Assembly (NCBI GenBank): GCA_027019405.1
Contig: JALUWO010000386.1
Coordinates: forward strand, 1 to 64,000
Length of the DNA: 64,000 nt
Direction: 5' to 3'
From: Candidatus Altimarinota bacterium
Lineage (GTDB): Bacteria > Patescibacteriota > Gracilibacteria > BD1-5 > UBA6164
Shown here: piece after piece, positions 1 through 64,000 of the stretch
Position numbering within the stretch: position 1 is the first letter of the stretch
How the letters are laid out: each line of letters opens with the position of its first letter
Notes under the pieces: generated by a model
Seen by the model: only the letters and a program-made list of their open reading frames with translations
Databases searched by the model: none
What the model was told of the DNA's origin: nothing
Made by a program: the position numbers and the translations under genes

Positions 1-499
1 AACCATGAGAATGTAAAGTAGTTTCTATACCTAGCTTATTTGTAAGTTTAATTTTTATATGTGCTCATTTTTCTACTTGAATAATTGGTCAAGGTATCAT
101 TCCATTATATGAAAGTCTTCTAATAATTCTATTTCATACTTCTTGTTTTACAGGATATGCTACCATTTCATAAGTATCTCAATCTTTTAGTTTTACTATC
201 TCAGATTTTTTTGCTTCTGGTAATCACTTTGTTGAAGTAGAAAATGTTTCTCATCAAAACATATTTCACATCATTCATTCCATCATTCATATTGGTTGTT
301 TATTTTCATTATCTCATCTATCTCACATCATTTTATTCATATCTTCATCCACTCATACTTTCTCATCATTATCTCATCTCATCATATTATGAATAGGATT
401 CCAAGATAAATTATTATTTATATTATACATATGAAAAGCTCATACTGATACCATTAATAATAAGAATATTGCTATTGCAATTAATATTTTTTTAATCAT
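1..499 (-). CDS. Multicopper oxidase, N-terminal part (cut by window edge)
   Basis: The N-terminal 166 residues are present; the gene runs off the left edge. A signal anchor (about residues 1-22) is followed by a Met-rich stretch (about 36-85) with repeated MM and GMM motifs. A cupredoxin entry motif follows: PGPIIQVEKG, then a T-rich segment ending HSHG, where the His residues are type 2/3 copper ligands. Such enzymes oxidise Cu(I) or other metals outside the cytoplasm; the Met-rich stretch suggests a copper role, as in CueO/CopA (inference). Several family-required glycines, including one in PGP-type turns, are TGA. The small exported protein at 605-994 lies just upstream on the same strand. 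The copper-binding C-terminus is not visible. Confidence 0.85.
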
Positions 500-571
500 T
501 TTTCTATTTATTATAAAATTAAGTACTAAAAAAACTATCTATATAATAGATATAAAAAATTTGGACAATAA

Positions 572-606
572 AAAATTGTCTATTTTTTATAAAAAATAGA
601 TAGTTT
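572..606 (-). terminator. Hairpin after the small Cys/His-rich gene
   Basis: An AT-only inverted repeat (CTATTTTTT/AAAAAATAG) overlaps the stop of the 605-994 gene and is followed on the minus strand by a T-run. It may reduce readthrough into the multicopper oxidase gene. The stem is weak. Confidence 0.4.
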
Positions 607-994
607 AAGTATTTGATTTTATAATTTTGATTAAATTAGAATAAGAAAAAAACTTAATTTTTCTTTTTAAATTAGGTGGAGAAATATTTTTTATTAATTT
701 TTTGTTTTCTAAAAAATATGAGCTAATTGGAATTATAGCTATAAAATTAGAAACTTTTATTTTTAAAACCTTTTTAGAAAAATTTGAATTTGAAAAAGGT
801 AATTTTATTTTTAAATCTGAATAATGACAAGCTTTTTTACAAGTATCTGAATCTAAATGATTACAATGCATTTGCATAATTCACATTTTAGAGTCCATAT
901 TTTTCTGCATAGCAAAAGCCATCATAGAATTATGTCAAAATCCTATAATTATAAAAGCTAATAATACAAAAAATGAAACTATTTTTTTAAACAA
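605..994 (-). CDS. Small exported Cys/His/Met-rich protein, possibly metal-binding
   Basis: A 129-residue protein. I chose a TTG start because it gives a good signal peptide: basic FKK, a hydrophobic core, and AFA before the mature MQKN. The later ATG codons (925, 922, 877) would cut into it. The mature N-terminus is rich in metal ligands: MQMHCNH, then CKKACH, about residues 43-62. The rest is basic and Phe/Ile/Asn-rich with no family I recognise. Its place directly upstream of a Met-rich multicopper oxidase suggests copper or other metal handling in the envelope. That is inference from composition and context only. Confidence 0.6.
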
Positions 995-1070
995 ATCTGG
1001 TAATTTTTTATTAATTAATATAATACTTATTATATAATTTAATAATTTTTGTAAAGAAAAAATAATAAAA

Positions 1071-1721
1071 ATGACAAAATTAAATAAAACATTTGATAAT
1101 TTAATCAATATTTTAGAAAAAAATAGATACTGAAAAATATTAATAGATATAATAATAAATTGAAAAGTTCCTTATTTTAATTTTACAAAAAAATATTTAG
1201 TTTATATTTCAATAATTTCATTAATAATTTTTATAAGTCCAAAAATGTATAAAGATTTTTGAGAATGGGGAATGAATTTACTTTTAACAATTTTATTTAT
1301 TTCTCCTTTATATAAAATATTTCCAAAATTTAAAATACTAACTAAAATCTTAATTTTAAGAAGAGCAATCTGAATAATTATATGATTTTTTATTTTAGCT
1401 CATATAATATGATATATTTTAATAAATAATATAAATTTTTTTACTTTAATAGAAAAAGAAATACTTAATTATAAAAATCAATTATTTTGGTGATTATGGT
1501 GAACTATTTTTATGATACTTCCATTTATTACTTCAAATAATTTAAGTCAAAAAATACTTAAAAACAAATGGAAAATAATTCAACAACTTACATATTTATT
1601 TTTTATATTTTGAAGTATTCATATCTTTTTAATAAAAGGACATATTTGAAAAATTCTAATAATTTTTGTTTGGTTAACATTAAAGTTTATAGCTTATAAA
1701 AAAGTAGTTATTTTAAAATAA
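1071..1721 (+). CDS. MsrQ/ferric-reductase-like haem membrane protein
   Basis: 216 residues with about five or six membrane segments. The core resembles the MsrQ/YedZ ferric-reductase-like transmembrane family: an RRAIG helix with LAH, then a helix before TSNN, an LKNKW loop, and a helix with SIHIF. The two conserved His are the expected haem ligands. In the family it passes electrons across the membrane to a periplasmic reductase such as MsrP; no MsrP partner is visible here. Convergent with fur: its stop abuts the fur stop, both inside one hairpin. Confidence 0.7.
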
Positions 1722-1733
1722 CTACTTTTTTAT
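1699..1733. terminator. Bidirectional terminator, msrQ-like / fur
   Basis: A perfect inverted repeat (AAAAGTAGTTATTTT and complement) with a T-run on both strands. It contains the last codons and stops of both convergent genes. Confidence 0.8.
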
Positions 1734-2069
1734 AAATTTTCAAAATATTTTGATATCCATATCACTCAATTCAAAATCTTTAGGTAAATTTTTAATTTCA
1801 ATATCTTTATCTAAATCAAAAATTTCTCAAGTTTTTTCATCAATTAAATGAATATGATTTCAATTATTTTTTTCAAAATATGCCTTTTTTCATATTCAAG
1901 TAACCTTTCTCAAATCATTAGTTTTTACTAATTGTTCTACATTTCTATAAATACTTGATTTCCCTGCTTCAGGAAAATTTTTTGAAATTTCTTCAAAAAT
2001 TTCTTCTACAGTTAAATGTCTTTTATCACATATATTTATTATATCATCTTTATAATAATGAGTCTTCAT
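1722..2069 (-). CDS. fur: Fur-family metal/peroxide-responsive repressor
   Basis: 115 residues, short for the family (about 135-150). A winged-helix N-terminal part includes the HLTVEEI helix and the recognition-helix signature SSIYRNVEQL. The dimer-domain metal site is reduced: NGNHIHLIDEKTG keeps two His, but the two CxxC zinc motifs of many Fur/PerR proteins are absent. Four 7-1-7 operators follow upstream toward the ferritin-like and peroxiredoxin genes, and the first lies about 65 bp before this start, so autoregulation is likely (inference). Whether it senses Fe, Mn or peroxide cannot be told from sequence. Confidence 0.85.
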
Positions 2070-2134
2070 TTATTCTATACTTAATTACTAATTTTTAATA
2101 TAATAAATAAATATTATAAAAATGCAAACTTTTT

Positions 2135-2149
2135 TGAGAATAATTCTCA
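2135..2149. promoter_or_regulatory. Fur/PerR-type operator, copy 1
   Basis: TGAGAATAATTCTCA, a perfect 7-1-7 palindrome like Fur or PerR boxes (PerR: TTAGAATnATTCTAA). It sits just upstream of the -35 of the ferritin-like gene promoter and of the divergent fur gene. Confidence 0.85.
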
Positions 2150-2157
2150 TTTTAAAT

Positions 2158-2185
2158 TTGACATAAAAATAAAATATGATAATAT
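2158..2185 (+). promoter_or_regulatory. Promoter of the ferritin-like gene
   Basis: TTGACA at 2158-2163, a 16-bp spacer, then TAATAT at 2180-2185. It is flanked by operator copies 1 and 2, so a bound repressor would cover both promoter sides. Confidence 0.7.
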
Positions 2186-2191
2186 TCTAAA

Positions 2192-2206
2192 TGAGAATAA
2201 TTCTCA
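2192..2206. promoter_or_regulatory. Fur/PerR-type operator, copy 2
   Basis: Identical 15-bp palindrome TGAGAATAATTCTCA just after the -10, at the expected transcription start of the ferritin-like gene. Confidence 0.85.
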
Positions 2207-2230
2207 TTTTAATTAATAACTATTATAATT

Positions 2231-2584
2231 ATGAATAATTTATATAAAAAAGCTTTAGAAGCTCATAATATTATGTTAGATTTACATATAGATACAAAAA
2301 CTACTGATCCCCTTTTTCATAAAGAAACAGAATGATTTTATGAAACTTTATTTGAAGTAGCTCATAACATTTGAGAAAAATATGTAGATTTATGAAATAA
2401 TTTAACTTCTTTAAAATTACAAGAGAAAAAAAATAAAGCTAATAAAATAATAAATGAATTAAAAAAAGAAATTGAAATATATAAAGAAAATAATAAAATA
2501 ACTTTATGAACTGAAGATTTACTTGGATCTCTTAGTAACTCTTTAGAAAATATAGAATGAAGTTCTAAATGATTTTTAAAATAA
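2231..2584 (+). CDS. Ferritin-like / Dps-like protein
   Basis: 117 helical residues, shorter than typical Dps (about 150-170). The N-terminal half resembles the Dps dinuclear-iron region: LDLHID, then FHKETEGFYETLFEVAHNIG, which carries His, Glu and a second His at Dps-like spacing. In the family, a 12-mer cage oxidises and stores iron, using peroxide. Several glycines are TGA. It sits between paired Fur-type operators and ahead of a peroxiredoxin, which supports an iron/peroxide role. The short length leaves room for another ferritin-superfamily fold. Confidence 0.6.
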
Positions 2585-2596
2585 TAATAATTCTCA
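2582..2596. promoter_or_regulatory. Fur/PerR-type operator, copy 3 (degenerate)
   Basis: TAATAATAATTCTCA: the right half is intact and the left half differs at two positions. It overlaps the stop of the ferritin-like gene and precedes the peroxiredoxin -35. Confidence 0.65.
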
Positions 2597-2604
2597 TTTT
2601 AAAT

Positions 2605-2632
2605 TTGACTTAAAGATTTTTTTTAATAATAT
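2605..2632 (+). promoter_or_regulatory. Promoter of the peroxiredoxin gene
   Basis: TTGACT (2605-2610), 16-bp spacer, TAATAT (2627-2632). Same layout and surrounding bases (TCTCATTTTAAATTTGAC) as the ferritin-like promoter, suggesting that the regulatory block was duplicated. Confidence 0.7.
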
Positions 2633-2639
2633 CTGTATA

Positions 2640-2654
2640 TGAGAATAATTCTCA
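2640..2654. promoter_or_regulatory. Fur/PerR-type operator, copy 4
   Basis: Perfect TGAGAATAATTCTCA at the presumed transcription start of the peroxiredoxin gene, 33 bp before its ATG. Confidence 0.85.
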
Positions 2655-2687
2655 TTTTAAATTTTATAATTACTAACTATATAAACT

Positions 2688-3344
2688 ATGGAAAACTTAG
2701 AAATACCTAGAATACCATTAATTGGTGAAGATGCTCCTTCTTTTTCATGTCCAACTACAAAAGGATTTATTAATTTTCCTGAAGATAATAAAGGAAAATG
2801 GACTGTACTTTTTAGTCATCCTGCTGATTTTACTCCTGTTTGTACAACAGAATTTATGGGATTCCAAGATAAAAAAGAAGAATTTGATAAAAGAAATGTA
2901 GAATTAATTGGTTATTCAGTTGATGGTTTACAATCACATATTGCATGGGTAAGAAATATTAAAGAAAAATTTGGAGTTGATATAGAATTCCCAATTGCTG
3001 CTCATCCATCAATTGCTACAAAATATGGTATGTTACAACCAAGTGCTGATGACTCTCATACTGTTAGAGCTGTATTTATAATTAATCCAGAAGGAAAAAT
3101 TGCTGCACTTATGTATTATCCATTATCTAATGGTAGAAATGTAGATGAAATAATTAGACTTGTTGATTCATTACAAATGACAACTGAACATGGTAGAGCA
3201 ACTCCAGCTAATTGGCCAGAAAATAAAATTTTTGGAAGTGATGTAATTGTTCCACCAGCTAGTTCATGTGAAGAAGCTAAAGAAAATACTTCAAAATATG
3301 AATGTAAAGATTGGTATATCTGTACTGAAAAAATGCCTAAATAA
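2688..3344 (+). CDS. Peroxiredoxin (AhpC/Prx6-type)
   Basis: 218 residues. It reduces hydrogen peroxide and organic peroxides. The peroxidatic motif PVCTTE (about residues 50-55) follows HPADFT. The length, the YPLSNGRN segment and the C-terminal extension fit the Prx6/archaeal-type group. Extra C-terminal Cys residues (SSCEEA, YECKDWYICTEK) could act as resolving cysteines. Unlike its neighbours it has no TGA codon: its 12 glycines are all GGT or GGA. This suggests import from a standard-code donor, or selection against TGA in a highly expressed gene. It is controlled by the flanking operators. Confidence 0.95.
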   Translation: MENLEIPRIPLIGEDAPSFSCPTTKGFINFPEDNKGKWTVLFSHPADFTPVCTTEFMGFQDKKEEFDKRNVELIGYSVDGLQSHIAWVRNIKEKFGVDIEFPIAAHPSIATKYGMLQPSADDSHTVRAVFIINPEGKIAALMYYPLSNGRNVDEIIRLVDSLQMTTEHGRATPANWPENKIFGSDVIVPPASSCEEAKENTSKYECKDWYICTEKMPK

Positions 3345-3346
3345 AT

Positions 3347-3382
3347 AAAAAATACTTAATTTATATAAATTAAGTATTTTTT
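3347..3382. terminator. Bidirectional terminator after the peroxiredoxin gene
   Basis: Inverted repeat AAAAAATACTTAATTT/AAATTAAGTATTTTTT with T-runs on both strands. It probably also serves the convergent giant surface-protein gene, which stops about 90 bp away. Confidence 0.75.
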
Positions 3383-3471
3383 ATTTTATAGGACTAGGTT
3401 TTCAAAAATAATATCATTGAAATCAATCAATTCATATTTTTTTAATTGACTAATATGTAATAAGTCAATTA

Positions 3472-6400
3472 TTAATAATCTAAATCAATTCCAAAATCAA
3501 TCTTTCAACTATAATTTCCTGCTGCTTGAAGTTTATCAATTATAGCTCATATTTTTAATGTATAAGTATATATATTTAAATCTCAATTAGTATTTAGAGT
3601 TCAAGAATCACTTAGAATAATATCATCATTATAATCACTTAGATTTCAATCATTATTTTTATCATATCACATTCATAAACTTCAATTATAATATGGAATA
3701 AAATCACTATTATTTGTATGAGTTAAAGCTTTATTTTTTTTCAATTTTACTCTAAATCATGCTCATACAGTTTTTACTGTAACAGTTAAAGTATTTCAAA
3801 AAGTATTAGTATTACTATTCAATTTTCAAATATTTATACTTCAAGTTGATATTATTAATTGAGGTTCATCTATATAAAAAGTAGTTAAATAATTAGCACT
3901 AATATTTCAATTATTATCTGCTATATTAAAAATAGCTTTATATTTTCAATAATCAAGATTATTTAAGTCATAACTTGCTCAAGTTTGTGTTAATATTCAA
4001 GATCAAACTAAATTTGAAACATCTGTCCAACTTGAATTAGAAGAATTCCATTTTTCTAAATTTAAAACTCAAGAATTAGTATTTATTCATACTCAAGTTC
4101 AATATTCTGAACTATCAGAATAAGAAAAACTAATATTATGATTAGCTCAAGGTAATAAACTTCCTGATGCTATACTTCCTGATAAAATTATAGGAGCAAC
4201 TTTATCTAAATCCCATTTTTTTCTTAAATAGTCATTTACTATACTTAAATCTGTTGCAGTTAATGCATGATTCCAGGAAATTAATTCTCATAAACTTCAT
4301 TTAAAATAATGTCAATCTCAAGGATTTGTATTATTATCAGATAATCTAACAGCTCATCATCTAATTTCTCAAATTGAAATAGATCAAGCATGAGCTCTTT
4401 GATAATCAATATTATTTAATGTTCAAATTAATTGTCCATCAATATAAACATCAAAAGTATTATTTGCTATATTACTATCTACACTATTTTGAACCATTGA
4501 AACATTATAAACTGTATTTGGCTGTAAAGTTCAAGTTAATGTCTTATATTGATCTCAAGATTGCCACTCAACATTATTCCAAGCTCAAACATATAATGTT
4601 CAAGATTGAACTTGAATAGCATATCATCTAGATCAACCTCATTGTTCATAAATATTTTGAAAAGTATTTATATCATCACTAGTTTTAAATACTATAGAAA
4701 ATGACTTTTCATCATATTTTGGTGCTGTATTTAAATCATATTGATTATCTATATTATATTCATCATCTACTCAATCAAAAACAACTCAAGGATTATTAGG
4801 ATTTATAATTCAAGAACTATAAAATATAGCCTGACTACCTGTTGTAGCTTGATATGCATCATATCAATAAAATTTATCCTTTACTAATGATAATCAAGTT
4901 CAACTTTGAGGAAATGAAGTTCAAGCATTTGCTTTTGGATCTTCCAAATCTATATCTAAAACTTTCCAAGGTATTCAAAGTGGATCAATATAAAAATAAA
5001 CTTTTTTATTAACACTATTTCAATCTACATTTCATATAGAAAAATTTGCTTCATATTCTCATTGTAACCAATTTCATGTAGCATAATATGTTCATGTTGA
5101 AGTTGTAATATTTGTTAATCCAGAATCAATTAAACTTCATGATAAATCAGCTCAAAAATTTCATGAATCTAATCTTTTTAAAGATAATAAAGCTGAATTT
5201 GAATCTATTCAATTTCATCATAATCAATCTTTATAATAAAATTCTAATTTTAATCCATTTGAAGTTTTAAATAAATCATAATCATTTATATTTGATCATG
5301 TAATTATGGGGTATATTTGAAAACTTAATCACCATTTATTTTTCAAATACATATCAATTCATTGTCTCTCAGTACCTGTTAATGCATGATTCCAAGAAAT
5401 AAACTCTCCTATATTTCATTTAAAATAAGCAGGTCAATTTGTAGAAGAATTATCACTAGCTTTTACTGTATTTCAATTTATATATCACAATCAAATACTT
5501 CATCAATGTGCTCTTTGATAATCAACATTTGATAAACTGGCAATTAAATTTGAATCAAGATATACTTTTAAAGTTTTTGAATTAGTACTTTCCTGTATCA
5601 TAGTTAAATAATAAGTTTGATTTGGATTTATAACTCATAAATCTACAAATTTATATTGATCTCAACTAGCCCATTCTTTATTATTAAAAACTCAAGCATA
5701 TAAATGTCCATTTTCTATTTGTATATTATATCACCTTGCTGTTCATCATTGTTCATATATATTTTGAAAAGTATTTATATCATCACTAGTTTTAAATACT
5801 AAAGCAAAAGACTTTTCATAATAACTAGAAGCTGTATTTATTTCTGTTTGATTATCAATATTATAATAATCATTACTTCAATCAAAATTTAAATTTGGAT
5901 GATTATTAATAGCTCAAGTATTATAAGTTGGAATTGTTCAACCTGTATTATTATATGCATTATATCAATTAAACTTATCAGTAAAAGGAGACACTTCTGA
6001 TCAAGCATTAGGCTCATTTGTAGAATCTCAATCTCAATCAGTATCTTGTCCATCATACCAAAAAACTGGATTTACTATTTCTGTAGGACTTTCAATAGTT
6101 TTTATATTAACACTATCTAGTTCAACTTTTTGAGTTCAATCACTATTTAAAAATGCTTTAAATAAAAAACTTCAAGTTCATGCTATATTTAACTGATTAA
6201 ATCAATATAAATTTGAATTAATTACACTTGCAGAATTTGAATCAATAACTCAAGAATTAGTTAATTGCCATTTACTTCAATTAAACCAATACCAATTATT
6301 TCAATTATCATATGAAATTTGATAAGTTATATTTCATTGATTATTTGCTCATAAAACTTCTGAAAAGCTATTTATACTTCAAGTATAATTATATGGAGTA

Positions 6401-7635
6401 TTAGGAATAATATAAGGACTGTTTGTAGAATATTTAGCTTTCATTATTTCTAAAGAATCATCTACATTTCAAGCTGAAAAGAATAATGATCAAGAATTAT
6501 ATATATCATTTGTTCAATTAAGTAAAATAGTAGCAGATTTTGAAAGCTCAGATTCATGAATTGGATTTGTTGGATCTTTTATATTTACTACTTCAATTGC
6601 ATCAGAACTTCTAGCAGAATTAAAAGAAAATCAATTATAAAGTACATTTTGTCTATTTGCATTTAATTTTACTGGAGTTCAATTAGAAATACTTCAAGTA
6701 TGTACAGGATTAGTTGGATCATTTATATCAATCAATTCTAAAGCATCTGAAACATTTGATGATACATAAGCTATATTTCATGATAAACTTAATCATCTAG
6801 CTCAATCAAGTAAAGCTCAATTATCACCATTATTTACTTCTCAAACTATTGATATATTCTGAAAACTAGAATCTTGGTTACTTAAATCAATAACTTCAAA
6901 ACTATCATTTCTATTTACTGAAACATAAGCATAAGTTCAAGATATTTCTGATCTATTTGCTCAATCAAGTTTTGTATGGTCTTGAATATTTTTTTTATAA
7001 CTTGGATTTGATGGATCACTATTATCATAAACATTAAAAGCATCATCCTTATATGATGTAACATATAAATAATCTCAATAAACTTTAACATCTTTGGCTC
7101 ACTTTAATTTAGCTGTATTAAATCAACTTCATTTATCAATTTCTCTAACAAAACTCATATTTGTTGGATCTGATATATCAATTACATTTACATTATCACT
7201 TAAATATCAAGCTACATATAAATAATTTCAAGTAAAAGCTAAACCAATTGGACCATCTAAAGACATTCCTCAATCTCAATCTGAAATAGTATTTACAAGT
7301 ATAGGATTAGTTGGATCTGATATATCTATTGATTCAACTGAATCATTATTATATGCTGAAACAAAAGCATAATTTCATTTTACTACCACTCTTCTTGCCT
7401 GATCTAAAAGAGTAGAATCTTGAACTGCTCATAAGTGCTCTAAATGATATGGTAATCTAACTAAAGAATTTTCAATTCTAATATGATTTACATCAGTATC
7501 ACTTAAAGTATAGTTAGCTGAAGAATTAAAATCCCAAGTATTTGAAACAGCAAAAACTTGTCCAATAAAACCTATTGGACTAATGATTTGAAAAATCATT
7601 AAAAACACAAGTAATTTTGCTAAAATTTTTTGCAT
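3472..7635 (-). CDS. Giant secreted protein: LVIVD-type repeats plus two ConA/LamG-like domains
   Basis: 1387 residues. The signal peptide (about 1-29) ends VFA. Residues about 70-400 hold around seven repeats with the pattern VxxIDISDPTNP, as in LVIVD beta-propellers. Two related lectin-like domains follow, about 525-760 and 890-1130. Each runs from an FKTSDDINTFQNIYEQ stretch to a GE(F/L)ISWNHALT motif. The C-terminus is a further beta-rich region ending without an anchor. Very many glycines are TGA. The lectin-like domain recurs in the minor pilin at 33095-34504, so both probably bind the same kind of target. Likely a secreted adhesin; ligand unknown. Confidence 0.85.
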
Positions 7636-7700
7636 AAAATAGATATTTTTTATATATTTATACCTATTTTTATATTATCATATTTTTAACTAAAAAAATA

Positions 7701-7735
7701 AAAAAATAACTTTACAAAAAGTTATTTTTATTTTT
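7701..7735 (-). terminator. Terminator after the HExxH protease gene
   Basis: AAAAATAACTTT/AAAGTTATTTTT hairpin with a T-run on the minus strand, separating the protease gene from the surface-protein gene. Confidence 0.65.
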
Positions 7736-7745
7736 AAAATAATTA

Positions 7746-9653
7746 TTAGACTACCTCATTCCCTATTTTTTTATACAAATCATAATAATATTTTACAAAT
7801 TCTTTTAACTCTTTATTTTTAGATAAATTATTTCAATTTTTATCAGTTTCAACATAATTAAATAAAAATTCTCAAGCATCTTTTTTTTCTAAATAAATTA
7901 AAATTAATCTTTTATAATTTTTTATATAATTTTCTTTTAATTTTTCCCAATTTTTTTCAGTAAAATTTAATTTAATTTTAAATCATTTTACTTCTCTCCC
8001 TTGGGGAGAGATTGATAGAGGGATTATTTCAAATATTTCTGAATTAAACATTATATCAAGATGAATTAAACTTTCATTGTAATATGGTAAAACTTCAGTT
8101 ATTTCCATATATTTTAAAAGTCCTATACATCTAACAATATGTGTTATTATAATATTTTTATTAAATTCTTTTTTCTTATCTTCTCACATAAAATAAGAAA
8201 CTAATCATCAAGTTGTTGCTTTAAATTCTTCAATATTTTTAAAATTTCAAGTCTTTTTATTCATCTCTACTTCAGTATTTTTTGTAAGCCATAAAGTATG
8301 ACCAAACTCATGACCAATTGTTTCTACATCATAAATTTCAAAAAATAATTTATCTTGATTTAAAATTTTTAAATAACTATCTAATAAACTTTCTTCTAAA
8401 ACTTCTTTAGTTAATTTCATAAGAGGAGCTTTTTTCTTTCATTCAAGAACCATTTTAGGAAAAGCAAAAATCTTTTTTCAATACATTTCTGAAATTACTT
8501 CATCATTTGGAACAACTTGAGCTGAAAACATTCAATTTAATTCTGCTCAAAAATATAATACTGGTTCACTAATATATAATTGTACTCTATTAAAATTATC
8601 TTTTGAAAAATTATAAGATTCACTATATTTATTTCTTCAAATTTCATCATATAATTTTTCATACATATTTTCAATATCTTCCTTAACTTTAGATTTTAAA
8701 GTTTCAATATCAATAATTCTTAAATCCCATTCTGGAGCAACTCACTTTCTATATTTATCTTCATAAAATTCCAAAGGATGGCTAATTTGCAAAGCCCCTT
8801 TAATATCCATCCAAACTTCATCAACTTTTTGCCATTTATTTAATAATTTTTTAGTATTTTTCTCTAAAAAAGCTTCTTTTAATGATTCTAAATAATTAAT
8901 ATACATTTTAACTTCTCTCCCTTGGGGAGAGACTGAGAGAGGGACTAAATCTTCTATAAAATTCTGTAAAGCAACAATTATAGAATTAACTTCACTTCCA
9001 AAAGCTTCAAAATAACTCATAATTTTTCAAGCTTTCAATACACTATAACTTCTATCTGACTCTTGTCCTTTTTTATCAACTTCTAATAATTGTTTTTCTC
9101 TCAAATAATCCATTATTTTTTCTGAATCATAGTTAAATTTTTTATCTAAAATTTCATTTTGCAAAATAATATAATTTTCCCAAACAGGCATAAATTTATT
9201 AAAAGCTTTTCAAACTTTTGATACTCACTTAAATATTGTTAACATAAAGTCTTTCTCCCTTTGGGGGAAAGATTTAGATAGGGAGATTTTTTCTAATTCA
9301 TAAATAAATTTTTCTTGCAAATCAGAATAAACTCTAACTACATAATTGTATGCTTTATTTAAAACTTCCCTTTTATTTTGCAATTTATTTGGAATATTTT
9401 TTCAGATTTTTTTATTAAAATCTTCTATTTCTTTTTGTTTATTCTCTAAATATAATTCTAATGGTTCAACTCTTAATTCACTTATTCTAGAATAAGCAAT
9501 AAATCTATTTTCAGAAGTTTTTTTCATATTTAACTCATCCAAAAAACTATCTAAAATTGGATGTGATTTAGTTCATTTTTCACTTAACTCCCAAAGATTT
9601 TTTACTTCATAAAAAATTTTGTTTTGTAATTTAATTATTTCTTGTGTGTTCAT
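7746..9653 (-). CDS. Zinc metallopeptidase-like protein (HEFGH), family not recognised
   Basis: 635 residues, no signal peptide, so probably cytoplasmic. The motif ETIGHEFGHTLG (about residue 440) is an HExxH zinc site; a downstream Glu in the NIEEFKATTGG helix could be the third ligand. The N-terminal 400 residues are helical and charged. I could not assign it to M3, M13, M49 or another family with confidence. Three palindromic mini-repeats are embedded in frame (KISLSKSFPQRE, LVPLSVSPQGRE, IIPLSISPQGRE), so about 40 residues look like insertions. Confidence 0.65.
7989..8026 (-). repeat. Palindromic mini-repeat, copy A (in frame)
   Basis: Core CTCTCCCTTGGGGAGAG followed by ATTGATAGAGGGATTA. 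It lies inside the HExxH peptidase gene and is translated IIPLSISPQGRE. It is much richer in GC than its surroundings. Confidence 0.85.
8911..8947 (-). repeat. Palindromic mini-repeat, copy B (in frame)
   Basis: Core CTCTCCCTTGGGGAGAG, then ACTGAGAGAGGGACTA. Second insertion in the same peptidase gene, read LVPLSVSPQGRE. Same orientation and frame as copy A. Confidence 0.85.
9249..9287 (-). repeat. Palindromic mini-repeat, copy C (diverged, in frame)
   Basis: CTTTCTCCCTTTGGGGGAAAG core followed by a TAGGGAG end. Third insertion in the peptidase gene, read KISLSKSFPQRE. Same subtype as copy H. Confidence 0.75.
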
Positions 9654-9671
9654 AAATTAATTATTCAATTA

Positions 9672-10808
9672 TTATTTAAAATTTTTACCACAAATAAATC
9701 CACTACTCCAAGCCCATTGTAGATTAAAACCACCAGTTTTTCAAGTCACATCACAAACTTCTCAAATAAAATATAATCATGAGACTTTTTTAGCCATAAA
9801 ATTTTTATCAAGTTCATTTAAATCAATTCATCATCAAGTAGCTTTTGCTTCTTTCCAAGATCTCCAATCTTGTAATCAAAATTCTATTTTTTCTTCATTT
9901 TTAATTTCCTCTTCAAAAAATTTATTTATTTTTTTTGTAGAATTTTTGGGATTTATCTTTAATTCAATTTTTATATTTTCTAAAATATATTTAATTTTTT
10001 CTTGTTCAGCCTCTATTTTTAAACTACTTAAATATTCTCATAAAGCATTTCAAGCATTAAAAACTATTGGTCAACTAATTCAAAAATGTGTAAATAAAAG
10101 TGGTCAAAATTCTCTATAAATTTCTTTTTTATTATCTTTTAAAATCAATTCACAATTCAAACTATTTCAAGACAATTCTTTAAAGTCCTTTTTTGTAACA
10201 AGTCAAACTAAAGCTCTTGTAGGATTAATAATATTTAATCAAAATTGTCTAGCAAAATTATATCATTCTCAAATAGTTCCAACTTGAAAAAAACTTTTTC
10301 ATCAACTTGAAACTATTACATTTTTTGCTTGATATTCTTTTCAATCTTCACAAATAATATTAAAAATATTATTAGCCCCCTCCAAAGGGGGTTGGGAGGA
10401 TTTTTTTATTTTTTTAACATTACTATTACATCTTATTTCACAATTATTTTTTCTAGCCTTTCTTACTAATAAATCAAGTAATTCTTTAGAATCTCAACTT
10501 TTAAGAATTAATCTTCCTCTATCTTCTTCAACTATTTCAATTCAATTCTCAGCAAAAAAACTCTGAATATCCCACTGATTATATTTAGCAAAAACTCAAA
10601 GTAAAAATTTCTTATTCTGTGAAAAATAGTCTCTTTCTGGAACTATATCAATATTACTAACATTTGCTCTTTCTCAACCTGATAAAAGGACTTTTACTCA
10701 AGGATTTTTATTTTTTTCTAAAATCAATTTTTTATAGCTTTTAGGTAAATTACTTCAAACAAAAAGTCATGCTGCTCAAGCTCAAACTATTATTACATCA
10801 TATATCAT
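9672..10808 (-). CDS. BaiN/HI0933-family flavoprotein (NAD(P)/FAD-dependent oxidoreductase)
   Basis: 378 residues. The N-terminal dinucleotide fold has the GxGxxG motif VGAGAAG (most glycines TGA), then the family block GGGRANVSN. The C-terminus carries the family signature GEVCDVTGKTGGFNLQWAWSSG. These FAD proteins are widespread and their reaction is usually unknown. The start overlaps the upstream YigZ-like gene by 1 nt (TAATG), so the two are translationally coupled. A palindromic mini-repeat is embedded in the middle (SSQPPLEGAN), in a loop before IFNIICEDG. Confidence 0.9.
10374..10402 (-). repeat. Palindromic mini-repeat, copy D (short subtype, in frame)
   Basis: GCCCCCTCCAAAGGGGG core with a TTGGGAGGATT tail, inside the flavoprotein gene, read SSQPPLEGA. 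Shares the CCCCCTTT-type core with copy E. Confidence 0.75.
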
Positions 10809-11230
10809 TAAAATTCTTTTTTATGTTTTAAAATTTTTTTTGTAGCATTTATTACATTTTTAAATCTATCAGCATTTAAATGAATTCATCAAAAATATCT
10901 AGTAACAATAACAATAGTATTTACCATATTATCTCTTTGTAATTCTCTTAAAATACAATTTCAAGCTCAAGTTTCTCAATCATCATTTTTTCATTCTAAA
11001 ATACTTCAATTATCTAATTTCATTCTATATGCATAACTATTATGAGTAGCTTTTTTAAAATATTTATCAGATAATAAAAATCATATAAATTCTTTAATTT
11101 CTTCTTTTTTTTCTATATATCATCATACAACTGTATATTTACTTTTTCTATCAATAATTATATTTTGTAATACTTTTCTTTTATATGATAAAATATAATT
11201 TTTTTCTAAATCTAAACTTAATTTTTGCAT
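10808..11230 (-). CDS. YigZ/IMPACT-family (UPF0029) protein
   Basis: 140 residues covering the IMPACT N-terminal domain: ATHNSYAYR, DDGETGAGNCIL and VTRYFGGIHLNADRF are family signatures, with TGA at the conserved glycines. The C-terminal domain of E. coli YigZ (about 200 residues) is missing, so this is a minimal version. The family is linked to translation control and proline-peptide handling but its bacterial function is uncertain. Its stop overlaps the start of the flavoprotein gene. Confidence 0.85.
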
Positions 11231-11242
11231 ATAATAATTTTC

Positions 11243-12211
11243 TTAATTAAATTTTTCTTCCCACCATTTATCATCCATTATTCATTCTGATAATGTTAAA
11301 AATGCTTTTTTAACAAGCTGCACTTTTAAAAATAACTTTTTATCTGTTTTTATTCTTTCTTTCAAAGAATTATAATTTAATATTAATTCTTCTGCAACTG
11401 TAGCTTGATCCTCTGAAACATTTTCTTTTCAATAATTTCTTGCAAATCATACAACTCTTTTATCAATATCTTTATATAAATATTTTTTATTTTGTGTTTT
11501 TCTAATTTTAAACCATTCATCAAAATCATCATAATATTCCATTGCTTGATGATATAATTCATGATCAAAAGAATATATTAAATCTTCTCTAGATAAATAA
11601 ATATTATTATCTAAATGAGTTTTAAATCATCATAATACATCTTTATTTCAATATTGATCTTCTTTATAAAAATATTCTAAAATAAAAATTCATTCCAATT
11701 TTATATTTTTTATATAATTGATAGGATAAAAATCTAATAATTTTTTTAATTTTAAAATTATATTATTAGATATTATTTTTCATAATCATCTTCAAAAAAT
11801 TCATGCTGATATTGAATAAATATCATCAGTAATCAATTTAATTTCTATTCAATATTCTTTTTCTAAATATTCTTTTTCTTTAATCTTCTTCTCTAAATAA
11901 TCTTTAAAAAAATTAAAATCATTAATAATTTTAAAAAATTCTTCATCATCAATTTTTTTTCATAATAAATCATTATCAACAATTGCTTCAAACAATTTAA
12001 AAGGATTATATAATATAGATTTATCAAACTTAGAATATTTTAATAAATCATATTCCAACATATCTATAAAATCTATAATTTTATCTGAATTATTTCCATC
12101 TAATTCATATGATATTTTTTGCAAAAAATTAATAAATTTTTTTTTATCATCATTATTTACAAATTCTATGTAAGAATATTTACTTAATATTTCTTTTATT
12201 TTTTTATTCAT
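11243..12211 (-). CDS. Hypothetical protein with HExxH motif
   Basis: 322 residues, highly charged, mostly helical, no signal peptide. About residue 212, SFDHELYHQAMEYYDDF contains HELYH, a zinc-protease HExxH pattern. A downstream SEDQATVAEELILNY helix could supply a third ligand. No wider family recognised. It overlaps the upstream GIY-YIG gene by 8 nt. A role in defence or proteolysis is possible but unsupported. Confidence 0.6.
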
Positions 12212-12458
12212 TAATATTATTTATTAATAATATTTTCTCTTCTTTTTTCATTTTTTTAATCTCCATTTCTCTCTTTGTTGCTTCACTTCTATTGTATCAA
12301 TCTTCATAATATACAAGTTTAACTGGTTTTCTAGACAAAGTATATTTTGCTCATCATAATATTTTTCAATTATGTTGTCTAATTCTTCTATCTAAATCTG
12401 TTGTTATTCATGTATATAAAGTATCATCTCTGCATTTAACAATATAAACTTTATACAT
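12204..12458 (-). CDS. GIY-YIG domain protein (YhbQ/UPF0213-like)
   Basis: 84 residues, a single stand-alone GIY-YIG domain: VYIVKC, then LYTGITTDLDRRIRQHN, and WYNRSEATKREMEIKK with the catalytic Glu. The GIY half is changed to VYI, as is common in this group. Small proteins of this kind may be structure-specific nucleases; their biological role is unclear. Overlaps the next gene by 8 nt. Confidence 0.85.
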
Positions 12459-12460
12459 AA

Positions 12461-12979
12461 TTAATATTTTAATTTATCAATTATAGCTAAAGCAAATTCT
12501 TCTACAGCTTCTGGTCAACTTCAAGTAATGATATTTCAATCAACAACAACATTTTTCTTTTCATACAAAGATCCTGATTCTTTTGCTAAATAATCTAAAT
12601 TATTATCCCAATTTGCTCAAGTAAACTTTTTATTTTTCATTACTCACCAAGATAATAAATTCCTTGGTGCTGCACATATTGAAGCTACAATTTTTCATGC
12701 TCATAAATGATTCTTTGTCATATATTGTAAAGTTTCATTATCTCTATAATTTAAACTTCATAATCATCAAACAAAAACTATAGCATCAAATATATCATTT
12801 TTATAATCAACTATCATTCCAGATGATGATACTTCAAAACCAAATCTTCAATAACTTATAGTTTCAGTAGAAGTAGTAGTAACTTGACACACAAGTTTTT
12901 GTTCAAAAAAAGCTTTTGGAACAATATATTCTAAATCTCTAAATTCTTTTGGTGCTAAAACCATTAATATTTTTATCAT
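12461..12979 (-). CDS. DJ-1/PfpI-family protein
   Basis: 172 residues. The nucleophile elbow VASICAAPRNL carries the conserved Cys, and FVGGLGSLNYRDN resembles the family's GG strand-turn. Family members include glyoxalase/deglycase-type enzymes and chaperone-like stress proteins. The family Glu that polarises the Cys would be near the N-terminus and is not certain. First gene of a five-gene minus-strand run to 9672. Confidence 0.85.
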
Positions 12980-13213
12980 AATTTTATAATTATAAAACTA
13001 AAATCATCTAAACTTATTATAATAATTTATTAAAAAATTCTAACTTATTTTCTATATTTTAGATTTAAAATACAAACAAAAATATTTAGATTTTTAGGAT
13101 TTTTTTGCATAGTAAAAGTGCTTAAAATGGTGATTTGAAGAAGAAAAAGGAGAGGGAAGATTTTTAGGAGGGAGTTTCATGAGATTAATTAATTTTACTC
13201 AGTATAGTATATT
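12980..13213. other. Intergenic region with G-rich patch
   Basis: No gene supported. A 60-bp patch at about 13120-13185 is purine-rich and GC-richer than anything near it, with AGGAGG-like runs. It contains only a 21-codon ORF (13127-13192). Function unknown; possibly a decayed gene end. Confidence 0.4.
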
Positions 13214-14932
13214 TTAAATTTTTACTAGTCTAATTAAAGAAAAGTATAACAATATATGAAATAATCTATTTGAAATATCTTTACTATAAAAATGATTTAT
13301 TTCTATTCAATGGGCTAAATTATTTCTTAAATTCCATCCCTCAACCATAGTTAATATTAATCTAAAATATAATTCAAAGTCAGCTCATCTTGATTTAAAT
13401 ATATTTTTTATTATTCAACTTTTAATAAGATAATCTAATGATTTATACTCTATTTTACCATTTTTATAATTAAGTATTGTTATCCCCATTATTTCATTTA
13501 ATTTTCTAAATGACTTCTCTATAAAAGGAATAGCCATAAAATTAAACTCTAAATAATTTCATTTATAATAATTATCAAATATTTTTTTTATAAATTTTTC
13601 ATCATCTTCTTCATACAAACTATTTTGCATAAAGTCCTTTACTAAATCATTTATTTTATATATTTTTATAAACTTTTTCAATACCTCTTCAATAAAAATA
13701 GAACTTATATGTAAATCTTGAGTAATTTGTTGATATAGATTTCAATCATAATCTTCTTCTATTCATCAAATAATATGTACAGGAAAACCATTTTTATCTA
13801 ATATTTTTTTACTTATCATATATTGAAATGGGTATTTTTTCACTAAATCATCTAATAACTCTTTACTTTGTTTTTTATTTATAATAAATCCAATACAAAT
13901 TCTTTGAATAATACTATCATTATCTTTAAAAAAATAATCTACATAATCCTTCATTTCCTTATCTGTAATTTTAAAAGATGTTTCTATATTTTTATAATTT
14001 ATAGAAGTTTCTTTATTTTTCTTTTGATAATCATTTATAATAATATTTTTTTCATATTTTATAGACTGATATTTTTGATATATAGTAAATATATTTATTA
14101 GTTCCTGAAAATAATTGGAAATTAATAATCAATCTTTACTATCATTTATAATTTTATAACTTACTTCTTTTATTCTTGATAATACTCTTAATAAATTATC
14201 TACATCCTTATTATAATATTTAGCTAATTTTTCTCAACAAAATTTTATTAAATAAATATCATTTAACTTATTTAATTTACTTTCTAAATCATCTATTATA
14301 ATTTTTTCAAGTTTTTCATCTAATTCTATTTTTTTATTATTAATTAAATAATCAAAACTAAATCACCATAATCAAGGCTTATCATCAATAGTAATACTTT
14401 TTTCATAATTAATAATTATTTGAAATATATTCCTATATTCATCTACTTTATTTATAGAAATAATTACACTTAATAATCTTTTTAAAATATCTTTTCAATC
14501 TAAATCAGTAAATACTTTTTCTTTTATAGCTTCTATTCAAGTTTTAATTAAGCTTATAATATTTTTATAATCAACTTTATTTCAAGTAATGTTTTCTTCT
14601 AAATCATAAATTAAATCTAAATATCTAAATTTTAAAAATAAATTATCAGTTTCTTTTGCTCTTTTTTTCCAATATTTTATTGTTTCACTAGTTATATAAC
14701 CTTTTCAAGGGCTTTCAGTAAAAGTTCAATCATCATTTCTTAATATAACATAAGGTCAATAGTTAGTTCACCAATTTGATAATTTATCATAACTTACATG
14801 TAATTGAAAAGCTAGATATTCATTCAATATAATCTTGTTTTTTAATTTATCATCAAGTTTATTCTTTATAATTCAAGCTAAATCATAATATTGATTTCAA
14901 TTATATCTTTCTATTTTTTCAATTATATTCAT
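13214..14932 (-). CDS. DUF4209-like protein
   Basis: 572 residues, cytoplasmic, helical and Lys/Ile-rich. The C-terminus has GNLRNNLAHGIEIN, close to the RNxxxH motif of DUF4209-type and HEPN-like proteins. In HEPN proteins the R and H are RNase catalytic residues. The rest lacks recognisable motifs. It sits next to the AbiE toxin-antitoxin pair, which makes a defence role worth considering (inference). Confidence 0.55.
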
Positions 14933-15056
14933 AATATTTTTTAAAATTTTTATTTAAATAATACTCCCTATCTAATAAAAATCAATATATTTAATCTAGT
15001 CTTTTTTAACTAAAATAATCCCTACAGTATCTTCAAATCACCCTATAATTTTTCTT

Positions 15057-15725
15057 CTATTCAAAATCTACCTTAAATTTCAAAATTCAAATTAATTCTT
15101 TTAACAATTTTGTTTTCACAAATTGCTTTTGTTTTTCTCAAGATAAAACTTCTCATAATCAGTCTAAAATTTTATAATTTTCTCATAAACTTTCTAATTT
15201 TTTAATTATTTCTTTAAAAACTTCTTTTCTAGTTTTTCAAGTTCTTTCAAAAATTAAATCATTATTTAAACTAAAATTATTTTTAAAGAAAAAATAAACA
15301 TCATAAATATCTCTATTTGCATTTCTTTCTAATAAAGCAACTAGTTTATTTGAAAAAATTGTAGATTTATCTTGAGTTAAAATATCAGTTCAATAAAAAT
15401 TTTTTATCTCATAATTATTATTTTTCCAAATATTTCTGCTTATATCAATTTTTATATTCACATCATTATCTCAATAAGATAATTTTAGATTATATTTTCA
15501 CTTTTTAACTTGACCATATTTTTTTAAAATTTTAATAATTTCTAAATCAATATTTTCAAAATCTTTAACTAAATCAAAATCAAGATCTGTAGAAAATCTA
15601 TCAAGCTGATAAAGAAAATAACAAGCTGTCCCCCCTTTAAAAGCAAGATATTTCCAAAGTTCACTATTAAATATATCTTGCAATATATCATACATTATCT
15701 TTCTATGTAAATCTTTATTTAGCAT
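15057..15725 (-). CDS. abiEii: AbiEii toxin, nucleotidyltransferase family
   Basis: 222 residues. The nucleotidyltransferase motif is clear: FKGGTACYFLY, then RFSTDLDFDL (about residues 29-51). Later motifs include KIDISRN and NKLVALLERNANRDIYD, matching AbiEii/MNT toxins. Known relatives are cytotoxic NTases, some of which transfer nucleotides to tRNA acceptor ends; the antitoxin represses the operon. Its start lies within the end of abiEi (11-nt overlap), the normal type IV toxin-antitoxin layout. Confidence 0.9.
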
Positions 15726-16281
15726 AATTTTGTCTTAATTTTTTAACTTCTAAAATAACTCTTTTATTATTATAAATTTTTGAAATTTCTTCCATTTTTT
15801 CAAAATCAACTTCACTTAAATCATCAAAATAATAATTTTTTGAAAGATAAATTCTATCACAAATAGCTCTTTCTTTAGTTGCAATTATATAATATTTTCT
15901 ATGCTCTAAACCTAATTGATTAAGTAAAACTGAATCTTTTATTTTAAAATATTTAAAAATATTTTCTTGGACTTTTTTTTGTAAATTATCATCACTAACT
16001 AAAAAAAATTCATCATAATACTGAAAAATAATTCACTCTTTTTTTAAAACTGTTTCTAAAGAAACATAAGATTTTTTCTTTATTTTACAGGCTAACTCAA
16101 AAATATCATAATCTTTTAAAACATAAATTCAATAATAAATTTTTTGTAAAAATCATTTATTTTTTTCCCTATACAAAAATTTATCTAAAGCATACTTACT
16201 ATTTAGATTAAGAATTCTTTCTAAATCTTTTTTTGTAAAAACAGTTTTTTTAGAATTTAGTATTTTTGTATAATTATTCAT
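15715..16281 (-). CDS. abiEi: AbiEi antitoxin, winged-helix transcriptional regulator
   Basis: 188 residues, immediately upstream of and overlapping abiEii. The N-terminal part (FTKKDLERILN...YALDKFLYREKNKGFLQKI) looks like the AbiEi winged helix. The later YVSLETVLKKEGII, YIIATKERAICDRIYL and FDDLSEVDF blocks match the antitoxin domain. It is expected to repress the operon; an inverted repeat at 16299-16312 is a candidate operator. Confidence 0.85.
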
Positions 16282-16298
16282 ATTTTTCCTTTAAAATT

Positions 16299-16312
16299 AG
16301 ACTTATATGTCT
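16299..16312. promoter_or_regulatory. Candidate AbiEi operator
   Basis: Inverted repeat AGACTTATATGTCT, 18 bp upstream of the abiEi start. AbiEi proteins are known to bind inverted repeats in their own promoter. Position and symmetry are seen; binding is inferred. Confidence 0.45.
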
Positions 16313-16356
16313 TATTATATAGGAAATTTAATAAAATTCAAAATTTTATAACAAAA

Positions 16357-16382
16357 AATAAAAAGCAATAAATTGCTTTTTA
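16357..16382 (-). terminator. Terminator after the alkyladenine glycosylase gene
   Basis: AAAAAGCAAT/ATTGCTTTTT hairpin overlapping the stop of the gene at 16380-16883. Confidence 0.7.
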
Positions 16383-16883
16383 AAACTCTCAAACAAATCT
16401 CCATAATTTATCAGTAGCCTTTTTTATTCAAATTCTTCAAGTTTTTCTAATATTAATTACTTTTATATTTTTATCAAAAATTTCTATTTTTTGTGAATTA
16501 ATTAAATCTTCTCAATTAAAACTTTTATCAATTCAAAAAAACTTTGTTAACTTTCAAGGTCAATCATAAACTTTTTTAGTTTCAAAATCAATAATTCATC
16601 TTATCAAAACAGCTCAAGGTTTAGTTTTATCACTAGTAAAATTTAAACAATAATGCATTCAATAAATCAAGTAAACATAAACTTTTCCAAAACTATCATA
16701 CATTAAACTATTTCTAGGAGTCTTTTTAAGATAAGCATGACTAGCTTTATCACAAAGTCATTTATATGCTTCAGTTTCAAAAATAATCCCTTGTTTCTCT
16801 CAAACTTTTATCAATTTTCAAATCAGATTTTTTGCTACATTTTCAGAATCTCCTTCAAAAAATTTTTTATCTAATTTTTGCAT
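16380..16883 (-). CDS. DNA-3-methyladenine glycosylase (AAG/MPG family)
   Basis: 167 residues, slightly short for the family (about 190-230). Family blocks: ETEAYKG (catalytic Glu region), DKASHAYLKKTPRNSLMY, YVYLIYGMHYCLN (intercalating Tyr region) and AVLIRGI. It removes alkylated and deaminated purines from DNA to start base-excision repair. It heads toward the AbiE genes and follows yaaA closely, in a run that also includes another glycosylase (18873-19574). Confidence 0.9.
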
Positions 16884-16889
16884 ATGTTT

Positions 16890-17612
16890 CTAATTATTAA
16901 TGATATTTACATCAATTATATTTCAATTTTCAATAATATTTCATCAAAATTTTTTATAATCTAAAATATTATTCTCACAAATATTTTTAATCCATTCTCA
17001 TTTAATTTTTTTAACTCAATGACTAATTTTTTTTCAATCAGGTTTTAAAAAATTTATATTTATAACTTTTATTCAAGAATTTATTATCTTTTCTAACTTC
17101 TTTTTATGTCTATTACAATTTGTAGCTAGTCAAATAAGTTTTGCATAATTTATTGGTAATAAATTAACAATATAATCTGGTTTTAATTCTATAATTTTAT
17201 CTGGTATCTTATCCCACCAAAACTTATATAAATCTGCTTTTTCTAAAGGTAATTTATAATTTCCTACCTTATCAAGAATTTTTACAATCCCATACATTCA
17301 AGAAAAAATCAAAAAATTGTCTTCAAAGAATTTTTTTCAAGATACACTCATAGAATTATAATCAATAGCTGAATACATAACTCAAGAATATCTATTTATA
17401 GCTTCTATAAATTCTTTTTGTTTTCATTCACATAAAGTCTTATTTAACACTAATCCTTCTTCAAATCTTTTTCAAATGCATTTCAAATCTTTTTTAGTAA
17501 CATTTGAAGCTATCTGACAAGGTTTTTCAAAATTAAAACTAAGTTCTTCTTTACTATATTCTCATCAAGAAGTTTTTCACTCACTTGGTGGTAATAAAAA
17601 TAATATTTTCAT
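16890..17612 (-). CDS. yaaA: YaaA/DUF328-family peroxide-stress protein
   Basis: 240 residues. N-terminal ILFLLPPSEGKTSGG, then YSGVMYSAIDY, FLIFSGMYGIVKILDKVGNYKL and IVNLLPINYAKL are characteristic of the YaaA family. E. coli YaaA lowers intracellular iron during peroxide stress and binds DNA; here a similar oxidative-stress role would fit the adjacent DNA glycosylase gene, 6 bp downstream. Function in this lineage is inferred. Confidence 0.85.
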
Positions 17613-17636
17613 TTATTATTATATTATTAAATTAAT

Positions 17637-18146
17637 CTAATACTTTATCAAACTAATAATTTTTTTATCTCAAAATTTTACCCTTCAATTTAAAAATTCT
17701 AATTCAATCACAAAATTCAAACTTTCTACAATTCAACCTAATTTTTCTATTAAATCAATTGCTGCTTTTGCAGATCATCCTGTAGCAAGTAAATCATCAA
17801 CTATTGCAATTTTTTCTCAAGGATTTATAGCATTTTTTTGAATTTCAAAAGTATTACTTCAATATTCTAAATCATAACTTATTTCTTCACACTCTCAAGG
17901 AAGTTTTCATTTTTTTCTAAGCATTATAAATGGAATTTTCATTTTATAAGCTAGAATACTTCAAAAAATAAATCATCTTGCATCAAGTCATACAATTTTA
18001 TCTATTTTTCAAGCATTAGCTATTTCAAAAGAATTAATAACAAAATCTAAGGCCTCAATATTTTCTAAAATTGGTGACATATCTTTAAAATTAATTCCTT
18101 GCTTTGGAAAATCAGGAATTTCTGAAATATATTTTTTTAGGTCCAT
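17637..18146 (-). CDS. apt: Adenine phosphoribosyltransferase
   Basis: 169 residues, usual length. It salvages adenine to AMP using PRPP. N-terminal KYISEIPDFPKQGINFKDMSPI is typical of Apt, and IAIVDDLLATGGSA is the PRPP-binding loop with two acidic residues and TGG. I start at M-D-L-K (18146) rather than the upstream ATG at 18227, because the extra 27 residues are hydrophobic and not part of the family. Purine salvage fits a host-dependent lifestyle. Confidence 0.92.
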
Positions 18147-18216
18147 AATAATTATTTTATATATAAACATAATTATTATAATAAAAAAAATAAAAACTCT
18201 AAATTTATTAGAATTT

Positions 18217-18807
18217 TTATTTTTCATTAGTAATTTTACTATGATAATATAAAATAGTTTTTACTGACTGTTTAGTAAATATCTTTGATGCATCTTGTTT
18301 TGCAGCAAATACCATCCTTTCTTTAGATTCATTATATCTTCTAAATCTATTAAAAACAGAATGAAAAGTATTACAATATTTATTAAAATAATCTAAATCT
18401 CACATATTTAAATCATGTTGTGAAAGTTCTTTAGTAGAATTATTAATCCTCCAATCTAACTTTTTTTTCATAAAATTATAAGAATGATGCCTAAAAACAA
18501 TTATTCATCAATTATTTGATTCTAAAAAATCTGAAAAAATTTTTTCTTCATCAATTATACTATAATATAAATCTTTATTAGTTAAATTCCAATAAACTAA
18601 TAAACTTAAAAAATGCCTATCAAAAACACAATTATTCTCTAAATTTAATGTTTTTGTAATATATTCCCAATCATTTATATTATCAATATCTCATAAAACA
18701 CTAGAAACCATATCTTTTGTAATAAGTTTTAATCATAACTCTTTACTAAGTTTCTTAGTTATTGATGATTTTCATGTTAAATCTAATCATTCTAAAACTA
18801 TATTCAT
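18217..18807 (-). CDS. Thymidylate-kinase-like P-loop kinase
   Basis: 196 residues. The N-terminus MNIVLEGLDLTGKSS matches the dTMP/deoxynucleoside-kinase P-loop GxDxTGKS. FDRHFLSLLVYG resembles the DR-containing substrate motif. The C-terminal half is not typical of TMK, and the exact substrate (dTMP or a deoxynucleoside) is uncertain. Upstream of apt; both handle nucleotides. Confidence 0.7.
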
Positions 18808-18872
18808 ACTAATTGATAAAATATTATTTATTATATTTTATTATTATAAATAATATTTATAAAAAATCAATA

Positions 18873-19574
18873 CTATTTCATTAACTCATTATAATTCACC
18901 CACAAAATTGCATCTAAATGTAAAAGAGGAATATTTAATTTTTCACTTAAATTTATATAAAATTCTTTTATTTCTTTTTTATTTATTATTTCTTTATTTT
19001 TATATTTTTTATATAAATTTTCTAATCTACTATCAATAGGAATCATCAAATTTTTTGGAAAATATTCTAAATAAGAAAATACATTTCTTGCTCAATAAGA
19101 AAATATTTTTACAGCAAAAACTATTGTTTTAGCCTCTATTTTTTGATTCATAACTTTAGATAAATCTAAAGCTAATTTATCCATATTTTTATAATAATAT
19201 TCAAAACTTCTTATATCTCCTTCAAAGGGGGCTAGGGGAGCTAATTTTTTAACTCTTTTTAATTTAGTTTCTATAAATCTCTTATTATTTTTACTTGCAG
19301 GCAAAAATTCTTCAAAAAAAGTATATATTTCAGAAAAATTAGCAAAATTTTTATTTTCTAAAAAACTAGAAAACTCCTCCCAATAATCTTCTCATTTTCA
19401 GCTTAATTGGTAACTTATTAAAGCATTAGTTATTATTAAAAATAAGTAATTTTCATTACTCATTTTTTTACTTTTATATAGTTTTTTTAAAGCTAAAAAT
19501 TGTCTATCTTTTTGTTCAAAATTTATAGCATCTTTTATAGTATATTTTTTTAATTTATTATATAATTTATCCAT
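18873..19574 (-). CDS. AGOG-type DNA N-glycosylase/lyase
   Basis: 233 residues. The C-terminal half has the AGOG helix-hairpin-helix region: KIEAKTIVFAVKIFSYGARN (Lys of KT is the lyase candidate) and MIPIDSRLENLY (Asp). AGOG enzymes remove 8-oxoguanine from DNA and were first known from archaea. An in-frame palindromic mini-repeat adds LAPLAPFEGD (about residues 110-120) between the two halves. Start overlaps the rsmE end by 8 nt. Family assigned from motifs by eye. Confidence 0.7.
19214..19246 (-). repeat. Palindromic mini-repeat, copy E (short subtype, in frame)
   Basis: CTCCTTCAAAGGGGG core then CTAGGGGAGCTAA, inside the AGOG-type glycosylase gene, read LAPLAPFEGD. Confidence 0.75.
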
Positions 19575-20289
19575 TTAGATTATTTTGTATTAGATAAAAA
19601 GCACTAGAAATTCAAGCAAGTTCAGTTCTTAAAATTCTTTCTCATAAATATAAGCTTTTAAAATTATTTCTTCAAAATTTCCATATTTCATCATCATCAA
19701 ATCATCCCTCTGGTCAGATAAATAAGTTTATAATATTTCAAGAATTTACTTTTATATCTTTTAAATTTTTTGATTCATTATTTTTAGTATGTAGAAAATA
19801 ACTTTCTCACTCTAAATTAATAAAATTTGGTTTTTCTCAAATAATTAAATTAGGAATAATATTTCTTCCACATTGTTCAACTGCCTCTTTTATTATTTTA
19901 TTTAGCCTTTCTATTCTTTTCTCAGATATAACTAATTTTTGACTTCTATTAGCTCTAAAAAATAAAAAATTAGTTATTCATATTTGAGTTCAATTTTTTA
20001 TTATAGATTCTATTTTATCCATTTTATTTGGAATAGACTGAAATAAATTTAATTCAAAATCTATTTCAGAATTCTTTTTTATTCTATCAACTTGTTGTAA
20101 GAAGATTTTTGTTTTTGTGATTTCTTTTATTTCAAATACATAATCCCATAAATCCTTTCCATCAAATAATATAATTTTATCACCAATTTTAGTTCTTAAA
20201 ACTCTTGATATTTGATGAATCAAATCTTTATCTTCTAAAATAAAATTAAAATTTGTAGTATTTAAATCTTCTAAATAAAATCTTTGCAT
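19567..20289 (-). CDS. rsmE: 16S rRNA m3U1498 methyltransferase
   Basis: 240 residues. N-terminal PUA-like part (MQRFYL, HQISRVLRTKIGDKIILFDGK). The SPOUT knot follows: FIGPEGGFDDDEI and SLYLGERILRTELAGISSAFY, the SAM-binding signatures of RsmE. Glycines of these motifs are partly TGA. Start is the first ATG, after the terminator of the upstream acs gene. Confidence 0.95.
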
Positions 20290-20290
20290 A

Positions 20291-20334
20291 AAAAAACTTA
20301 TAAAATAATTTACAATATTTTATAAGTTTTTTAT
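20291..20334 (-). terminator. Terminator after the acetyl-CoA synthetase gene
   Basis: AAAACTTATAAAATA and complement form a long stem with T-run on the minus strand; it lies between the ADP-forming synthetase stop and the rsmE start. Confidence 0.75.
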
Positions 20335-20338
20335 TTTT

Positions 20339-22432
20339 TTACAAATACAACTTTACATCAACTAAGTAATTTTTATCTTCAGTCACAAACATAGGATTTA
20401 TATCTATTTCTTTTATTTTTTCTACACTTTCAAAAAGTTTTACAAATTTTAAAATTATATCTGCTATTTTCTCAAAATCTATTGATTTTTCTCATCTATA
20501 TCAAACTAAAATTGGATATCATTTCAAAGTCTTAAACATTTCTATGATTTCTTTTTTTCATACTGGAGATAATCTTCTACTTACATCTTCATATACATTT
20601 ACATAAATTCATCACATTCAAACTATCAAAATATTTCCAAAAGTAGCATCTCTTTTTAATCAAATAAATAGTTCCCTAAGTCAGCTATTAGCTCAAATAT
20701 AAACAGAATACATTATTCATTCAATATTTGCATTTACTACATTTTTTTCAATATTTTTCATAATTGTATCATAAGCTTTTATAGCATCCTGCTTTGATTT
20801 TATATCAAAAACAACTCATCATACATCAGTTTTATGAGGAATATCTTCAGAAGAAATTCTAGCAATAAGAGTATTTTCTCAAATTTTATCAAAAATTTCT
20901 TCAGCATCTTTTTTATTTTTAACTAAATAATTTTTTACTAAAGGTAATTCTAACTCATCCATTATTTTTTCTACTCAAATAGAATCACACATTTTTCACT
21001 GAGTTTCTAAAATAGAATTTATTTTTTCTATTTTATCACTTTCTAATTTACAATCATTATCACATAAATTATCAAAATTTGTTTTAAATAATTTTTTGTA
21101 TCTAAGTAATTGACTATAAGCTAAAGCTGCTTTTTGAGGATAATCAAAATCCAAGATTTCTTTAGTTTTTAAAATTTCTTTTGATTTTTCTAAACTAGCT
21201 CCTCACATAAATGAAGCCATAATGAAGCTATCTGGATTTTGTTTTTTAAAATCCACTATAACTCTAGCAATTTCATCAGTATCAGTTACTGTTTGAGGAG
21301 TAAGCATAATCAAAATTGCTCTTTTTTTCTCTAAAGAATTTAAATTTTGTAATATTTGAAAATATCTAACACTTGTTGCATCTCAAATAATATCAATTGG
21401 ATTTTTAACTGAAGCAGCTTCAGGCAATCCTTGCATTAAAATCTTTTTTTCTTCCTCACTAAATTCTGCCAATTTTATTCATAAATTTTCTGAATGATCA
21501 GTAATCATTACTCAAGGTCATCCTGCATTTGTTATGATTGCAAGTTCCTCAGGAATATCTTTTAAATTTTTAACTTGAGAAAAAGTTTTTCACCATAAAA
21601 AGAAATCTTCAAGTTTCTGAGTATAAATAATTCAAGCTTGTTTAAAAGCAGTTCTAAAAATCACAGAACTTCAAGCTAAAGCTCAAGTATGAGATGAAGC
21701 AGCTTTGCTTCATCTATCACTCATTCATGATTTTACTAAAATAATTGGTTTAGTTTTTGTAATTCTTTTTGCAATATTATAAAATTCTCTACCAAATTCT
21801 ATACTTTCAAGATACATAACAATCACTTTTGTTTTTTCATCTTTTTCAAGTTCAAGTAAAAGTTCATTTTCTCAAATATCAGCTTTATTTCACATTGAAA
21901 TAATTTTGCTAAAACCTAAATCATACTCCAAAGCCCAATCAGTAAAAGCCACAGCCATAGCTCCACTTTGGGAAATCATTGCAATATTTCAACTCTTTAC
22001 ACTTTTACTTCAAAAACTTAAGTTTAAGTTCTTATAAGTATCAATATATCCTAAACAATTTGGTCAAAGAATTTGAATATTATATTTTTTTGCTATTTCT
22101 TTTATTTTCTCTTCCTCCTCTATATTTCAGATTTCTTTAAATCAAGCTGAAATAATAATAACTCTTTTTATTCAAAATAGAGCAATTTCTCTTAAACTAG
22201 AAATTACAAATTTAGCAGGAATAGCTAAAACAGCAATATCTACTACTTCTGGTAAATCTGAAACTTTTTTGTAAAACTTTATTCATTCAAAGCTTCATCA
22301 TTTTGGATTTACTCAATATTTTTCTCAAGTAAAATCTTTTAGATTTTTAAGTAAATCATTTCATATTTTTCACTCAGCTTCTGATGCTCAAATTATAGCA
22401 ACAGACTCTATATTAAAAAAGGAATTTTTCAT
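20339..22432 (-). CDS. Acetate-CoA ligase (ADP-forming), fused alpha and beta subunits
   Basis: 697 residues. N-terminal CoA-binding domain (IIGASEAEGKIGNDLLKNL; ILGPNCLGY), a succinyl-CoA-ligase-like part with ISQSGAMAVAF and SHTGALAGSS (phosphorylated-His loop region), then an ATP-grasp beta part from about residue 480 (GVEKIMDELELPLVKNY, GVVFDIKS). It makes ATP from acetyl-CoA plus ADP and phosphate, a substrate-level energy step known from archaea and fermenters. A monocistronic unit between two terminators. Confidence 0.92.
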
Positions 22433-22475
22433 TGTTTATTTTAATTATTTTTTATTTATATAATATTATCATTTT

Positions 22476-22510
22476 AAAAAAATATAGCAAAATAATTTGC
22501 TATATTTTTA
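22476..22510 (-). terminator. Terminator after tex
   Basis: AATATAGCAAA/TTTGCTATATT hairpin with T-run on the minus strand, overlapping the tex stop. Confidence 0.75.
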
Positions 22511-24670
22511 ATTAACCTCCTTCATACTCAATTGAATCTTCCCTGTTTTTTCATCTATTCAAGTAACTTTTACTTTTACAGTTTGCCCAACTTCAACTTC
22601 TTCTTTTGGGTCACTCACAAATTTATCTGCTATTTGAGAAACATGAACAAGTCAATCATTTTTAAGTCAGATATCTACAAAAGCACCAAAAGCAACTACA
22701 TTTCTAACCACTCACTCTACTATATCTCACTCAACAATTTTCACACTTCATTTTTTTATTGCTTTTTTATGAGTAGAATTCACTCTTTTTTCCTTTCAAA
22801 TATTCTCTAAACTTTCCAAAATAAAATTTATAGTATTTATTCATGCTTCTGGATAAATCTCCAAAATTTCTTTTTTGTTTTTTTCAAAAAATTGTTCTAC
22901 TTCTCTCCCATTGGGAGAGATTGAGTGAGGGATTAAATATTCAGCCAATTCATATTGGTCTGGATGAATATCTGTATTGTCAAATTTTTCAGGACTTTCT
23001 GGAACTCTCAAAAATCAAATTGCTTGTTCATAAATCTTATCTGATAATTGTTTTTTTAAATCTTCTCTAGATTTATATGGTCTATTTTTATAAATCTTTT
23101 TAGCAGATCTTTTATCAATACCTGAAATATGATTTAAAACATATATTGAAGCAGTATTCACATTTATTCAAACCTCATTAGCACAATCTTCAACTACATA
23201 TCATAATTTTTCTTCCAATTTTTTTTCTGGCATATCATGTTGATACATTCCAACTCAAATACTTCAAACTGGTACTTTTACAAGTTCTGAAAGTGGATCA
23301 ATAAATCTTCTACCTATTGAAACTGTCCCTCTATCTAAAGAATCTAAATCTGGAAATTCTTCTTGAGCAATCTTTGAAGCAGAATAAACTGAAGCTCAAC
23401 TTTCATTTACAATAAAAATTTCTGTTTCAGTAATATCATATAAAATTTCTAAAGTTTCATTTACTCAAGTACCATTTCAAATAACTATTACTCAAGGTTT
23501 TTCTTTTTCTATAATATTTTTCAATTTAGAAATAGCTTCAAGTTTTTTATGTAAATATATTTTATCAAATGAAATTGGATCACCAAATTCATTTAAAATA
23601 GCCATTTTACAACCTGCATTGAATCATGGATCAATAGCCAAAATTTTCTTTCAGTATTCTGGTTTTGTCATAAGTAATTGAGCCAAATTTTGTTTAAATG
23701 TTTCAATTGCATCATCTTCTCAAACTTCACTTAAAATACCTCTAAGTTCATTTTCAACTGATTTAAAAAGTGTATCATAACCTTCTTTAAAAGCTTCTTC
23801 TAATTCAGAAATAAAAGGTAATTTTACTCACAAAATTCTTGCATAATGCATTTTCAAACCTTCAAAGGTTTTATCTGTCTTTTCTATTTTTACATTTAAA
23901 ATTCAAATATTTTCTCATCTATTCAAAGCTAAAATTTGATATGGTTTTAACCAATCTATTCTATGATTAAAATCAGAATAAATATCAAATTTAGAGATTT
24001 GACCTTTATCTTTGTCATTAAGTTTTTCAAGAACTTTATCTCATTTTACTTTTGAAACAATAGAACCATATTTTTGTAAAGTTTCCAGTAAATCTGCTCT
24101 CAAATCAGAATTTGCTGCAATTTCAGCAGCTATAATATATTTAGATCATTCCAAAATTTCCTCCTCACTATATTTATCTAATAAATCATTTGGAATTTCA
24201 AATTCTCTATTTTTTTTAATTAAATCAGCAACAACTTGAAATCATTTTTCAATTGCTATCATTGCTTTTGTTTTTTTCTTACTCTTATATGGCCTATAAA
24301 TTTCTTCAACTTCTTTTAAAGTTTTTGCTTTCAAAATATTATCCATCAGTTCTGGAGTCATTTTTCCAAGTTTTTCAATTCAATTTACTGCTGTTTGCTT
24401 TGATTTATGAAGTTTTTCTGCTTTATTTTTTAAATCAACAATATTTCTAATATTATCTTCATCTAGATTTCAAGTTAAATCTTTTTTATATCTAGCAATA
24501 AAAGGAACAGTTGCTCACTCTACTATCAAATCCAAAACTACTTTTACTTGAAAATTTTTAAATCATAATTCCTTAGCTACAATTTCAATGTAATTTGGTT
24601 CTTCTAAAACTGTTCAAGAAAATTCAGCATCTTCTTGTTCCAATATCTCTTCATTTATATTTTTTGGCAT
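22508..24670 (-). CDS. tex: Tex-family RNA-binding transcription accessory protein
   Basis: 720 residues, normal length. Order: N-terminal HTH-like region ([13 protein letters not shown]), YqgF-like domain (ILAIDPGFNAGCK, VIVIGNGTG), HhH region ([19 protein letters not shown]), and a C-terminal S1 domain ([33 protein letters not shown]). It binds nucleic acid and affects transcription. A mini-repeat inserts [13 protein letters not shown] between the HhH/TTR part and the S1 domain, where a linker should tolerate it. Confidence 0.95.
22898..22935 (-). repeat. Palindromic mini-repeat, copy F (in frame)
   Basis: CTCTCCCATTGGGAGAG core then ATTGAGTGAGGGATTA, inside tex, read [12 protein letters not shown]. 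Same frame and orientation as copies A, B and G. Confidence 0.85.
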
Positions 24671-24732
24671 TATTATTTCTTATTAAAGTATATTAATATT
24701 TATTATAATATTTATTTAATTTTTTTTGCAAT

Positions 24733-24763
24733 AAAAAAGCCAAGATTATAAATAACCTTGGCA
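24733..24763 (-). terminator. Strong terminator after the 59-residue gene
   Basis: GCCAAGGTTAT...ATAATCTTGGC hairpin followed by TTTTTTAT on the minus strand, a textbook intrinsic terminator. It supports the small upstream gene as a real transcription unit. Confidence 0.85.
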
Positions 24764-24781
24764 ACCAATATATTAAAAAAA

Positions 24782-24961
24782 CTATCTTTTCTTTTCTGGA
24801 AAACTTTTCCTATAAAAAGAAATCTTTCTTGATTTTTTATCAAGATTTATATTTTTTTTAATATTTTTTCCCCTTTTTTTTCTTTTTCCATACATAAACT
24901 CTGGAATTTTTACATAATTACTATTAAAAATAGTAATCAATGAACAATACCCTCTTAACAT
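24782..24961 (-). CDS. Small very basic protein, 59 residues, unknown
   Basis: ATG preceded by a strong AAAGGAG at 6-bp spacing, rare in this genome, with a good promoter upstream (24998-25025) and a strong terminator downstream. The N-terminus is mixed (LRGYCSLITIF), and the C-terminal 36 residues are dominated by Lys/Arg (GKRKKRGKNIKKN, KKSRKISFYRK). No TGA codon; its three glycines are GGN. It could bind nucleic acid. No family recognised. Confidence 0.6.
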   Translation of the reverse strand: MLRGYCSLITIFNSNYVKIPEFMYGKRKKRGKNIKKNINLDKKSRKISFYRKSFPEKKR

Positions 24962-24997
24962 TACAACTCCTTTTTTTCAATAATTTTAGTAGCATAC

Positions 24998-25025
24998 TAT
25001 ATACAGTTTTTTCTATAAAAGTCAA
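24998..25025 (-). promoter_or_regulatory. Promoter of the 59-residue gene
   Basis: TTGACT (25025-25020) and TATATA (25003-24998) with a 16-bp spacer on the minus strand, about 37 bp upstream of the ATG. Confidence 0.65.
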
Positions 25026-25081
25026 TTTATTTGAGACAATAATCTCAATTTATAAAATTATTATTAAATATTGATAATATA

Positions 25082-26146
25082 TTATCAATTACTATCCAAA
25101 TCAGCATCTTCTTTAAAGTAATTTATATATTCACTTTCCAATACTAATCATTGATCTTTTAAATTATCTGCAAATTTTCTCATTGTGATCATTCAATATT
25201 TCATTCAAGTTTCAATATTTCACTGAATTTGATTCATTCTTCATTCCCTTATCAAATTTTTTATTCATGTATTTACAAACATTAACTCATAAATACCAAT
25301 TCTTCATCATCCAATTTTTGGAATCAATCTTTGAGATAAAACTCATTTTAAAGTATCTGCAAGTTTTTCTCTTATTGCATTTTGAGAATTTAAAGGGAAA
25401 AAACTTAATATTCTTGAAACTGTTTGTACTGCACTAGATGTATGCAAAGTAGAAATAACTAAATGTCATGTTTCAGCTAACTCCATTGCTGCTTTTACTG
25501 TTTCAGCATCTCTTAACTCTCAGACCATAACAATATCTGGATCTTCTCTCATAGCTGCTCTTAAAGCTGTTGAAAATGAATTTGTATCTCTTCATACTTC
25601 TCTTTGAGAAAATACTGATTTTTTATCTTTAAATACAAATTCTACAGGATCTTCAATAGTTAAAATATGTTCTCATCTCTCTTCATTTATTCTCTCTAAA
25701 ATAGCAACCATAGATGTTGATTTACCAGAACCTGTTGGTCAAGTAATTAATATTAATCATTGTTTTAATTTTGTAAAAACATTTACAGCTTGAGGCAATC
25801 AAAGTTGTTCTATCCTCATAGCTGTATTTGCAATTCTTCTTAATACAAATGAAATCTTTCAAAGTTTATAAAAAGCATTACATCTAAAACTTGTTCAATC
25901 TTTATAAATATAAGCAAAATCTAAATCATGTTCTTCTAAAAATTTTTTTACATTTACCTTATCTTCATTTAATAATTCTAATAAAATCTGTTTTGATTTT
26001 ACTCAATCTATAATTCAAGCTTGTGTCATCACTTTTAGTTTTCAATCAATTCTAAAAGTTAAAGCTTTTCATTCTGTTATATGAATATCAGATGCTCATG
26101 TCTTTATAGCATATTCCAAAATAGTTCACACTGTAACATTTGCCAT
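25082..26146 (-). CDS. pilT: Type IV pilus retraction ATPase PilT
   Basis: 354 residues, PilT-sized. N-terminal GASDIHITEG, then Walker [11 protein letters not shown], Asp box HILTIEDPVEFV, Walker B region DPDIVMVGELRD, and His box HLVISTLHTSSA. C-terminal IPKI...RIGIYELM is usual for PilT. It depolymerises pili by removing subunits at the inner membrane. It sits away from the main pilus cluster, alone between terminators. Several P-loop glycines are TGA. Confidence 0.95.
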
Positions 26147-26203
26147 TATTTTTATATTAAAATATAATCTATTATAATTCTAACATAAAAATATATTTAT
26201 TAC

Positions 26204-26236
26204 AAAAAAGTCTAGAATAAAATCTAGACTTTTTTA
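26204..26236 (-). terminator. Terminator after htpG
   Basis: AAAAGTCTAGA/TCTAGACTTTT hairpin with T-run, overlapping the htpG stop. Confidence 0.75.
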
Positions 26237-28177
26237 TTTTAAATAATTTCAAGCAAATTTATTAATTAAATCTACAAATTCTCTTGGATTTTCAAGTTCT
26301 CATCATTCAAGAAGAATTGCTTGATAATAAGCATATTTAACAGCATCTTTTAATTTTTCTGACTTCATATCCTTATCAAATTCTTCTTTCATTAAATTCA
26401 CTAATTGATTATTTGGATTTAATTCTAAAATTCTTTTTTGAGTAGGAACATCTTGTCACATTGCTTTCATCATTTTTTCCATTTGTGGATCTATACCATT
26501 TTTAGGAGTTTTCAATGCTCAAAGAGAAGAACCTAGTTTATCATTAAAAGTTACATCTTCAATTTTATCTTCTCAAATAATATTTTTAGTCAAATCAAAT
26601 AAACTTTTAAATTCTTTATTTTTTTCTTCTATTTTTTTCTTTTCTTCTTCAGATTTTTCAGATAATTCAATATCTTCACTTGTTATTGAAACAAGTTTTG
26701 CATCTTTATATTCAGTAAATCATTGAACTAAAAATGAATCTATTGCATCTGTTAAAATTAAAACATCTACATTATTAGAAATAAATTGTTCCATATAAGG
26801 ACTAGCTTTTGCCTCAGATATAGATTTAGCAATTATATAATAAATTGTTTTTTCTTCTATTTCTTCTTTCTTTCAATCTTTTTCTACTTCTTTTTTTACT
26901 GATTTTGCTTTTTGTAAATATTCATCTAAAGTGATTAATTTGTTTTCAAGAGTTGAATTAAACAAAGAAACTCAAGCAATATCTTCTTTTAAATCATAAT
27001 CATAATGAATTCATTCTTTTAAAATTTTTCAATAATTATCCCAAAATTTTAAATAATCATCTTTTTTATTTTTAAGAGTCTTTCATAATTCAGAAATCAC
27101 TTTTTTTGTTAATGCTTTTTTTATTTTATCAAGAGCTGAGTTTGATTGAAGCATTTCTCTACTTATATTTAATGGTAAGTCAGAAGTTTCAACAACTCAT
27201 GAAATAAATCTAAGCCAAATAGGTAAAATTTCTTTTGCATGTTCCAATATCAAAACATTTTGAACAAAAAGTTTTGGTCCATATTCAATATTTGGATTAG
27301 TTAAATCTTGATACATATTAACTTCTTTTGGAGAAAAAAGTATAGATTTATATGAAACTAATCATTCTACATTTGTATGTAACCAAAATAATGGTTCATT
27401 CCAATCATTTGATACAGTTTTATAAAATTCAATATAGTCCTCTTTTTTAATTTCTGATTTAGATTTTTTCCAAATTGGTTTTGTATCATTTACTTGTTCA
27501 AAATCCATTACTTTTGGTTCTTTTTTCTTTTCCTCATCTGTTCTAGAATCATAAGCTCTCATCATAATTGGAACTCCTACATAGTTTGAATATTTTTTAA
27601 TTAATTCTCTTAATTTCCAATCTTCTAAAAACTCTTTTTCTTCTTTTTTTACATATAAAGTAATAGTTGTTCATCTATCTTTTTTATCTGATTCTAATAT
27701 TTCATATCAACTTTTTCAATCAGAAATCCATTTAACAGCTTTTTTTCTATTTGCTTTTGTCTCAACTTCAACTTTATCTGCAATCATGAAAGCAGAATAA
27801 AAACCTACTCAAAATTGTCCAATTAAGTTATTTTCAGTTTCATCTTTTGCTTTTTTCAGCTTTTCAATAAATTCTTTTGTCCCAGATTTAGCAATAGTTC
27901 AAAGATTTTTAACCACTTCTTTTTCATCCATTCATATACCATTATCTGAAATAGTAATTGTTCATTTTTTAGGATTAGTTTCAATCTTTATTTCAAATTT
28001 TTCACCTTCTTTTAAATAACTAGAATCTGTTAAACTTTTTATTCTAGCTTTATCTATTGCATCAGCTGCATTTGATATTAATTCTCTTAAAAAAATTTCT
28101 TTATTTGAATAAATACTATGAGTTAAAAGTTCTAATACTCTTCAAGTTTCAGCTTCAAAATTATATTTATTTGTCAT
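26234..28177 (-). CDS. htpG: Molecular chaperone HtpG (Hsp90)
   Basis: 647 residues. ATP-binding N-domain motifs: [47 protein letters not shown]. Middle domain: [11 protein letters not shown]. Complete through the C-terminal dimer region. An ATP-dependent chaperone for late folding and stress. A CIRCE-like operator lies 28 bp before its start, so HrcA control is likely. No partner chaperone gene nearby. Confidence 0.97.
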
Positions 28178-28204
28178 ATTTTTTATTTGTTAATAAATAA
28201 AATA

Positions 28205-28231
28205 CTAGCACTTAGATATTTTATGTGCTAG
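28205..28231. promoter_or_regulatory. CIRCE-like element (HrcA operator) upstream of htpG
   Basis: CTAGCACTT-N9-ATGTGCTAG, compared with consensus TTAGCACTC-N9-GAGTGCTAA. Arm length (9) and spacer (9) match exactly. It lies between divergent htpG and rsmI, where no transcript ends, so a terminator is unlikely. Confidence 0.65.
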
Positions 28232-28329
28232 TATTTTATAATTTTTTTTATTTTAGTCAATATTTTTATTAGCTTTTTTCATATTTTTTATTAAAATATT
28301 TCTAAATTTTTAATATATAATTTTAAAAA

Positions 28330-29004
28330 ATGCTTTATATAGTAGCAACTCCAATTTGAAATCTATGAGATATAACTTATAGAGCAATAGAAACTCTAAA
28401 AAATGTTGACTGAATTGCCTGTGAAGATACTAGAACAAGTTCTACTTTACTTAATCATTATGATATTAAAAAACCTTTGATAAGCTTCCATTCTCATTCA
28501 TGAAAAACAAAAACTGATAAAATAATAGAACAACTAAAACAATGAAAAAATATAGCTTTAATATCAGATGCATGAACTCCTTGAATAAGTGACCCAGGAT
28601 ATATTCTAATAAAAGAAGCTTTAGAAAATGATATAGAAATTATTCCTATTCCTTGAGTAACAGCTTTTACAACAGCTTTAATGTGATCAGGGATGCCTAT
28701 GAATCATTTTCTATATCTTTGATTTTTACCTATAAAAAAATGAAGGCAAACTTTATTTAAAAAACTAGTAGAAAGAAAATCTGAAAAAAATGCAGAAACA
28801 ATAGTTATTTATGAATCTGTCCATAGAATTATAAAAACACTTAAAGAAATGCAAGAATATTTCTGAGAAGAACATTATATTGTAATTGCTAGAGAATTAA
28901 CTAAAAAATATGAACAATTTATAAGATGAAATCTAAATGAAATAATAAAATATTTTGAAGAAAATCCCTCAAAAATCAAATGAGAATTTGTAATAATGTT
29001 TTAA
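28330..29004 (+). CDS. rsmI: 16S rRNA 2'-O-methyltransferase (C1402)
   Basis: 224 residues. Start [23 protein letters not shown], then CEDTRTSSTLLNHY, ISDAGTPGISDPGY and IPIPGVTAFTTAL are the defining tetrapyrrole-methylase/RsmI motifs, with TGA at most glycines. It methylates the ribose of C1402 near the P site. Ends VIMF without the C-terminal extra domain of E. coli RsmI. Confidence 0.96.
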
Positions 29005-29020
29005 AAATATATTAAATATA

Positions 29021-29053
29021 AAAAGTAAGATAATTCAAGTCTTACTTTTTTAT
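29021..29053 (+). terminator. Terminator after rsmI
   Basis: AAAAGTAAGA.../TCTTACTTTTTT hairpin with T-run. Confidence 0.75.
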
Positions 29054-29108
29054 TTATTATAAAATTAATGATATAATAAAATAAATATATTAAAACAAAA
29101 ATAAAAAT

Positions 29109-29318
29109 ATGACAACAAAACAAATTATATTACATAAAATAAATGATTACCACCCATTAACAATCATCAATAATATATTAAAAAAACTTTTTCTTCCAAA
29201 AACTCTAAATCATTATAAAAAAATATGAAAACCTTATTGAGTTATAATAAATGATAACTTATTAAAATTCCATAATTGAGATATAAGAAAACAACTAAAA
29301 AAGCAATTACTAAAGTAA
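29109..29318 (+). CDS. Small hypothetical protein, 69 residues
   Basis: Between two terminators and read in frame with three TGA glycines (KIGKPYGV, HNGDIRKQ), which supports coding. Basic and Leu/Ile/Lys-rich, with no signal or membrane segment and no family recognised. Its stop lies inside a bidirectional hairpin shared with the convergent CorC-like gene. Confidence 0.55.
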
Positions 29319-29327
29319 TTGCTTTTA
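29297..29327. terminator. Bidirectional terminator, 69-residue gene / CorC-like gene
   Basis: AAAAGCAATTACT/AGTAATTGCTTTT hairpin; the stops of both convergent genes lie inside it, 6 bp apart. Confidence 0.75.
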
Positions 29328-30635
29328 TTTTTCAATAATTCTTATATCAACCTTACCTATTTTTGCATTATCAATAGAAAGAACTTTTAAACTTAAAATT
29401 TCTTTTTTATCTTCTTGATTATCTTTTTTTATATCAAAAGTAATTATTTCTCAAGTATTTGGAAATCTTTCAAGTTTATGAGTAATAACATAACTTAAAT
29501 TTTCTCAATCAAATTCTTTTTGATCTAAACCTATATCCTCAAGTTCTAAATCAAACTTTTCCAATACATCTTCTATCAAAACATCTGACTCTACTCTAAT
29601 ACTATTCTTTCAAATTTTTATAAACTCTTCAGCTTCTTTATCTGTTTCATCTCTTATTTCTCAAAATACTTCTTCAATGATATCTTCCATAGTAATTAAA
29701 CCAGAAACTCAACCATATTCATCAATTATAATAGCCATTATTTTATGAGCTTTTTGAAAAGTTTCCATTAATTTTGCAATAGACTGATTTAAAGGAACTT
29801 TTAATACTTCTTTTAATTGTGTTTCAGATATTTTTTTATCTAAATTTCAATTATAAAATTCTTTTATTAAATCTCTAGAAGTAAGAAAATAATCTATTTT
29901 ATCTATTGTTTCATGATATACAGGAATTCTAGAATGAGTATGAGATAAGAAAAAATCCATTGCTTCTTTTACTGTAATTTCATCAGAAATAGCTTCTATT
30001 TTTACCCTAGGAGTCATTATTTCCTCTACTGTAGTTTCATCAAATTCTAAAATTGATTTTATTTTTTCATGTTCATGCTCTTCTAATCCTCAAGAATTTT
30101 TTCACATATCTATAAAACTCTCAATCTCCTCTTCAGTTATTTGCTCTACTTTTTGTTTTCCTGAAAATAGCTTTATTAAAATCTCCATAAAACTAATAAC
30201 TGGATATAAAATAAGCATTAAAAATTTATAAATAGGAGCAACAGACAAAGAAATTACTGCAGCATTTTTAGTAGCTATTGATTTTGGAATTATTTCTCAA
30301 AATAAAAGTAATAAAAAAGTAACAACTCAAGTTGAAATTCAAATAGCAGTTGATTCATTTAATCATAATCATCAACTTCTTGCTATTGTTATAGATAATG
30401 AAGTAGCTAGTGCCGCAGTAAAAGTATTTACCAAATTATTTCAAATAAGAATAGTTATTAATAATCTATCATTATTTTCTTTGATTTTTTTAAGAGATTT
30501 ACTTCAAAATTTATTTTGTTTTATAAGTGTATCAATTTTATGTACAGGTAAACTCATTAAAGCTAGTTCTGTACCTGAAAAAAAAGCAGAAAGTAAAAAT
30601 AAAACTAAAAATAATAGTATGAGTAAGGGGTCCAT
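29325..30635 (-). CDS. CNNM/CBS-domain membrane protein (CorC/HlyC family)
   Basis: 436 residues. N-terminal DUF21/CNNM membrane domain (SAFFSGTELALMSL; LLFGEIIPKSIA), then a CBS pair ([55 protein letters not shown]) and a C-terminal CorC_HlyC domain. The family is linked to Mg2+ export or toxin resistance; the haemolysin name is historical. Single gene between two terminators. Confidence 0.92.
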
Positions 30636-30666
30636 TTTATTAAAATAAAATTATAAATTATAGTTA

Positions 30667-30702
30667 AATAAAAGCTGAACATTGATATTCAGCTTTTATT
30701 TT
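30667..30702 (-). terminator. Terminator after the discoidin-like prepilin gene
   Basis: AATAAAAGCTGAA/TTCAGCTTTTATT hairpin with T-run on the minus strand. Confidence 0.75.
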
Positions 30703-30740
30703 ATATTCAGATTATAAGTATTTTTACAAAAATACAAATT

Positions 30741-32399
30741 TTATTTAGGTCAAACTATTTTAAAATTTTCTCAAATAAAGTTTTTCTCTCATCCCATAAG
30801 CATATGATTTGCCATAACTTCAATTGTTCAAGTTAAAGAATCATTTACAGGATTTATATATATTCAAGTTCAAGTATCAGTCTCAGCTTTCAATATATAA
30901 CTTATATCTCAAATTTTATTCTCATTTGTAACAAAAATTGCATAATCTTTATCCTTAAAATCAAAAGGAAATTCATTTCAAGTTTTATAATAAGATAAAG
31001 ATAAATTTCAACTAGATGATTTTTCTATATATCATACAAAATTTGATATTCAAGTTCATTCCCAAGATTTTACTGCTAATAAGGTATTTTTCTGTTTATA
31101 AGCATTTTTATCAAATTCAATTATCTTTAAATCAAAAATTGAAGTTCAGCTATTATCTGTATTATAAGTATCAAGATATACATATCAAGTTCAAACATCT
31201 CAAATTTTTTTACTATATCATAAAGAATTATATGGATTATTATTTATAAAATCATCTGTTTTATAATTATTCCAAAATATATTATAATACTTAGCTCATA
31301 CTGGTACATTTCACCAAAAAGTTTTTCTAGGCAATACATCATCATCTTCATAACCAAAAGGATAATTTATAGTTCATGTTGAACTTCATTTATAATCATC
31401 ACTATTCATATCATCATCAATACCATCTCATCAACCTGTTCACTGTGTATCAAAACTAATTAATGTATTATCTGAATCATTAAATTTTCTCTCTCATATC
31501 CAAAGAGGCCCTCATCATCAACCTGAAATATTATATTTATACATGTATAAGTCTAATAAATTAAGCCGTCTACCATAATATCAATTTTCTATCCTAATTT
31601 TTTTAGTTTTTTTAGTTTTTCAATTTGGATAATCTAATGTTACACTTGTTTTATTTCTATATCAAGAGATATATCAATTAGCTATTTCATTTCAAGAATC
31701 ATCATAAAAATACACATAAACTTTATTAGTATATTTATAATAAGTTCTTTTTTTCTTCTTTAAAATAATTCTTCAAATATTTTGTGAAGTTGAAAAGATA
31801 AAATCTACATAAGTTATATCTGACCGAGTTCTAGTTGTTCTATATCTAGTAGATAAATCATTATCTGCTGCATATTCTTTACTTCAAAAAGTATTATTCC
31901 ATCATCATACTGTTGTACTAGGTCAAATATTATTTGTAGTATCTAAAGTATAAGTTGTACTTCCAGTACTTGTATCATATTTTAATTTAACTAAATCTCC
32001 TAAATAATAAGCTGAATCATAATCATTCCTATCTATATTAAAAAATATTTTAAAATCATCTCATCTATATGTTCATTTACAATATATAGTTCAATGTTCA
32101 TAAGCCATTTGAGTATTTATTCAAGTAACTTTGTAATTTGAACCACTCATAGTTACATTAGTAGGACAAGATATGATATCAGTAAATCAACCTCAATTAC
32201 TATTAAATTTTTTTACTGATTGTAATGCAATATGTCATTTATCATAAATATTTCTATATACTTCCTCTGCATTTGTTCAAATATTTAAATTATTTGAAAT
32301 AGTTATAGAATTATTAAAAACTACAACTCACATTATAAGAGCTATATTTACAAGTATTAAAACATATAACAATGTGTTTGCCTTTAAATTTTTCAACAT
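30741..32399 (-). CDS. Large prepilin-like surface protein with discoidin-like domain
   Basis: 552 residues. N-terminal membrane helix (about 10-30, LLYVLILVNIALIMGVVVF) as in minor pilins, though without a clear G/AFTLxE processing site. Residues about 165-270 look like an F5/8 type C (discoidin) domain: AADNDLSTRYRT, YVDFIFS, RIILKKK, VYVYFYDDSGNEI, KKIRIEN. Such domains bind carbohydrates or surfaces. The rest is Trp/Tyr/Asn-rich and beta-like. Paired with a pilin-like gene (32406-33032). Probably a pilus-associated adhesin. Confidence 0.7.
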
Positions 32400-32405
32400 A
32401 TTAAA

Positions 32406-33032
32406 TTAAAAATCAAGATTAAATTTTATTAAATCATCTTTTTTTATAACTGAACTTATTTTAGTTCAATCTAAAGATGGTAAATATTTTGATCATATAG
32501 TTAAATTTAAATCAAGTATTGTTCAGGTATTATAATAATCAACTTGAAAATCTTTTGAAAAAAGCATAGGATATAGTTTATCTTTAAAAAATTTCTTTTC
32601 ATAAACTTTATTTGGATTGGAACTTATTTCAGTAATTTCATTTTTACTTAAAGATCTATATCATATAACTTTATCTCAATATATATCATAATCTCAAGTT
32701 CAATCAAGTTTCATAGTATTAGTATCTACTACTCAATATAAATAACCTTTTGTACTATCATCATTAGTTAACATAAGTACATCATATCATACTCCTTTAT
32801 CTAAGTCAATTATTCAAGTACCAACATAATATCATCATCTGGTTTTTTTATTTAAATCATCTTTAAGCTTAAAAATATCCTGAAAAACTCAAGTTCTTTC
32901 CCTTGAATCTTGAAGTTCTTTCCCATTATCTGCAACAAAATTAAAAATAATTACAAGTATTACAGCTCACACCATAACAGCAATAACAAGTTCTGTAAGA
33001 GTCATTGCTTTTTTTTGTTTAAAAAATTTCAC
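32406..33032 (-). CDS. Type IV pilin-like minor pseudopilin
   Basis: 208 residues, GTG start giving a leader of about nine residues. The prepilin motif is QKKAMTLTELVIAVMVGAVILVIIF; cleavage is before MTLTELV, and Glu is at mature position 5. A PilW/GspJ-like minor subunit in appearance. Divergent from the pilin genes starting at 33095, with only 62 bp between, so both directions share one promoter region. Confidence 0.85.
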
Positions 33033-33094
33033 TTTTTAAAAAATTACATATAATAAAGTACAAATAAATTATATTTAATTTAATATTTTTGCAA

Positions 33095-34504
33095 ATGATA
33101 AAAAACAAAAAAGCAGAAAGTCTTGTATGAATTATAATAGCTGTTTTTATACTTAGTTTTACTATGTTAGGTATATTAAATATATTTTGATTTAATAAAT
33201 GAGTTGAATTAACATATAAAAGTAATATCTACTCACATATAATAAAGTGAAATTCAGAAAATATTATAAAAAAATTAAATATTCCAGAAATGAATAACAA
33301 TGAATTTTTTTATATAAAAAAAGATAAAACAAATAAAACTTTTACTATATTAACTTGATCTACAAATGAAAAATATAAATATATAGATTATTTATGAAAT
33401 CCAATAGATCCATCAAAAAATATATGAAAATCATATAAAAGATTATTTCAATTTAAAGCTGATATATTAAGACATGTAATATATCCAAATGAAATTCCAA
33501 ATATGGTATTTTGGTATGATGCTAATAATATAAATTGAAATAATAATTCAGGTATAAATCCTTGAGATTCAATTTCAACTTTAAAAGATTTATCTTGAAA
33601 TTGAATAGATGCTACTGAATCTGATAGTTGAAAAAGACCTATATTTGAAAAAAATATAATAAAAGATAAGCCTTGATTAAAATTTGATTGAAGTGATGAC
33701 TTATTAAAATTACCTGAAAATAAAATTCTAAATAATGATTGAGATAATTATGCAAATAGAGTTTATCAAGCAAAAACATATTCAATAGTATTTAAAACTT
33801 GAGATGATGTAAATAGTGATCAAGTTGTTTATGAAGAATGATGAGCTGCTACATGATATAATTTTATGATTCATAATTGAGATTTATATGCATGAGTCCA
33901 TAATAAAGTAGAAAATTGTAATGGTTCAGCTCCTTGTAAAACAGCTTATTCAGCCTCAAGTTATAGTTCATCTGATTCAAATTGGTATTTTGAATGGGAT
34001 GATCCAGATTGAGATTGACATAAAGTAGAATCTGTAGATTTATGAAGTATAATGCCTAATAGTATTTATTTTATCACTATAGTTCAAGATTCTAGCCATT
34101 TTAGACATCCTGATGCTGGATATTGAATACAAACTTGATTAATCCAACCAATTGTAAAAGTAATAAGAGATCCTATAGATTCTGAAAATAGATTAAAAAT
34201 ATACTTAAATTGAAAACTTGTAAAAGAAACTGACCATGTAGATCCTATGCCTGAACATTATTTAGCATGAATATGAAATATAAATAAATGGAGTGTTAAA
34301 CCATGGAGTCCTTATGATACTACTTCAGAAGATGCAAATCTACCATTTAAATGATATTTTTGAGAATTCATATCTTGGAATCATGCACTTACAGATACTG
34401 AAATAAGGTGATTACAAAACTATTTTGAACAAAAATGGTATGATAGAATAGACAATGTTAAATATAATATAATAAAAACTAGTAGTTATAAAATAGTAGA
34501 ATAA
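33095..34504 (+). CDS. Minor pilin with ConA/LamG-like adhesin domain
   Basis: 469 residues. Short leader and hydrophobic helix (KNKKAESLVGIIIAVFILSF), a prepilin N-terminus with Glu-5-like position. Residues about 138-440 form a lectin-like domain: FWYDANNI, FDGSDD, YSIVFKTGDD, NFMIHNGDLYAGVHN, and GEFISWNHALT. The same module occurs twice in the giant secreted protein (3472-7635). Probably a pilus-tip adhesin. First gene of the plus-strand pilus cluster. Confidence 0.85.
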
Positions 34505-34531
34505 ATACTTATAAATTTTAAATTAATAAAA

Positions 34532-35299
34532 ATGAAAATAAAAGCTTTTACATTTGTAGAATTAATTGTTGCAACAACAATTATAATAATACTAGCCTGA
34601 ATATGATTTTATAGTTATTCAGGACTTTTAGGTGATTCCAGAGATTCTCAAAGAAAATCTGACTTATCACAAGTTTCTAGTGCACTTAAAGTTTATAAAC
34701 AAAAAAGATGATATTATGCTATACCTTGAAATGCATATAATCTAACTTTTAGTGGAATAAGTGTAGTTTACCAATGATTTTTAAATAAAAATGTTCACTT
34801 AGACTCTTTAGAAAAGCTACCTAAAGATCCAAAGACTAAAACTTACTATGTTTATAGTACTACTCAAAATCAACAAGAATTTGAGTTATTCCTTACCCTT
34901 GAAAATAATGATGAAAGTACAGCTTTAGTATGATGAGATTATAAAACTGTATCAAAAAATAATCTACCAACTATAGGTCTAGCTATGACAAAGATACAAT
35001 GAACTAAAGTTGAAATAAAAGATAATTCAAATAAAGACTATTTTATATTTGATAATCAATTTCATAACCTACCTTATACTATTGAGGATCCTTACCAACC
35101 ATACCATGATTGAACTTCATTTACTTGAATCTTAAATGAAGTTGAAGAAGATGATAATTTTTGGCAAAATACTGATTATAGAAATTGTACAGAAATTAAA
35201 GAAGCAAATAAACTATTAATACCTCTAACTTCTGATCCAGTTGAATATCAAATAATAACAGATACTTGAGCATTGGTCAATACTTGATGTCATTTATAA
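34532..35299 (+). CDS. Type IV pilin-like protein
   Basis: 255 residues. Leader MKIKA then FTFVELIVATTIIIILAGIGFYSYSG, a good prepilin helix with Glu-5. The mature part is GspG/PilE-like near the N-terminus (DSQRKSDLSQVSSALKVYK, YYVYSTTQNQQEFEL). Two Cys near the end (RNCTE; TGCHL) could form the C-terminal disulphide loop. 27 bp after the adhesin pilin, so in the same transcript. Confidence 0.9.
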
Positions 35300-35330
35300 A
35301 AGAAAGATAAAAAAATCTTTCTTTTTTTTG
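35300..35330 (+). terminator. Terminator after the pilin pair
   Basis: AAGAAAGAT/ATCTTTCTT hairpin followed by TTTTTT. Confidence 0.75.
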
Positions 35331-35385
35331 ACACATTTTTAAAAATATTGTATTATTAGTAATATAATATATTCTTAATCATAAA

Positions 35386-36327
35386 ATGATGACAGAAATA
35401 AACAAACCTAAACTAAATCTTGATGCTTTAAAATGAAATATATTAAAAAATAAGACAGAAAATCAAGAAAAAAAAGATATTATTGAAAAAAAATCTGTAG
35501 ATAATACTAATAAAACTCCTACAATTTCTACACAAAAAGAAAATCTTATAAAAACTGAAAATATAAATAAAAAACAAGAAAATAATATAAATAATAATAT
35601 CAATAAAAATATAGATAAAAAACAAGACAAAAATGAAAATATAATTAATAAACAAAATCAAAAAAATATTAATCCTTTTAATAAAAAAATAGAAAATATT
35701 GATCCTATACAAAGAATTACTGAAAATATAGATAAAAAAGAAGAAAATATTAAAAAGGAAAATAATAATACAACTGAAAACATAACAAAAGAACAAAATA
35801 ATTCAGATTTACAAAATATAGAAGATATTAAAAAAGATGAAAATATAAATAAAGAAATTTTTTCTTGATATACTTCAGATTTTCTAAATAAAAAAGAAGA
35901 AGCTATAAAAGAATCAAAAAAAATAAAATTACCTGATTCTCCTAAAAAAATATTTTTTGCTATTTTTAGTAGTTTATTAATATTATCATCTCTGGCATTT
36001 ATTATTATATTTAAAATTGATAATCCTATTACAAAAAAATTAAAAACAAATATATTAGAAATAGTATGACAAAAAACTCAAAAAATAGAAAAAAAAGAAA
36101 TAAATAAAATAATAAAAGATACTTGGACAACAAAACAATTAAATCAATTTTGATTTATTATAAATTATCAATTATCAAATACAAATAAATATAAAATTGA
36201 TTGAAAAATATTAAATAATAAAGATAATTTTAATAAATATATACAAAATAAACTTGAAAAATTAAAACTTGAAAAATTAAAAAAACATATACAAGAAGAA
36301 AAAGAAAAAAATACTAACTCAAAATAA
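35386..36327 (+). CDS. Low-complexity single-pass membrane protein in pilus cluster
   Basis: 313 residues. Cytoplasmic part (1-185) is extremely Asn/Lys/Glu/Ile-rich with repeated ENI, INK and NIN stretches and probably disordered. One membrane helix (about 187-207, FAIFSSLLILSSLAFIIIF). A short extracytoplasmic C-terminal domain (about 210-313) is helical. No family recognised. Lying between pilin genes and pilB with its own terminator, it could be a PilN/PilO-like or anchoring part; that is a guess from position. Confidence 0.6.
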
Positions 36328-36342
36328 GTTAGTATTTTTTTA
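36305..36342 (+). terminator. Terminator before pilB
   Basis: AAATACTAACTC.../GAGTT-like AAGTTAGTATTTTTTT hairpin with T-run. Confidence 0.7.
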
Positions 36343-36436
36343 AAACATTAAAAAACATAATTGTAAAGTTATATTTTTTAAAATATATAAAAATATATGC
36401 TATCATATATAAAATATATAAATATTAAATAATTTT

Positions 36437-37678
36437 ATGGCTGAAAACCTTACATTAAAAAAGATTGATGATATAGATAAAATTGAGACTAGAAAAGATA
36501 TATGAGATATTGTATCATATATGAATAGTCTTTTTAAAGCAGCTATTGATTATGGTGCATCAGATATACATATAGAACCAAATGAAGAGTTTATATTAGT
36601 TAGATTTAGAAAAGATTGAGATTTTTTTATCTATGATAAAGTAGATCCTAGAAATACATCAGCAATGGTAACTAGATTAAAAGTACTTGCAAAAGTTAAA
36701 ATAGATGAAAACAAAAAACCTCAAGATGGTAAAATAGTATATTATTATGAAAAAGATGACCAAAATGTTGATATAAGATTCTCTACTCTACCAACAAAAT
36801 ACTGAGAAAAAGTTGTAATGAGAATATTAAAACAAGATGCAGGATTAACAAATATTGAAGCATTATGATTACTAGAAATGAATGTATGAAAAGTAAAAGA
36901 AGTTTTAAAATCAACATATTGAATAATACTTGTTTCTTGACCAACAGGGTCAGGTAAATCTACAACATTATTTTGAATATTAAAAAACTATAATCCATTA
37001 GAATACAATATATCTACACTTGAAGATCCTATAGAATATAATATAGAATATGTAAATCAATCTCAAGTAAAACCTGAAATATGATATACATTTGCATCAT
37101 GATTAAGAACATTACTTAGACAAGATCCAGATATCATAATGGTATGAGAAATCAGAGATAAAGAAACAGCTACATTGGCTGTAGAAGCAGCATTAACAGG
37201 TCACTTAGTATTATCAACAATCCATACAAACTCAGCAGCTTGAACTATACAAAGACTTGTAAATATGTGAGTAGAAACATTTTTAATAGCATCAGCTATG
37301 AAAATGGTTATATCTCAAAGACTTTGAAAAAAAATATGTCCTTATTGTAAAGAAGAAGCTGAAGTTGCTCCTCCTATAATAAATAAAGCTAAAAAATTTT
37401 TGGAAAATCTATTAGACCAAGAAAGTTTAAATAACTTAAAATTTTATCATTGAAAATGATGTGATAAATGTGCCTGAACATGATTTAAATGAAGACTTTG
37501 ATTTCATGAAGTACTAGTTGTTGAAGAATGGCTAGAACCAATGATATTAAATGATGCATCAGCTTCAGAAATGAAAGAAGAAGCTATAAAACATTGAATG
37601 ATTACAATTGTTCAAGATGCATTATTAAAAGCATTATTATGACAAACTACAATAGAAGAAGCCCTTAAATTAATTTAA
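36437..37678 (+). CDS. pilB: Type IV pilus assembly ATPase PilB
   Basis: 413 residues, short because the usual N-terminal (T2SSE_N) region is absent. GASDIHIEP, Walker [14 protein letters not shown], Asp box [10 protein letters not shown], Walker B region DIIMVGEIRD, His box [12 protein letters not shown], and the tetracysteine zinc site CPYCKEE...CDKCAGTG that marks PilB/GspE extension ATPases. It powers pilus assembly. P-loop glycines are TGA. Followed 15 bp later by a phosphatase gene. Confidence 0.96.
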
Positions 37679-37693
37679 TTTTAAAAACTTATT

Positions 37694-39622
37694 ATGTTCT
37701 CTTTTTTTAGAAAAAAAACCCAAGAAGAAATTGCAAATATAAAAAATTTCAACCAAGCAATAAAAACTATAAAAATGTTTATTGCTAGTTCTGAGTGGGA
37801 AAAAGCTGAAAAAGCAATAGATGAGATAAAACAAAAAGAAAAAAAAGCTTTTGAAAATCTAGTAGAATGATTAGTTAAAGATATAGATAAAAAATCTGAT
37901 GTTGAAAGATTTTGAATAAATAAAACAAAAGAAAAATATAAAAAAACTTTTGAGGATAGAATAAAACTTCTAGAAAAATTAAAAAATAAAAAAGATACTC
38001 TTGAAAAAAAATATATTGAAAAACAAGAAATAGAAAGATTTAAAATAAGATTTAAAAAAATAAAAGAAGAACTTGAGCATTTAATCTCAACAAATAGAAG
38101 TAATGATGCTTTAGTAATTTTACAAAATTTTATTGAAGAAAATAAAACTAAAAGAATAGTTATAGATTTTTATAATAAAGAAAAAAAAATAATTCAAAAA
38201 TCAATTGAAAAAGAAAGAAAAAGACAAGAAAAAAAATTAAAAGAAAATGCAAAACTTGAAGCATTAAAATTGATTGGAAATACAGTTAATTTAGATGATA
38301 AAAATAAGAAAAGAGATCAATTAAAAGAAGATAGTTTATGGGAAAGTTTAAAAGATAAATTAAACTTCTATAAAAAATTAAAAGAAAGACAAAAAAGAAA
38401 AGAATTATTAGATGAAGTAAATCTATTAATAGAAGAAGATAATAAAGTAAAAAATGAACTAGCAAAACAAAAACTTGCAAGTATTCATCAATGACTTGTG
38501 AAAGAAATCTCAAAGGATAATATGATTTGATATGACTTTTATTGAAAAATACTTTGAGCATCAAAAATTGCTTGAGATGCTCTATGAATATATGAATGAA
38601 AAACAAAATATGATTTTTTTATTGGTGATGCAACATGACAATGAATCAGAGCAGGTTTTATTGTATCTATGATATCAAAATTATTTTCAAATCTAGCATG
38701 AAAATATGATTTAAAAAAATTAGTTTTCAATATAAACAATGAATTAAAACAAGATTTAAAATCAAGAAATTTTATAACATCAATATTTTTTGAAATAGAT
38801 AAAGATGAATATAAAAAAATTAAATATGTTTGAATGTGACATGAACCAATGTTACTATACAAAGCAAAAGAAAATAAAGTTGAAAAAATAAATGCATGAT
38901 GAATTGCTGCTTGAACATTAATTTTAAAAGATCCAGAAAAAATAAAAGAAAATCAACTTGAAATGCAACCTTGAGATATATTACTAAGTTATAGTGATTG
39001 ATTAATTGAAACAAAATCAAAAGAACAAAAAAATTATGGAATAGATAAATTAATGGAAGTATTTAAAACAGTTGCTCAATCAGAAAAAAAACCAAATAAA
39101 ATATATGATTATATTATAAATGATATCAAATATTTTAAACAATGAGCAAACTTCAATGATGATATTACAATTATGATTCTTTGAAGAAATAAAAATAAAG
39201 ATTTAGTAAAAGATAAAAAAGATTTAGTAAAAGAACTTGATTTAGATTGGGCTCCATCAAAAGAAGAACTAAGAAAAATAAAATGAAAAACTAAAATTGA
39301 AATTGAAGAGGAATTAAAAGAATTAGAAAAACAAAGAAAACTTAAAAATATAATAAAAAACTTAGATTCTCTTTACTATACATGAGAAATTTTAAGATTA
39401 AAACAAGAAGCAATAAAATATATAAAAGAATGATTTATTGATAAAAAAATAAATAATTATTTAAAAAAAGCTATTGCAAAAGAACAATCATATAAGGTAA
39501 AACTAAAAGAAGAAAGAATGACAAATAAATATAATATATTGAAACATCTTTTAAAAAAATGAGATTATCAAACAGTTATAAAAGAAGTTGAAGATATTAT
39601 TGCAAAAGATTGAAATATATAA
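37694..39622 (+). CDS. SpoIIE/PP2C-type serine phosphatase with coiled-coil arms
   Basis: 642 residues. Residues 1-255 are Lys/Glu-rich coiled coil. Residues about 260-500 are a PP2C (SpoIIE/RsbU) domain with all acidic metal sites: YDFYGKI, GDATGQGIRAG, SYSDGLIETK, NDDITIMIL. A second helical arm follows (510-642). No membrane segment. It lies between pilB and pilC with short spacings (15 and 20 bp), so it is part of the pilus operon and may set pilus activity by dephosphorylation. No anti-sigma or STAS partner gene is visible. Confidence 0.9.
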
Positions 39623-39642
39623 TTAAAATTTAATTTAAAATT

Positions 39643-41001
39643 ATGTGAATATTTGGTAATACATTTTATGATAAACACTGAAATTTTGATAATTCACAAC
39701 TAATAAAATTATTAGAAGAAGCTAGAAAACTTCAAAATAAACAACAAAAAAAGCAATGAACTTTATGAAATAAAGATATTGTTTTATTTAAGAGTGTATC
39801 AAAAAAAGAAGTTTGGCAATTAATAAATAAATTATCTATTTTTGTTAATTCATGAATTGATATAAAATGAGCTCTATGAATTATTGCAAAACAAATCAAA
39901 AATCCATACTTAAAAGATATAGTTGTTGAAATAAAAGAAAATATTGATCACTGAATTGCTATAAATGAAACTATGGCAACATATCCAAAAGTATTTGATA
40001 CTTTAACTATTGCCTTGATAAAAGTATGAGAAAAAACTTGAAAATTAGGTTTGATTCTAAATGAGCTTGATACACAAATGATAGAAAATCTTGAACTAAA
40101 AGGTAAAGTAAAAGGTGCTATGATATATCCTATGATACTTCTTACTCTTACAATAGCAATGGTAGTATTTATGATGATTTTTATTGTTCCAAGAGTAACA
40201 GCAGCTTTTGCAAAAGCATGAGCAAAATTACCTAGACCAACTCAAATAGTTGTAAATATATCAGATTTCTTATGAGGTTTTACACAAGAATGAAAAAATA
40301 TAAAATTTGATGAAAAAAATAATTCATGTAGCTTTGAAAAATTTTGAAATAATTATGTATGAACAATAGTAAAATGAAAATCTGCAAACTCTCCAGATAA
40401 ATGTCATGTCTGATCTCAATGAATAAAAGTAGTTTTCTTTCTTATTGCTATATTTATTATATTAAAACTAATAAATAAAACATATGCTTGAAAACTAGCA
40501 TTATCAAAGTTTGCTACAAAAATGCCTATATTTTGATATATAGTAAAACAATCAAATATTGTATACTTTATAAAATCATTTACTCTACTTCTTGATTCTT
40601 GAGTATTATTACTTGAAGCTTTAAAAACTAGTGCACAAGTAGTTCCAAATCAAGCATATAAAAAAGAAATAATCAGAGTAAAAAATGAAGTAGAACTTTG
40701 ACTAACTATTTCAAAAGCTTTATGATTAAATCTAGAATATGAATCTTCAATATATATGAATCCCCTATTTGCAGAAGAATTTGCATATGTTGTATCTACT
40801 TGAGAAGAAACATGAAGTTTATCAGAATCACTTAAAAAAATCTGAGCAAATTATAACAATGAATTAAAAAGATATATCTGAAATTTATCTGCTATGATGG
40901 AACCATTAATTATTGTAATTGTATGATTTTTAGTTTGATCAATTGTTATTTCAATAATGATGCCTTTCTTTGAAATGTGAAAAATTGCAAAAAATTTATA
41001 A
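39643..41001 (+). CDS. pilC: Type IV pilus inner-membrane platform protein PilC
   Basis: 452 residues. Two T2SSF domains: first around FVNSGIDIKGALG and LIKVGEKTGKLG, second around TLLLDSGVLLLEALK and VVSTGEETGSLSESL. Three membrane helices at family positions. Between helix 1 and 2 there is an extra loop of about 50 residues with two Cys (NSCSFEKF; PDKCHVG), likely outside the cytoplasm. Start ATG-TGA gives M-G-I-F. Works with PilB and PilT. Confidence 0.95.
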
Positions 41002-41041
41002 AAAAATTAAAATAAACTTATATTTATAAAATAAAAATAAA

Positions 41042-42127
41042 ATGTTAAAAGATGTAATAAGACCAGAACATAAAATAAGAGATTTATTACTACAAGTCTT
41101 TATAGAAAATGAATGAAGTGATATGTATATCACAGTATGAGCATTCCCATCTATAAAAATCTGAGGAGAAATAGTAAAAATAGATCAATGAATTGATGTT
41201 TTAAAATGGAAAGATACACTAGAATTTGCACAATCTATAATAAATGAAAAACAACATGATAAACTTATAAAATATAAAAATCTAGATTTTTCTTTTGAAT
41301 TTTCAGGTAGAAGATTCAGAGCAAATATAAGTTTTCAATTATGAAATTATATGATTGTTTTAAGACTTTTAAGCTGAACTATACCAAACATAGAAGATTT
41401 ACATCTACCTGAAATATATGAAAATGTAACAAAAAAATGACAATGATTAATACTTGTTACATGATCTACAGGTTCAGGTAAAACAACTACTCTAGCTGCT
41501 ATGATTGATTATATTAATAGAAATTATACAAAACATATAATCACAATAGAAGATCCTATAGAATATGTTCATCCAAATAAAAAATCTATAATGGAACATA
41601 AAGAAATATGAAAAGATGTTCCAGACTACAAAACAGCACTTATGTGAGCCATGAGACAAAATCCACAAGTACTTTTATTTTGAGAGATGAGAACAAGAGA
41701 AGAAATGGAAATGGCACTTACTCTTGCAGAAACAGGACATCTAGTTTTTTCTACTCTACATACTAGATGAGCACATCAAACTATTACAAGAATACTTGAT
41801 TCATTTAGTTGACCAGAAAAAAATCAAGTTAGGTTACAACTTGCAGATAATCTACTAGCTATTTTCTCTCAAAGATTATTAAAATTTAGAGACTGAACCT
41901 GAGTAAAAATGGCAAAAGAAATATTAGTTAACAACTGAGCAATAGCAAATATCATAAGAGAAAATGAATTTCATCAAATTCCTAGTTTGATTCAAATGTG
42001 ACAAAGAGAATGAATGCAACTACTAGAAAAAGATATCATAGATTATATAAAAATCTGACTTATTACAGAAGAAGAAGGACTTAAGTATTCAAATAATCCA
42101 AAACTTATAAAAGAAAGTTTAATGTAA
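41042..42127 (+). CDS. PilT/PilU-like retraction ATPase, second copy
   Basis: 361 residues. Walker [12 protein letters not shown], Asp box [12 protein letters not shown], Walker [14 protein letters not shown] and His box [12 protein letters not shown] are PilT-family. The mid-sequence differs from the pilT at 25082, including GAHQT for SAVQT, and no tetracysteine, so it is PilU-like or a second retraction motor. Ends the plus-strand pilus run. Confidence 0.93.
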
Positions 42128-42159
42128 AAAAAATCATCCAAATTGGATGATTTTTTTTG
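42126..42159. terminator. Bidirectional terminator, second pilT / major-type pilin
   Basis: AATCATCCAA/TTGGATGATT hairpin with T-run on the plus strand and an A-run on its other side, so it works both ways. Confidence 0.85.
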
Positions 42160-42176
42160 TTATAATAAAACTATAA

Positions 42177-42956
42177 TTATTGTAAGTTATAAGGAACATT
42201 TTCAGTATCTTTAACTACAGCTTTTCAATTAACACCTCTAATTAATCATTCTACTTCATTTTCTTTTAAATAGATAGATGTACCAGTAGAAAAAGCTGAT
42301 TGATTTCCTTCTATAATTAAAGAAGTTAAACTATCTGAAATAGAAATGATTTTACCAGTTGCAGTTCAATTAGTTATAATATCTCAAGGTAAAAGTTTAT
42401 TTGCATCAGTAGCTGATATAGCAAATGAAGTTCTAGTACTTGAATTAGCAACTGCTTTTCATGTTCATGAAGTTAAAGTAGATCAAGTAGATCTTGATTG
42501 ATAATTACCAACAACATAAGCTTTTTCTAAATCACCTTCTTTTAAAGTAGCAGCTAATTCATAATTACCACCTTTTCTAGAAGTATAACCATATTTAAAA
42601 TTATTAGTTCCATCTGAAAAATCTTCAGCTTTTACTTTTAATGCTGTTAAATTAACATCACCTGCTCCATAGTATCATAAAGCTGCTAAATTAGTAGCAG
42701 TATCTCAAGCAATATAATCTGTTGCTCAAGTTAAATTAGAGTTTGCAGTTTTTAAAAAAGATTTTAAACTTGCTCCTTGAGTTTTTACTGTTTCAACAGC
42801 AGAAGCTAATTTACCTAAGTTATCTTTTTTAACAGTATTTCTAGCATTGTCAGTTTGTCCTCCTAGAGAAACAAATGCAACAGTTGCTAAGATAGCTAAT
42901 ATAGTAATAACTACTATAAGTTCCACTAATGTGAAGGCTTTTTTTGTATTTCTCAT
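42177..42956 (-). CDS. Type IV major-type pilin
   Basis: 259 residues. Leader MRNTKKA then FTLVELIVVITILAILATVAFVSLGG, the clearest prepilin signal in the window, with Glu-5. The mature part is Ser/Thr/Ala-rich with repeats of SxTSxTG, and lower in Lys/Ile than neighbours. An unusual share of glycines is GGT/GGA in the first half, with TGA appearing in the second half. Monocistronic with a long leader, which fits an abundant subunit. Confidence 0.93.
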
Positions 42957-43011
42957 GAATATATATTTATTAAGAAATAAAATACAAAAATTTTAAAATT
43001 AAAATTTACTC

Positions 43012-43060
43012 CTTTTATCAAGGACTGCTCTAGTTTACTATAAAAGTCCTTAACTTGCAA
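43012..43060 (-). promoter_or_regulatory. Structured 5' leader of the major-type pilin gene
   Basis: A hairpin AAGGACT...AGTCCTT (positions about 43019-43051) followed by AAAAGGAG about 55 bp before the ATG, too far for normal ribosome binding. The leader may be regulatory. Seen as sequence; function unknown. Confidence 0.3.
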
Positions 43061-43109
43061 ATATTTTTTCAAAAAAAACTAGACTTTTTAATATAAAAAT
43101 GTGTAAATT

Positions 43110-43146
43110 AAAAAAGCATTAATTTATAAAAATTAATGCTTTTTTA
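43110..43146 (-). terminator. Terminator after the PDTG surface-protein gene
   Basis: AAAAAAGCATTAATTT/AAATTAATGCTTTTTT hairpin. Confidence 0.75.
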
Positions 43147-43159
43147 AAATATAATATTT

Positions 43160-43975
43160 TTAAGCTTTTTTTCTTCTAAAAAATATTAAACTAGACATTA
43201 TAAATGTAAGTAAGACAAGTATATTTGTTGATGTTCCTGTATCTGGTGTTTCAGCTGCATTTAAAGCTACTTTTTTTAAAACATTTTCTTTTGTAAGATT
43301 TGTTATTTTTTGATCTTGTAATGAGTCATTTGTAGAAAAATCATATATTCAATTTAAAAATGTAGTCTTAACTCATTCTTTTGTAGATACTTGAAATAAC
43401 ATCAATATATAATTTGAACTATCTTCTAAATTATCTTTTAATAATATATTTATTTGTTTATCATTATCTGAATCTATTAATATATCAGAAATTTTTAATT
43501 GTCTAAGTAATTTTACTTCCAAATCATCACTTGGAGTTATATCTTTTTTAAAAGTTATAACTATTTCTTTAGGTGATTTTATAAAAATACTTGCTACATT
43601 TTCATCTGTTGCACTATTTTCTATATCTATTCAAGAAATATCATTTCATAAAGAAAAATCCATATTTCCATCAATTCAATATACAGATAAAAAACTATAT
43701 GATGTATTTGCTTTTAATTCTTGCTTCAAAGTTACATCCAATTTTTTCTTATTTGTAGAATCAATAGTTACTTTATCTAAATTTAAATCTTTAAATATTT
43801 TTGCTTCACTATTCAATTTTAAATCTGATGAACTAAATTCTTTATCAGTTAAAATCTTAATTATATTTGTTTTTGTTGAATCTAAGCTTACTATTGTTGC
43901 CTCTTTCCCATCAGCTGCAAAAGCAGACAAACTTAAAGTCAATAACATTAAAATTGAAATTATTTTAGTTTTCAT
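43160..43975 (-). CDS. Secreted protein with C-terminal PDTG-hydrophobic-RRKK anchor
   Basis: 271 residues. Signal peptide (KTKIISILMLLTLSLSAFA). The mature part has a repeated pattern of beta-like segments (VTIDSTNKKKLDVTLKQ, ISDILIDSDNDKQINILLK) resembling bacterial Ig-like or copper-resistance CopC-type SbsA_Ig folds. The C-terminus ETPDTGTSTN, then a hydrophobic helix and RRKKA, is the layout of sortase or similar sorting signals. I start at 43975, not 44005, since the shorter form gives a normal signal peptide. No sortase gene in this window. Confidence 0.75.
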
Positions 43976-44120
43976 ATTTTTATATTTATTTTTATAAATT
44001 AACATACATTAATATTTAATCATATAAAAAGTTTTATGTCAAAAATATATATGATAATATACAACTTTTTTAGTAAAAATAGCTTTACAAAATATATTTT
44101 TATTTTTTAATAAATAAAAA

Positions 44121-44148
44121 TTGACTCAAATAATTAAAAATATATAAT
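44121..44148 (+). promoter_or_regulatory. Consensus promoter of the glycine-zipper gene
   Basis: TTGACT (44121-44126), 16-bp spacer, TATAAT (44143-44148). A strong AAAGGAGG ribosome site at 44181-44188 follows, the best in the window. Confidence 0.75.
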
Positions 44149-44193
44149 ATATACATCTTTTCATAACAAAAAATTAAAAAAAAGGAGGATATT

Positions 44194-44697
44194 ATGAAAA
44201 AGATTATTCTTGTATTTATAGGTCTTGTTTTTATAACAAGTAATATATTTGCTGAAACAATAAGAGTTAGAGTAACAGAAGCTACTCCAATATACAAAAG
44301 AAGTATAGTTCAGATTCCACATACTACTTATCAAGAAGAACAAGTACAAGTTCCTTATCAATGTAGACAAAACAATGTTGATACAAATAGCATAGGAGTT
44401 GATACAATCATTGGAACTATTGCAGGTGTTGCAATTGGTAATCAAATTGGTAGAGGTAATGGAAGAACTGTTGCAAAAATTGTAGGTGGAATAACTGGTG
44501 CAACTATTGCAAATAATATGAGACAAGACTCTACAAAGACTTGTTATAGAATAGAGTTTAGAAAAATTCCTCAGACAACTTATAGTGATGAAGTTGAAGA
44601 AAGACTTGTTGGCTATAAAATCTGTGGTTATCTTGGAGGTAGAAAAATATGTAAAAGAACAAGTACCAAACAAAGATATATTTATCTAAACTACTAA
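44194..44697 (+). CDS. Glycine-zipper 2TM outer-envelope protein, probably acquired
   Basis: 167 residues. Signal peptide (KKIILVFIGLVFITSNIFA). A glycine-zipper core (GVDTIIGTIAGVAIGNQIGRG and KIVGGITGATIANN). It is flanked by two similar arms with Cys (PHTTYQEEQVQVPYQC; PQTTYSDEVEERLVGYKICGY). All 15 or so glycines are GGT or GGA, with no TGA, and it carries a strong Shine-Dalgarno site. Proteins of this look are common in AT-rich Proteobacteria and Campylobacterota envelopes. Likely horizontal acquisition (inference). Confidence 0.85.
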   Translation: MKKIILVFIGLVFITSNIFAETIRVRVTEATPIYKRSIVQIPHTTYQEEQVQVPYQCRQNNVDTNSIGVDTIIGTIAGVAIGNQIGRGNGRTVAKIVGGITGATIANNMRQDSTKTCYRIEFRKIPQTTYSDEVEERLVGYKICGYLGGRKICKRTSTKQRYIYLNY

Positions 44698-44723
44698 AAC
44701 CAGAGACTTAGCTCTGGTTTTTA
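44696..44723. terminator. Bidirectional terminator, glycine-zipper gene / rmuC
   Basis: AAACCAGAG/CTCTGGTTT hairpin with T-run; overlaps the stop of the glycine-zipper gene. Confidence 0.85.
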
Positions 44724-44727
44724 TTTT

Positions 44728-45780
44728 TTATTCTGGTTTATCAAGATAGACAACATTTTGATTTAAGTTATTTTCTTCTTGTGTTATTTTTACTATATCT
44801 TTATCTATTTTTTGAAATTCTTTATATGAATTATTATAATGATTTACTGTTGTTCATAAAGAATTACCAAGTTTATTAAAAGTCTCTTCATAAGTTTCTA
44901 GATGTCTAGCAAGTTTTCAAACATATTTTGCTATATCTTTTGCTTTTTGTTCTATTTCCAAAGCTTTTAATCATTGTAAAACAGTCTGCAGGTAAGCATA
45001 AAAACTTGTAGGACTTACTATTATAACTTTTCTTTCTTTAAAAGCATATTCCAAAAGATTTGATGCTCAAGACTTATTTGTTATCAAATCATAATATATA
45101 GTCTCACTAGGAATAAACATAAAAGCAAAATCTAAAGTTTTTTGATCTGGTTTTATATATTTACTTGTTTCATCTATTCTCTTTTTTAAATCATTTTTAA
45201 ATAATTTCTCATAATGTTCTCTTGTTTCTTTATTTGTTGCTTCAAGTATTTTATTATAATTTTCAAGTGAAAATTTTGAATCAATAGGAATAATGTTTTC
45301 TCAGACAAAAACTACTCCATCAACTATATCTCATCACTTAAAGCTATATTGTAAAGCATAATTTTCTGGAGATAATACATTCTTTAAAACACTCTCTAGG
45401 AAATATTCTCATAAAATTCATCTTTGTTTTGGATTTTGTAATATATTTTCAAGTCATTTAAGTTGATTTCATATATCTTTTATCTGACTATTTGTTTGTT
45501 CTAGTGATGATAATTTTTGTGTAATTTCTTCTATTTTTTTTGTTGCTTCACTTGATATTTTCTGATTTGTTTCCAATGTCTTTCAAATAGTTTCATTTGA
45601 TTTTATTAACCTAAAATCAAGTGTCTTATTTAAATTTAATAATTGATCTTGTAATAATTTTATTGAATTATTATCTTGTTTCTGTCAATTTTTTGATATC
45701 AAGAAAAAAATAATAACTACAAGTAAAAAAATTATTATAACAAGTGATATATTAAACATTGAAATAAAAGAAGAATTCAT
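44728..45780 (-). CDS. rmuC: RmuC-family DNA recombination protein
   Basis: 350 residues. N-terminal membrane helix (SLVIIIFLLVVIIFFLI), a coiled coil to about residue 105, then the RmuC nuclease-like domain: NPKQRGILGEYFLESVLKNVL, IPIDSKFSLENY, FMFIPSETIYYDLI, VIIVSPTSFYAYL. RmuC limits inversions at short repeats; relevant because this genome has palindromic mini-repeats. Confidence 0.93.
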
Positions 45781-45887
45781 AAACAACTATTTTAATAATA
45801 AATAAATAATAAGTAATATAATAATAAAAAAATTTTTCCCTTTTTGTGTATTATTATCTTACTTATTATTCTACAAAATATTCTTTT

Positions 45888-46415
45888 TTAAAAAGAAGTT
45901 TCTTGTTTTGTTGTAATAGCAAATAAATCATAATTTTTTTCTTCAAATTTTTCATCCAATTTCTTAGATAAAGATGAAATAAAATCCTCTCAAGTCAATA
46001 AAAGTGGTGAAATATTAGGTAAAATTACAGCCAATTTTTCTCTATCTTTTTTTATAGCAAGTACTCATTTTTTTAAAGGATCAAGTTTTAATATTTCATT
46101 TGTATTCAAAACATCTCTTGAAATAATTTCATCAACTCTAACTTGAATATCTGATAAATCTGATAAAACTAAATTTCAAAATCTAGAATCATTCATAGCT
46201 TCAATAGTATTTTTTATCAATTCTTGTAAAGCTGTTACTTCAAGCTCTTTTATATTTCATGCTGATCCATGAACTATTCATCATTTATATATTGTAACAA
46301 ATAAATTTGCTCTTCTAGAAACAAGAGATTTATCTAAAACAATTAACTCATCAATATTTGGAACCCTATTATTTTTAAGATAAAACTCTATTACTTGCTT
46401 TGCAATTTTTATCAT
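45888..46415 (-). CDS. AMMECR1-domain protein
   Basis: 175 residues. The domain blocks are recognisable but diverged: LFVTIYKGGIVHGSAGNI (normally G-C-I-G), LQELIKNTIEAMNDSRFGNLVLSDL, and IQVRVDEI. The function of AMMECR1 proteins is unknown; in other bacteria they are often near radical SAM and MEMO genes. None of those is adjacent here, although a radical SAM gene is 3 kb away. Confidence 0.75.
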
Positions 46416-46432
46416 ATTTTATTTATAAAAAA

Positions 46433-47182
46433 TTAAACCATATTTTTTTCTTCTTCTTCTCTTTGTTTTTCTTTCTCTTCAAGTTCAATAGTTCTAAAAA
46501 TATCTCAAAGAGAATCCAGTGTTGTATATTTATAATAATAAAAATATAATAACTCAAATAACTGTTTAAAAAATGTCATTAAGAAATTGATAATTGGTAA
46601 TAAAATAACCAATGAAATCAATTTTGCATATCAACTTGGAAAAAAAGTAAATATAGATAATGCTATAATTGATGAAGAAAATAATCATATAAAACTACCA
46701 TAAATTCAAGTTAAAACATAAGTATAACTATTCAATATTTCTGATAACAAACTGATTCAAAAAGATAATATCAAGACATGAGCTAAAAATATATAAATAA
46801 TAAATTCATAATTTTTAAGTCATTCAAAAATATAAACTGGTGTAATAAAAAAATATACCAATATTGTAAAAAAAGCTAATTGACCATAAATAATAATATT
46901 TTTTTTATATTTATCAGGATCAGTTAAACTTAAAATAAAATAAGTTAAAAACATTGTAGCAAAAGTTCAAATAAGAGCAATTACAGATAAAAATATTGGA
47001 AATATAGTATTTGTATTACTTCACATCCTCATAGAATCAAATCAAGCAGGTATGTCAATAAGACCTGAAGTAGCAAAAACTAAAAATAAAATTATGATAC
47101 TTCATATAATTCATGCTCAAAATGATCATAAAGAATTTATAATAACATCTCTAAATGAAATCTTGTTTGGTCAAAAACTCAT
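46433..47182 (-). CDS. Multi-pass membrane protein, unknown
   Basis: 249 residues with about six membrane helices. N-terminal KISFRDVIINSLG, then helices at about 20-40, 60-80, 95-115, 125-145, 150-175 and 180-205. The C-terminal tail is charged (LEEKEKQREEEEKN). No conserved catalytic motifs seen. Its start is 3 bp from the lspA stop, so it is probably co-transcribed with lspA. Confidence 0.6.
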
Positions 47183-47184
47183 AA

Positions 47185-47610
47185 TTACTTTTTATTTTTA
47201 AATAATATATACATATAAATAATAGCTCAAATAGTTATAAAACTATCTGCTAAATTAAAAACTGAAAAATATTTTACACTTATAAAATCTATAACTCTAG
47301 AATCAAATATTCTCTCAATTCAATTTCATATTGCTCAAGCTAATATTAATCAAAAACTTAAATCAAACAATTTTTTCTTTTTTTCTTTTTTTCTTTCTAG
47401 AAAATAATAATAAAAAATTGCTATAATCAAAATAATAGTTAAATATTTTAATCCTGGAATTTGAGTAGAAAAAGCAATTCAAGTATTTTCTACATATTTT
47501 AAACTTAAAAAATCTCACAAGATATTTATTTTTTTTTGTAAATAAATATTTGCTAGATTTTTTGTAAATAAATCTAAAATAACTCAAAGAATAATTACTG
47601 AATAAAACAT
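47185..47610 (-). CDS. lspA: Lipoprotein signal peptidase (signal peptidase II)
   Basis: 141 residues, four membrane helices. The catalytic pair is in the right places: LAGAIGNGIERIFDSRVIDFI (first Asp) and FNLADSFITIGA (second Asp). It cleaves lipoprotein signal peptides, implying that the cell makes lipoproteins. The middle loop KKKEKKKK is lysine-rich. Confidence 0.95.
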
Positions 47611-47668
47611 TTGATTTTTAAATAAAAATTATTATAACTAGCTAACCAAAAATAAAAAGGAGCATAAA

Positions 47669-47806
47669 ATGCAAAAAATAAAAACACAAGAAGAAGTACA
47701 ATTAACTTCTAAAAACTCAAAACTGGAAGAAAAATATACAACAATAATTTTTACAATTTTTATTGTAGTATTACTTATTGATATATGTGTAAAATCTTTC
47801 CTATAA
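47669..47806 (+). CDS. Small single-pass membrane protein, 45 residues
   Basis: AAAAAGGAG ribosome site at 7 bp from the ATG, one of only three such sites noticed. An acidic/basic N-terminal half (KTQEEVQLTSKNSKLEEKY) and a C-terminal helix (TIIFTIFIVVLLIDICVKSFL). No glycine at all. A strong terminator follows within its stop. No family recognised; length and terminator support a real gene. Confidence 0.6.
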   Translation: MQKIKTQEEVQLTSKNSKLEEKYTTIIFTIFIVVLLIDICVKSFL

Positions 47807-47834
47807 AATAGAGGGCCATCCCCCTATTTTTTTA
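47805..47834. terminator. Bidirectional terminator, 45-residue gene / mtaB
   Basis: AAATAGAGGG/CCCCCTATTT hairpin, GC-rich stem with T-run; contains both stops. Confidence 0.8.
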
Positions 47835-49143
47835 ATTTTCAAATAATTATCTCATTTTTTTTAATATCTCAAGAAAGAACTTCTATATTTTCATTACTTG
47901 CTTCAATATAATTCTGAGTCCAACCTTTCCAATTTCATTTTTCATCTACCTGTTCAACTAAAATTTCAAAAATATCTCAAATATTTTCTAAAATAAAATT
48001 ATTTCTGATTTTATCTGATAACTCTAAAATTCTATTCATTCTATCTTTTTTTACTTTATCTGAGGTTTGCTCTTTATAAAATCAAGCTGGAACATTTTCT
48101 CAAAGTTTATGTGCTGAAAAAGGAAAAGCATGTAGCTTTGTAATTTTGCAAGTTTCTATTAAATCAAGAGTTTGTTTAAAATCCTCTTCAGTTTCTCCTG
48201 GAAAACCAACTATTATATCTGCTCAAATACTTATTTTTATATTATCTTTTCTTTTTATACTTCTTAATTTTAATAAAATATCTTTCATAAAATCTCAAGT
48301 ATAATGCCTTCTCATTTCTTTTAAAACATTATTACTTCAAGATTGAACTGAAAAATGAAAATGTGGATAAATTCTAGAATTTTCAAAAATTTTTAATAAT
48401 TTTTCATCTACAAATTCAGGTCAAAGTGAAGAAATCCTAAGTCTTTTTATAGAAGTATTTTCCAAAATATATTCTAATAGTTCAAATAATTTTGATTTAA
48501 CTTCTGAAATAGAATTTACTGGAGATATTTCTGGATTAGTAGAATCAAGTCACCAAGCAGCTAGATTTATTCAGGTCAAAACTACTTCCTTTCCTCAAAC
48601 TTTTACAAAATCCTGAATTTCTTCAACTATATCTTCTTTAGCTCTAAAATAATGTCTTCATCTTTTTTGAACTGTAAGACAAAAACTACAAAAACTATCA
48701 CAACCTCATTGAATTAATACAAATTTTTTTGTATAAATTTGATTTTGAGTTAACTTTTTTAATTTATCAAAGTTTATTTGTTTTTTTCAGTCCAATTTTT
48801 TTTCTTCTGGATCTTCTCCTAAAATTTCTATTCTTCACTTAAATTCTTTAAGTTCTGGATACAACTCAAAAAAATCTTGCTGAGCCTCTCATTCCTTAAA
48901 TGCTCCACATCAGCTTATATAAACTTTCCAATTTCAGGTACTGGTACCCAAAGTTTTGGGTACCGGTACCTCTTTTACTTCCTTAAATATATCTTTTATA
49001 AACTTAATCCATTTTCTTTTAGCTTGATCTGTAACTACACAACTAGCAACAAAAATCCCCTGTTTATCTTTTAAATAATCAGAGTTTAACCATTTATCTG
49101 TATAATATTTATTTACTTTACATCAAAAAATTTTATATTGCAT
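47824..49143 (-). CDS. mtaB: MtaB-like tRNA methylthiotransferase (radical SAM)
   Basis: 439 residues. N-terminal UPF0004 domain with Cys ([33 protein letters not shown]), then the radical SAM triad CDSFCSFC. It adds the methylthio group to t6A37 or i6A37-type tRNA. The NKY start and TDQAKRK fit MtaB better than MiaB. A 34-bp palindrome is inserted in frame in the first domain ([11 protein letters not shown], about residues 57-68), a site where relatives have nothing. Confidence 0.9.
48937..48970. repeat. 34-bp GGTACC palindrome inside mtaB (in frame)
   Basis: GGTACTGGTACCCAAA, then GTTTTGGGTACCGGTACC: a nearly perfect inverted repeat with three GGTACC-type units, GC-rich in an AT-rich gene. 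It adds [11 protein letters not shown] to the protein. Unrelated in sequence to the CTCTCCC mini-repeats. Confidence 0.8.
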
Positions 49144-49170
49144 TATTTATTTTTTTATTTAATCTAAATT

Positions 49171-50067
49171 CTAATAAATTGGTTTAAATTCATTCCAACC
49201 ATAAATTTCAGGATATTCTTTCCAAGGACCTTCACAAACTTTATATTTACTACATTTTTTACATTCTTCTCTTTTTGCTTTTCATTCATTCCATCTATAA
49301 TCAGCATAAGAGTCAATAGTCCACTCTGCATCAACTACTGTAGTTTCAGGCATAATATTTTCAGCAATAGCCCATTCATAACCTTGCATAAGACAATAAG
49401 GAATTGCTTCAGTAAAAGCAGGAATTCAAGCTTTTTTAGCTATATCAAGTCATTTATGAACATAATGAATTACATCTGATTTTTTAGGTACAACTATATC
49501 TTTATTTTTATCTGCACTTCCCAAAATATGTACAAAAGCAAATTGAAATTGATTAACTCAAAGTTTTACTAATAATTCTGCTAATTGAGGAATCTCCTTA
49601 TAATTAGCTTTTGTAATAACAGAATTAATTACAACTATTTGATTTAATTTTCTTAAATTTATAAGTCCTTTTACTACTCTATCCCAGGCTCATTTTTGAT
49701 GAACTTGATTATCATGAGTTTCCTTATAAAATCAATGAATTGAAGGACTAAATTCAGTAACTCAAGCCTTTATAAGTTTTAAAACATAATCTATTTTATC
49801 AAAATTTGTACCATTTGATTGAATTTGAATTTGCTTATAACCTATATCTTTTGCATAAGCCACTGCTTCTACTAAATCTGGATGAACAGTAGGTTCTCAA
49901 CCTGTAAAAACTGCATATTTACATCAATTATCATATTCCCTTTTTATTATTCATTTTATTTCTTCTATAGTTCTTGGTTTATATTTATATCTTTTATCTC
50001 ATTGTACACAAAAAGTACAATGATTATTACATGCAAAACCTACTTTTATATCTGCTCTTTTATACAT
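49171..50067 (-). CDS. Radical SAM protein with C-terminal Cys cluster
   Basis: 298 residues. N-terminal ADIKVGFACNNHCTFCVQG has the radical SAM CxxxCxxC. VFTGGEPTVHPDLVEAV is the GGEP motif, and IQIQSNGTNF follows. C-terminal REECKKCKYSKVCEGPWKEYPEIYG is a partial SPASM/twitch-like Cys cluster. Substrate unknown; this build is seen in peptide- and cofactor-modifying enzymes. No precursor peptide gene was spotted next to it. Confidence 0.88.
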
Positions 50068-50081
50068 ATTTCTATTATAAA

Positions 50082-51512
50082 TTAATTTCTAATCAACTTA
50101 CTTGGAATTAAACTTTTTAGTTTTCAATTCTTTAATTTTGCTATTCCCATTTCCAAATCATCATAAATTATTTGATAATATCAATCAAATAATTTAGTTT
50201 CTATTTCATATCAACTTAATAATCTATCTAAATCATCTTTATTTACTTCTATAGTATTTTTATCAAATTTAGTAAAAGTTCCAGCATAAAAATTTGGAAT
50301 AAATTCTCAGTCTTTTAGTTGTCCAATATTTATTCAAATTTTGTATAAAAATAGTTTATCCCAAATATCATTTAAAGATTTTTTTATTAACTGAATATCT
50401 CAATTATATTCATATAATCCATATTCTCAAATATCAAAATCAAAAGTATTTTTAAAAAAATCACTAATTTTTTTCCTATCTGTAGAATTTAATTTCTCAA
50501 TATTTTGCCTTACAAACTTTATTTCTTCTTTTTTATTCCATCTACTACTTTTTTCCTCTCTCCCTTGTGGAGAGATTGAGAGAGGGATTAATGATTTTAC
50601 TTTTCTTATTTTAGCCACAAAAAATCAACCTGTAAAATTTAAGTGTGGCCAATTTCTTTTAAATGAACTTACATTAACTCCTTTCTCCCTTGGGGGGAAA
50701 GGTTGGGATAGGGGGATAATTTCTATATAATCTCCATATTTTTTAAAAATCTTTTCTATAACTCCTTCATTTTCAAATTTATTCAAGGTACAAGTAGAAT
50801 AAACTATTTCTCAACCAGCCTTACAAGTAGTAATAGCTGCTTCAAGTAATTTATACTGTAACTTTGCTACATTTTTTATATTTTTTAAATTCCAATATTT
50901 TAAAGCTTCATCAGTTTTAAATGCAGTTCATTCTCAGCTACAAGGTGCATCAAGAAGAATTTTATCAAAAATTTCAGGAATATTTTTAAAAAATCTTCCA
51001 TCATAGTTAGTTGCAACAGTTTTTAAACTACTCATCCTATCTAGATTTGAAAAAAATCATTTAAGTCTAGACTTATCAAGTTCATTTGCTACAATTAAAC
51101 TATTTGGATAATATTCTTGTAATTGAGTTGTTTTCCCTCCAGGAGAAGCACTCATATCCAAAATAATATATTCATTATAATCAATTTTATCTCCACTCAT
51201 ATAAAATGGACTAGAACTAGCAGCAACTTCTTGCACATAAAAATATCCTGCAATATGTTCAGGAGTATTTCATAATGCTACCTCTTTAGCATCTTCTCTA
51301 TCTATATAAAAAATATTTTTTCAAAGATTTGTAGAAGTAAGTATCCAATTATTATTTTTAGCTCTTTTTTTAAAATCTTCTATACTTATTTTATTTGTAT
51401 TTATTCTTATTGATTTTTTAAGAGGAGTATTAAGTGATTTCTCAAACTTTAATACTTCTTCATCATCAAATCAAAATTCTTTTTTTATGTAATCTATAAA
51501 ATCTTTTTTCAC
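50082..51512 (-). CDS. RsmF/NOL1-type rRNA m5C methyltransferase
   Basis: 476 residues, GTG start. SAM-binding ILDMSASPGGKTTQLQ, DRMSSLKTVATNYDGR, LLDAPCSGEGTA (catalytic Cys of PCS) and VYSTCTLNKFENEGVI (second Cys, TCT). A C-terminal RsmF-type extension (PUA-like) continues to the end. Two palindromic mini-repeats are embedded about 32 residues apart after the catalytic domain (IIPLSQPFPPRE; LIPLSISPQGRE), in the linker to the C-terminal part. Confidence 0.92.
50553..50590 (-). repeat. Palindromic mini-repeat, copy G (in frame)
   Basis: CTCTCCCTTGTGGAGAG core then ATTGAGAGAGGGATTA, in the rRNA methyltransferase gene, read LIPLSISPQGRE. Confidence 0.85.
50679..50719 (-). repeat. Palindromic mini-repeat, copy H (in frame)
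   Basis: CCTTTCTCCCTTGGGGGG core with AAAGG closing the stem and a GATAGGGGGAT end, in the same methyltransferase gene, read IIPLSQPFPPRE. Resembles copy C. Confidence 0.8.
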
Positions 51513-51570
51513 AAAAACTATTTAATAATTATTTTTTAATAATTATATAAAAAAAAAATAGTAAGTAAAC

Positions 51571-51593
51571 AAAAAAGTAGCTTTTGCTACTTT
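51571..51593 (-). terminator. Terminator overlapping the mechanosensitive-like gene stop
   Basis: AAAGTAGC/GCTACTTT hairpin followed by TTTTTTG on the minus strand; the TAG stop lies in the stem. Confidence 0.7.
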
Positions 51594-52324
51594 CTAAAAC
51601 TTTCTAAAATTTCTTTTGCTATTTCCTTTCATCATAAACCAAAAGCTAAACCTCAAGCAATTGTAAGCATTGCTATAAATCCAGTTAAAACAGTATTTAT
51701 TATTTGAGTATCAATTCATATTTTATTTAATACAACCATTAATGTAAAAAATAAAATTACTATTTTTGCTCAAGAAGCTATTATTTTTGCAGTTTTTTGT
51801 TTTGTTAAATTAAGTGCATGAAAAACAACATCATAAATAAAATTAGCAAATCTTATACCAAAATATCAAACAACTACTCATACAAATAAATTTGGTAGGT
51901 AAGTTAATAAATCTCTTAAAAATTGTTCAACAGTTGTAATTCATAAGATAATTATTGACCACCTAAAAAATAACAAAAATACATAATATGCAGAAGCTTT
52001 TGCTACTACTTTATCAATTTGAATTTTTTTTGATATCAATTCATATACTTCACTTTTATTTTGAGTATTTGTTTTTTTTTCTTGTTTTACATCTTCATCT
52101 TCATCTTCATGTATACTTATATCAAATTTATTTATAAGTTCTAATATCTTAAATCTCTTAAAAAGATATAAAATAAACCTATAAACAATAATTGATATAA
52201 GTAATCATAATATTATAACAATAATTGCCCAAAAAATATTTAAAGCATATGTTTCAAAATAAAACTGAATAGTTTTTTCTAAAAGATCAATATTTTTTTG
52301 TAATAAATGTGAAAAATAATTCAT
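51587..52324 (-). CDS. MscS-like / conserved TM-helix membrane protein
   Basis: 245 residues. Four membrane helices; the last (INTVLTGFIAMLTIAGGLAFGLGGKEIAKEILESFRK) has the Gly/Ala-rich pore-helix pattern shared by MscS and the 'conserved TM helix' family, with TGA glycines. The MscS cytoplasmic beta-domain is absent, so it may be a reduced channel. An acidic DEDEDV segment lies between helices 1 and 2. Overlap-free neighbour of ruvX. Confidence 0.75.
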
Positions 52325-52325
52325 A

Positions 52326-52721
52326 TTATCTTTTTATATTATTTATATAACTCTCTAAAATCAATGCTGCAGAAATAGCATCTTTCTTTCATTTTTTTTC
52401 ATCTATTCATATAGATTCTAATACTCTTTCAGCTTCAAATGTAGTATATCTCTCATCTATACTATCTATTTTAACACTTTTATATTTATTTTTCAACTCT
52501 CTAATAAATCTTTTTGTTTTTTCAAGCTGTTTTAAATCTTTTCAATATAAATCATATGGTAATCATACAACAATTATATTTATATTATATTGTTTTATAT
52601 ATTTAGATATATAAGTATTAATTTTTTGTCTATCTACTATTTCCTTTGGAATAGCAATATTTTCAACTTCAATAGCCAATCAACATCTTTTATCTCAATA
52701 ATCTATTGCTAATATACTCAT
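52326..52721 (-). CDS. ruvX: YqgF/RuvX-family Holliday junction resolvase-like protein
   Basis: 131 residues. ILAIDYGDKRCGLAIE (first catalytic Asp), IIVVGLPYDLYGKDLKQLEKTKRF, and IDERYTTFEAERVL (Glu), then KKDAISAALILESYI (last Asp) match RuvX, which acts on rRNA 5' ends and junction-like DNA. 4 bp from rplI's stop; the rplI-ruvX-mscS-like order is one transcript. Confidence 0.93.
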
Positions 52722-52725
52722 AAAA

Positions 52726-53175
52726 TTATTCTGATTCAACTAAAACATTAAGTTTTGCCATAGCATCTTTACCCAATTTTATAAAAACTTGTGATTCTCA
52801 AATCTTTTTTATATGACCAGCTGGTAAGTCAATGTGTTTTTTAGTTAATTCTATTCAAAATTTATTTTTTATAGCTTTTATAATATCTTTTTCACCTATT
52901 CATCAATATACTTTTCTATTTGCTCAAGTTTTTAACTTAAATTCTAAATTTTTATTATTTATATCTTCAACAATTTTATGTCTATTTTCAATCAATTCTC
53001 TTCTATGAGCATCTTCTCTTTTCAATTTTTCCATATATTCTTTTTCAGCTTTTGGAGTTAATTCTATAGCCAATTTTTTAGGAAATAACATATTTTGAGC
53101 ATAACCAGCCTTTACTTCTTTTATTTCCCCTTCTTTTGCTACATTTATCACATGTTTTAAAAATAATACTTTCAT
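52726..53175 (-). CDS. rplI: Ribosomal protein bL9
   Basis: 149 residues, normal length. N-terminal [28 protein letters not shown] is the bL9 signature; the long helix and C-terminal domain follow ([18 protein letters not shown]). Several CPR lineages lack bL9, so its presence is worth noting. TGA glycines appear only in the C-terminal half. Confidence 0.95.
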
Positions 53176-53230
53176 TTTTAATTTAATTAATTTATAATAA
53201 CTTTAATTATATAAAAAATATATAATTTAC

Positions 53231-53268
53231 AAGACCAGCCTTTATAAAAAAGACTGGTCTTATTTTTA
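53231..53268. terminator. Hairpin after nusA
   Basis: AAGACCAG/CTGGTCTT stem with a good T-run only on the plus strand side; on the minus strand, which carries nusA, the T-run is weak. Possibly a terminator or an RNA structure. Confidence 0.45.
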
Positions 53269-54333
53269 TTCTGATTTTAATTCTTCAATTGAAATTCTAA
53301 ATCAAGTTAGTTTAGATGCTAAATTTACATTTAATCATCATTTTCAAACAGCTTTTGCTCTTTCTCATTCAGGAATATATGCAATAACTGAATCTTCATC
53401 TTTTCAAGGAATAACTTTTAAAACATTTGCTGGACTTAAAGCTTTTTTAATAACTTCAGCTGCATCATCTACATTTGGAACTATATCTATTTTTTCTCAT
53501 CATAATTCTTCCATAACTGATTTTACTCTCATTCATTTTTGACCAATAAGTGTTCAAACAGGATCAATTTCAGGCATATCACTAGAAACAAGCATTTTTG
53601 TTTTTATTCCAGCTTGTCTTACAACTTTATCAATATTCACAAGACCATCTTCAATTTCAGGAACAAATTCTTTAAAAATACCAGGAACAAGTTCTGCTCT
53701 TTTTCTTGATAAAGTAACTCTTGGAGCTCTATTTTCTTCTTTTGAAACTTCAGCAACATAAATATAATATCTATTTCATGCTTTATATTCATCTCTTGAA
53801 ACTTGTTCTGATTTTGGCAATACAACTTTATTCCCATTATAATCAAAAATAACTTTAGCTCATTCAACTAAATCAACTTTCATATTTATAACTTGCCCTT
53901 CTTTATCTTTAAAAAGTTCATATATTTTTTCTTTTTCTGTTTCTCAAATTTTTTGAATAATAACTTGTCTAGCAGCTTGAGAAGCAATTCTTCAAAAACT
54001 TTCAGCTCATCAATCTTTCATTACTTCATCAGTAACATCAAATTCTACAACATCCCCTTCTTCAAATCCTTCAGCATCATCTCAAAGTTCTTCAAAACTA
54101 ACTTGAGTAGCTGGATCTTCAACTTCTTTTACTACTTCTTTTTCAATAGCTATTTCTATTTTATTATTTTCAAAATCAAGGTTAACATTAACATTTTCAT
54201 CTTTTGAGCCATAATCTTTTTTATAAGCTGTTTTAATAGCTGATTCAATTATATCAACTAATCTTTCTTTTGGTATATTTTTTTCTGCTGAAATCATATT
54301 TATAGCAGCTTCTATTTTTTTTATATCTAACAT
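53266..54333 (-). CDS. nusA: Transcription termination/antitermination factor NusA
   Basis: 355 residues, the short form without C-terminal acidic repeats. N-terminal RNAP-binding domain (AINMISAEKNIPKERLVDIIESAIKTAY), S1 region (GQVINMKVDLVEGAKVIF...LPKSEQ), and KH domains (APRVTLSRKRAELVPGIFKEFVPEI; PVGTLIGQKGMRVKSVMEELGGEKIDIV). It binds RNA polymerase and modulates pausing. Monocistronic; a hairpin lies in its leader. Confidence 0.95.
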
Positions 54334-54366
54334 ATTTTTTTATTAATTTAAATAAATATTTTAAAA

Positions 54367-54400
54367 TAAAATGAGAATTTGTTTCCAAACCCTCATTTTC
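54367..54400. other. Imperfect hairpin in nusA leader
   Basis: AAAATGAG and CTCATTTT flank a 17-bp loop, 34-67 bp upstream of the nusA start. Could be a leader structure; no clear match to a known riboswitch. Confidence 0.3.
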
Positions 54401-54462
54401 ACTTAACTATTTTATAAATATATATTATACAAATATAGATTTTTTGCAAATTTTTTAATATC

Positions 54463-54497
54463 AAAAAAAATACTTAATTTAAAATTAAGTATTTTTT
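54463..54497. terminator. Terminator after the RRM gene
   Basis: AAAATACTTAATTTT/AAAATTAAGTATTTT hairpin with T-run on both sides. Confidence 0.75.
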
Positions 54498-54503
54498 AAA
54501 AAA

Positions 54504-54764
54504 TTAGTCTTCTTTTCTTTCTTGAGCAAAATCAATTTTTAATTCTCTTCCTTCTAATTCTTTACCATCCATTTCTTCTTTTGCTTTAGCTGCATCTTCT
54601 GCATTAACAAATTCAACAAAACCAAAACCTCTTGATTTACCAGTTTCTCTATCAGTAACAATTCTAACAAATGAAACTTCACCAAATTCTTTGAAGATAT
54701 CTTTTAATTCTCTCCAATCTAACCCCCATGAAAGGTTTCCTACAAATAATTTATTTGTTTCCAT
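54504..54764 (-). CDS. RRM-domain RNA-binding protein
   Basis: 86 residues, one RRM: RNP2 is KLFVGNLSWG and RNP1 is KSRGFGFVEF, both intact with the aromatic RNA-contact residues. Small proteins of this kind bind single-stranded RNA and are often cold-induced. No TGA codon: its eight glycines are GGN. GC content is a bit higher than the neighbours. This may reflect high expression or acquisition from a standard-code donor. Confidence 0.93.
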   Translation of the reverse strand: METNKLFVGNLSWGLDWRELKDIFKEFGEVSFVRIVTDRETGKSRGFGFVEFVNAEDAAKAKEEMDGKELEGRELKIDFAQERKED

Positions 54765-54904
54765 AATATAACAACATTTAATAATAAACTGAAATTAATC
54801 TGAAAAATTTACAACAGTTAAAATATACTTAACCCACAAACTTCAATAATTTCAAATACAAGTATATAGCTAAAAAAATAAAAGCAAGTTTATTTTTAAC
54901 TAAA

Positions 54905-54934
54905 TAAAAAACAAGATTTAAAATCTTGTTTTTA
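54905..54934 (-). terminator. Terminator after ftsZ
   Basis: AAAAACAAGATTT/AAATCTTGTTTTT hairpin, immediately after the ftsZ stop. Confidence 0.75.
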
Positions 54935-56131
54935 TAGTTTTCTTTTTCTTAAAAAAGCTGGAACATCTAAATCATCTTCAACTGAACTTCTAGCTGGTTG
55001 AGAAGGAGTAACTGGAGTTGATACTCTAGAATCAGTTACTGTTTTTCTACCAAATGGATTAATTGTTTTAGGAGCAGCTTGTTTATCTTCCAATACTTTT
55101 TTATTTGAATTTTCATCAAATCATGTTGCTACAACTGTAATTTTTATTTCTCATTCATAATCCTCTCTTATAGTTGAACCAAAAATAATATTTGCATCAC
55201 TATCAACATTTTCTGTAATAACTTTTGCAGCTTCATCAACTTCAAACATTGATAAATCAGTACCTCAAGTAATATTGAAAAGTAATCATTTTGCTCATGC
55301 TATAGATAATTCTAAAAGAGGAGAATCAATAGCAGCTCTAGCTGCTTCAACAGCTCTATTTTCACCAGAACCAAAACCAATTCACATAAGAGCTGAACCT
55401 GCATTTCTCATAACAGATCTAACATCTGCAAAGTCAACATTTATTAAACCTGGTTGAGTTATTAAATCAGAAATACCTTGTACTCATTGATTTAAAACTT
55501 CATCAACAATTGAAAAAGCTTCAAGTAATGGAGTTTTTTTATCAATTATAGATAAAATCTTATCATTTGGAATTGTGATTAAAGTATCAACTTTTTCTTT
55601 TAGCTCATTAAATCAATCAATTGATTTAGCCATTCTATTTTGTCCTTCAAATGAAAAAGGTTTAGTAACAACTCAAACAGTTAATGCTCACATTTCTTTT
55701 GCTATTTCAGCAATAACAGGAGCTGCTCAAGTACCAGTACCTCATCATAATCCACAAGTAATAAAAACCATATCTGATCATTCTATAACTGATTTTATTT
55801 CTTCACTTGATTCTTCAGCTGCTTTTTTACCAACTTCAGGATCAGATCAAGCTCATAATCATTGAGTTATTCATTTTCAAATATTAATTTTTGTTGGAGC
55901 TAAACTAGAATATAAAGCTTGAGCATCTGTATTCATAGCAATAAATTCTACTCATTGTAATCAAGCTTCAATCATTCTATTAACAGCATTATTTCAACCT
56001 CCACCTACTCAAATAACTTTTATTTTAGCTACAGGTGAAATAGTTCATCATAAATTTACTTCTTCTGGACCAGAATCTTGAACTGTTCATCCAGACAATA
56101 ATGATTTTAATTTATCTTCTCTTTTTACCAT
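54932..56131 (-). CDS. ftsZ: Cell division protein FtsZ
   Basis: 399 residues. [18 protein letters not shown], then tubulin signature GLGGGTGTGAAPVIAE, and [15 protein letters not shown] synergy region. The C-terminal tail ends [10 protein letters not shown], the conserved peptide bound by FtsA. It forms the division ring. Several glycines in the GTP loop are TGA and several GGN. ftsA lies 98 bp upstream on the same strand. Confidence 0.97.
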
Positions 56132-56229
56132 ACTTATAGTATTAATTAATTAAATTTTAATTTAAAGTTATTATTTATTAAACAATTGTCAATATTATTT
56201 TTATATATTTTAATATATATTTTTTCAAT

Positions 56230-57468
56230 TTAAGGTATTATTTTCTTAAAAATTTTATTTATAGATTCAATAAAACCTTTAAAACTAAGTGAAAAAGTAG
56301 AATATTCCATTGAATATTTTCTAGCAAGAATAATATTTCAAACAACTGCAGCAAAACTTGGATCTGATATTGAAGTATCTATTAATTCATCATTTATAGT
56401 TGGAACTCAAATAAAACTTGGTAGTTTTAATATATTTTTTGATAATTCAATTAATCATTTTTGTTTAGCTCCTCATCATACTAAAACTACTCATTCTGGT
56501 AGCATTCAATCTTTTCAAATAAAAGCTAATTCCTTTTTTATATATTGTAATATTTCTTCATACCTTGCAGTTACTATTTGATTTAAATAATTTAAAGATA
56601 TTCCTCATTCCTCATCTAATCACAATTTTTTAAAAGAAATTTCAGTTGTATCATTTTTTTCATTATCTTCTATAATTAATGATGAATATTCTAATTTTAA
56701 TTTTTCAGCAATCTTTATTGAAACTCTTGCTCCTAAAGCTATATCATTTGTAACATTATCTCATCATAATGGAATTATTGCTGAATGAATTAAACTTCAT
56801 TCTTCATAAACAGTTATTCAAGTTGTTGTTGCTCATATATCAACACATACAACTCATAATTCTTTCTGTCTTTTAGTTAAAATTCCTTCTGGTGAATCAA
56901 TTAAATTTGGATAAATATCAATTATTTCTATTCAAACATCAGCAATAGCTTTCTTTATATTATTTAATACATTAGTATTCATAATAAAAATATGAGCAAC
57001 AACTTCAAGTTTTCTAGCTGACATTCAAACTGGATTTTTAACTCATTCTTCTAAATCAACTATAAAATATTCTGGAATAACTTTTAAAACATCTTTATTT
57101 GGCATATTTACTCATGCTTTTGCAGCATCAAGTACTCTATCAATATCTCATGATGTAATTTCTTCTCAAGAAATAGCTGTAACTCACTTAGAAACAATTA
57201 CTTCAAAAGATGATGAATTAAAAGATATAGTTGCTCAAGAAATTCATTCTCAAGATATTTTTTCTGCTTGTGATAAACTTTTATCAAGATTATCTTTAAA
57301 TTCCTCCATATCCAATATATTTCATTTTCTTATAGCATTGGAAACACTATTTCAAACTCATAAAACAACAAAATTATCTTTATTTTCTTCTTTTATAAAA
57401 CTTCAAATAACTGTTTTTATTTTTGAACTTCATATATCAATAGATGTAACTATACTATCAAAATTCAT
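56230..57468 (-). CDS. ftsA: Cell division protein FtsA
   Basis: 412 residues. Actin-fold motifs: SIDIGSSKIKTVIG, SHS2/1C region, VCVDIGATTTGITVYEEGSLIHSAIIPLGGDNVTNDIA, and LVVLVGGGAKQKGLIELSKN. The C-terminal amphipathic anchor is RKYSMEYSTF to SINKIFKK. It tethers FtsZ to the membrane. Coupled to ftsZ downstream, with a further divergent actin-like gene at 62124-63350. Confidence 0.93.
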
Positions 57469-57714
57469 TTTTATTTTCTTATTAATTAATATGTTCTATT
57501 TTTTTATACATTTTTATTATCTCAAAATAAGGATTTCTTTAAATAGTTCTTATTTTTGATTAAAACAATTATATATAGCAAAAAATCTTTTTCAAAATAA
57601 CTTAACTAACTAGTGTTAAAAACTTTTAAAAAAAGACTTTATTTTTTTGATTTTATAAAATTTTTATGATAATATTAAACAAATAATTAATGTTTTTAAC
57701 AAAATAGATATAAA
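57469..57714. other. Divergent intergenic region, ftsA / PP2C gene
   Basis: 246 bp without a gene. Very AT-rich with several TATAAT-like runs; no strong operator or hairpin recognised. Must hold promoters for both directions. Confidence 0.4.
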
Positions 57715-58920
57715 ATGAAAATAACAAGAATAGATATAATTTTATTATTAATAACAATTTTAAATATAGTTGCCATTATTTTTCAATGAAAAGTAATATG
57801 ATGATTTAATAATGATATACAAATTTCAATAATAGTATTATTTTTTGTGATTGAAATTAGTGTTATATTATTTTTAATTAAAAGTTTTTATCAAAAACCT
57901 ATTATTGAACTTGAACTAGCAATAAAAAAATTTTTAACATGAAAATATAAAAATGAAAAAATAAAACTTAATTTATCTCAAAACCAAGACCTTGATTTTA
58001 TTATTAAATTTTTTAATAATACATTAAATACTCTAAAAAATATAAAAGAAGAATTTTTACACTGAAAAGAAATAAAATGAGAAGTTTCCCTAGCAAAAGA
58101 AATACAATGAAAAACATTTACAAAAAAACTAAAAGAAATACCTAGTTTAAATGTAGTAGCAAAATCAAAACCAGCATGAGAAATTTGATGAGATTCATAT
58201 GATATAATACAAAACAATGATAACTATTATATTTATGTATGAGATGCTACATGACATTGAGTTGGTGCATGATTAATAATGATGATGGTAAATGCTTTAG
58301 TAAGTGGTTTTTCAAAAGTATATGAAAAATGAAGTGATATTTTAATAAAAACAAATGAAATACTAAAGCCTAGAGTAAAAGCAAATCTACTCATGACTGT
58401 CCTATTACTTAGATGGAATGAAAAAACAAAAAAAATGTATTTTACTTGAGCTGGTCATGAATATTTAATGATATATAAACAAAAATTAGGTAAATGTTTT
58501 AAAGTAAAATCTTGATGATTAGCTTTATGAATGGTAAAAGATGCTTCAAAAATATTAAAAGAACAAAGAATAAGTTTTGAACCTCATGATATAATAGTAC
58601 TTTATAGTGATTGAATCACTGAAGCAATAAATAAACCAAAAAGAGATTGAACAGAAGTAATGTTTTGAGAAGACAGACTTATGAAAGTTATTGAAAAATC
58701 TCCAAATGTAAAAGGCACAAAACATAAGAGTGCTATTTCAGTTTTTAATAATATAACAATACAATTATCTAGATTTATGTGATATAATCCAATACAATTA
58801 GATGATATTACATTAGTTACAATAGAATACAAAGAAAATAAATTAACAAATAAAAATGATTTTCCACTTGAGATACCTGATGAATTTATTACAGAATGGA
58901 GTTGGAATAAAAAAATTTAA
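57715..58920 (+). CDS. Membrane-bound SpoIIE/PP2C-type phosphatase
   Basis: 401 residues. Two membrane helices (about 7-25 and 39-60), a HAMP-like linker with a coiled coil, then a SpoIIE/RsbU PP2C domain: AGEIGGDSYDII, GDATGHGVGAGLIM, FTGAGHEYLMIY, YSDGITEAIN, LDDITLVTIEY. Metal-binding Asp residues are all present. It would dephosphorylate a Ser/Thr regulator in response to an outside or membrane signal. No STAS or kinase gene is adjacent; divergent from ftsA. Confidence 0.92.
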
Positions 58921-58934
58921 AACAAAATTAAATA

Positions 58935-58978
58935 AAATGTAAAGAACAAAAATTATATAATTCTTTACATTTTTTTTA
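58935..58978 (+). terminator. Terminator after the PP2C gene
   Basis: AAAATGTAAAGAA/TTCTTTACATTTT hairpin with T-run. Confidence 0.8.
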
Positions 58979-59024
58979 TGTTTTTTAAAATAAAGTAAAT
59001 TTAAATACTAATTATCATAAAATA

Positions 59025-60884
59025 GTGAATAATCAAGAAAAATTAATTGCTTTAGTAAAAAAAAGATATACCTGAGATATAAAATGATTTGAACCAGAAA
59101 AAGAAATAAAAAAGCAAGAAACTAAAAAAGAAAAAAATAAAGAAGATAAAGATTTTAAAGAAGCTGATAAATTATATAAAGAAGCATTAGCTCATATAAA
59201 AGATATAATAAGTCCTGCTTTCATGGATATAAAACCAAATTATTTAAAAATAAATAATACTTATTGTAAAACATTCTTTGTTTATGCTTACCCAAATTTT
59301 TTAGAATGAAATTGGTTATCACCAATAATAAACTGGGATGTTAAATTTGATATGAGTTTATTTGTATATCCTATAGATTCTGCCTTCATACAAAAATACC
59401 TAAAAAAAAGATTAACTCAATTACAATCAGAAAGATCAATAAATGCAGATAAAGGATTAGTAAATGATCCAGCTTTAGATGCACAAATACAAGATGTAGA
59501 AGAACTAAGATGAAAATTAACTAGATGAGAAGAAAAATATTTTCATTTTTCACTTTATTTCACAATATATGCAAACAGCTTAGAACAATTAGATAAATAT
59601 AGTAAAGAAATAGAAACTATTTTATCATGAAGAAATGTTTTACAGAAACAAGCATATCTTAGAAGTGAGCAATGATTTATATCAACAGGACCATTTGCAA
59701 AAGATGAATTAGGAATATATAGAAATATGTCTACTTGATGAATATCTACAACTTTTCCTTTTTCTAGTTCAACATTAAGCCATGATGAATGAATACTTTA
59801 TTGAGTAAATACACATAATAATTCCCTAATTATTTATGATAGATTCAAAGCAGAAAATGCAAATATGTGTGTATTTGCAAAATCAGGTTCATGAAAATCT
59901 TTTACAGTAAAACTTGAAATATTAAGAAGTTTGATGTTATGAACAGATGTTATTGTTATTGATCCTGAAAATGAATATAAAACACTTGTAGATACAGTAT
60001 GATGAACTTACTTAGATGTAAGTTTAAATTCAGAACAAAGAATTAATCCTTTTGATTTACCTAGAGGACTAAAAGACAAAGATGAAAAACCATGAGATTT
60101 GTTAAGAAGTGCTGTAATAAATATGCTTTGACTTATGAATCTTATGATGTGAAAACTTTCAGCAGAAGAAGAATCAATAATGGAAAAAGCTCTTTTAACT
60201 ACTTATAGTTTAAAATGATTAACTCTTGATGATGATGATACAACATGAAAAGAAATGCCTATAATGAAAGATTTACAAGATGTTCTTGAAACAATGGATT
60301 GAGCATCATCACTTGTAAAAAAACTTGAAAAATATACAACTTGAATTTTTAATTGAATTTTTTCACAACCAACAAATATTGATTTAAAGGACTGATTACA
60401 AGTATTTTCAGTAAGAGACTTATCAGATATGATGAGACCTATTGCAATGTATGTTATACTAAATCATATATGGAATAATGTAAGAGCAAGTAACAAAAAA
60501 AGATTACTTATAATTGATGAAGCTTGGAATGTTATGCAACATGATGATTCAGCAAAATTTTTATTTTGATTGGTAAAAAGAGCAAGAAAATATAATCTAT
60601 GAATAACAACTATTACCCAAGATGTTGAAGATTTTATCTCAAGTCCCTATTGAAAACCAATAGTAACAAACTCTTCAATACAATTATTATTAAAACAATC
60701 TAGTGCATCAATTGATAAATTACAAAGTGTTTTTAAACTTACAGAACAAGAGAAATATATATTATTAAATGCATCTGTATGACAATGATTATTCTTTGCT
60801 TGAATGGAGCATGTATGAATACAAATAATAGCAAGTTATTATGAAGAAAAAATAGTCTCTACAGATCCAAATAGAGAACAATAA
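59025..60884 (+). CDS. VirB4/TraC-like type IV secretion ATPase
   Basis: 619 residues, GTG start. N-terminal VirB4 region (IINWDVKFDMSLFVYPID, GEEKYFHFSLYFTIYANSLE). Walker A AKSGSGKSFTVKLEILRS (about 285-300) and IVIDPENEYKTLV follow. Walker B is KRLLIIDEAWNVM (about 490), then GITTITQDVEDF. The P-loop glycines use GGT and TGA. CPR genomes often carry a solitary VirB4-like ATPase. No other T4SS gene was seen in this window. It may drive DNA uptake or protein export. Confidence 0.92.
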
Positions 60885-60917
60885 AAAAATAATATTTTTA
60901 AAAATATTATTTTTTTA
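60883..60917. terminator. Bidirectional terminator, virB4-like / rubredoxin-SOR
   Basis: AAATAATATTTTT/AAAAATATTATTT hairpin with T-runs on both sides, linking the convergent stops. Confidence 0.75.
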
Positions 60918-61379
60918 TTGTTCTACTTTTCTTCCCCACAATCAATGAATACTACACCTAGCTATAATTATATATTCATCTAAATCTGAAATATCAAATT
61001 CTACTACTGGATCTTCTCAAGTAGATAAAAATTTTTCATCCACTAAATCTCAATATTCATCAAGCAAATAAATATGATTTATTTTATGTTCTTCTCAACT
61101 TGGATGTAATTCTCATTTCCCTATTAAAACTTCTATATTTCAATTATCTAATTTTTTTATATCTATAAAATGTTCTAAATCAATTCATATTAAATTGTCT
61201 TTATCTAAATAATTTATTTCTTCAATTATTTCCTGAAAATTTTCAGATTCTTCTCAACAAATAGGACAAACATAATTATTTCATAAATCAAAAAATTTTG
61301 TTCAAGCTTTTATTCATTCATCCTTATCTCAAATAGATTCATCATATATATAACCACAATTTGTACATAAATATTTCAT
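60915..61379 (-). CDS. Rubredoxin-superoxide reductase fusion
   Basis: 154 residues. Rubredoxin domain 1-48: C5xxC8 and C38xxC41 with YICDE-like GYIYDE. Then a superoxide-reductase (neelaredoxin/desulfoferrodoxin C-terminal) domain: ELHPSGEEHKINHIYL and ARCSIHGLWG, where the Cys-x-x-His and the HP motif give the Fe centre. It reduces superoxide to peroxide without making oxygen, typical of anaerobes. No Fur-type operator was seen upstream. Complements the peroxiredoxin and ferritin-like proteins at 2.2-3.3 kb. Confidence 0.9.
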
Positions 61380-61544
61380 AATTATTTTTTATTATTTTAA
61401 TATATATTTTAAATAAGTATTATTATTTTTTATATAATGTAAAGAAAAAGTTTTTAACAAATAAAACATTATAATTTTTGATTTTATAATATAAAAGTAT
61501 ATAATATACTAAATTTCAAAAAGTTAATATTTTAACAAAAGAAT

Positions 61545-62057
61545 ATGGATAAAATAAAAAGCATAATAGTAGAAATTGAAAAAATAAAAAATTCTTGAGA
61601 TTATCAAGAAGCTGAAAAAATAGTTGAAAAAGCATTAATAAATTATAGTGATGATTATAGATTATATGAAGAAATTGCTGATATAAACTTATTTAATTGA
61701 AATCTTGAAAAAGCAGCAAAAGCTATAGATTTTGCTCTTGAATTAAATCCTTTATCTGCTACATGAAATTATTTAAAATGATTTTTATTATTAAGTAAAG
61801 ATAAAGTAAAAGAAGCTTTATCTTATCTTGAAAAATCAAATAAATTAATGTGAAATAATTCTGAAGTACTTAGAAATTTATGATGGGCCTATACTTTAAA
61901 CTGACAAACTGAAAAATGAATTAGTATATTAAAAAGAGCATTAAACCTATCACCATGAGATGATTTAATTAAAGAAGACTTAGCAATGGCACTTATATGA
62001 GCTTGAGAAATAGAAAGATGAAATAATATATTAAAACAATTAAAAACAAAAAAATAA
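61545..62057 (+). CDS. TPR-repeat protein
   Basis: 170 residues. About four TPR units, with typical W/L-G-Y-A-F-A-P spacing: NSGDYQEAEKIVEKAL, FNGNLEKAAKAIDFALELNPL, SATGNYLKGFLLLSKDKVKEALSYLEKSNKL, LGWAYTLNGQTEKGISILKRALNLSP. No signal peptide. A protein-protein scaffold. It precedes the FtsA-like gene with a terminator between. Confidence 0.85.
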
Positions 62058-62061
62058 TTAA

Positions 62062-62092
62062 TAACCAGTCTTTTTGCTTTAGACTGGTTTTA
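62062..62092 (+). terminator. Terminator after the TPR gene
   Basis: AACCAGTCT/AGACTGGTT hairpin with TTTTAT after it. Confidence 0.8.
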
Positions 62093-62123
62093 TATTAAAT
62101 ATATATTTAAACTTAAAAAAATA

Positions 62124-63350
62124 ATGAGTAAATTTATAAAAAATAAGATTAACTCTGAAATAATAACTATTATTGATTTATGAAGCTATAAAATAAGAGT
62201 TGCAATTTGTGAATTTTTAAAAAATAACTCAAATAAAGAATCTATAAAATTATTAGCTTTTACAGAAAAAAGACAATCAATATGAGATATAGAAACAAAT
62301 ACAATAAAAAATCTTGATAATATATGTGAAAATATTCAAATAGCTATAAAAAAAGCTGAAAAAATAGCAAATATAAAAACTAATAAAGTTGCTATAAATT
62401 CTAGTTTTATGCCTAGTTTTTTAGAAACTTCTAAGATAAATTATAAAAGAACAAATAAAAATAAGCTTATAAACATAGATGAATTAAAAAATATATTGAA
62501 AGATATTGAAACTAAATCTATAAAAAATCAAACAAAAAGAATAAAAGAGAAATATGATTACTCATTTAAAAACTTAGATATAATCTTAAATGATATATCA
62601 AATATAAATATTGATAATGAATTAACTTCAAAATTAATATGATTTTCTTGAGAAAAAATATCTTTTAATATAACTAATATTTTCATACCAAAATCAAATT
62701 TTGATACTATAAATTATATTGAAAAATACTTAAAAATAAAAATAACTAAAATACTTCCTGAGGAATTTACTCTTACAAGATTATGGAAAAAACAAAAAGA
62801 TATAGTTATAATAAATATATGAAATTCATCTAGTTACATAACAATTAAAGATAAAAACTGAAATATAATATGAAGTATAAAAATAGATGTATGAATAGAA
62901 AAATTAATTAACAATATAAAACAAATTTCCAATCTAACTAGAAGTGAAATAATAAAAAAATTAAATAGAGATGATTTTTATAAACAAGAGAAAAAAGATT
63001 TTTTAGATATATATAGTTTTTTAATACTTCAATCATTAAAAGAAATATTAAAAGAAAAAATATGTCCTAATAATTTTTTTATTATTTGATGATGATGAAA
63101 TAATAACTTTTTTAAAAACTATTTAAAGAAAATAAATTTCATAGATTATTGAATAAAAATAACTAAACAAATAAAATTTATACTACCTGATATAAAAAAA
63201 ATAGCAAAAATTGAAAATGTTGAAGAAATATTAAATAAATCAAATCTAAATATTATCTCAATGATTTTAACATATGATTTTTTATTACAAAAAAAAGAAA
63301 ATACAATTGAAAAAATAACAAAAAATATAATAGAAAAACTAGAAGATTAA
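62124..63350 (+). CDS. Divergent FtsA/actin-like protein
   Basis: 408 residues. IITIIDLGSYKIRVAICEF is an actin-like phosphate-1 motif, as in FtsA or PilM. VIINIGNSSSYITIKDKNGNIIGSIKIDVGIEKLI is the phosphate-2/adenosine loop, and NFFIIGGGGNNNFFKNYL is the third motif. Much of the rest (Lys/Ile/Asn-rich) is diverged from the FtsA at 56230. It could be a second FtsA, or a PilM-type pilus scaffold missing from the pilus cluster. Convergent with the ABC gene; their ends overlap by 4 nt. Confidence 0.75.
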
Positions 63351-63365
63351 TCTTCTAGTTTTTTA
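63334..63365. terminator. Bidirectional terminator, FtsA-like / ABC ATPase
   Basis: AAAACTAGAAGATT/AATCTTCTAGTTTT palindrome with T-runs on both sides; it encodes the last residues of both genes. Confidence 0.85.
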
Positions 63366-64000
63366 TTATCAAAATTATTTATTTCAGATATAAAATAATC
63401 TTCTAAACTTCATTTTATATCAGACATATTTTTATTTTGAACTATTATATTTCATTTATGAATTATACTTATTTTATCACAAATACTTTCAACATCAGAT
63501 AATATATGTGTATTAAAAAATATAGTTGTTCATTGTTTCTTTAAATCAAAAAGTAAATCTTTTACCATTTTTCTTCAAATTGGATCAAGTCAACTCATTG
63601 GTTCATCTAAAAATAATAACTTTGGCTTATTTATAATTGACTGAGCTAATCATATTCTTTGAAGCATTCCCTTTGAAAAATCCTTTAAATATTTTCATTT
63701 TGCATCTTCCAATCATACTTTTTCTAATAACTCATCTACCCTATCATCTAATTCCTGTTTTGTAAATCAAAAAAAATTTCAATTAAATTTTAAAAATTCT
63801 TCTGTTTTTAAATGCTTATATAAATAAGTATTTTCTGGCATAAAACCAATTTGTTTTTTTGAATCTATATTTAATCATTTTTTTCAAAAAATTTCTATTA
63901 TTCAAGAATCAAGTTTTAAAAATCATAAAATGCATTTCATAGTTGTAGTTTTTCAAGCTCAATTTGGTCATAAAAAACCATAAACTTCCCCTGTTCTTAC
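63347..64000 (-). CDS. ABC transporter ATP-binding protein, partial (start beyond window)
   Basis: 217 residues seen; the N-terminus lies beyond the right edge. Walker A GPNGAGKTTT has glycines coded TGA, TGA and TGA. Q-loop IGFMPEN, signature FSKGMLQRIGLAQSI, Walker B LLFLDEPMSGLDP and H-loop FNTHILSDV are all present. The FFNTHIL and the C-terminal ISIIHKGNIIVQ fit drug/lipid-type exporters of the CcmA/NatA group. The partner membrane gene is not in the window. Confidence 0.93.

Follow-up and report, generated by a model that had tools for sequence, protein, structure and literature searches.

Hairpin-plus-tail repeats lie in frame within protein-coding genes of a Candidatus Gracilibacteria genome

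Palindromes already described inside genes

Rickettsia palindromic elements (RPEs) and intragenic REPs are already known, and the Gracilibacteria repeats reported here are a variant of such elements. A passage of PMC10969869 gives the length of RPEs as about 150 bp. This figure does not exclude shorter elements from membership, because RPE-4 and RPE-6 appear in passages of Di Nocera et al. 2013 (PMC3733652) as REP-sized CGTC REPs. The same passages deal with GTAG/CGTC REPs of 20-40 nt, which occur in genes as singles and dimers and there add amino acids, with REPs that flank RAYTs, and with CGTC REPs without a dedicated transposase. A REPIN, as defined in a passage of PMC3116915, is an inverted REP doublet. 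Coding palindromes, that is, inverted repeats inside protein genes, are also on record from Nematomorpha mitochondria. According to the passages of PMC6649704 on them, both arms encode conserved host protein and, unlike the repeats reported here, they are not dispersed insertions. Within the open-licence PMC literature, the titles and abstract openings of the matches listed describe no palindromes inside Gracilibacteria genes, and a 2024 paper on groundwater Gracilibacteria (PMC11452946) contains no word beginning with palindrom or transposase.

Like RPEs, the Gracilibacteria repeats are palindromic and occur in frame in unrelated protein genes as well as outside genes. They belong to another lineage with a code-25 host, and whole blocks are 33-43 nt long, as against about 150 bp in PMC10969869 but REP size in RPE-4 and RPE-6. 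This likeness, which an earlier reading of the bare sequence (the sequence-only reading) had drawn, holds for behaviour, the comparison being one of behaviour and CGTC tag. In-frame insertion into unrelated genes is shared, but this comparison does not show membership. Neither CGTC nor GACG was found within or beside any of 68 copies. With REPs the repeats share a palindrome of 20-40 nt with a short loop and a dispersed, high copy number. They also resemble the intragenic REPs in passages of PMC3733652 as short palindromes, single or paired in genes, that add amino acids. What the main family lacks is the terminal tag, the mostly extragenic location and a cognate RAYT flanked by the repeat. 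GTAG precedes the hairpin, on its 5' side, in six of the 68 copies (four in genome G030, two in G040 and none in G000, the window's own genome), and in 11 it stands 3' of the hairpin in coding sense.

Eight repeats and their host genes

The window, the whole stretch of 64,000 nucleotides analysed, has a GC content of 22% and reads as code 25 (TGA=Gly). Open reading frames of at least 100 aa number eight under table 11, against near-continuous coding under table 25, and the window's relatives are Candidatus Gracilibacteria. It contains eight GC-rich hairpin-plus-tail repeats, seven marked by hairpins (at 7993, 8914, 9250, 10376, 22902, 50557 and 50680) and one by a GC island at 19212-19246. All eight are in frame, stop-free and in one orientation relative to coding, just as the sequence-only reading had stated. 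Of the eight copies that it listed, the one at 19212 is degenerate. A search with CTCTCCCNNNNGGAGAG at up to two mismatches returned eight strand-matches (four places) against 0.04 expected.

In coding sense, each block consists of a C-rich tail of about 14 nt, a hairpin (16-23 nt in the window) and a short post sequence such as AGTAGAACAA, and the same consensus layout recurs in many unrelated genes. The inserts add about a dozen amino acids. With subtypes as grouped by us, the coding-sense frame is constant in 5/5 copies of type A and 6/6 of type B. An Rfam search gave no match, and hairpin covariation was set aside as evidence because a detector that demands pairing biases it.

Three of the repeats lie in one gene for an HExxH peptidase (PF25448; 7746..9653, minus strand, as are all features below), a code-25 open reading frame whose homologues carry PF25448 and the name invasion protein CiaB. 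Two are of subtype A, with the peptides IPLSISPQGRE (7990..8025), for which empty orthologues exist, and VPLSVSPQGRE (8911..8946); the third, of the CTTTCTCCC subtype, encodes SLSKSFPQREKD (9247..9286). Mapped on the predicted structure of the CiaB-like peptidase, as the sequence-only reading had proposed, each covers a break between secondary-structure elements (helices or strands). The first bridges predicted strands 541-548 and 554-562, the second predicted helices 219-241 and 245-263, and the third predicted helices 94-122 and 131-172.

The neighbouring HI0933-like flavoprotein gene (9672..10808; PDB match 2gqf_A, E 2.8e-50) holds a copy of the CCCCCT subtype, peptide KSSQPPLEGA (10373..10405), which falls at a 5-residue gap in the alignment with HI0933, the closest orthologue compared. 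The weakest copy, missed by the detector, is the GC island in the gene of an AGOG-type N-glycosylase/DNA lyase (18873..19574; 7ou3_A, E 9.5e-39). It is an eroded CCCCCT-type repeat (19212..19246) with the peptide APLAPFEGD and a net gain of only 2 aa over G039, G040 and G041, three relatives that share a genus. In tex (22508..24670; 3bzc_A, E 1.6e-105), a subtype A copy (22899..22934) encodes an 11-residue peptide, followed by (VEQ); the Tex model was set aside (mean pLDDT 60.7, pTM 0.37). Finally, the gene of a NOL1/NOP2/sun RNA m5C methyltransferase (NSUN; 50082..51512; 2frx_A, E 1.3e-58) holds a subtype A copy with the peptide IPLSISPQGRE (50554..50589), whose orientation was assigned by hand because its hairpin is near-symmetric, and a copy of the CTTTCTCCC subtype with the peptide PLSQPFPPREKG (50677..50716).

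Copies in the genome and its relatives, and how they may have spread

Copies were counted with a hairpin-plus-tail detector, for which the same sequence reversed served as control. It gave 42 matches against one in eight contigs of G000 (C31 in part) plus 40 kb of G030. The 738 kb of G000 sampled for repeat counts hold 32 copies, of which 27 are genic and five are not, whereas the REPs in passages of PMC3733652 are mostly intergenic and carry the 5' GTAG or CGTC tag that our main family lacks; over all samples pooled, 47 of 68 copies lie in genes. That no intergenic copy occurs in the window, which the sequence-only reading had called striking, is unremarkable (8/8 genic has a probability of about 0.49), because the coding density of the window contig is 0.914, and we discarded this absence as evidence. 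Nor is a single orientation the general rule, since genic copies in the G000 sample are biased, 22:5, and not fixed. An apparent uniformity within contigs had suggested early on that orientation is set by the replication strand, through insertion into lagging-strand ssDNA. This idea was rejected, because where a gene lies on the minority strand, its copies keep to the direction of the gene (C57:26196, C144:24967 and C144:25410).

The G000 sample has three close pairs, all of them inverted as in a REPIN, with outward-facing tails and gaps of 23-26 nt, and in-frame R+F pairs recur in homologues (NSUN P0136, P0144, P0146 and P0147, as read from the peptides alone). Unlike REPINs as passages of PMC3116915 present them, copies are mostly single and mostly genic instead of extragenic, and no cognate RAYT was found for the main family. 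A scan of viral contigs returned seven loci.

Orthologues without the insert were looked for and found. Both filled and empty sites occur among CiaB, NSUN and Tex relatives, filled/empty pairs exist at the DNA level between related genomes, and different subtypes occupy the same sites in relatives. Most of the 45 Tex homologues shown lack the insert or have a different one, and P0251 and P0253 carry eroded-looking copies. No target-site duplication is evident by inspection in the filled/empty pairs, whose flanks have diverged, and some inserts replace native residues instead of being clean additions (net +6 aa in Tex; at CiaB site 1, +7 in the window and +13 in P0004). The SPQGRE-type peptide, whose presence in orthologues of other phyla had been named as the sign of ancestral sequence, is encoded at none of 80 contig loci that encode CiaB relatives, most of them titled as Campylobacterota, a result for one gene. 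When relatives were searched by subtype, 31 of the 48 family genomes had the pattern CCTCACCCYARCCCTCTCC, against one match over all reversed controls, and its copy number within one genus was 52 in G040, 2 in G041, 0 in G038, 1 in G037 and 10 in G039.

We put a probability of roughly 0.7 on the reading that the eight sequences are a hairpin-plus-tail repeat of the REP/REPIN kind, likely mobile and probably copied by an HUH (Y1-type) transposase, that survives in genes only in frame at tolerant sites. Copying would proceed through single-stranded hairpins. A genic copy would persist only where it keeps the frame, makes no stop and falls where the protein tolerates it, for instance at a predicted turn, and the pattern of position and frame would then reflect purifying selection, not target choice. 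The empty sites, shared sites with differing subtypes, inverted pairs and eroded copies of the relatives are what an insertion that spreads and decays should leave. The first three of these, together with the bursts and the CiaB-like model, support the earlier suggestion of a MITE/REP-like mobile repeat tolerated as a loop. The lineage burst, the dispersal, the unrelated hosts, the constant frame within the main subtypes, the use of one MiaB-like position by two unrelated palindrome families and the tail, hairpin and post sequence shared with plasmids (see below) count for a mobile repeat; the lack of an adjoining Y1 gene, of an evident duplication or of strain-level polymorphism and the replaced native residues count against it. 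At some sites, a single old insertion could have changed the subtype of its core.

In a rival explanation, the means of spread is not transposition but gene conversion or ectopic recombination among the copies, a site taking its core from another copy. This agrees with the constant frame within subtypes and with CiaB site 544-555, which in seven listed relatives is filled with different cores (IPLSISPQGREV, PHPNPLLKGEG and PHSVSPKGKEV) but has much the same flank on the right (KIKL after F or Y). However, the flank is no proof of one shared insertion, because the unfilled P0020 and P0023 have it too. Gene conversion also needs a pre-existing copy, whereas empty sites with recognisable flanks exist, and the bursts differ within one genus. 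We consider this explanation unlikely. Still less probable is that the inserts are useful peptide modules, selected for the added loop. Each main subtype keeps to one frame though others are open, and eroded segments are kept in Tex relatives, but the hosts are unrelated, unrelated palindrome families occur at the same position, the same proteins exist in empty form in relatives, and some copies are non-genic.

True RPEs that arrived in Gracilibacteria are a very improbable source. The shared behaviour and the REP-sized RPE-4 and RPE-6 of PMC3733652 would fit, but the copies lack CGTC/GACG, RPEs are given as about 150 bp in PMC10969869, and the nearest outside match found is a hairpin repeat of proteobacterial plasmids, CCCTCACCC(Y)AACCCTCTCCC. 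In tail and hairpin it agrees with the D subtype of Gracilibacteria, though it occurs in another phylum, and its post sequence, which reads GGGAACAAGGACA in Azospirillum, resembles the GGGAGCAAGGACA of G000. Of four places examined, three are outside annotated genes (one record is barely annotated) and the fourth lies at the paaH 3' end; type A searched against plasmids gave no match. Chance low complexity or an assembly artefact can practically be dismissed: the G000 bin is large (2.70 Mb in 504 contigs, against 0.6-2.1 Mb in the other 47 family genomes), but the detector far exceeded its control, related inserts occur in other genomes, and a separate contig record, P0001, has the same three inserts in a near-identical CiaB that differs only where TGA is read as W and at one residue. 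No strain-level insertion polymorphism was seen between P0001 and the window's CiaB.

GGTACC palindromes and RAYT-like genes

A ninth palindrome in the window, unrelated to the eight main repeats, is of GGTACC type (one GGTACCGGTACC and one GGTACTGGTACC; 48936..48971). It encodes 11 residues in frame in the gene of a MiaB-like radical SAM methylthiotransferase (47824..49143; 7mjz_A, E 4.4e-28). In most MiaB-like orthologues the segment at this position is short. Two unrelated palindrome families, one in the window and one in G025, use the same protein position; the match of G040 there is in peptide only, and its hairpin match sits elsewhere in that gene's locus.

The search for a REP-type transposase, suggested by the sequence-only reading, did find one, at G000:C86, which goes with the GGTACC palindromes and not with the eight repeats. 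The gene has a Y1_Tnp domain (PF01797, 32.7 bits against a cut-off of 23), and its translation contains PNHFHF, which we take to be the HUH motif. Four of the nine exact GGTACCGGTACC copies in G000 are at this RAYT-like locus, and its Y1 transposase is a candidate enzyme of the GGTACC family, which, unlike the main family, has a RAYT-like gene flanked by its repeat. In Gracilibacteria, RAYT-like Y1 genes have cognate palindromes both terminally and, in frame, internally, and four palindrome types (GGTACC and three others) flank them. Flanking palindromes liken them to the RAYT/REPtron of PMC2817692, passages of which mention flanking or overlapping repeats; the in-frame copies inside the transposase gene set them apart.

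RAYT as the driver of the main family was rejected for want of association. The copy-rich genomes G040 (52 copies) and G030 (35) are without a RAYT-like gene, the detector found no main-family match at 12 Y1 loci, and of 43 RAYT-like loci only L113 and L118 had matches, neither of which touches the gene.

A broader reading is possible, though doubtful: protein turns, and not the gaps between genes, may be the main habitat of Gracilibacteria palindromes, as units of about 12-13 codons that are stop-free in most frames with the help of TGA=Gly, with unrelated families at the same position and RAYT genes in which fixed internal sites hold the cognate palindrome in frame. On that reading, the enzyme gene would be partly built from its own substrate. 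For four palindrome types, RAYT genes with internal palindromes offer enzyme-substrate pairs that can be put to the test. For the RAYT-like proteins of the G000, G020 and G042 loci, the candidate cognate palindromes are GGTACCGGTACC, AACCCCGGGGTT and GAGACCGGTCTC.

The repeat in its genome and reading frame

The window comprises bases 1-64000 of the 149,893-bp contig C386, part of a genome (G000) of 2.70 Mb in 504 contigs. It uses genetic code 25, with TGA read as glycine: table 11 yields 8 ORFs of at least 100 aa, whereas coding is near-complete under table 25 (scripted coverage 0.15 versus 0.93). Candidatus Gracilibacteria is the name given to homologues of its CiaB-like protein and to the relatives in the collection. 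The assembly is larger than all 47 other genomes of the family (0.6-2.1 Mb), and contig C83 has a GC content of 32%, the other sampled contigs having 19-23%; from these two features, the bin may be composite.

All eight copies listed by the sequence-only reading were recovered in the genes it had named. The copy in the AGOG-type glycosylase, two residues longer than the related genomes G039, G040 and G041 at this point, is degenerate and was overlooked by our hairpin-tail detector. Read in the coding sense, the repeat opens with a C-rich tail such as TCCCTCTCTCAA, TCCCCCTATCCCAA or CCTCACCCCAA, continues with a hairpin whose 5' arm is pyrimidine and whose 3' arm is purine, and closes with a short post sequence, frequently AGTAGAACAA or a variant of it. 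On eight G000 contigs (C31 in part) and 40 kb of the related genome G030, the detector found 42 copies versus 1 in the reversed control of the same sequences.

Beyond the window, the single orientation of its copies turned out to be a bias towards tail-to-hairpin reading that is not universal. It is seen in 22 of the 27 genic copies of G000 versus 14.8 expected (p 0.0035) and in 35 of all 47 versus 25.3 expected (p 0.003), where the expectations treat all open frames as equal and copies as independent, and the orientation of copy 50557 was assigned by hand. The three copies on minority-strand genes all follow the gene and not the contig strand. Under our own subtype grouping, coding-sense copies share one frame in subtypes A (5/5), B (6/6) and CTATCTAAA (3/3). 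Once TGA is no longer a stop, a genic copy has on average 2.26 of 3 frames open in the reverse orientation (1.79 with TGA as a stop) and 2.55 in the tail-to-hairpin one (2.40 with TGA as a stop); three of the 12 reverse-oriented genic copies contain a TGA read as glycine.

Copies inside and outside genes

The absence of intergenic copies did not hold beyond the window. A 738-kb sample of G000, 92.3% coding by a simple in-house gene caller, contains 27 genic and 5 non-genic copies (5/32 versus a non-coding share of 7.7%, binomial p 0.09). In 1.02 Mb, comprising G000 and stretches of G030, G037, G039, G040 and G041, 47 of 68 copies are genic; because the other 21 are not, the density is higher outside genes overall (p 8e-8; 15/58 outside and p 6e-5 with G030 left out). 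Gene calls are approximate, and one 'genic' copy falls in a 73-aa ORF. Hence, the repeat is not confined to genes, and most G000 copies are genic at a proportion near the genes' share of sequence. In G030 the six non-genic copies are led by GTAGCC or a similar sequence and look like a separate family. Contig C35 of G030 (L102, L103) carries a mostly intergenic family of hairpins led by GTAGCC or GCAGCC (e.g. at 1373, 14823 and 37431), closer to classical GTAG REPs.

Filled and empty sites among relatives

The CiaB-like peptidase has at least 120 homologues, of which 35 entered a first alignment and 120 a second (the first 45 inspected). All three window inserts are absent from the forms of 612-613 aa, and other homologues among the best 45 of 120 have peptides of another kind at these sites. 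At site 1, P0004 has a near-clean insertion of 13 aa, where the window form is missing native residues. P0001, tabulated at 97% identity, has identical inserts and differs in one residue apart from TGA sites; tabulated identities are too low because the database translates TGA as W. The best 45 of 120 NSUN homologues give the same picture; P0136, P0144, P0146 and P0147 contain R+F peptide pairs. Most of the best 45 of 120 Tex homologues are shorter at the insert site, which reads PHSISPIGREVEQ in P0243 and SPLAPLLRGEG in P0284; the segments in P0251 and P0253 resemble copies that have eroded. Close DNA comparison of G039, G040 and G041 revealed further filled and empty sites, both genic and intergenic. 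One hairpin loop in G039 contains 21 extra nt and another hairpin in G040 extra sequence; these are insertions nested in insertions.

An ancestral peptide would be expected in CiaB orthologues of other phyla. The SPQGRE-type peptide occurs in 0 of 80 contig loci with a CiaB relative (mostly Campylobacterota by title), L119 and L190 having only loose KGGE matches. The peptidase of Gracilibacteria has many homologues in Campylobacterota (L119-L198), and transfer of the gene from one group to the other is possible. As to the proposed flexible loop, the predicted CiaB model (mean pLDDT 85.7) places inserts 123-136, 236-248 and 544-555 each across a break between helices or strands; this structural reading covers CiaB. 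The Tex model is of too low quality for use.

Of the 48 family genomes, 31 contain the subtype D pattern; all reversed controls together gave one match. Within one genus, it numbers 52 copies in G040, 10 in G039, 2 in G041, 1 in G037 and 0 in G038. Three D-type matches on one strand of G030 contig C51 (1806, 1956, 2106), spaced exactly 150 bp, are possibly a tandem array. Against 72,556 plasmid records, a 51-nt D copy matched 159, down to E 1e-6, and type A none; an Azospirillum match extends into the post sequence (GGGAACAAGGACA against GGGAGCAAGGACA).

Probable mobility and the RAYT-like genes

Our preferred reading of the main family is a REP/REPIN-like repeat that is likely mobile (REPIN features, PMC3116915; RAYT-REP coevolution, PMC2817692). 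A Y1-type enzyme probably moved it in the form of a single-stranded hairpin, and selection would remove copies that are out of frame or at intolerant sites. The main rival explanation is gene conversion between repeat copies. The search for a REP-type transposase gave a candidate for another family, a RAYT-like Y1 gene bearing GGTACC-type palindromes on contig C86, but none for the main one: its repeat is present at 0 of 12 Y1 loci, and of 43 RAYT-like loci only 2 have it nearby.

In-frame palindromes are known in Rickettsia (PMC10969869), intragenic REPs in several species, with RPE-4 and RPE-6 classed as CGTC REPs (PMC3733652), and coding palindromes of a different kind from PMC6649704. Our literature search listed no description of repeats of this kind from Gracilibacteria, and on that basis four points appear new: this host lineage, the proportion of copies that are genic, the presence of unrelated palindrome families at a single position of one protein, and palindromes inside RAYT genes.

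The third concerns a double GGTACC-type palindrome (48936-48971) that a MiaB-like radical SAM gene carries in frame. Among 29 aligned orthologues, a number that counts the window's own, most are shorter here and a few have other insertions. At the same position G025 has a hairpin-tail repeat, verified in DNA, and G040 a similar peptide, with no hairpin detected there.

Of 379 phylum genomes, 145 have a match to RAYT-like proteins. The family gave 14 matches, of which we inspected the 12 longer ones. Seven carry locus-specific palindromes in frame within the part common to other RAYTs; L106, L109 and L111 have additional ones in possible 5' ORF extensions, L105 and L114 have them at gene ends only, and L112, L113 and L118 have none. 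Locus-specific palindromes also lie near the start in L105-L111 and L117 and, in several of these genes, at the stop codon; that of L107 is of type AAGTCCGGACTT. Among 29 further loci fetched, 24 were readable and 4 had an internal palindrome, repeated in L254 and L264; the rate elsewhere in these loci is 0.18 per kb.

Genome-wide counts, which cover GGTACCGGTACC, AACCCCGGGGTT and GAGACCGGTCTC, show a palindrome-RAYT pairing that is strong but not exclusive. Exact GGTACCGGTACC has 9 copies in G000, 4 of them at the C86 gene, 3/3 at the RAYT locus in G032, and 1 each in G016, G020 and G037. G004 has four AACCCCGGGGTT copies, all at its RAYT gene, and G045 likewise four, all within about 0.6 kb of its own; G020 has 33, dispersed and often paired at 18-23 nt, G009 has 1, and G001 has 14 yet no RAYT-like match. 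For GAGACCGGTCTC, 4/4 copies in G042 are at the RAYT gene or within about 0.25 kb, 5/8 in G020 are at a RAYT gene, the one in G032 is at the RAYT locus, and one of three in G009 is about 0.65 kb from a RAYT gene; G001 has 2, and G023, G027 and G035 have 1 each.
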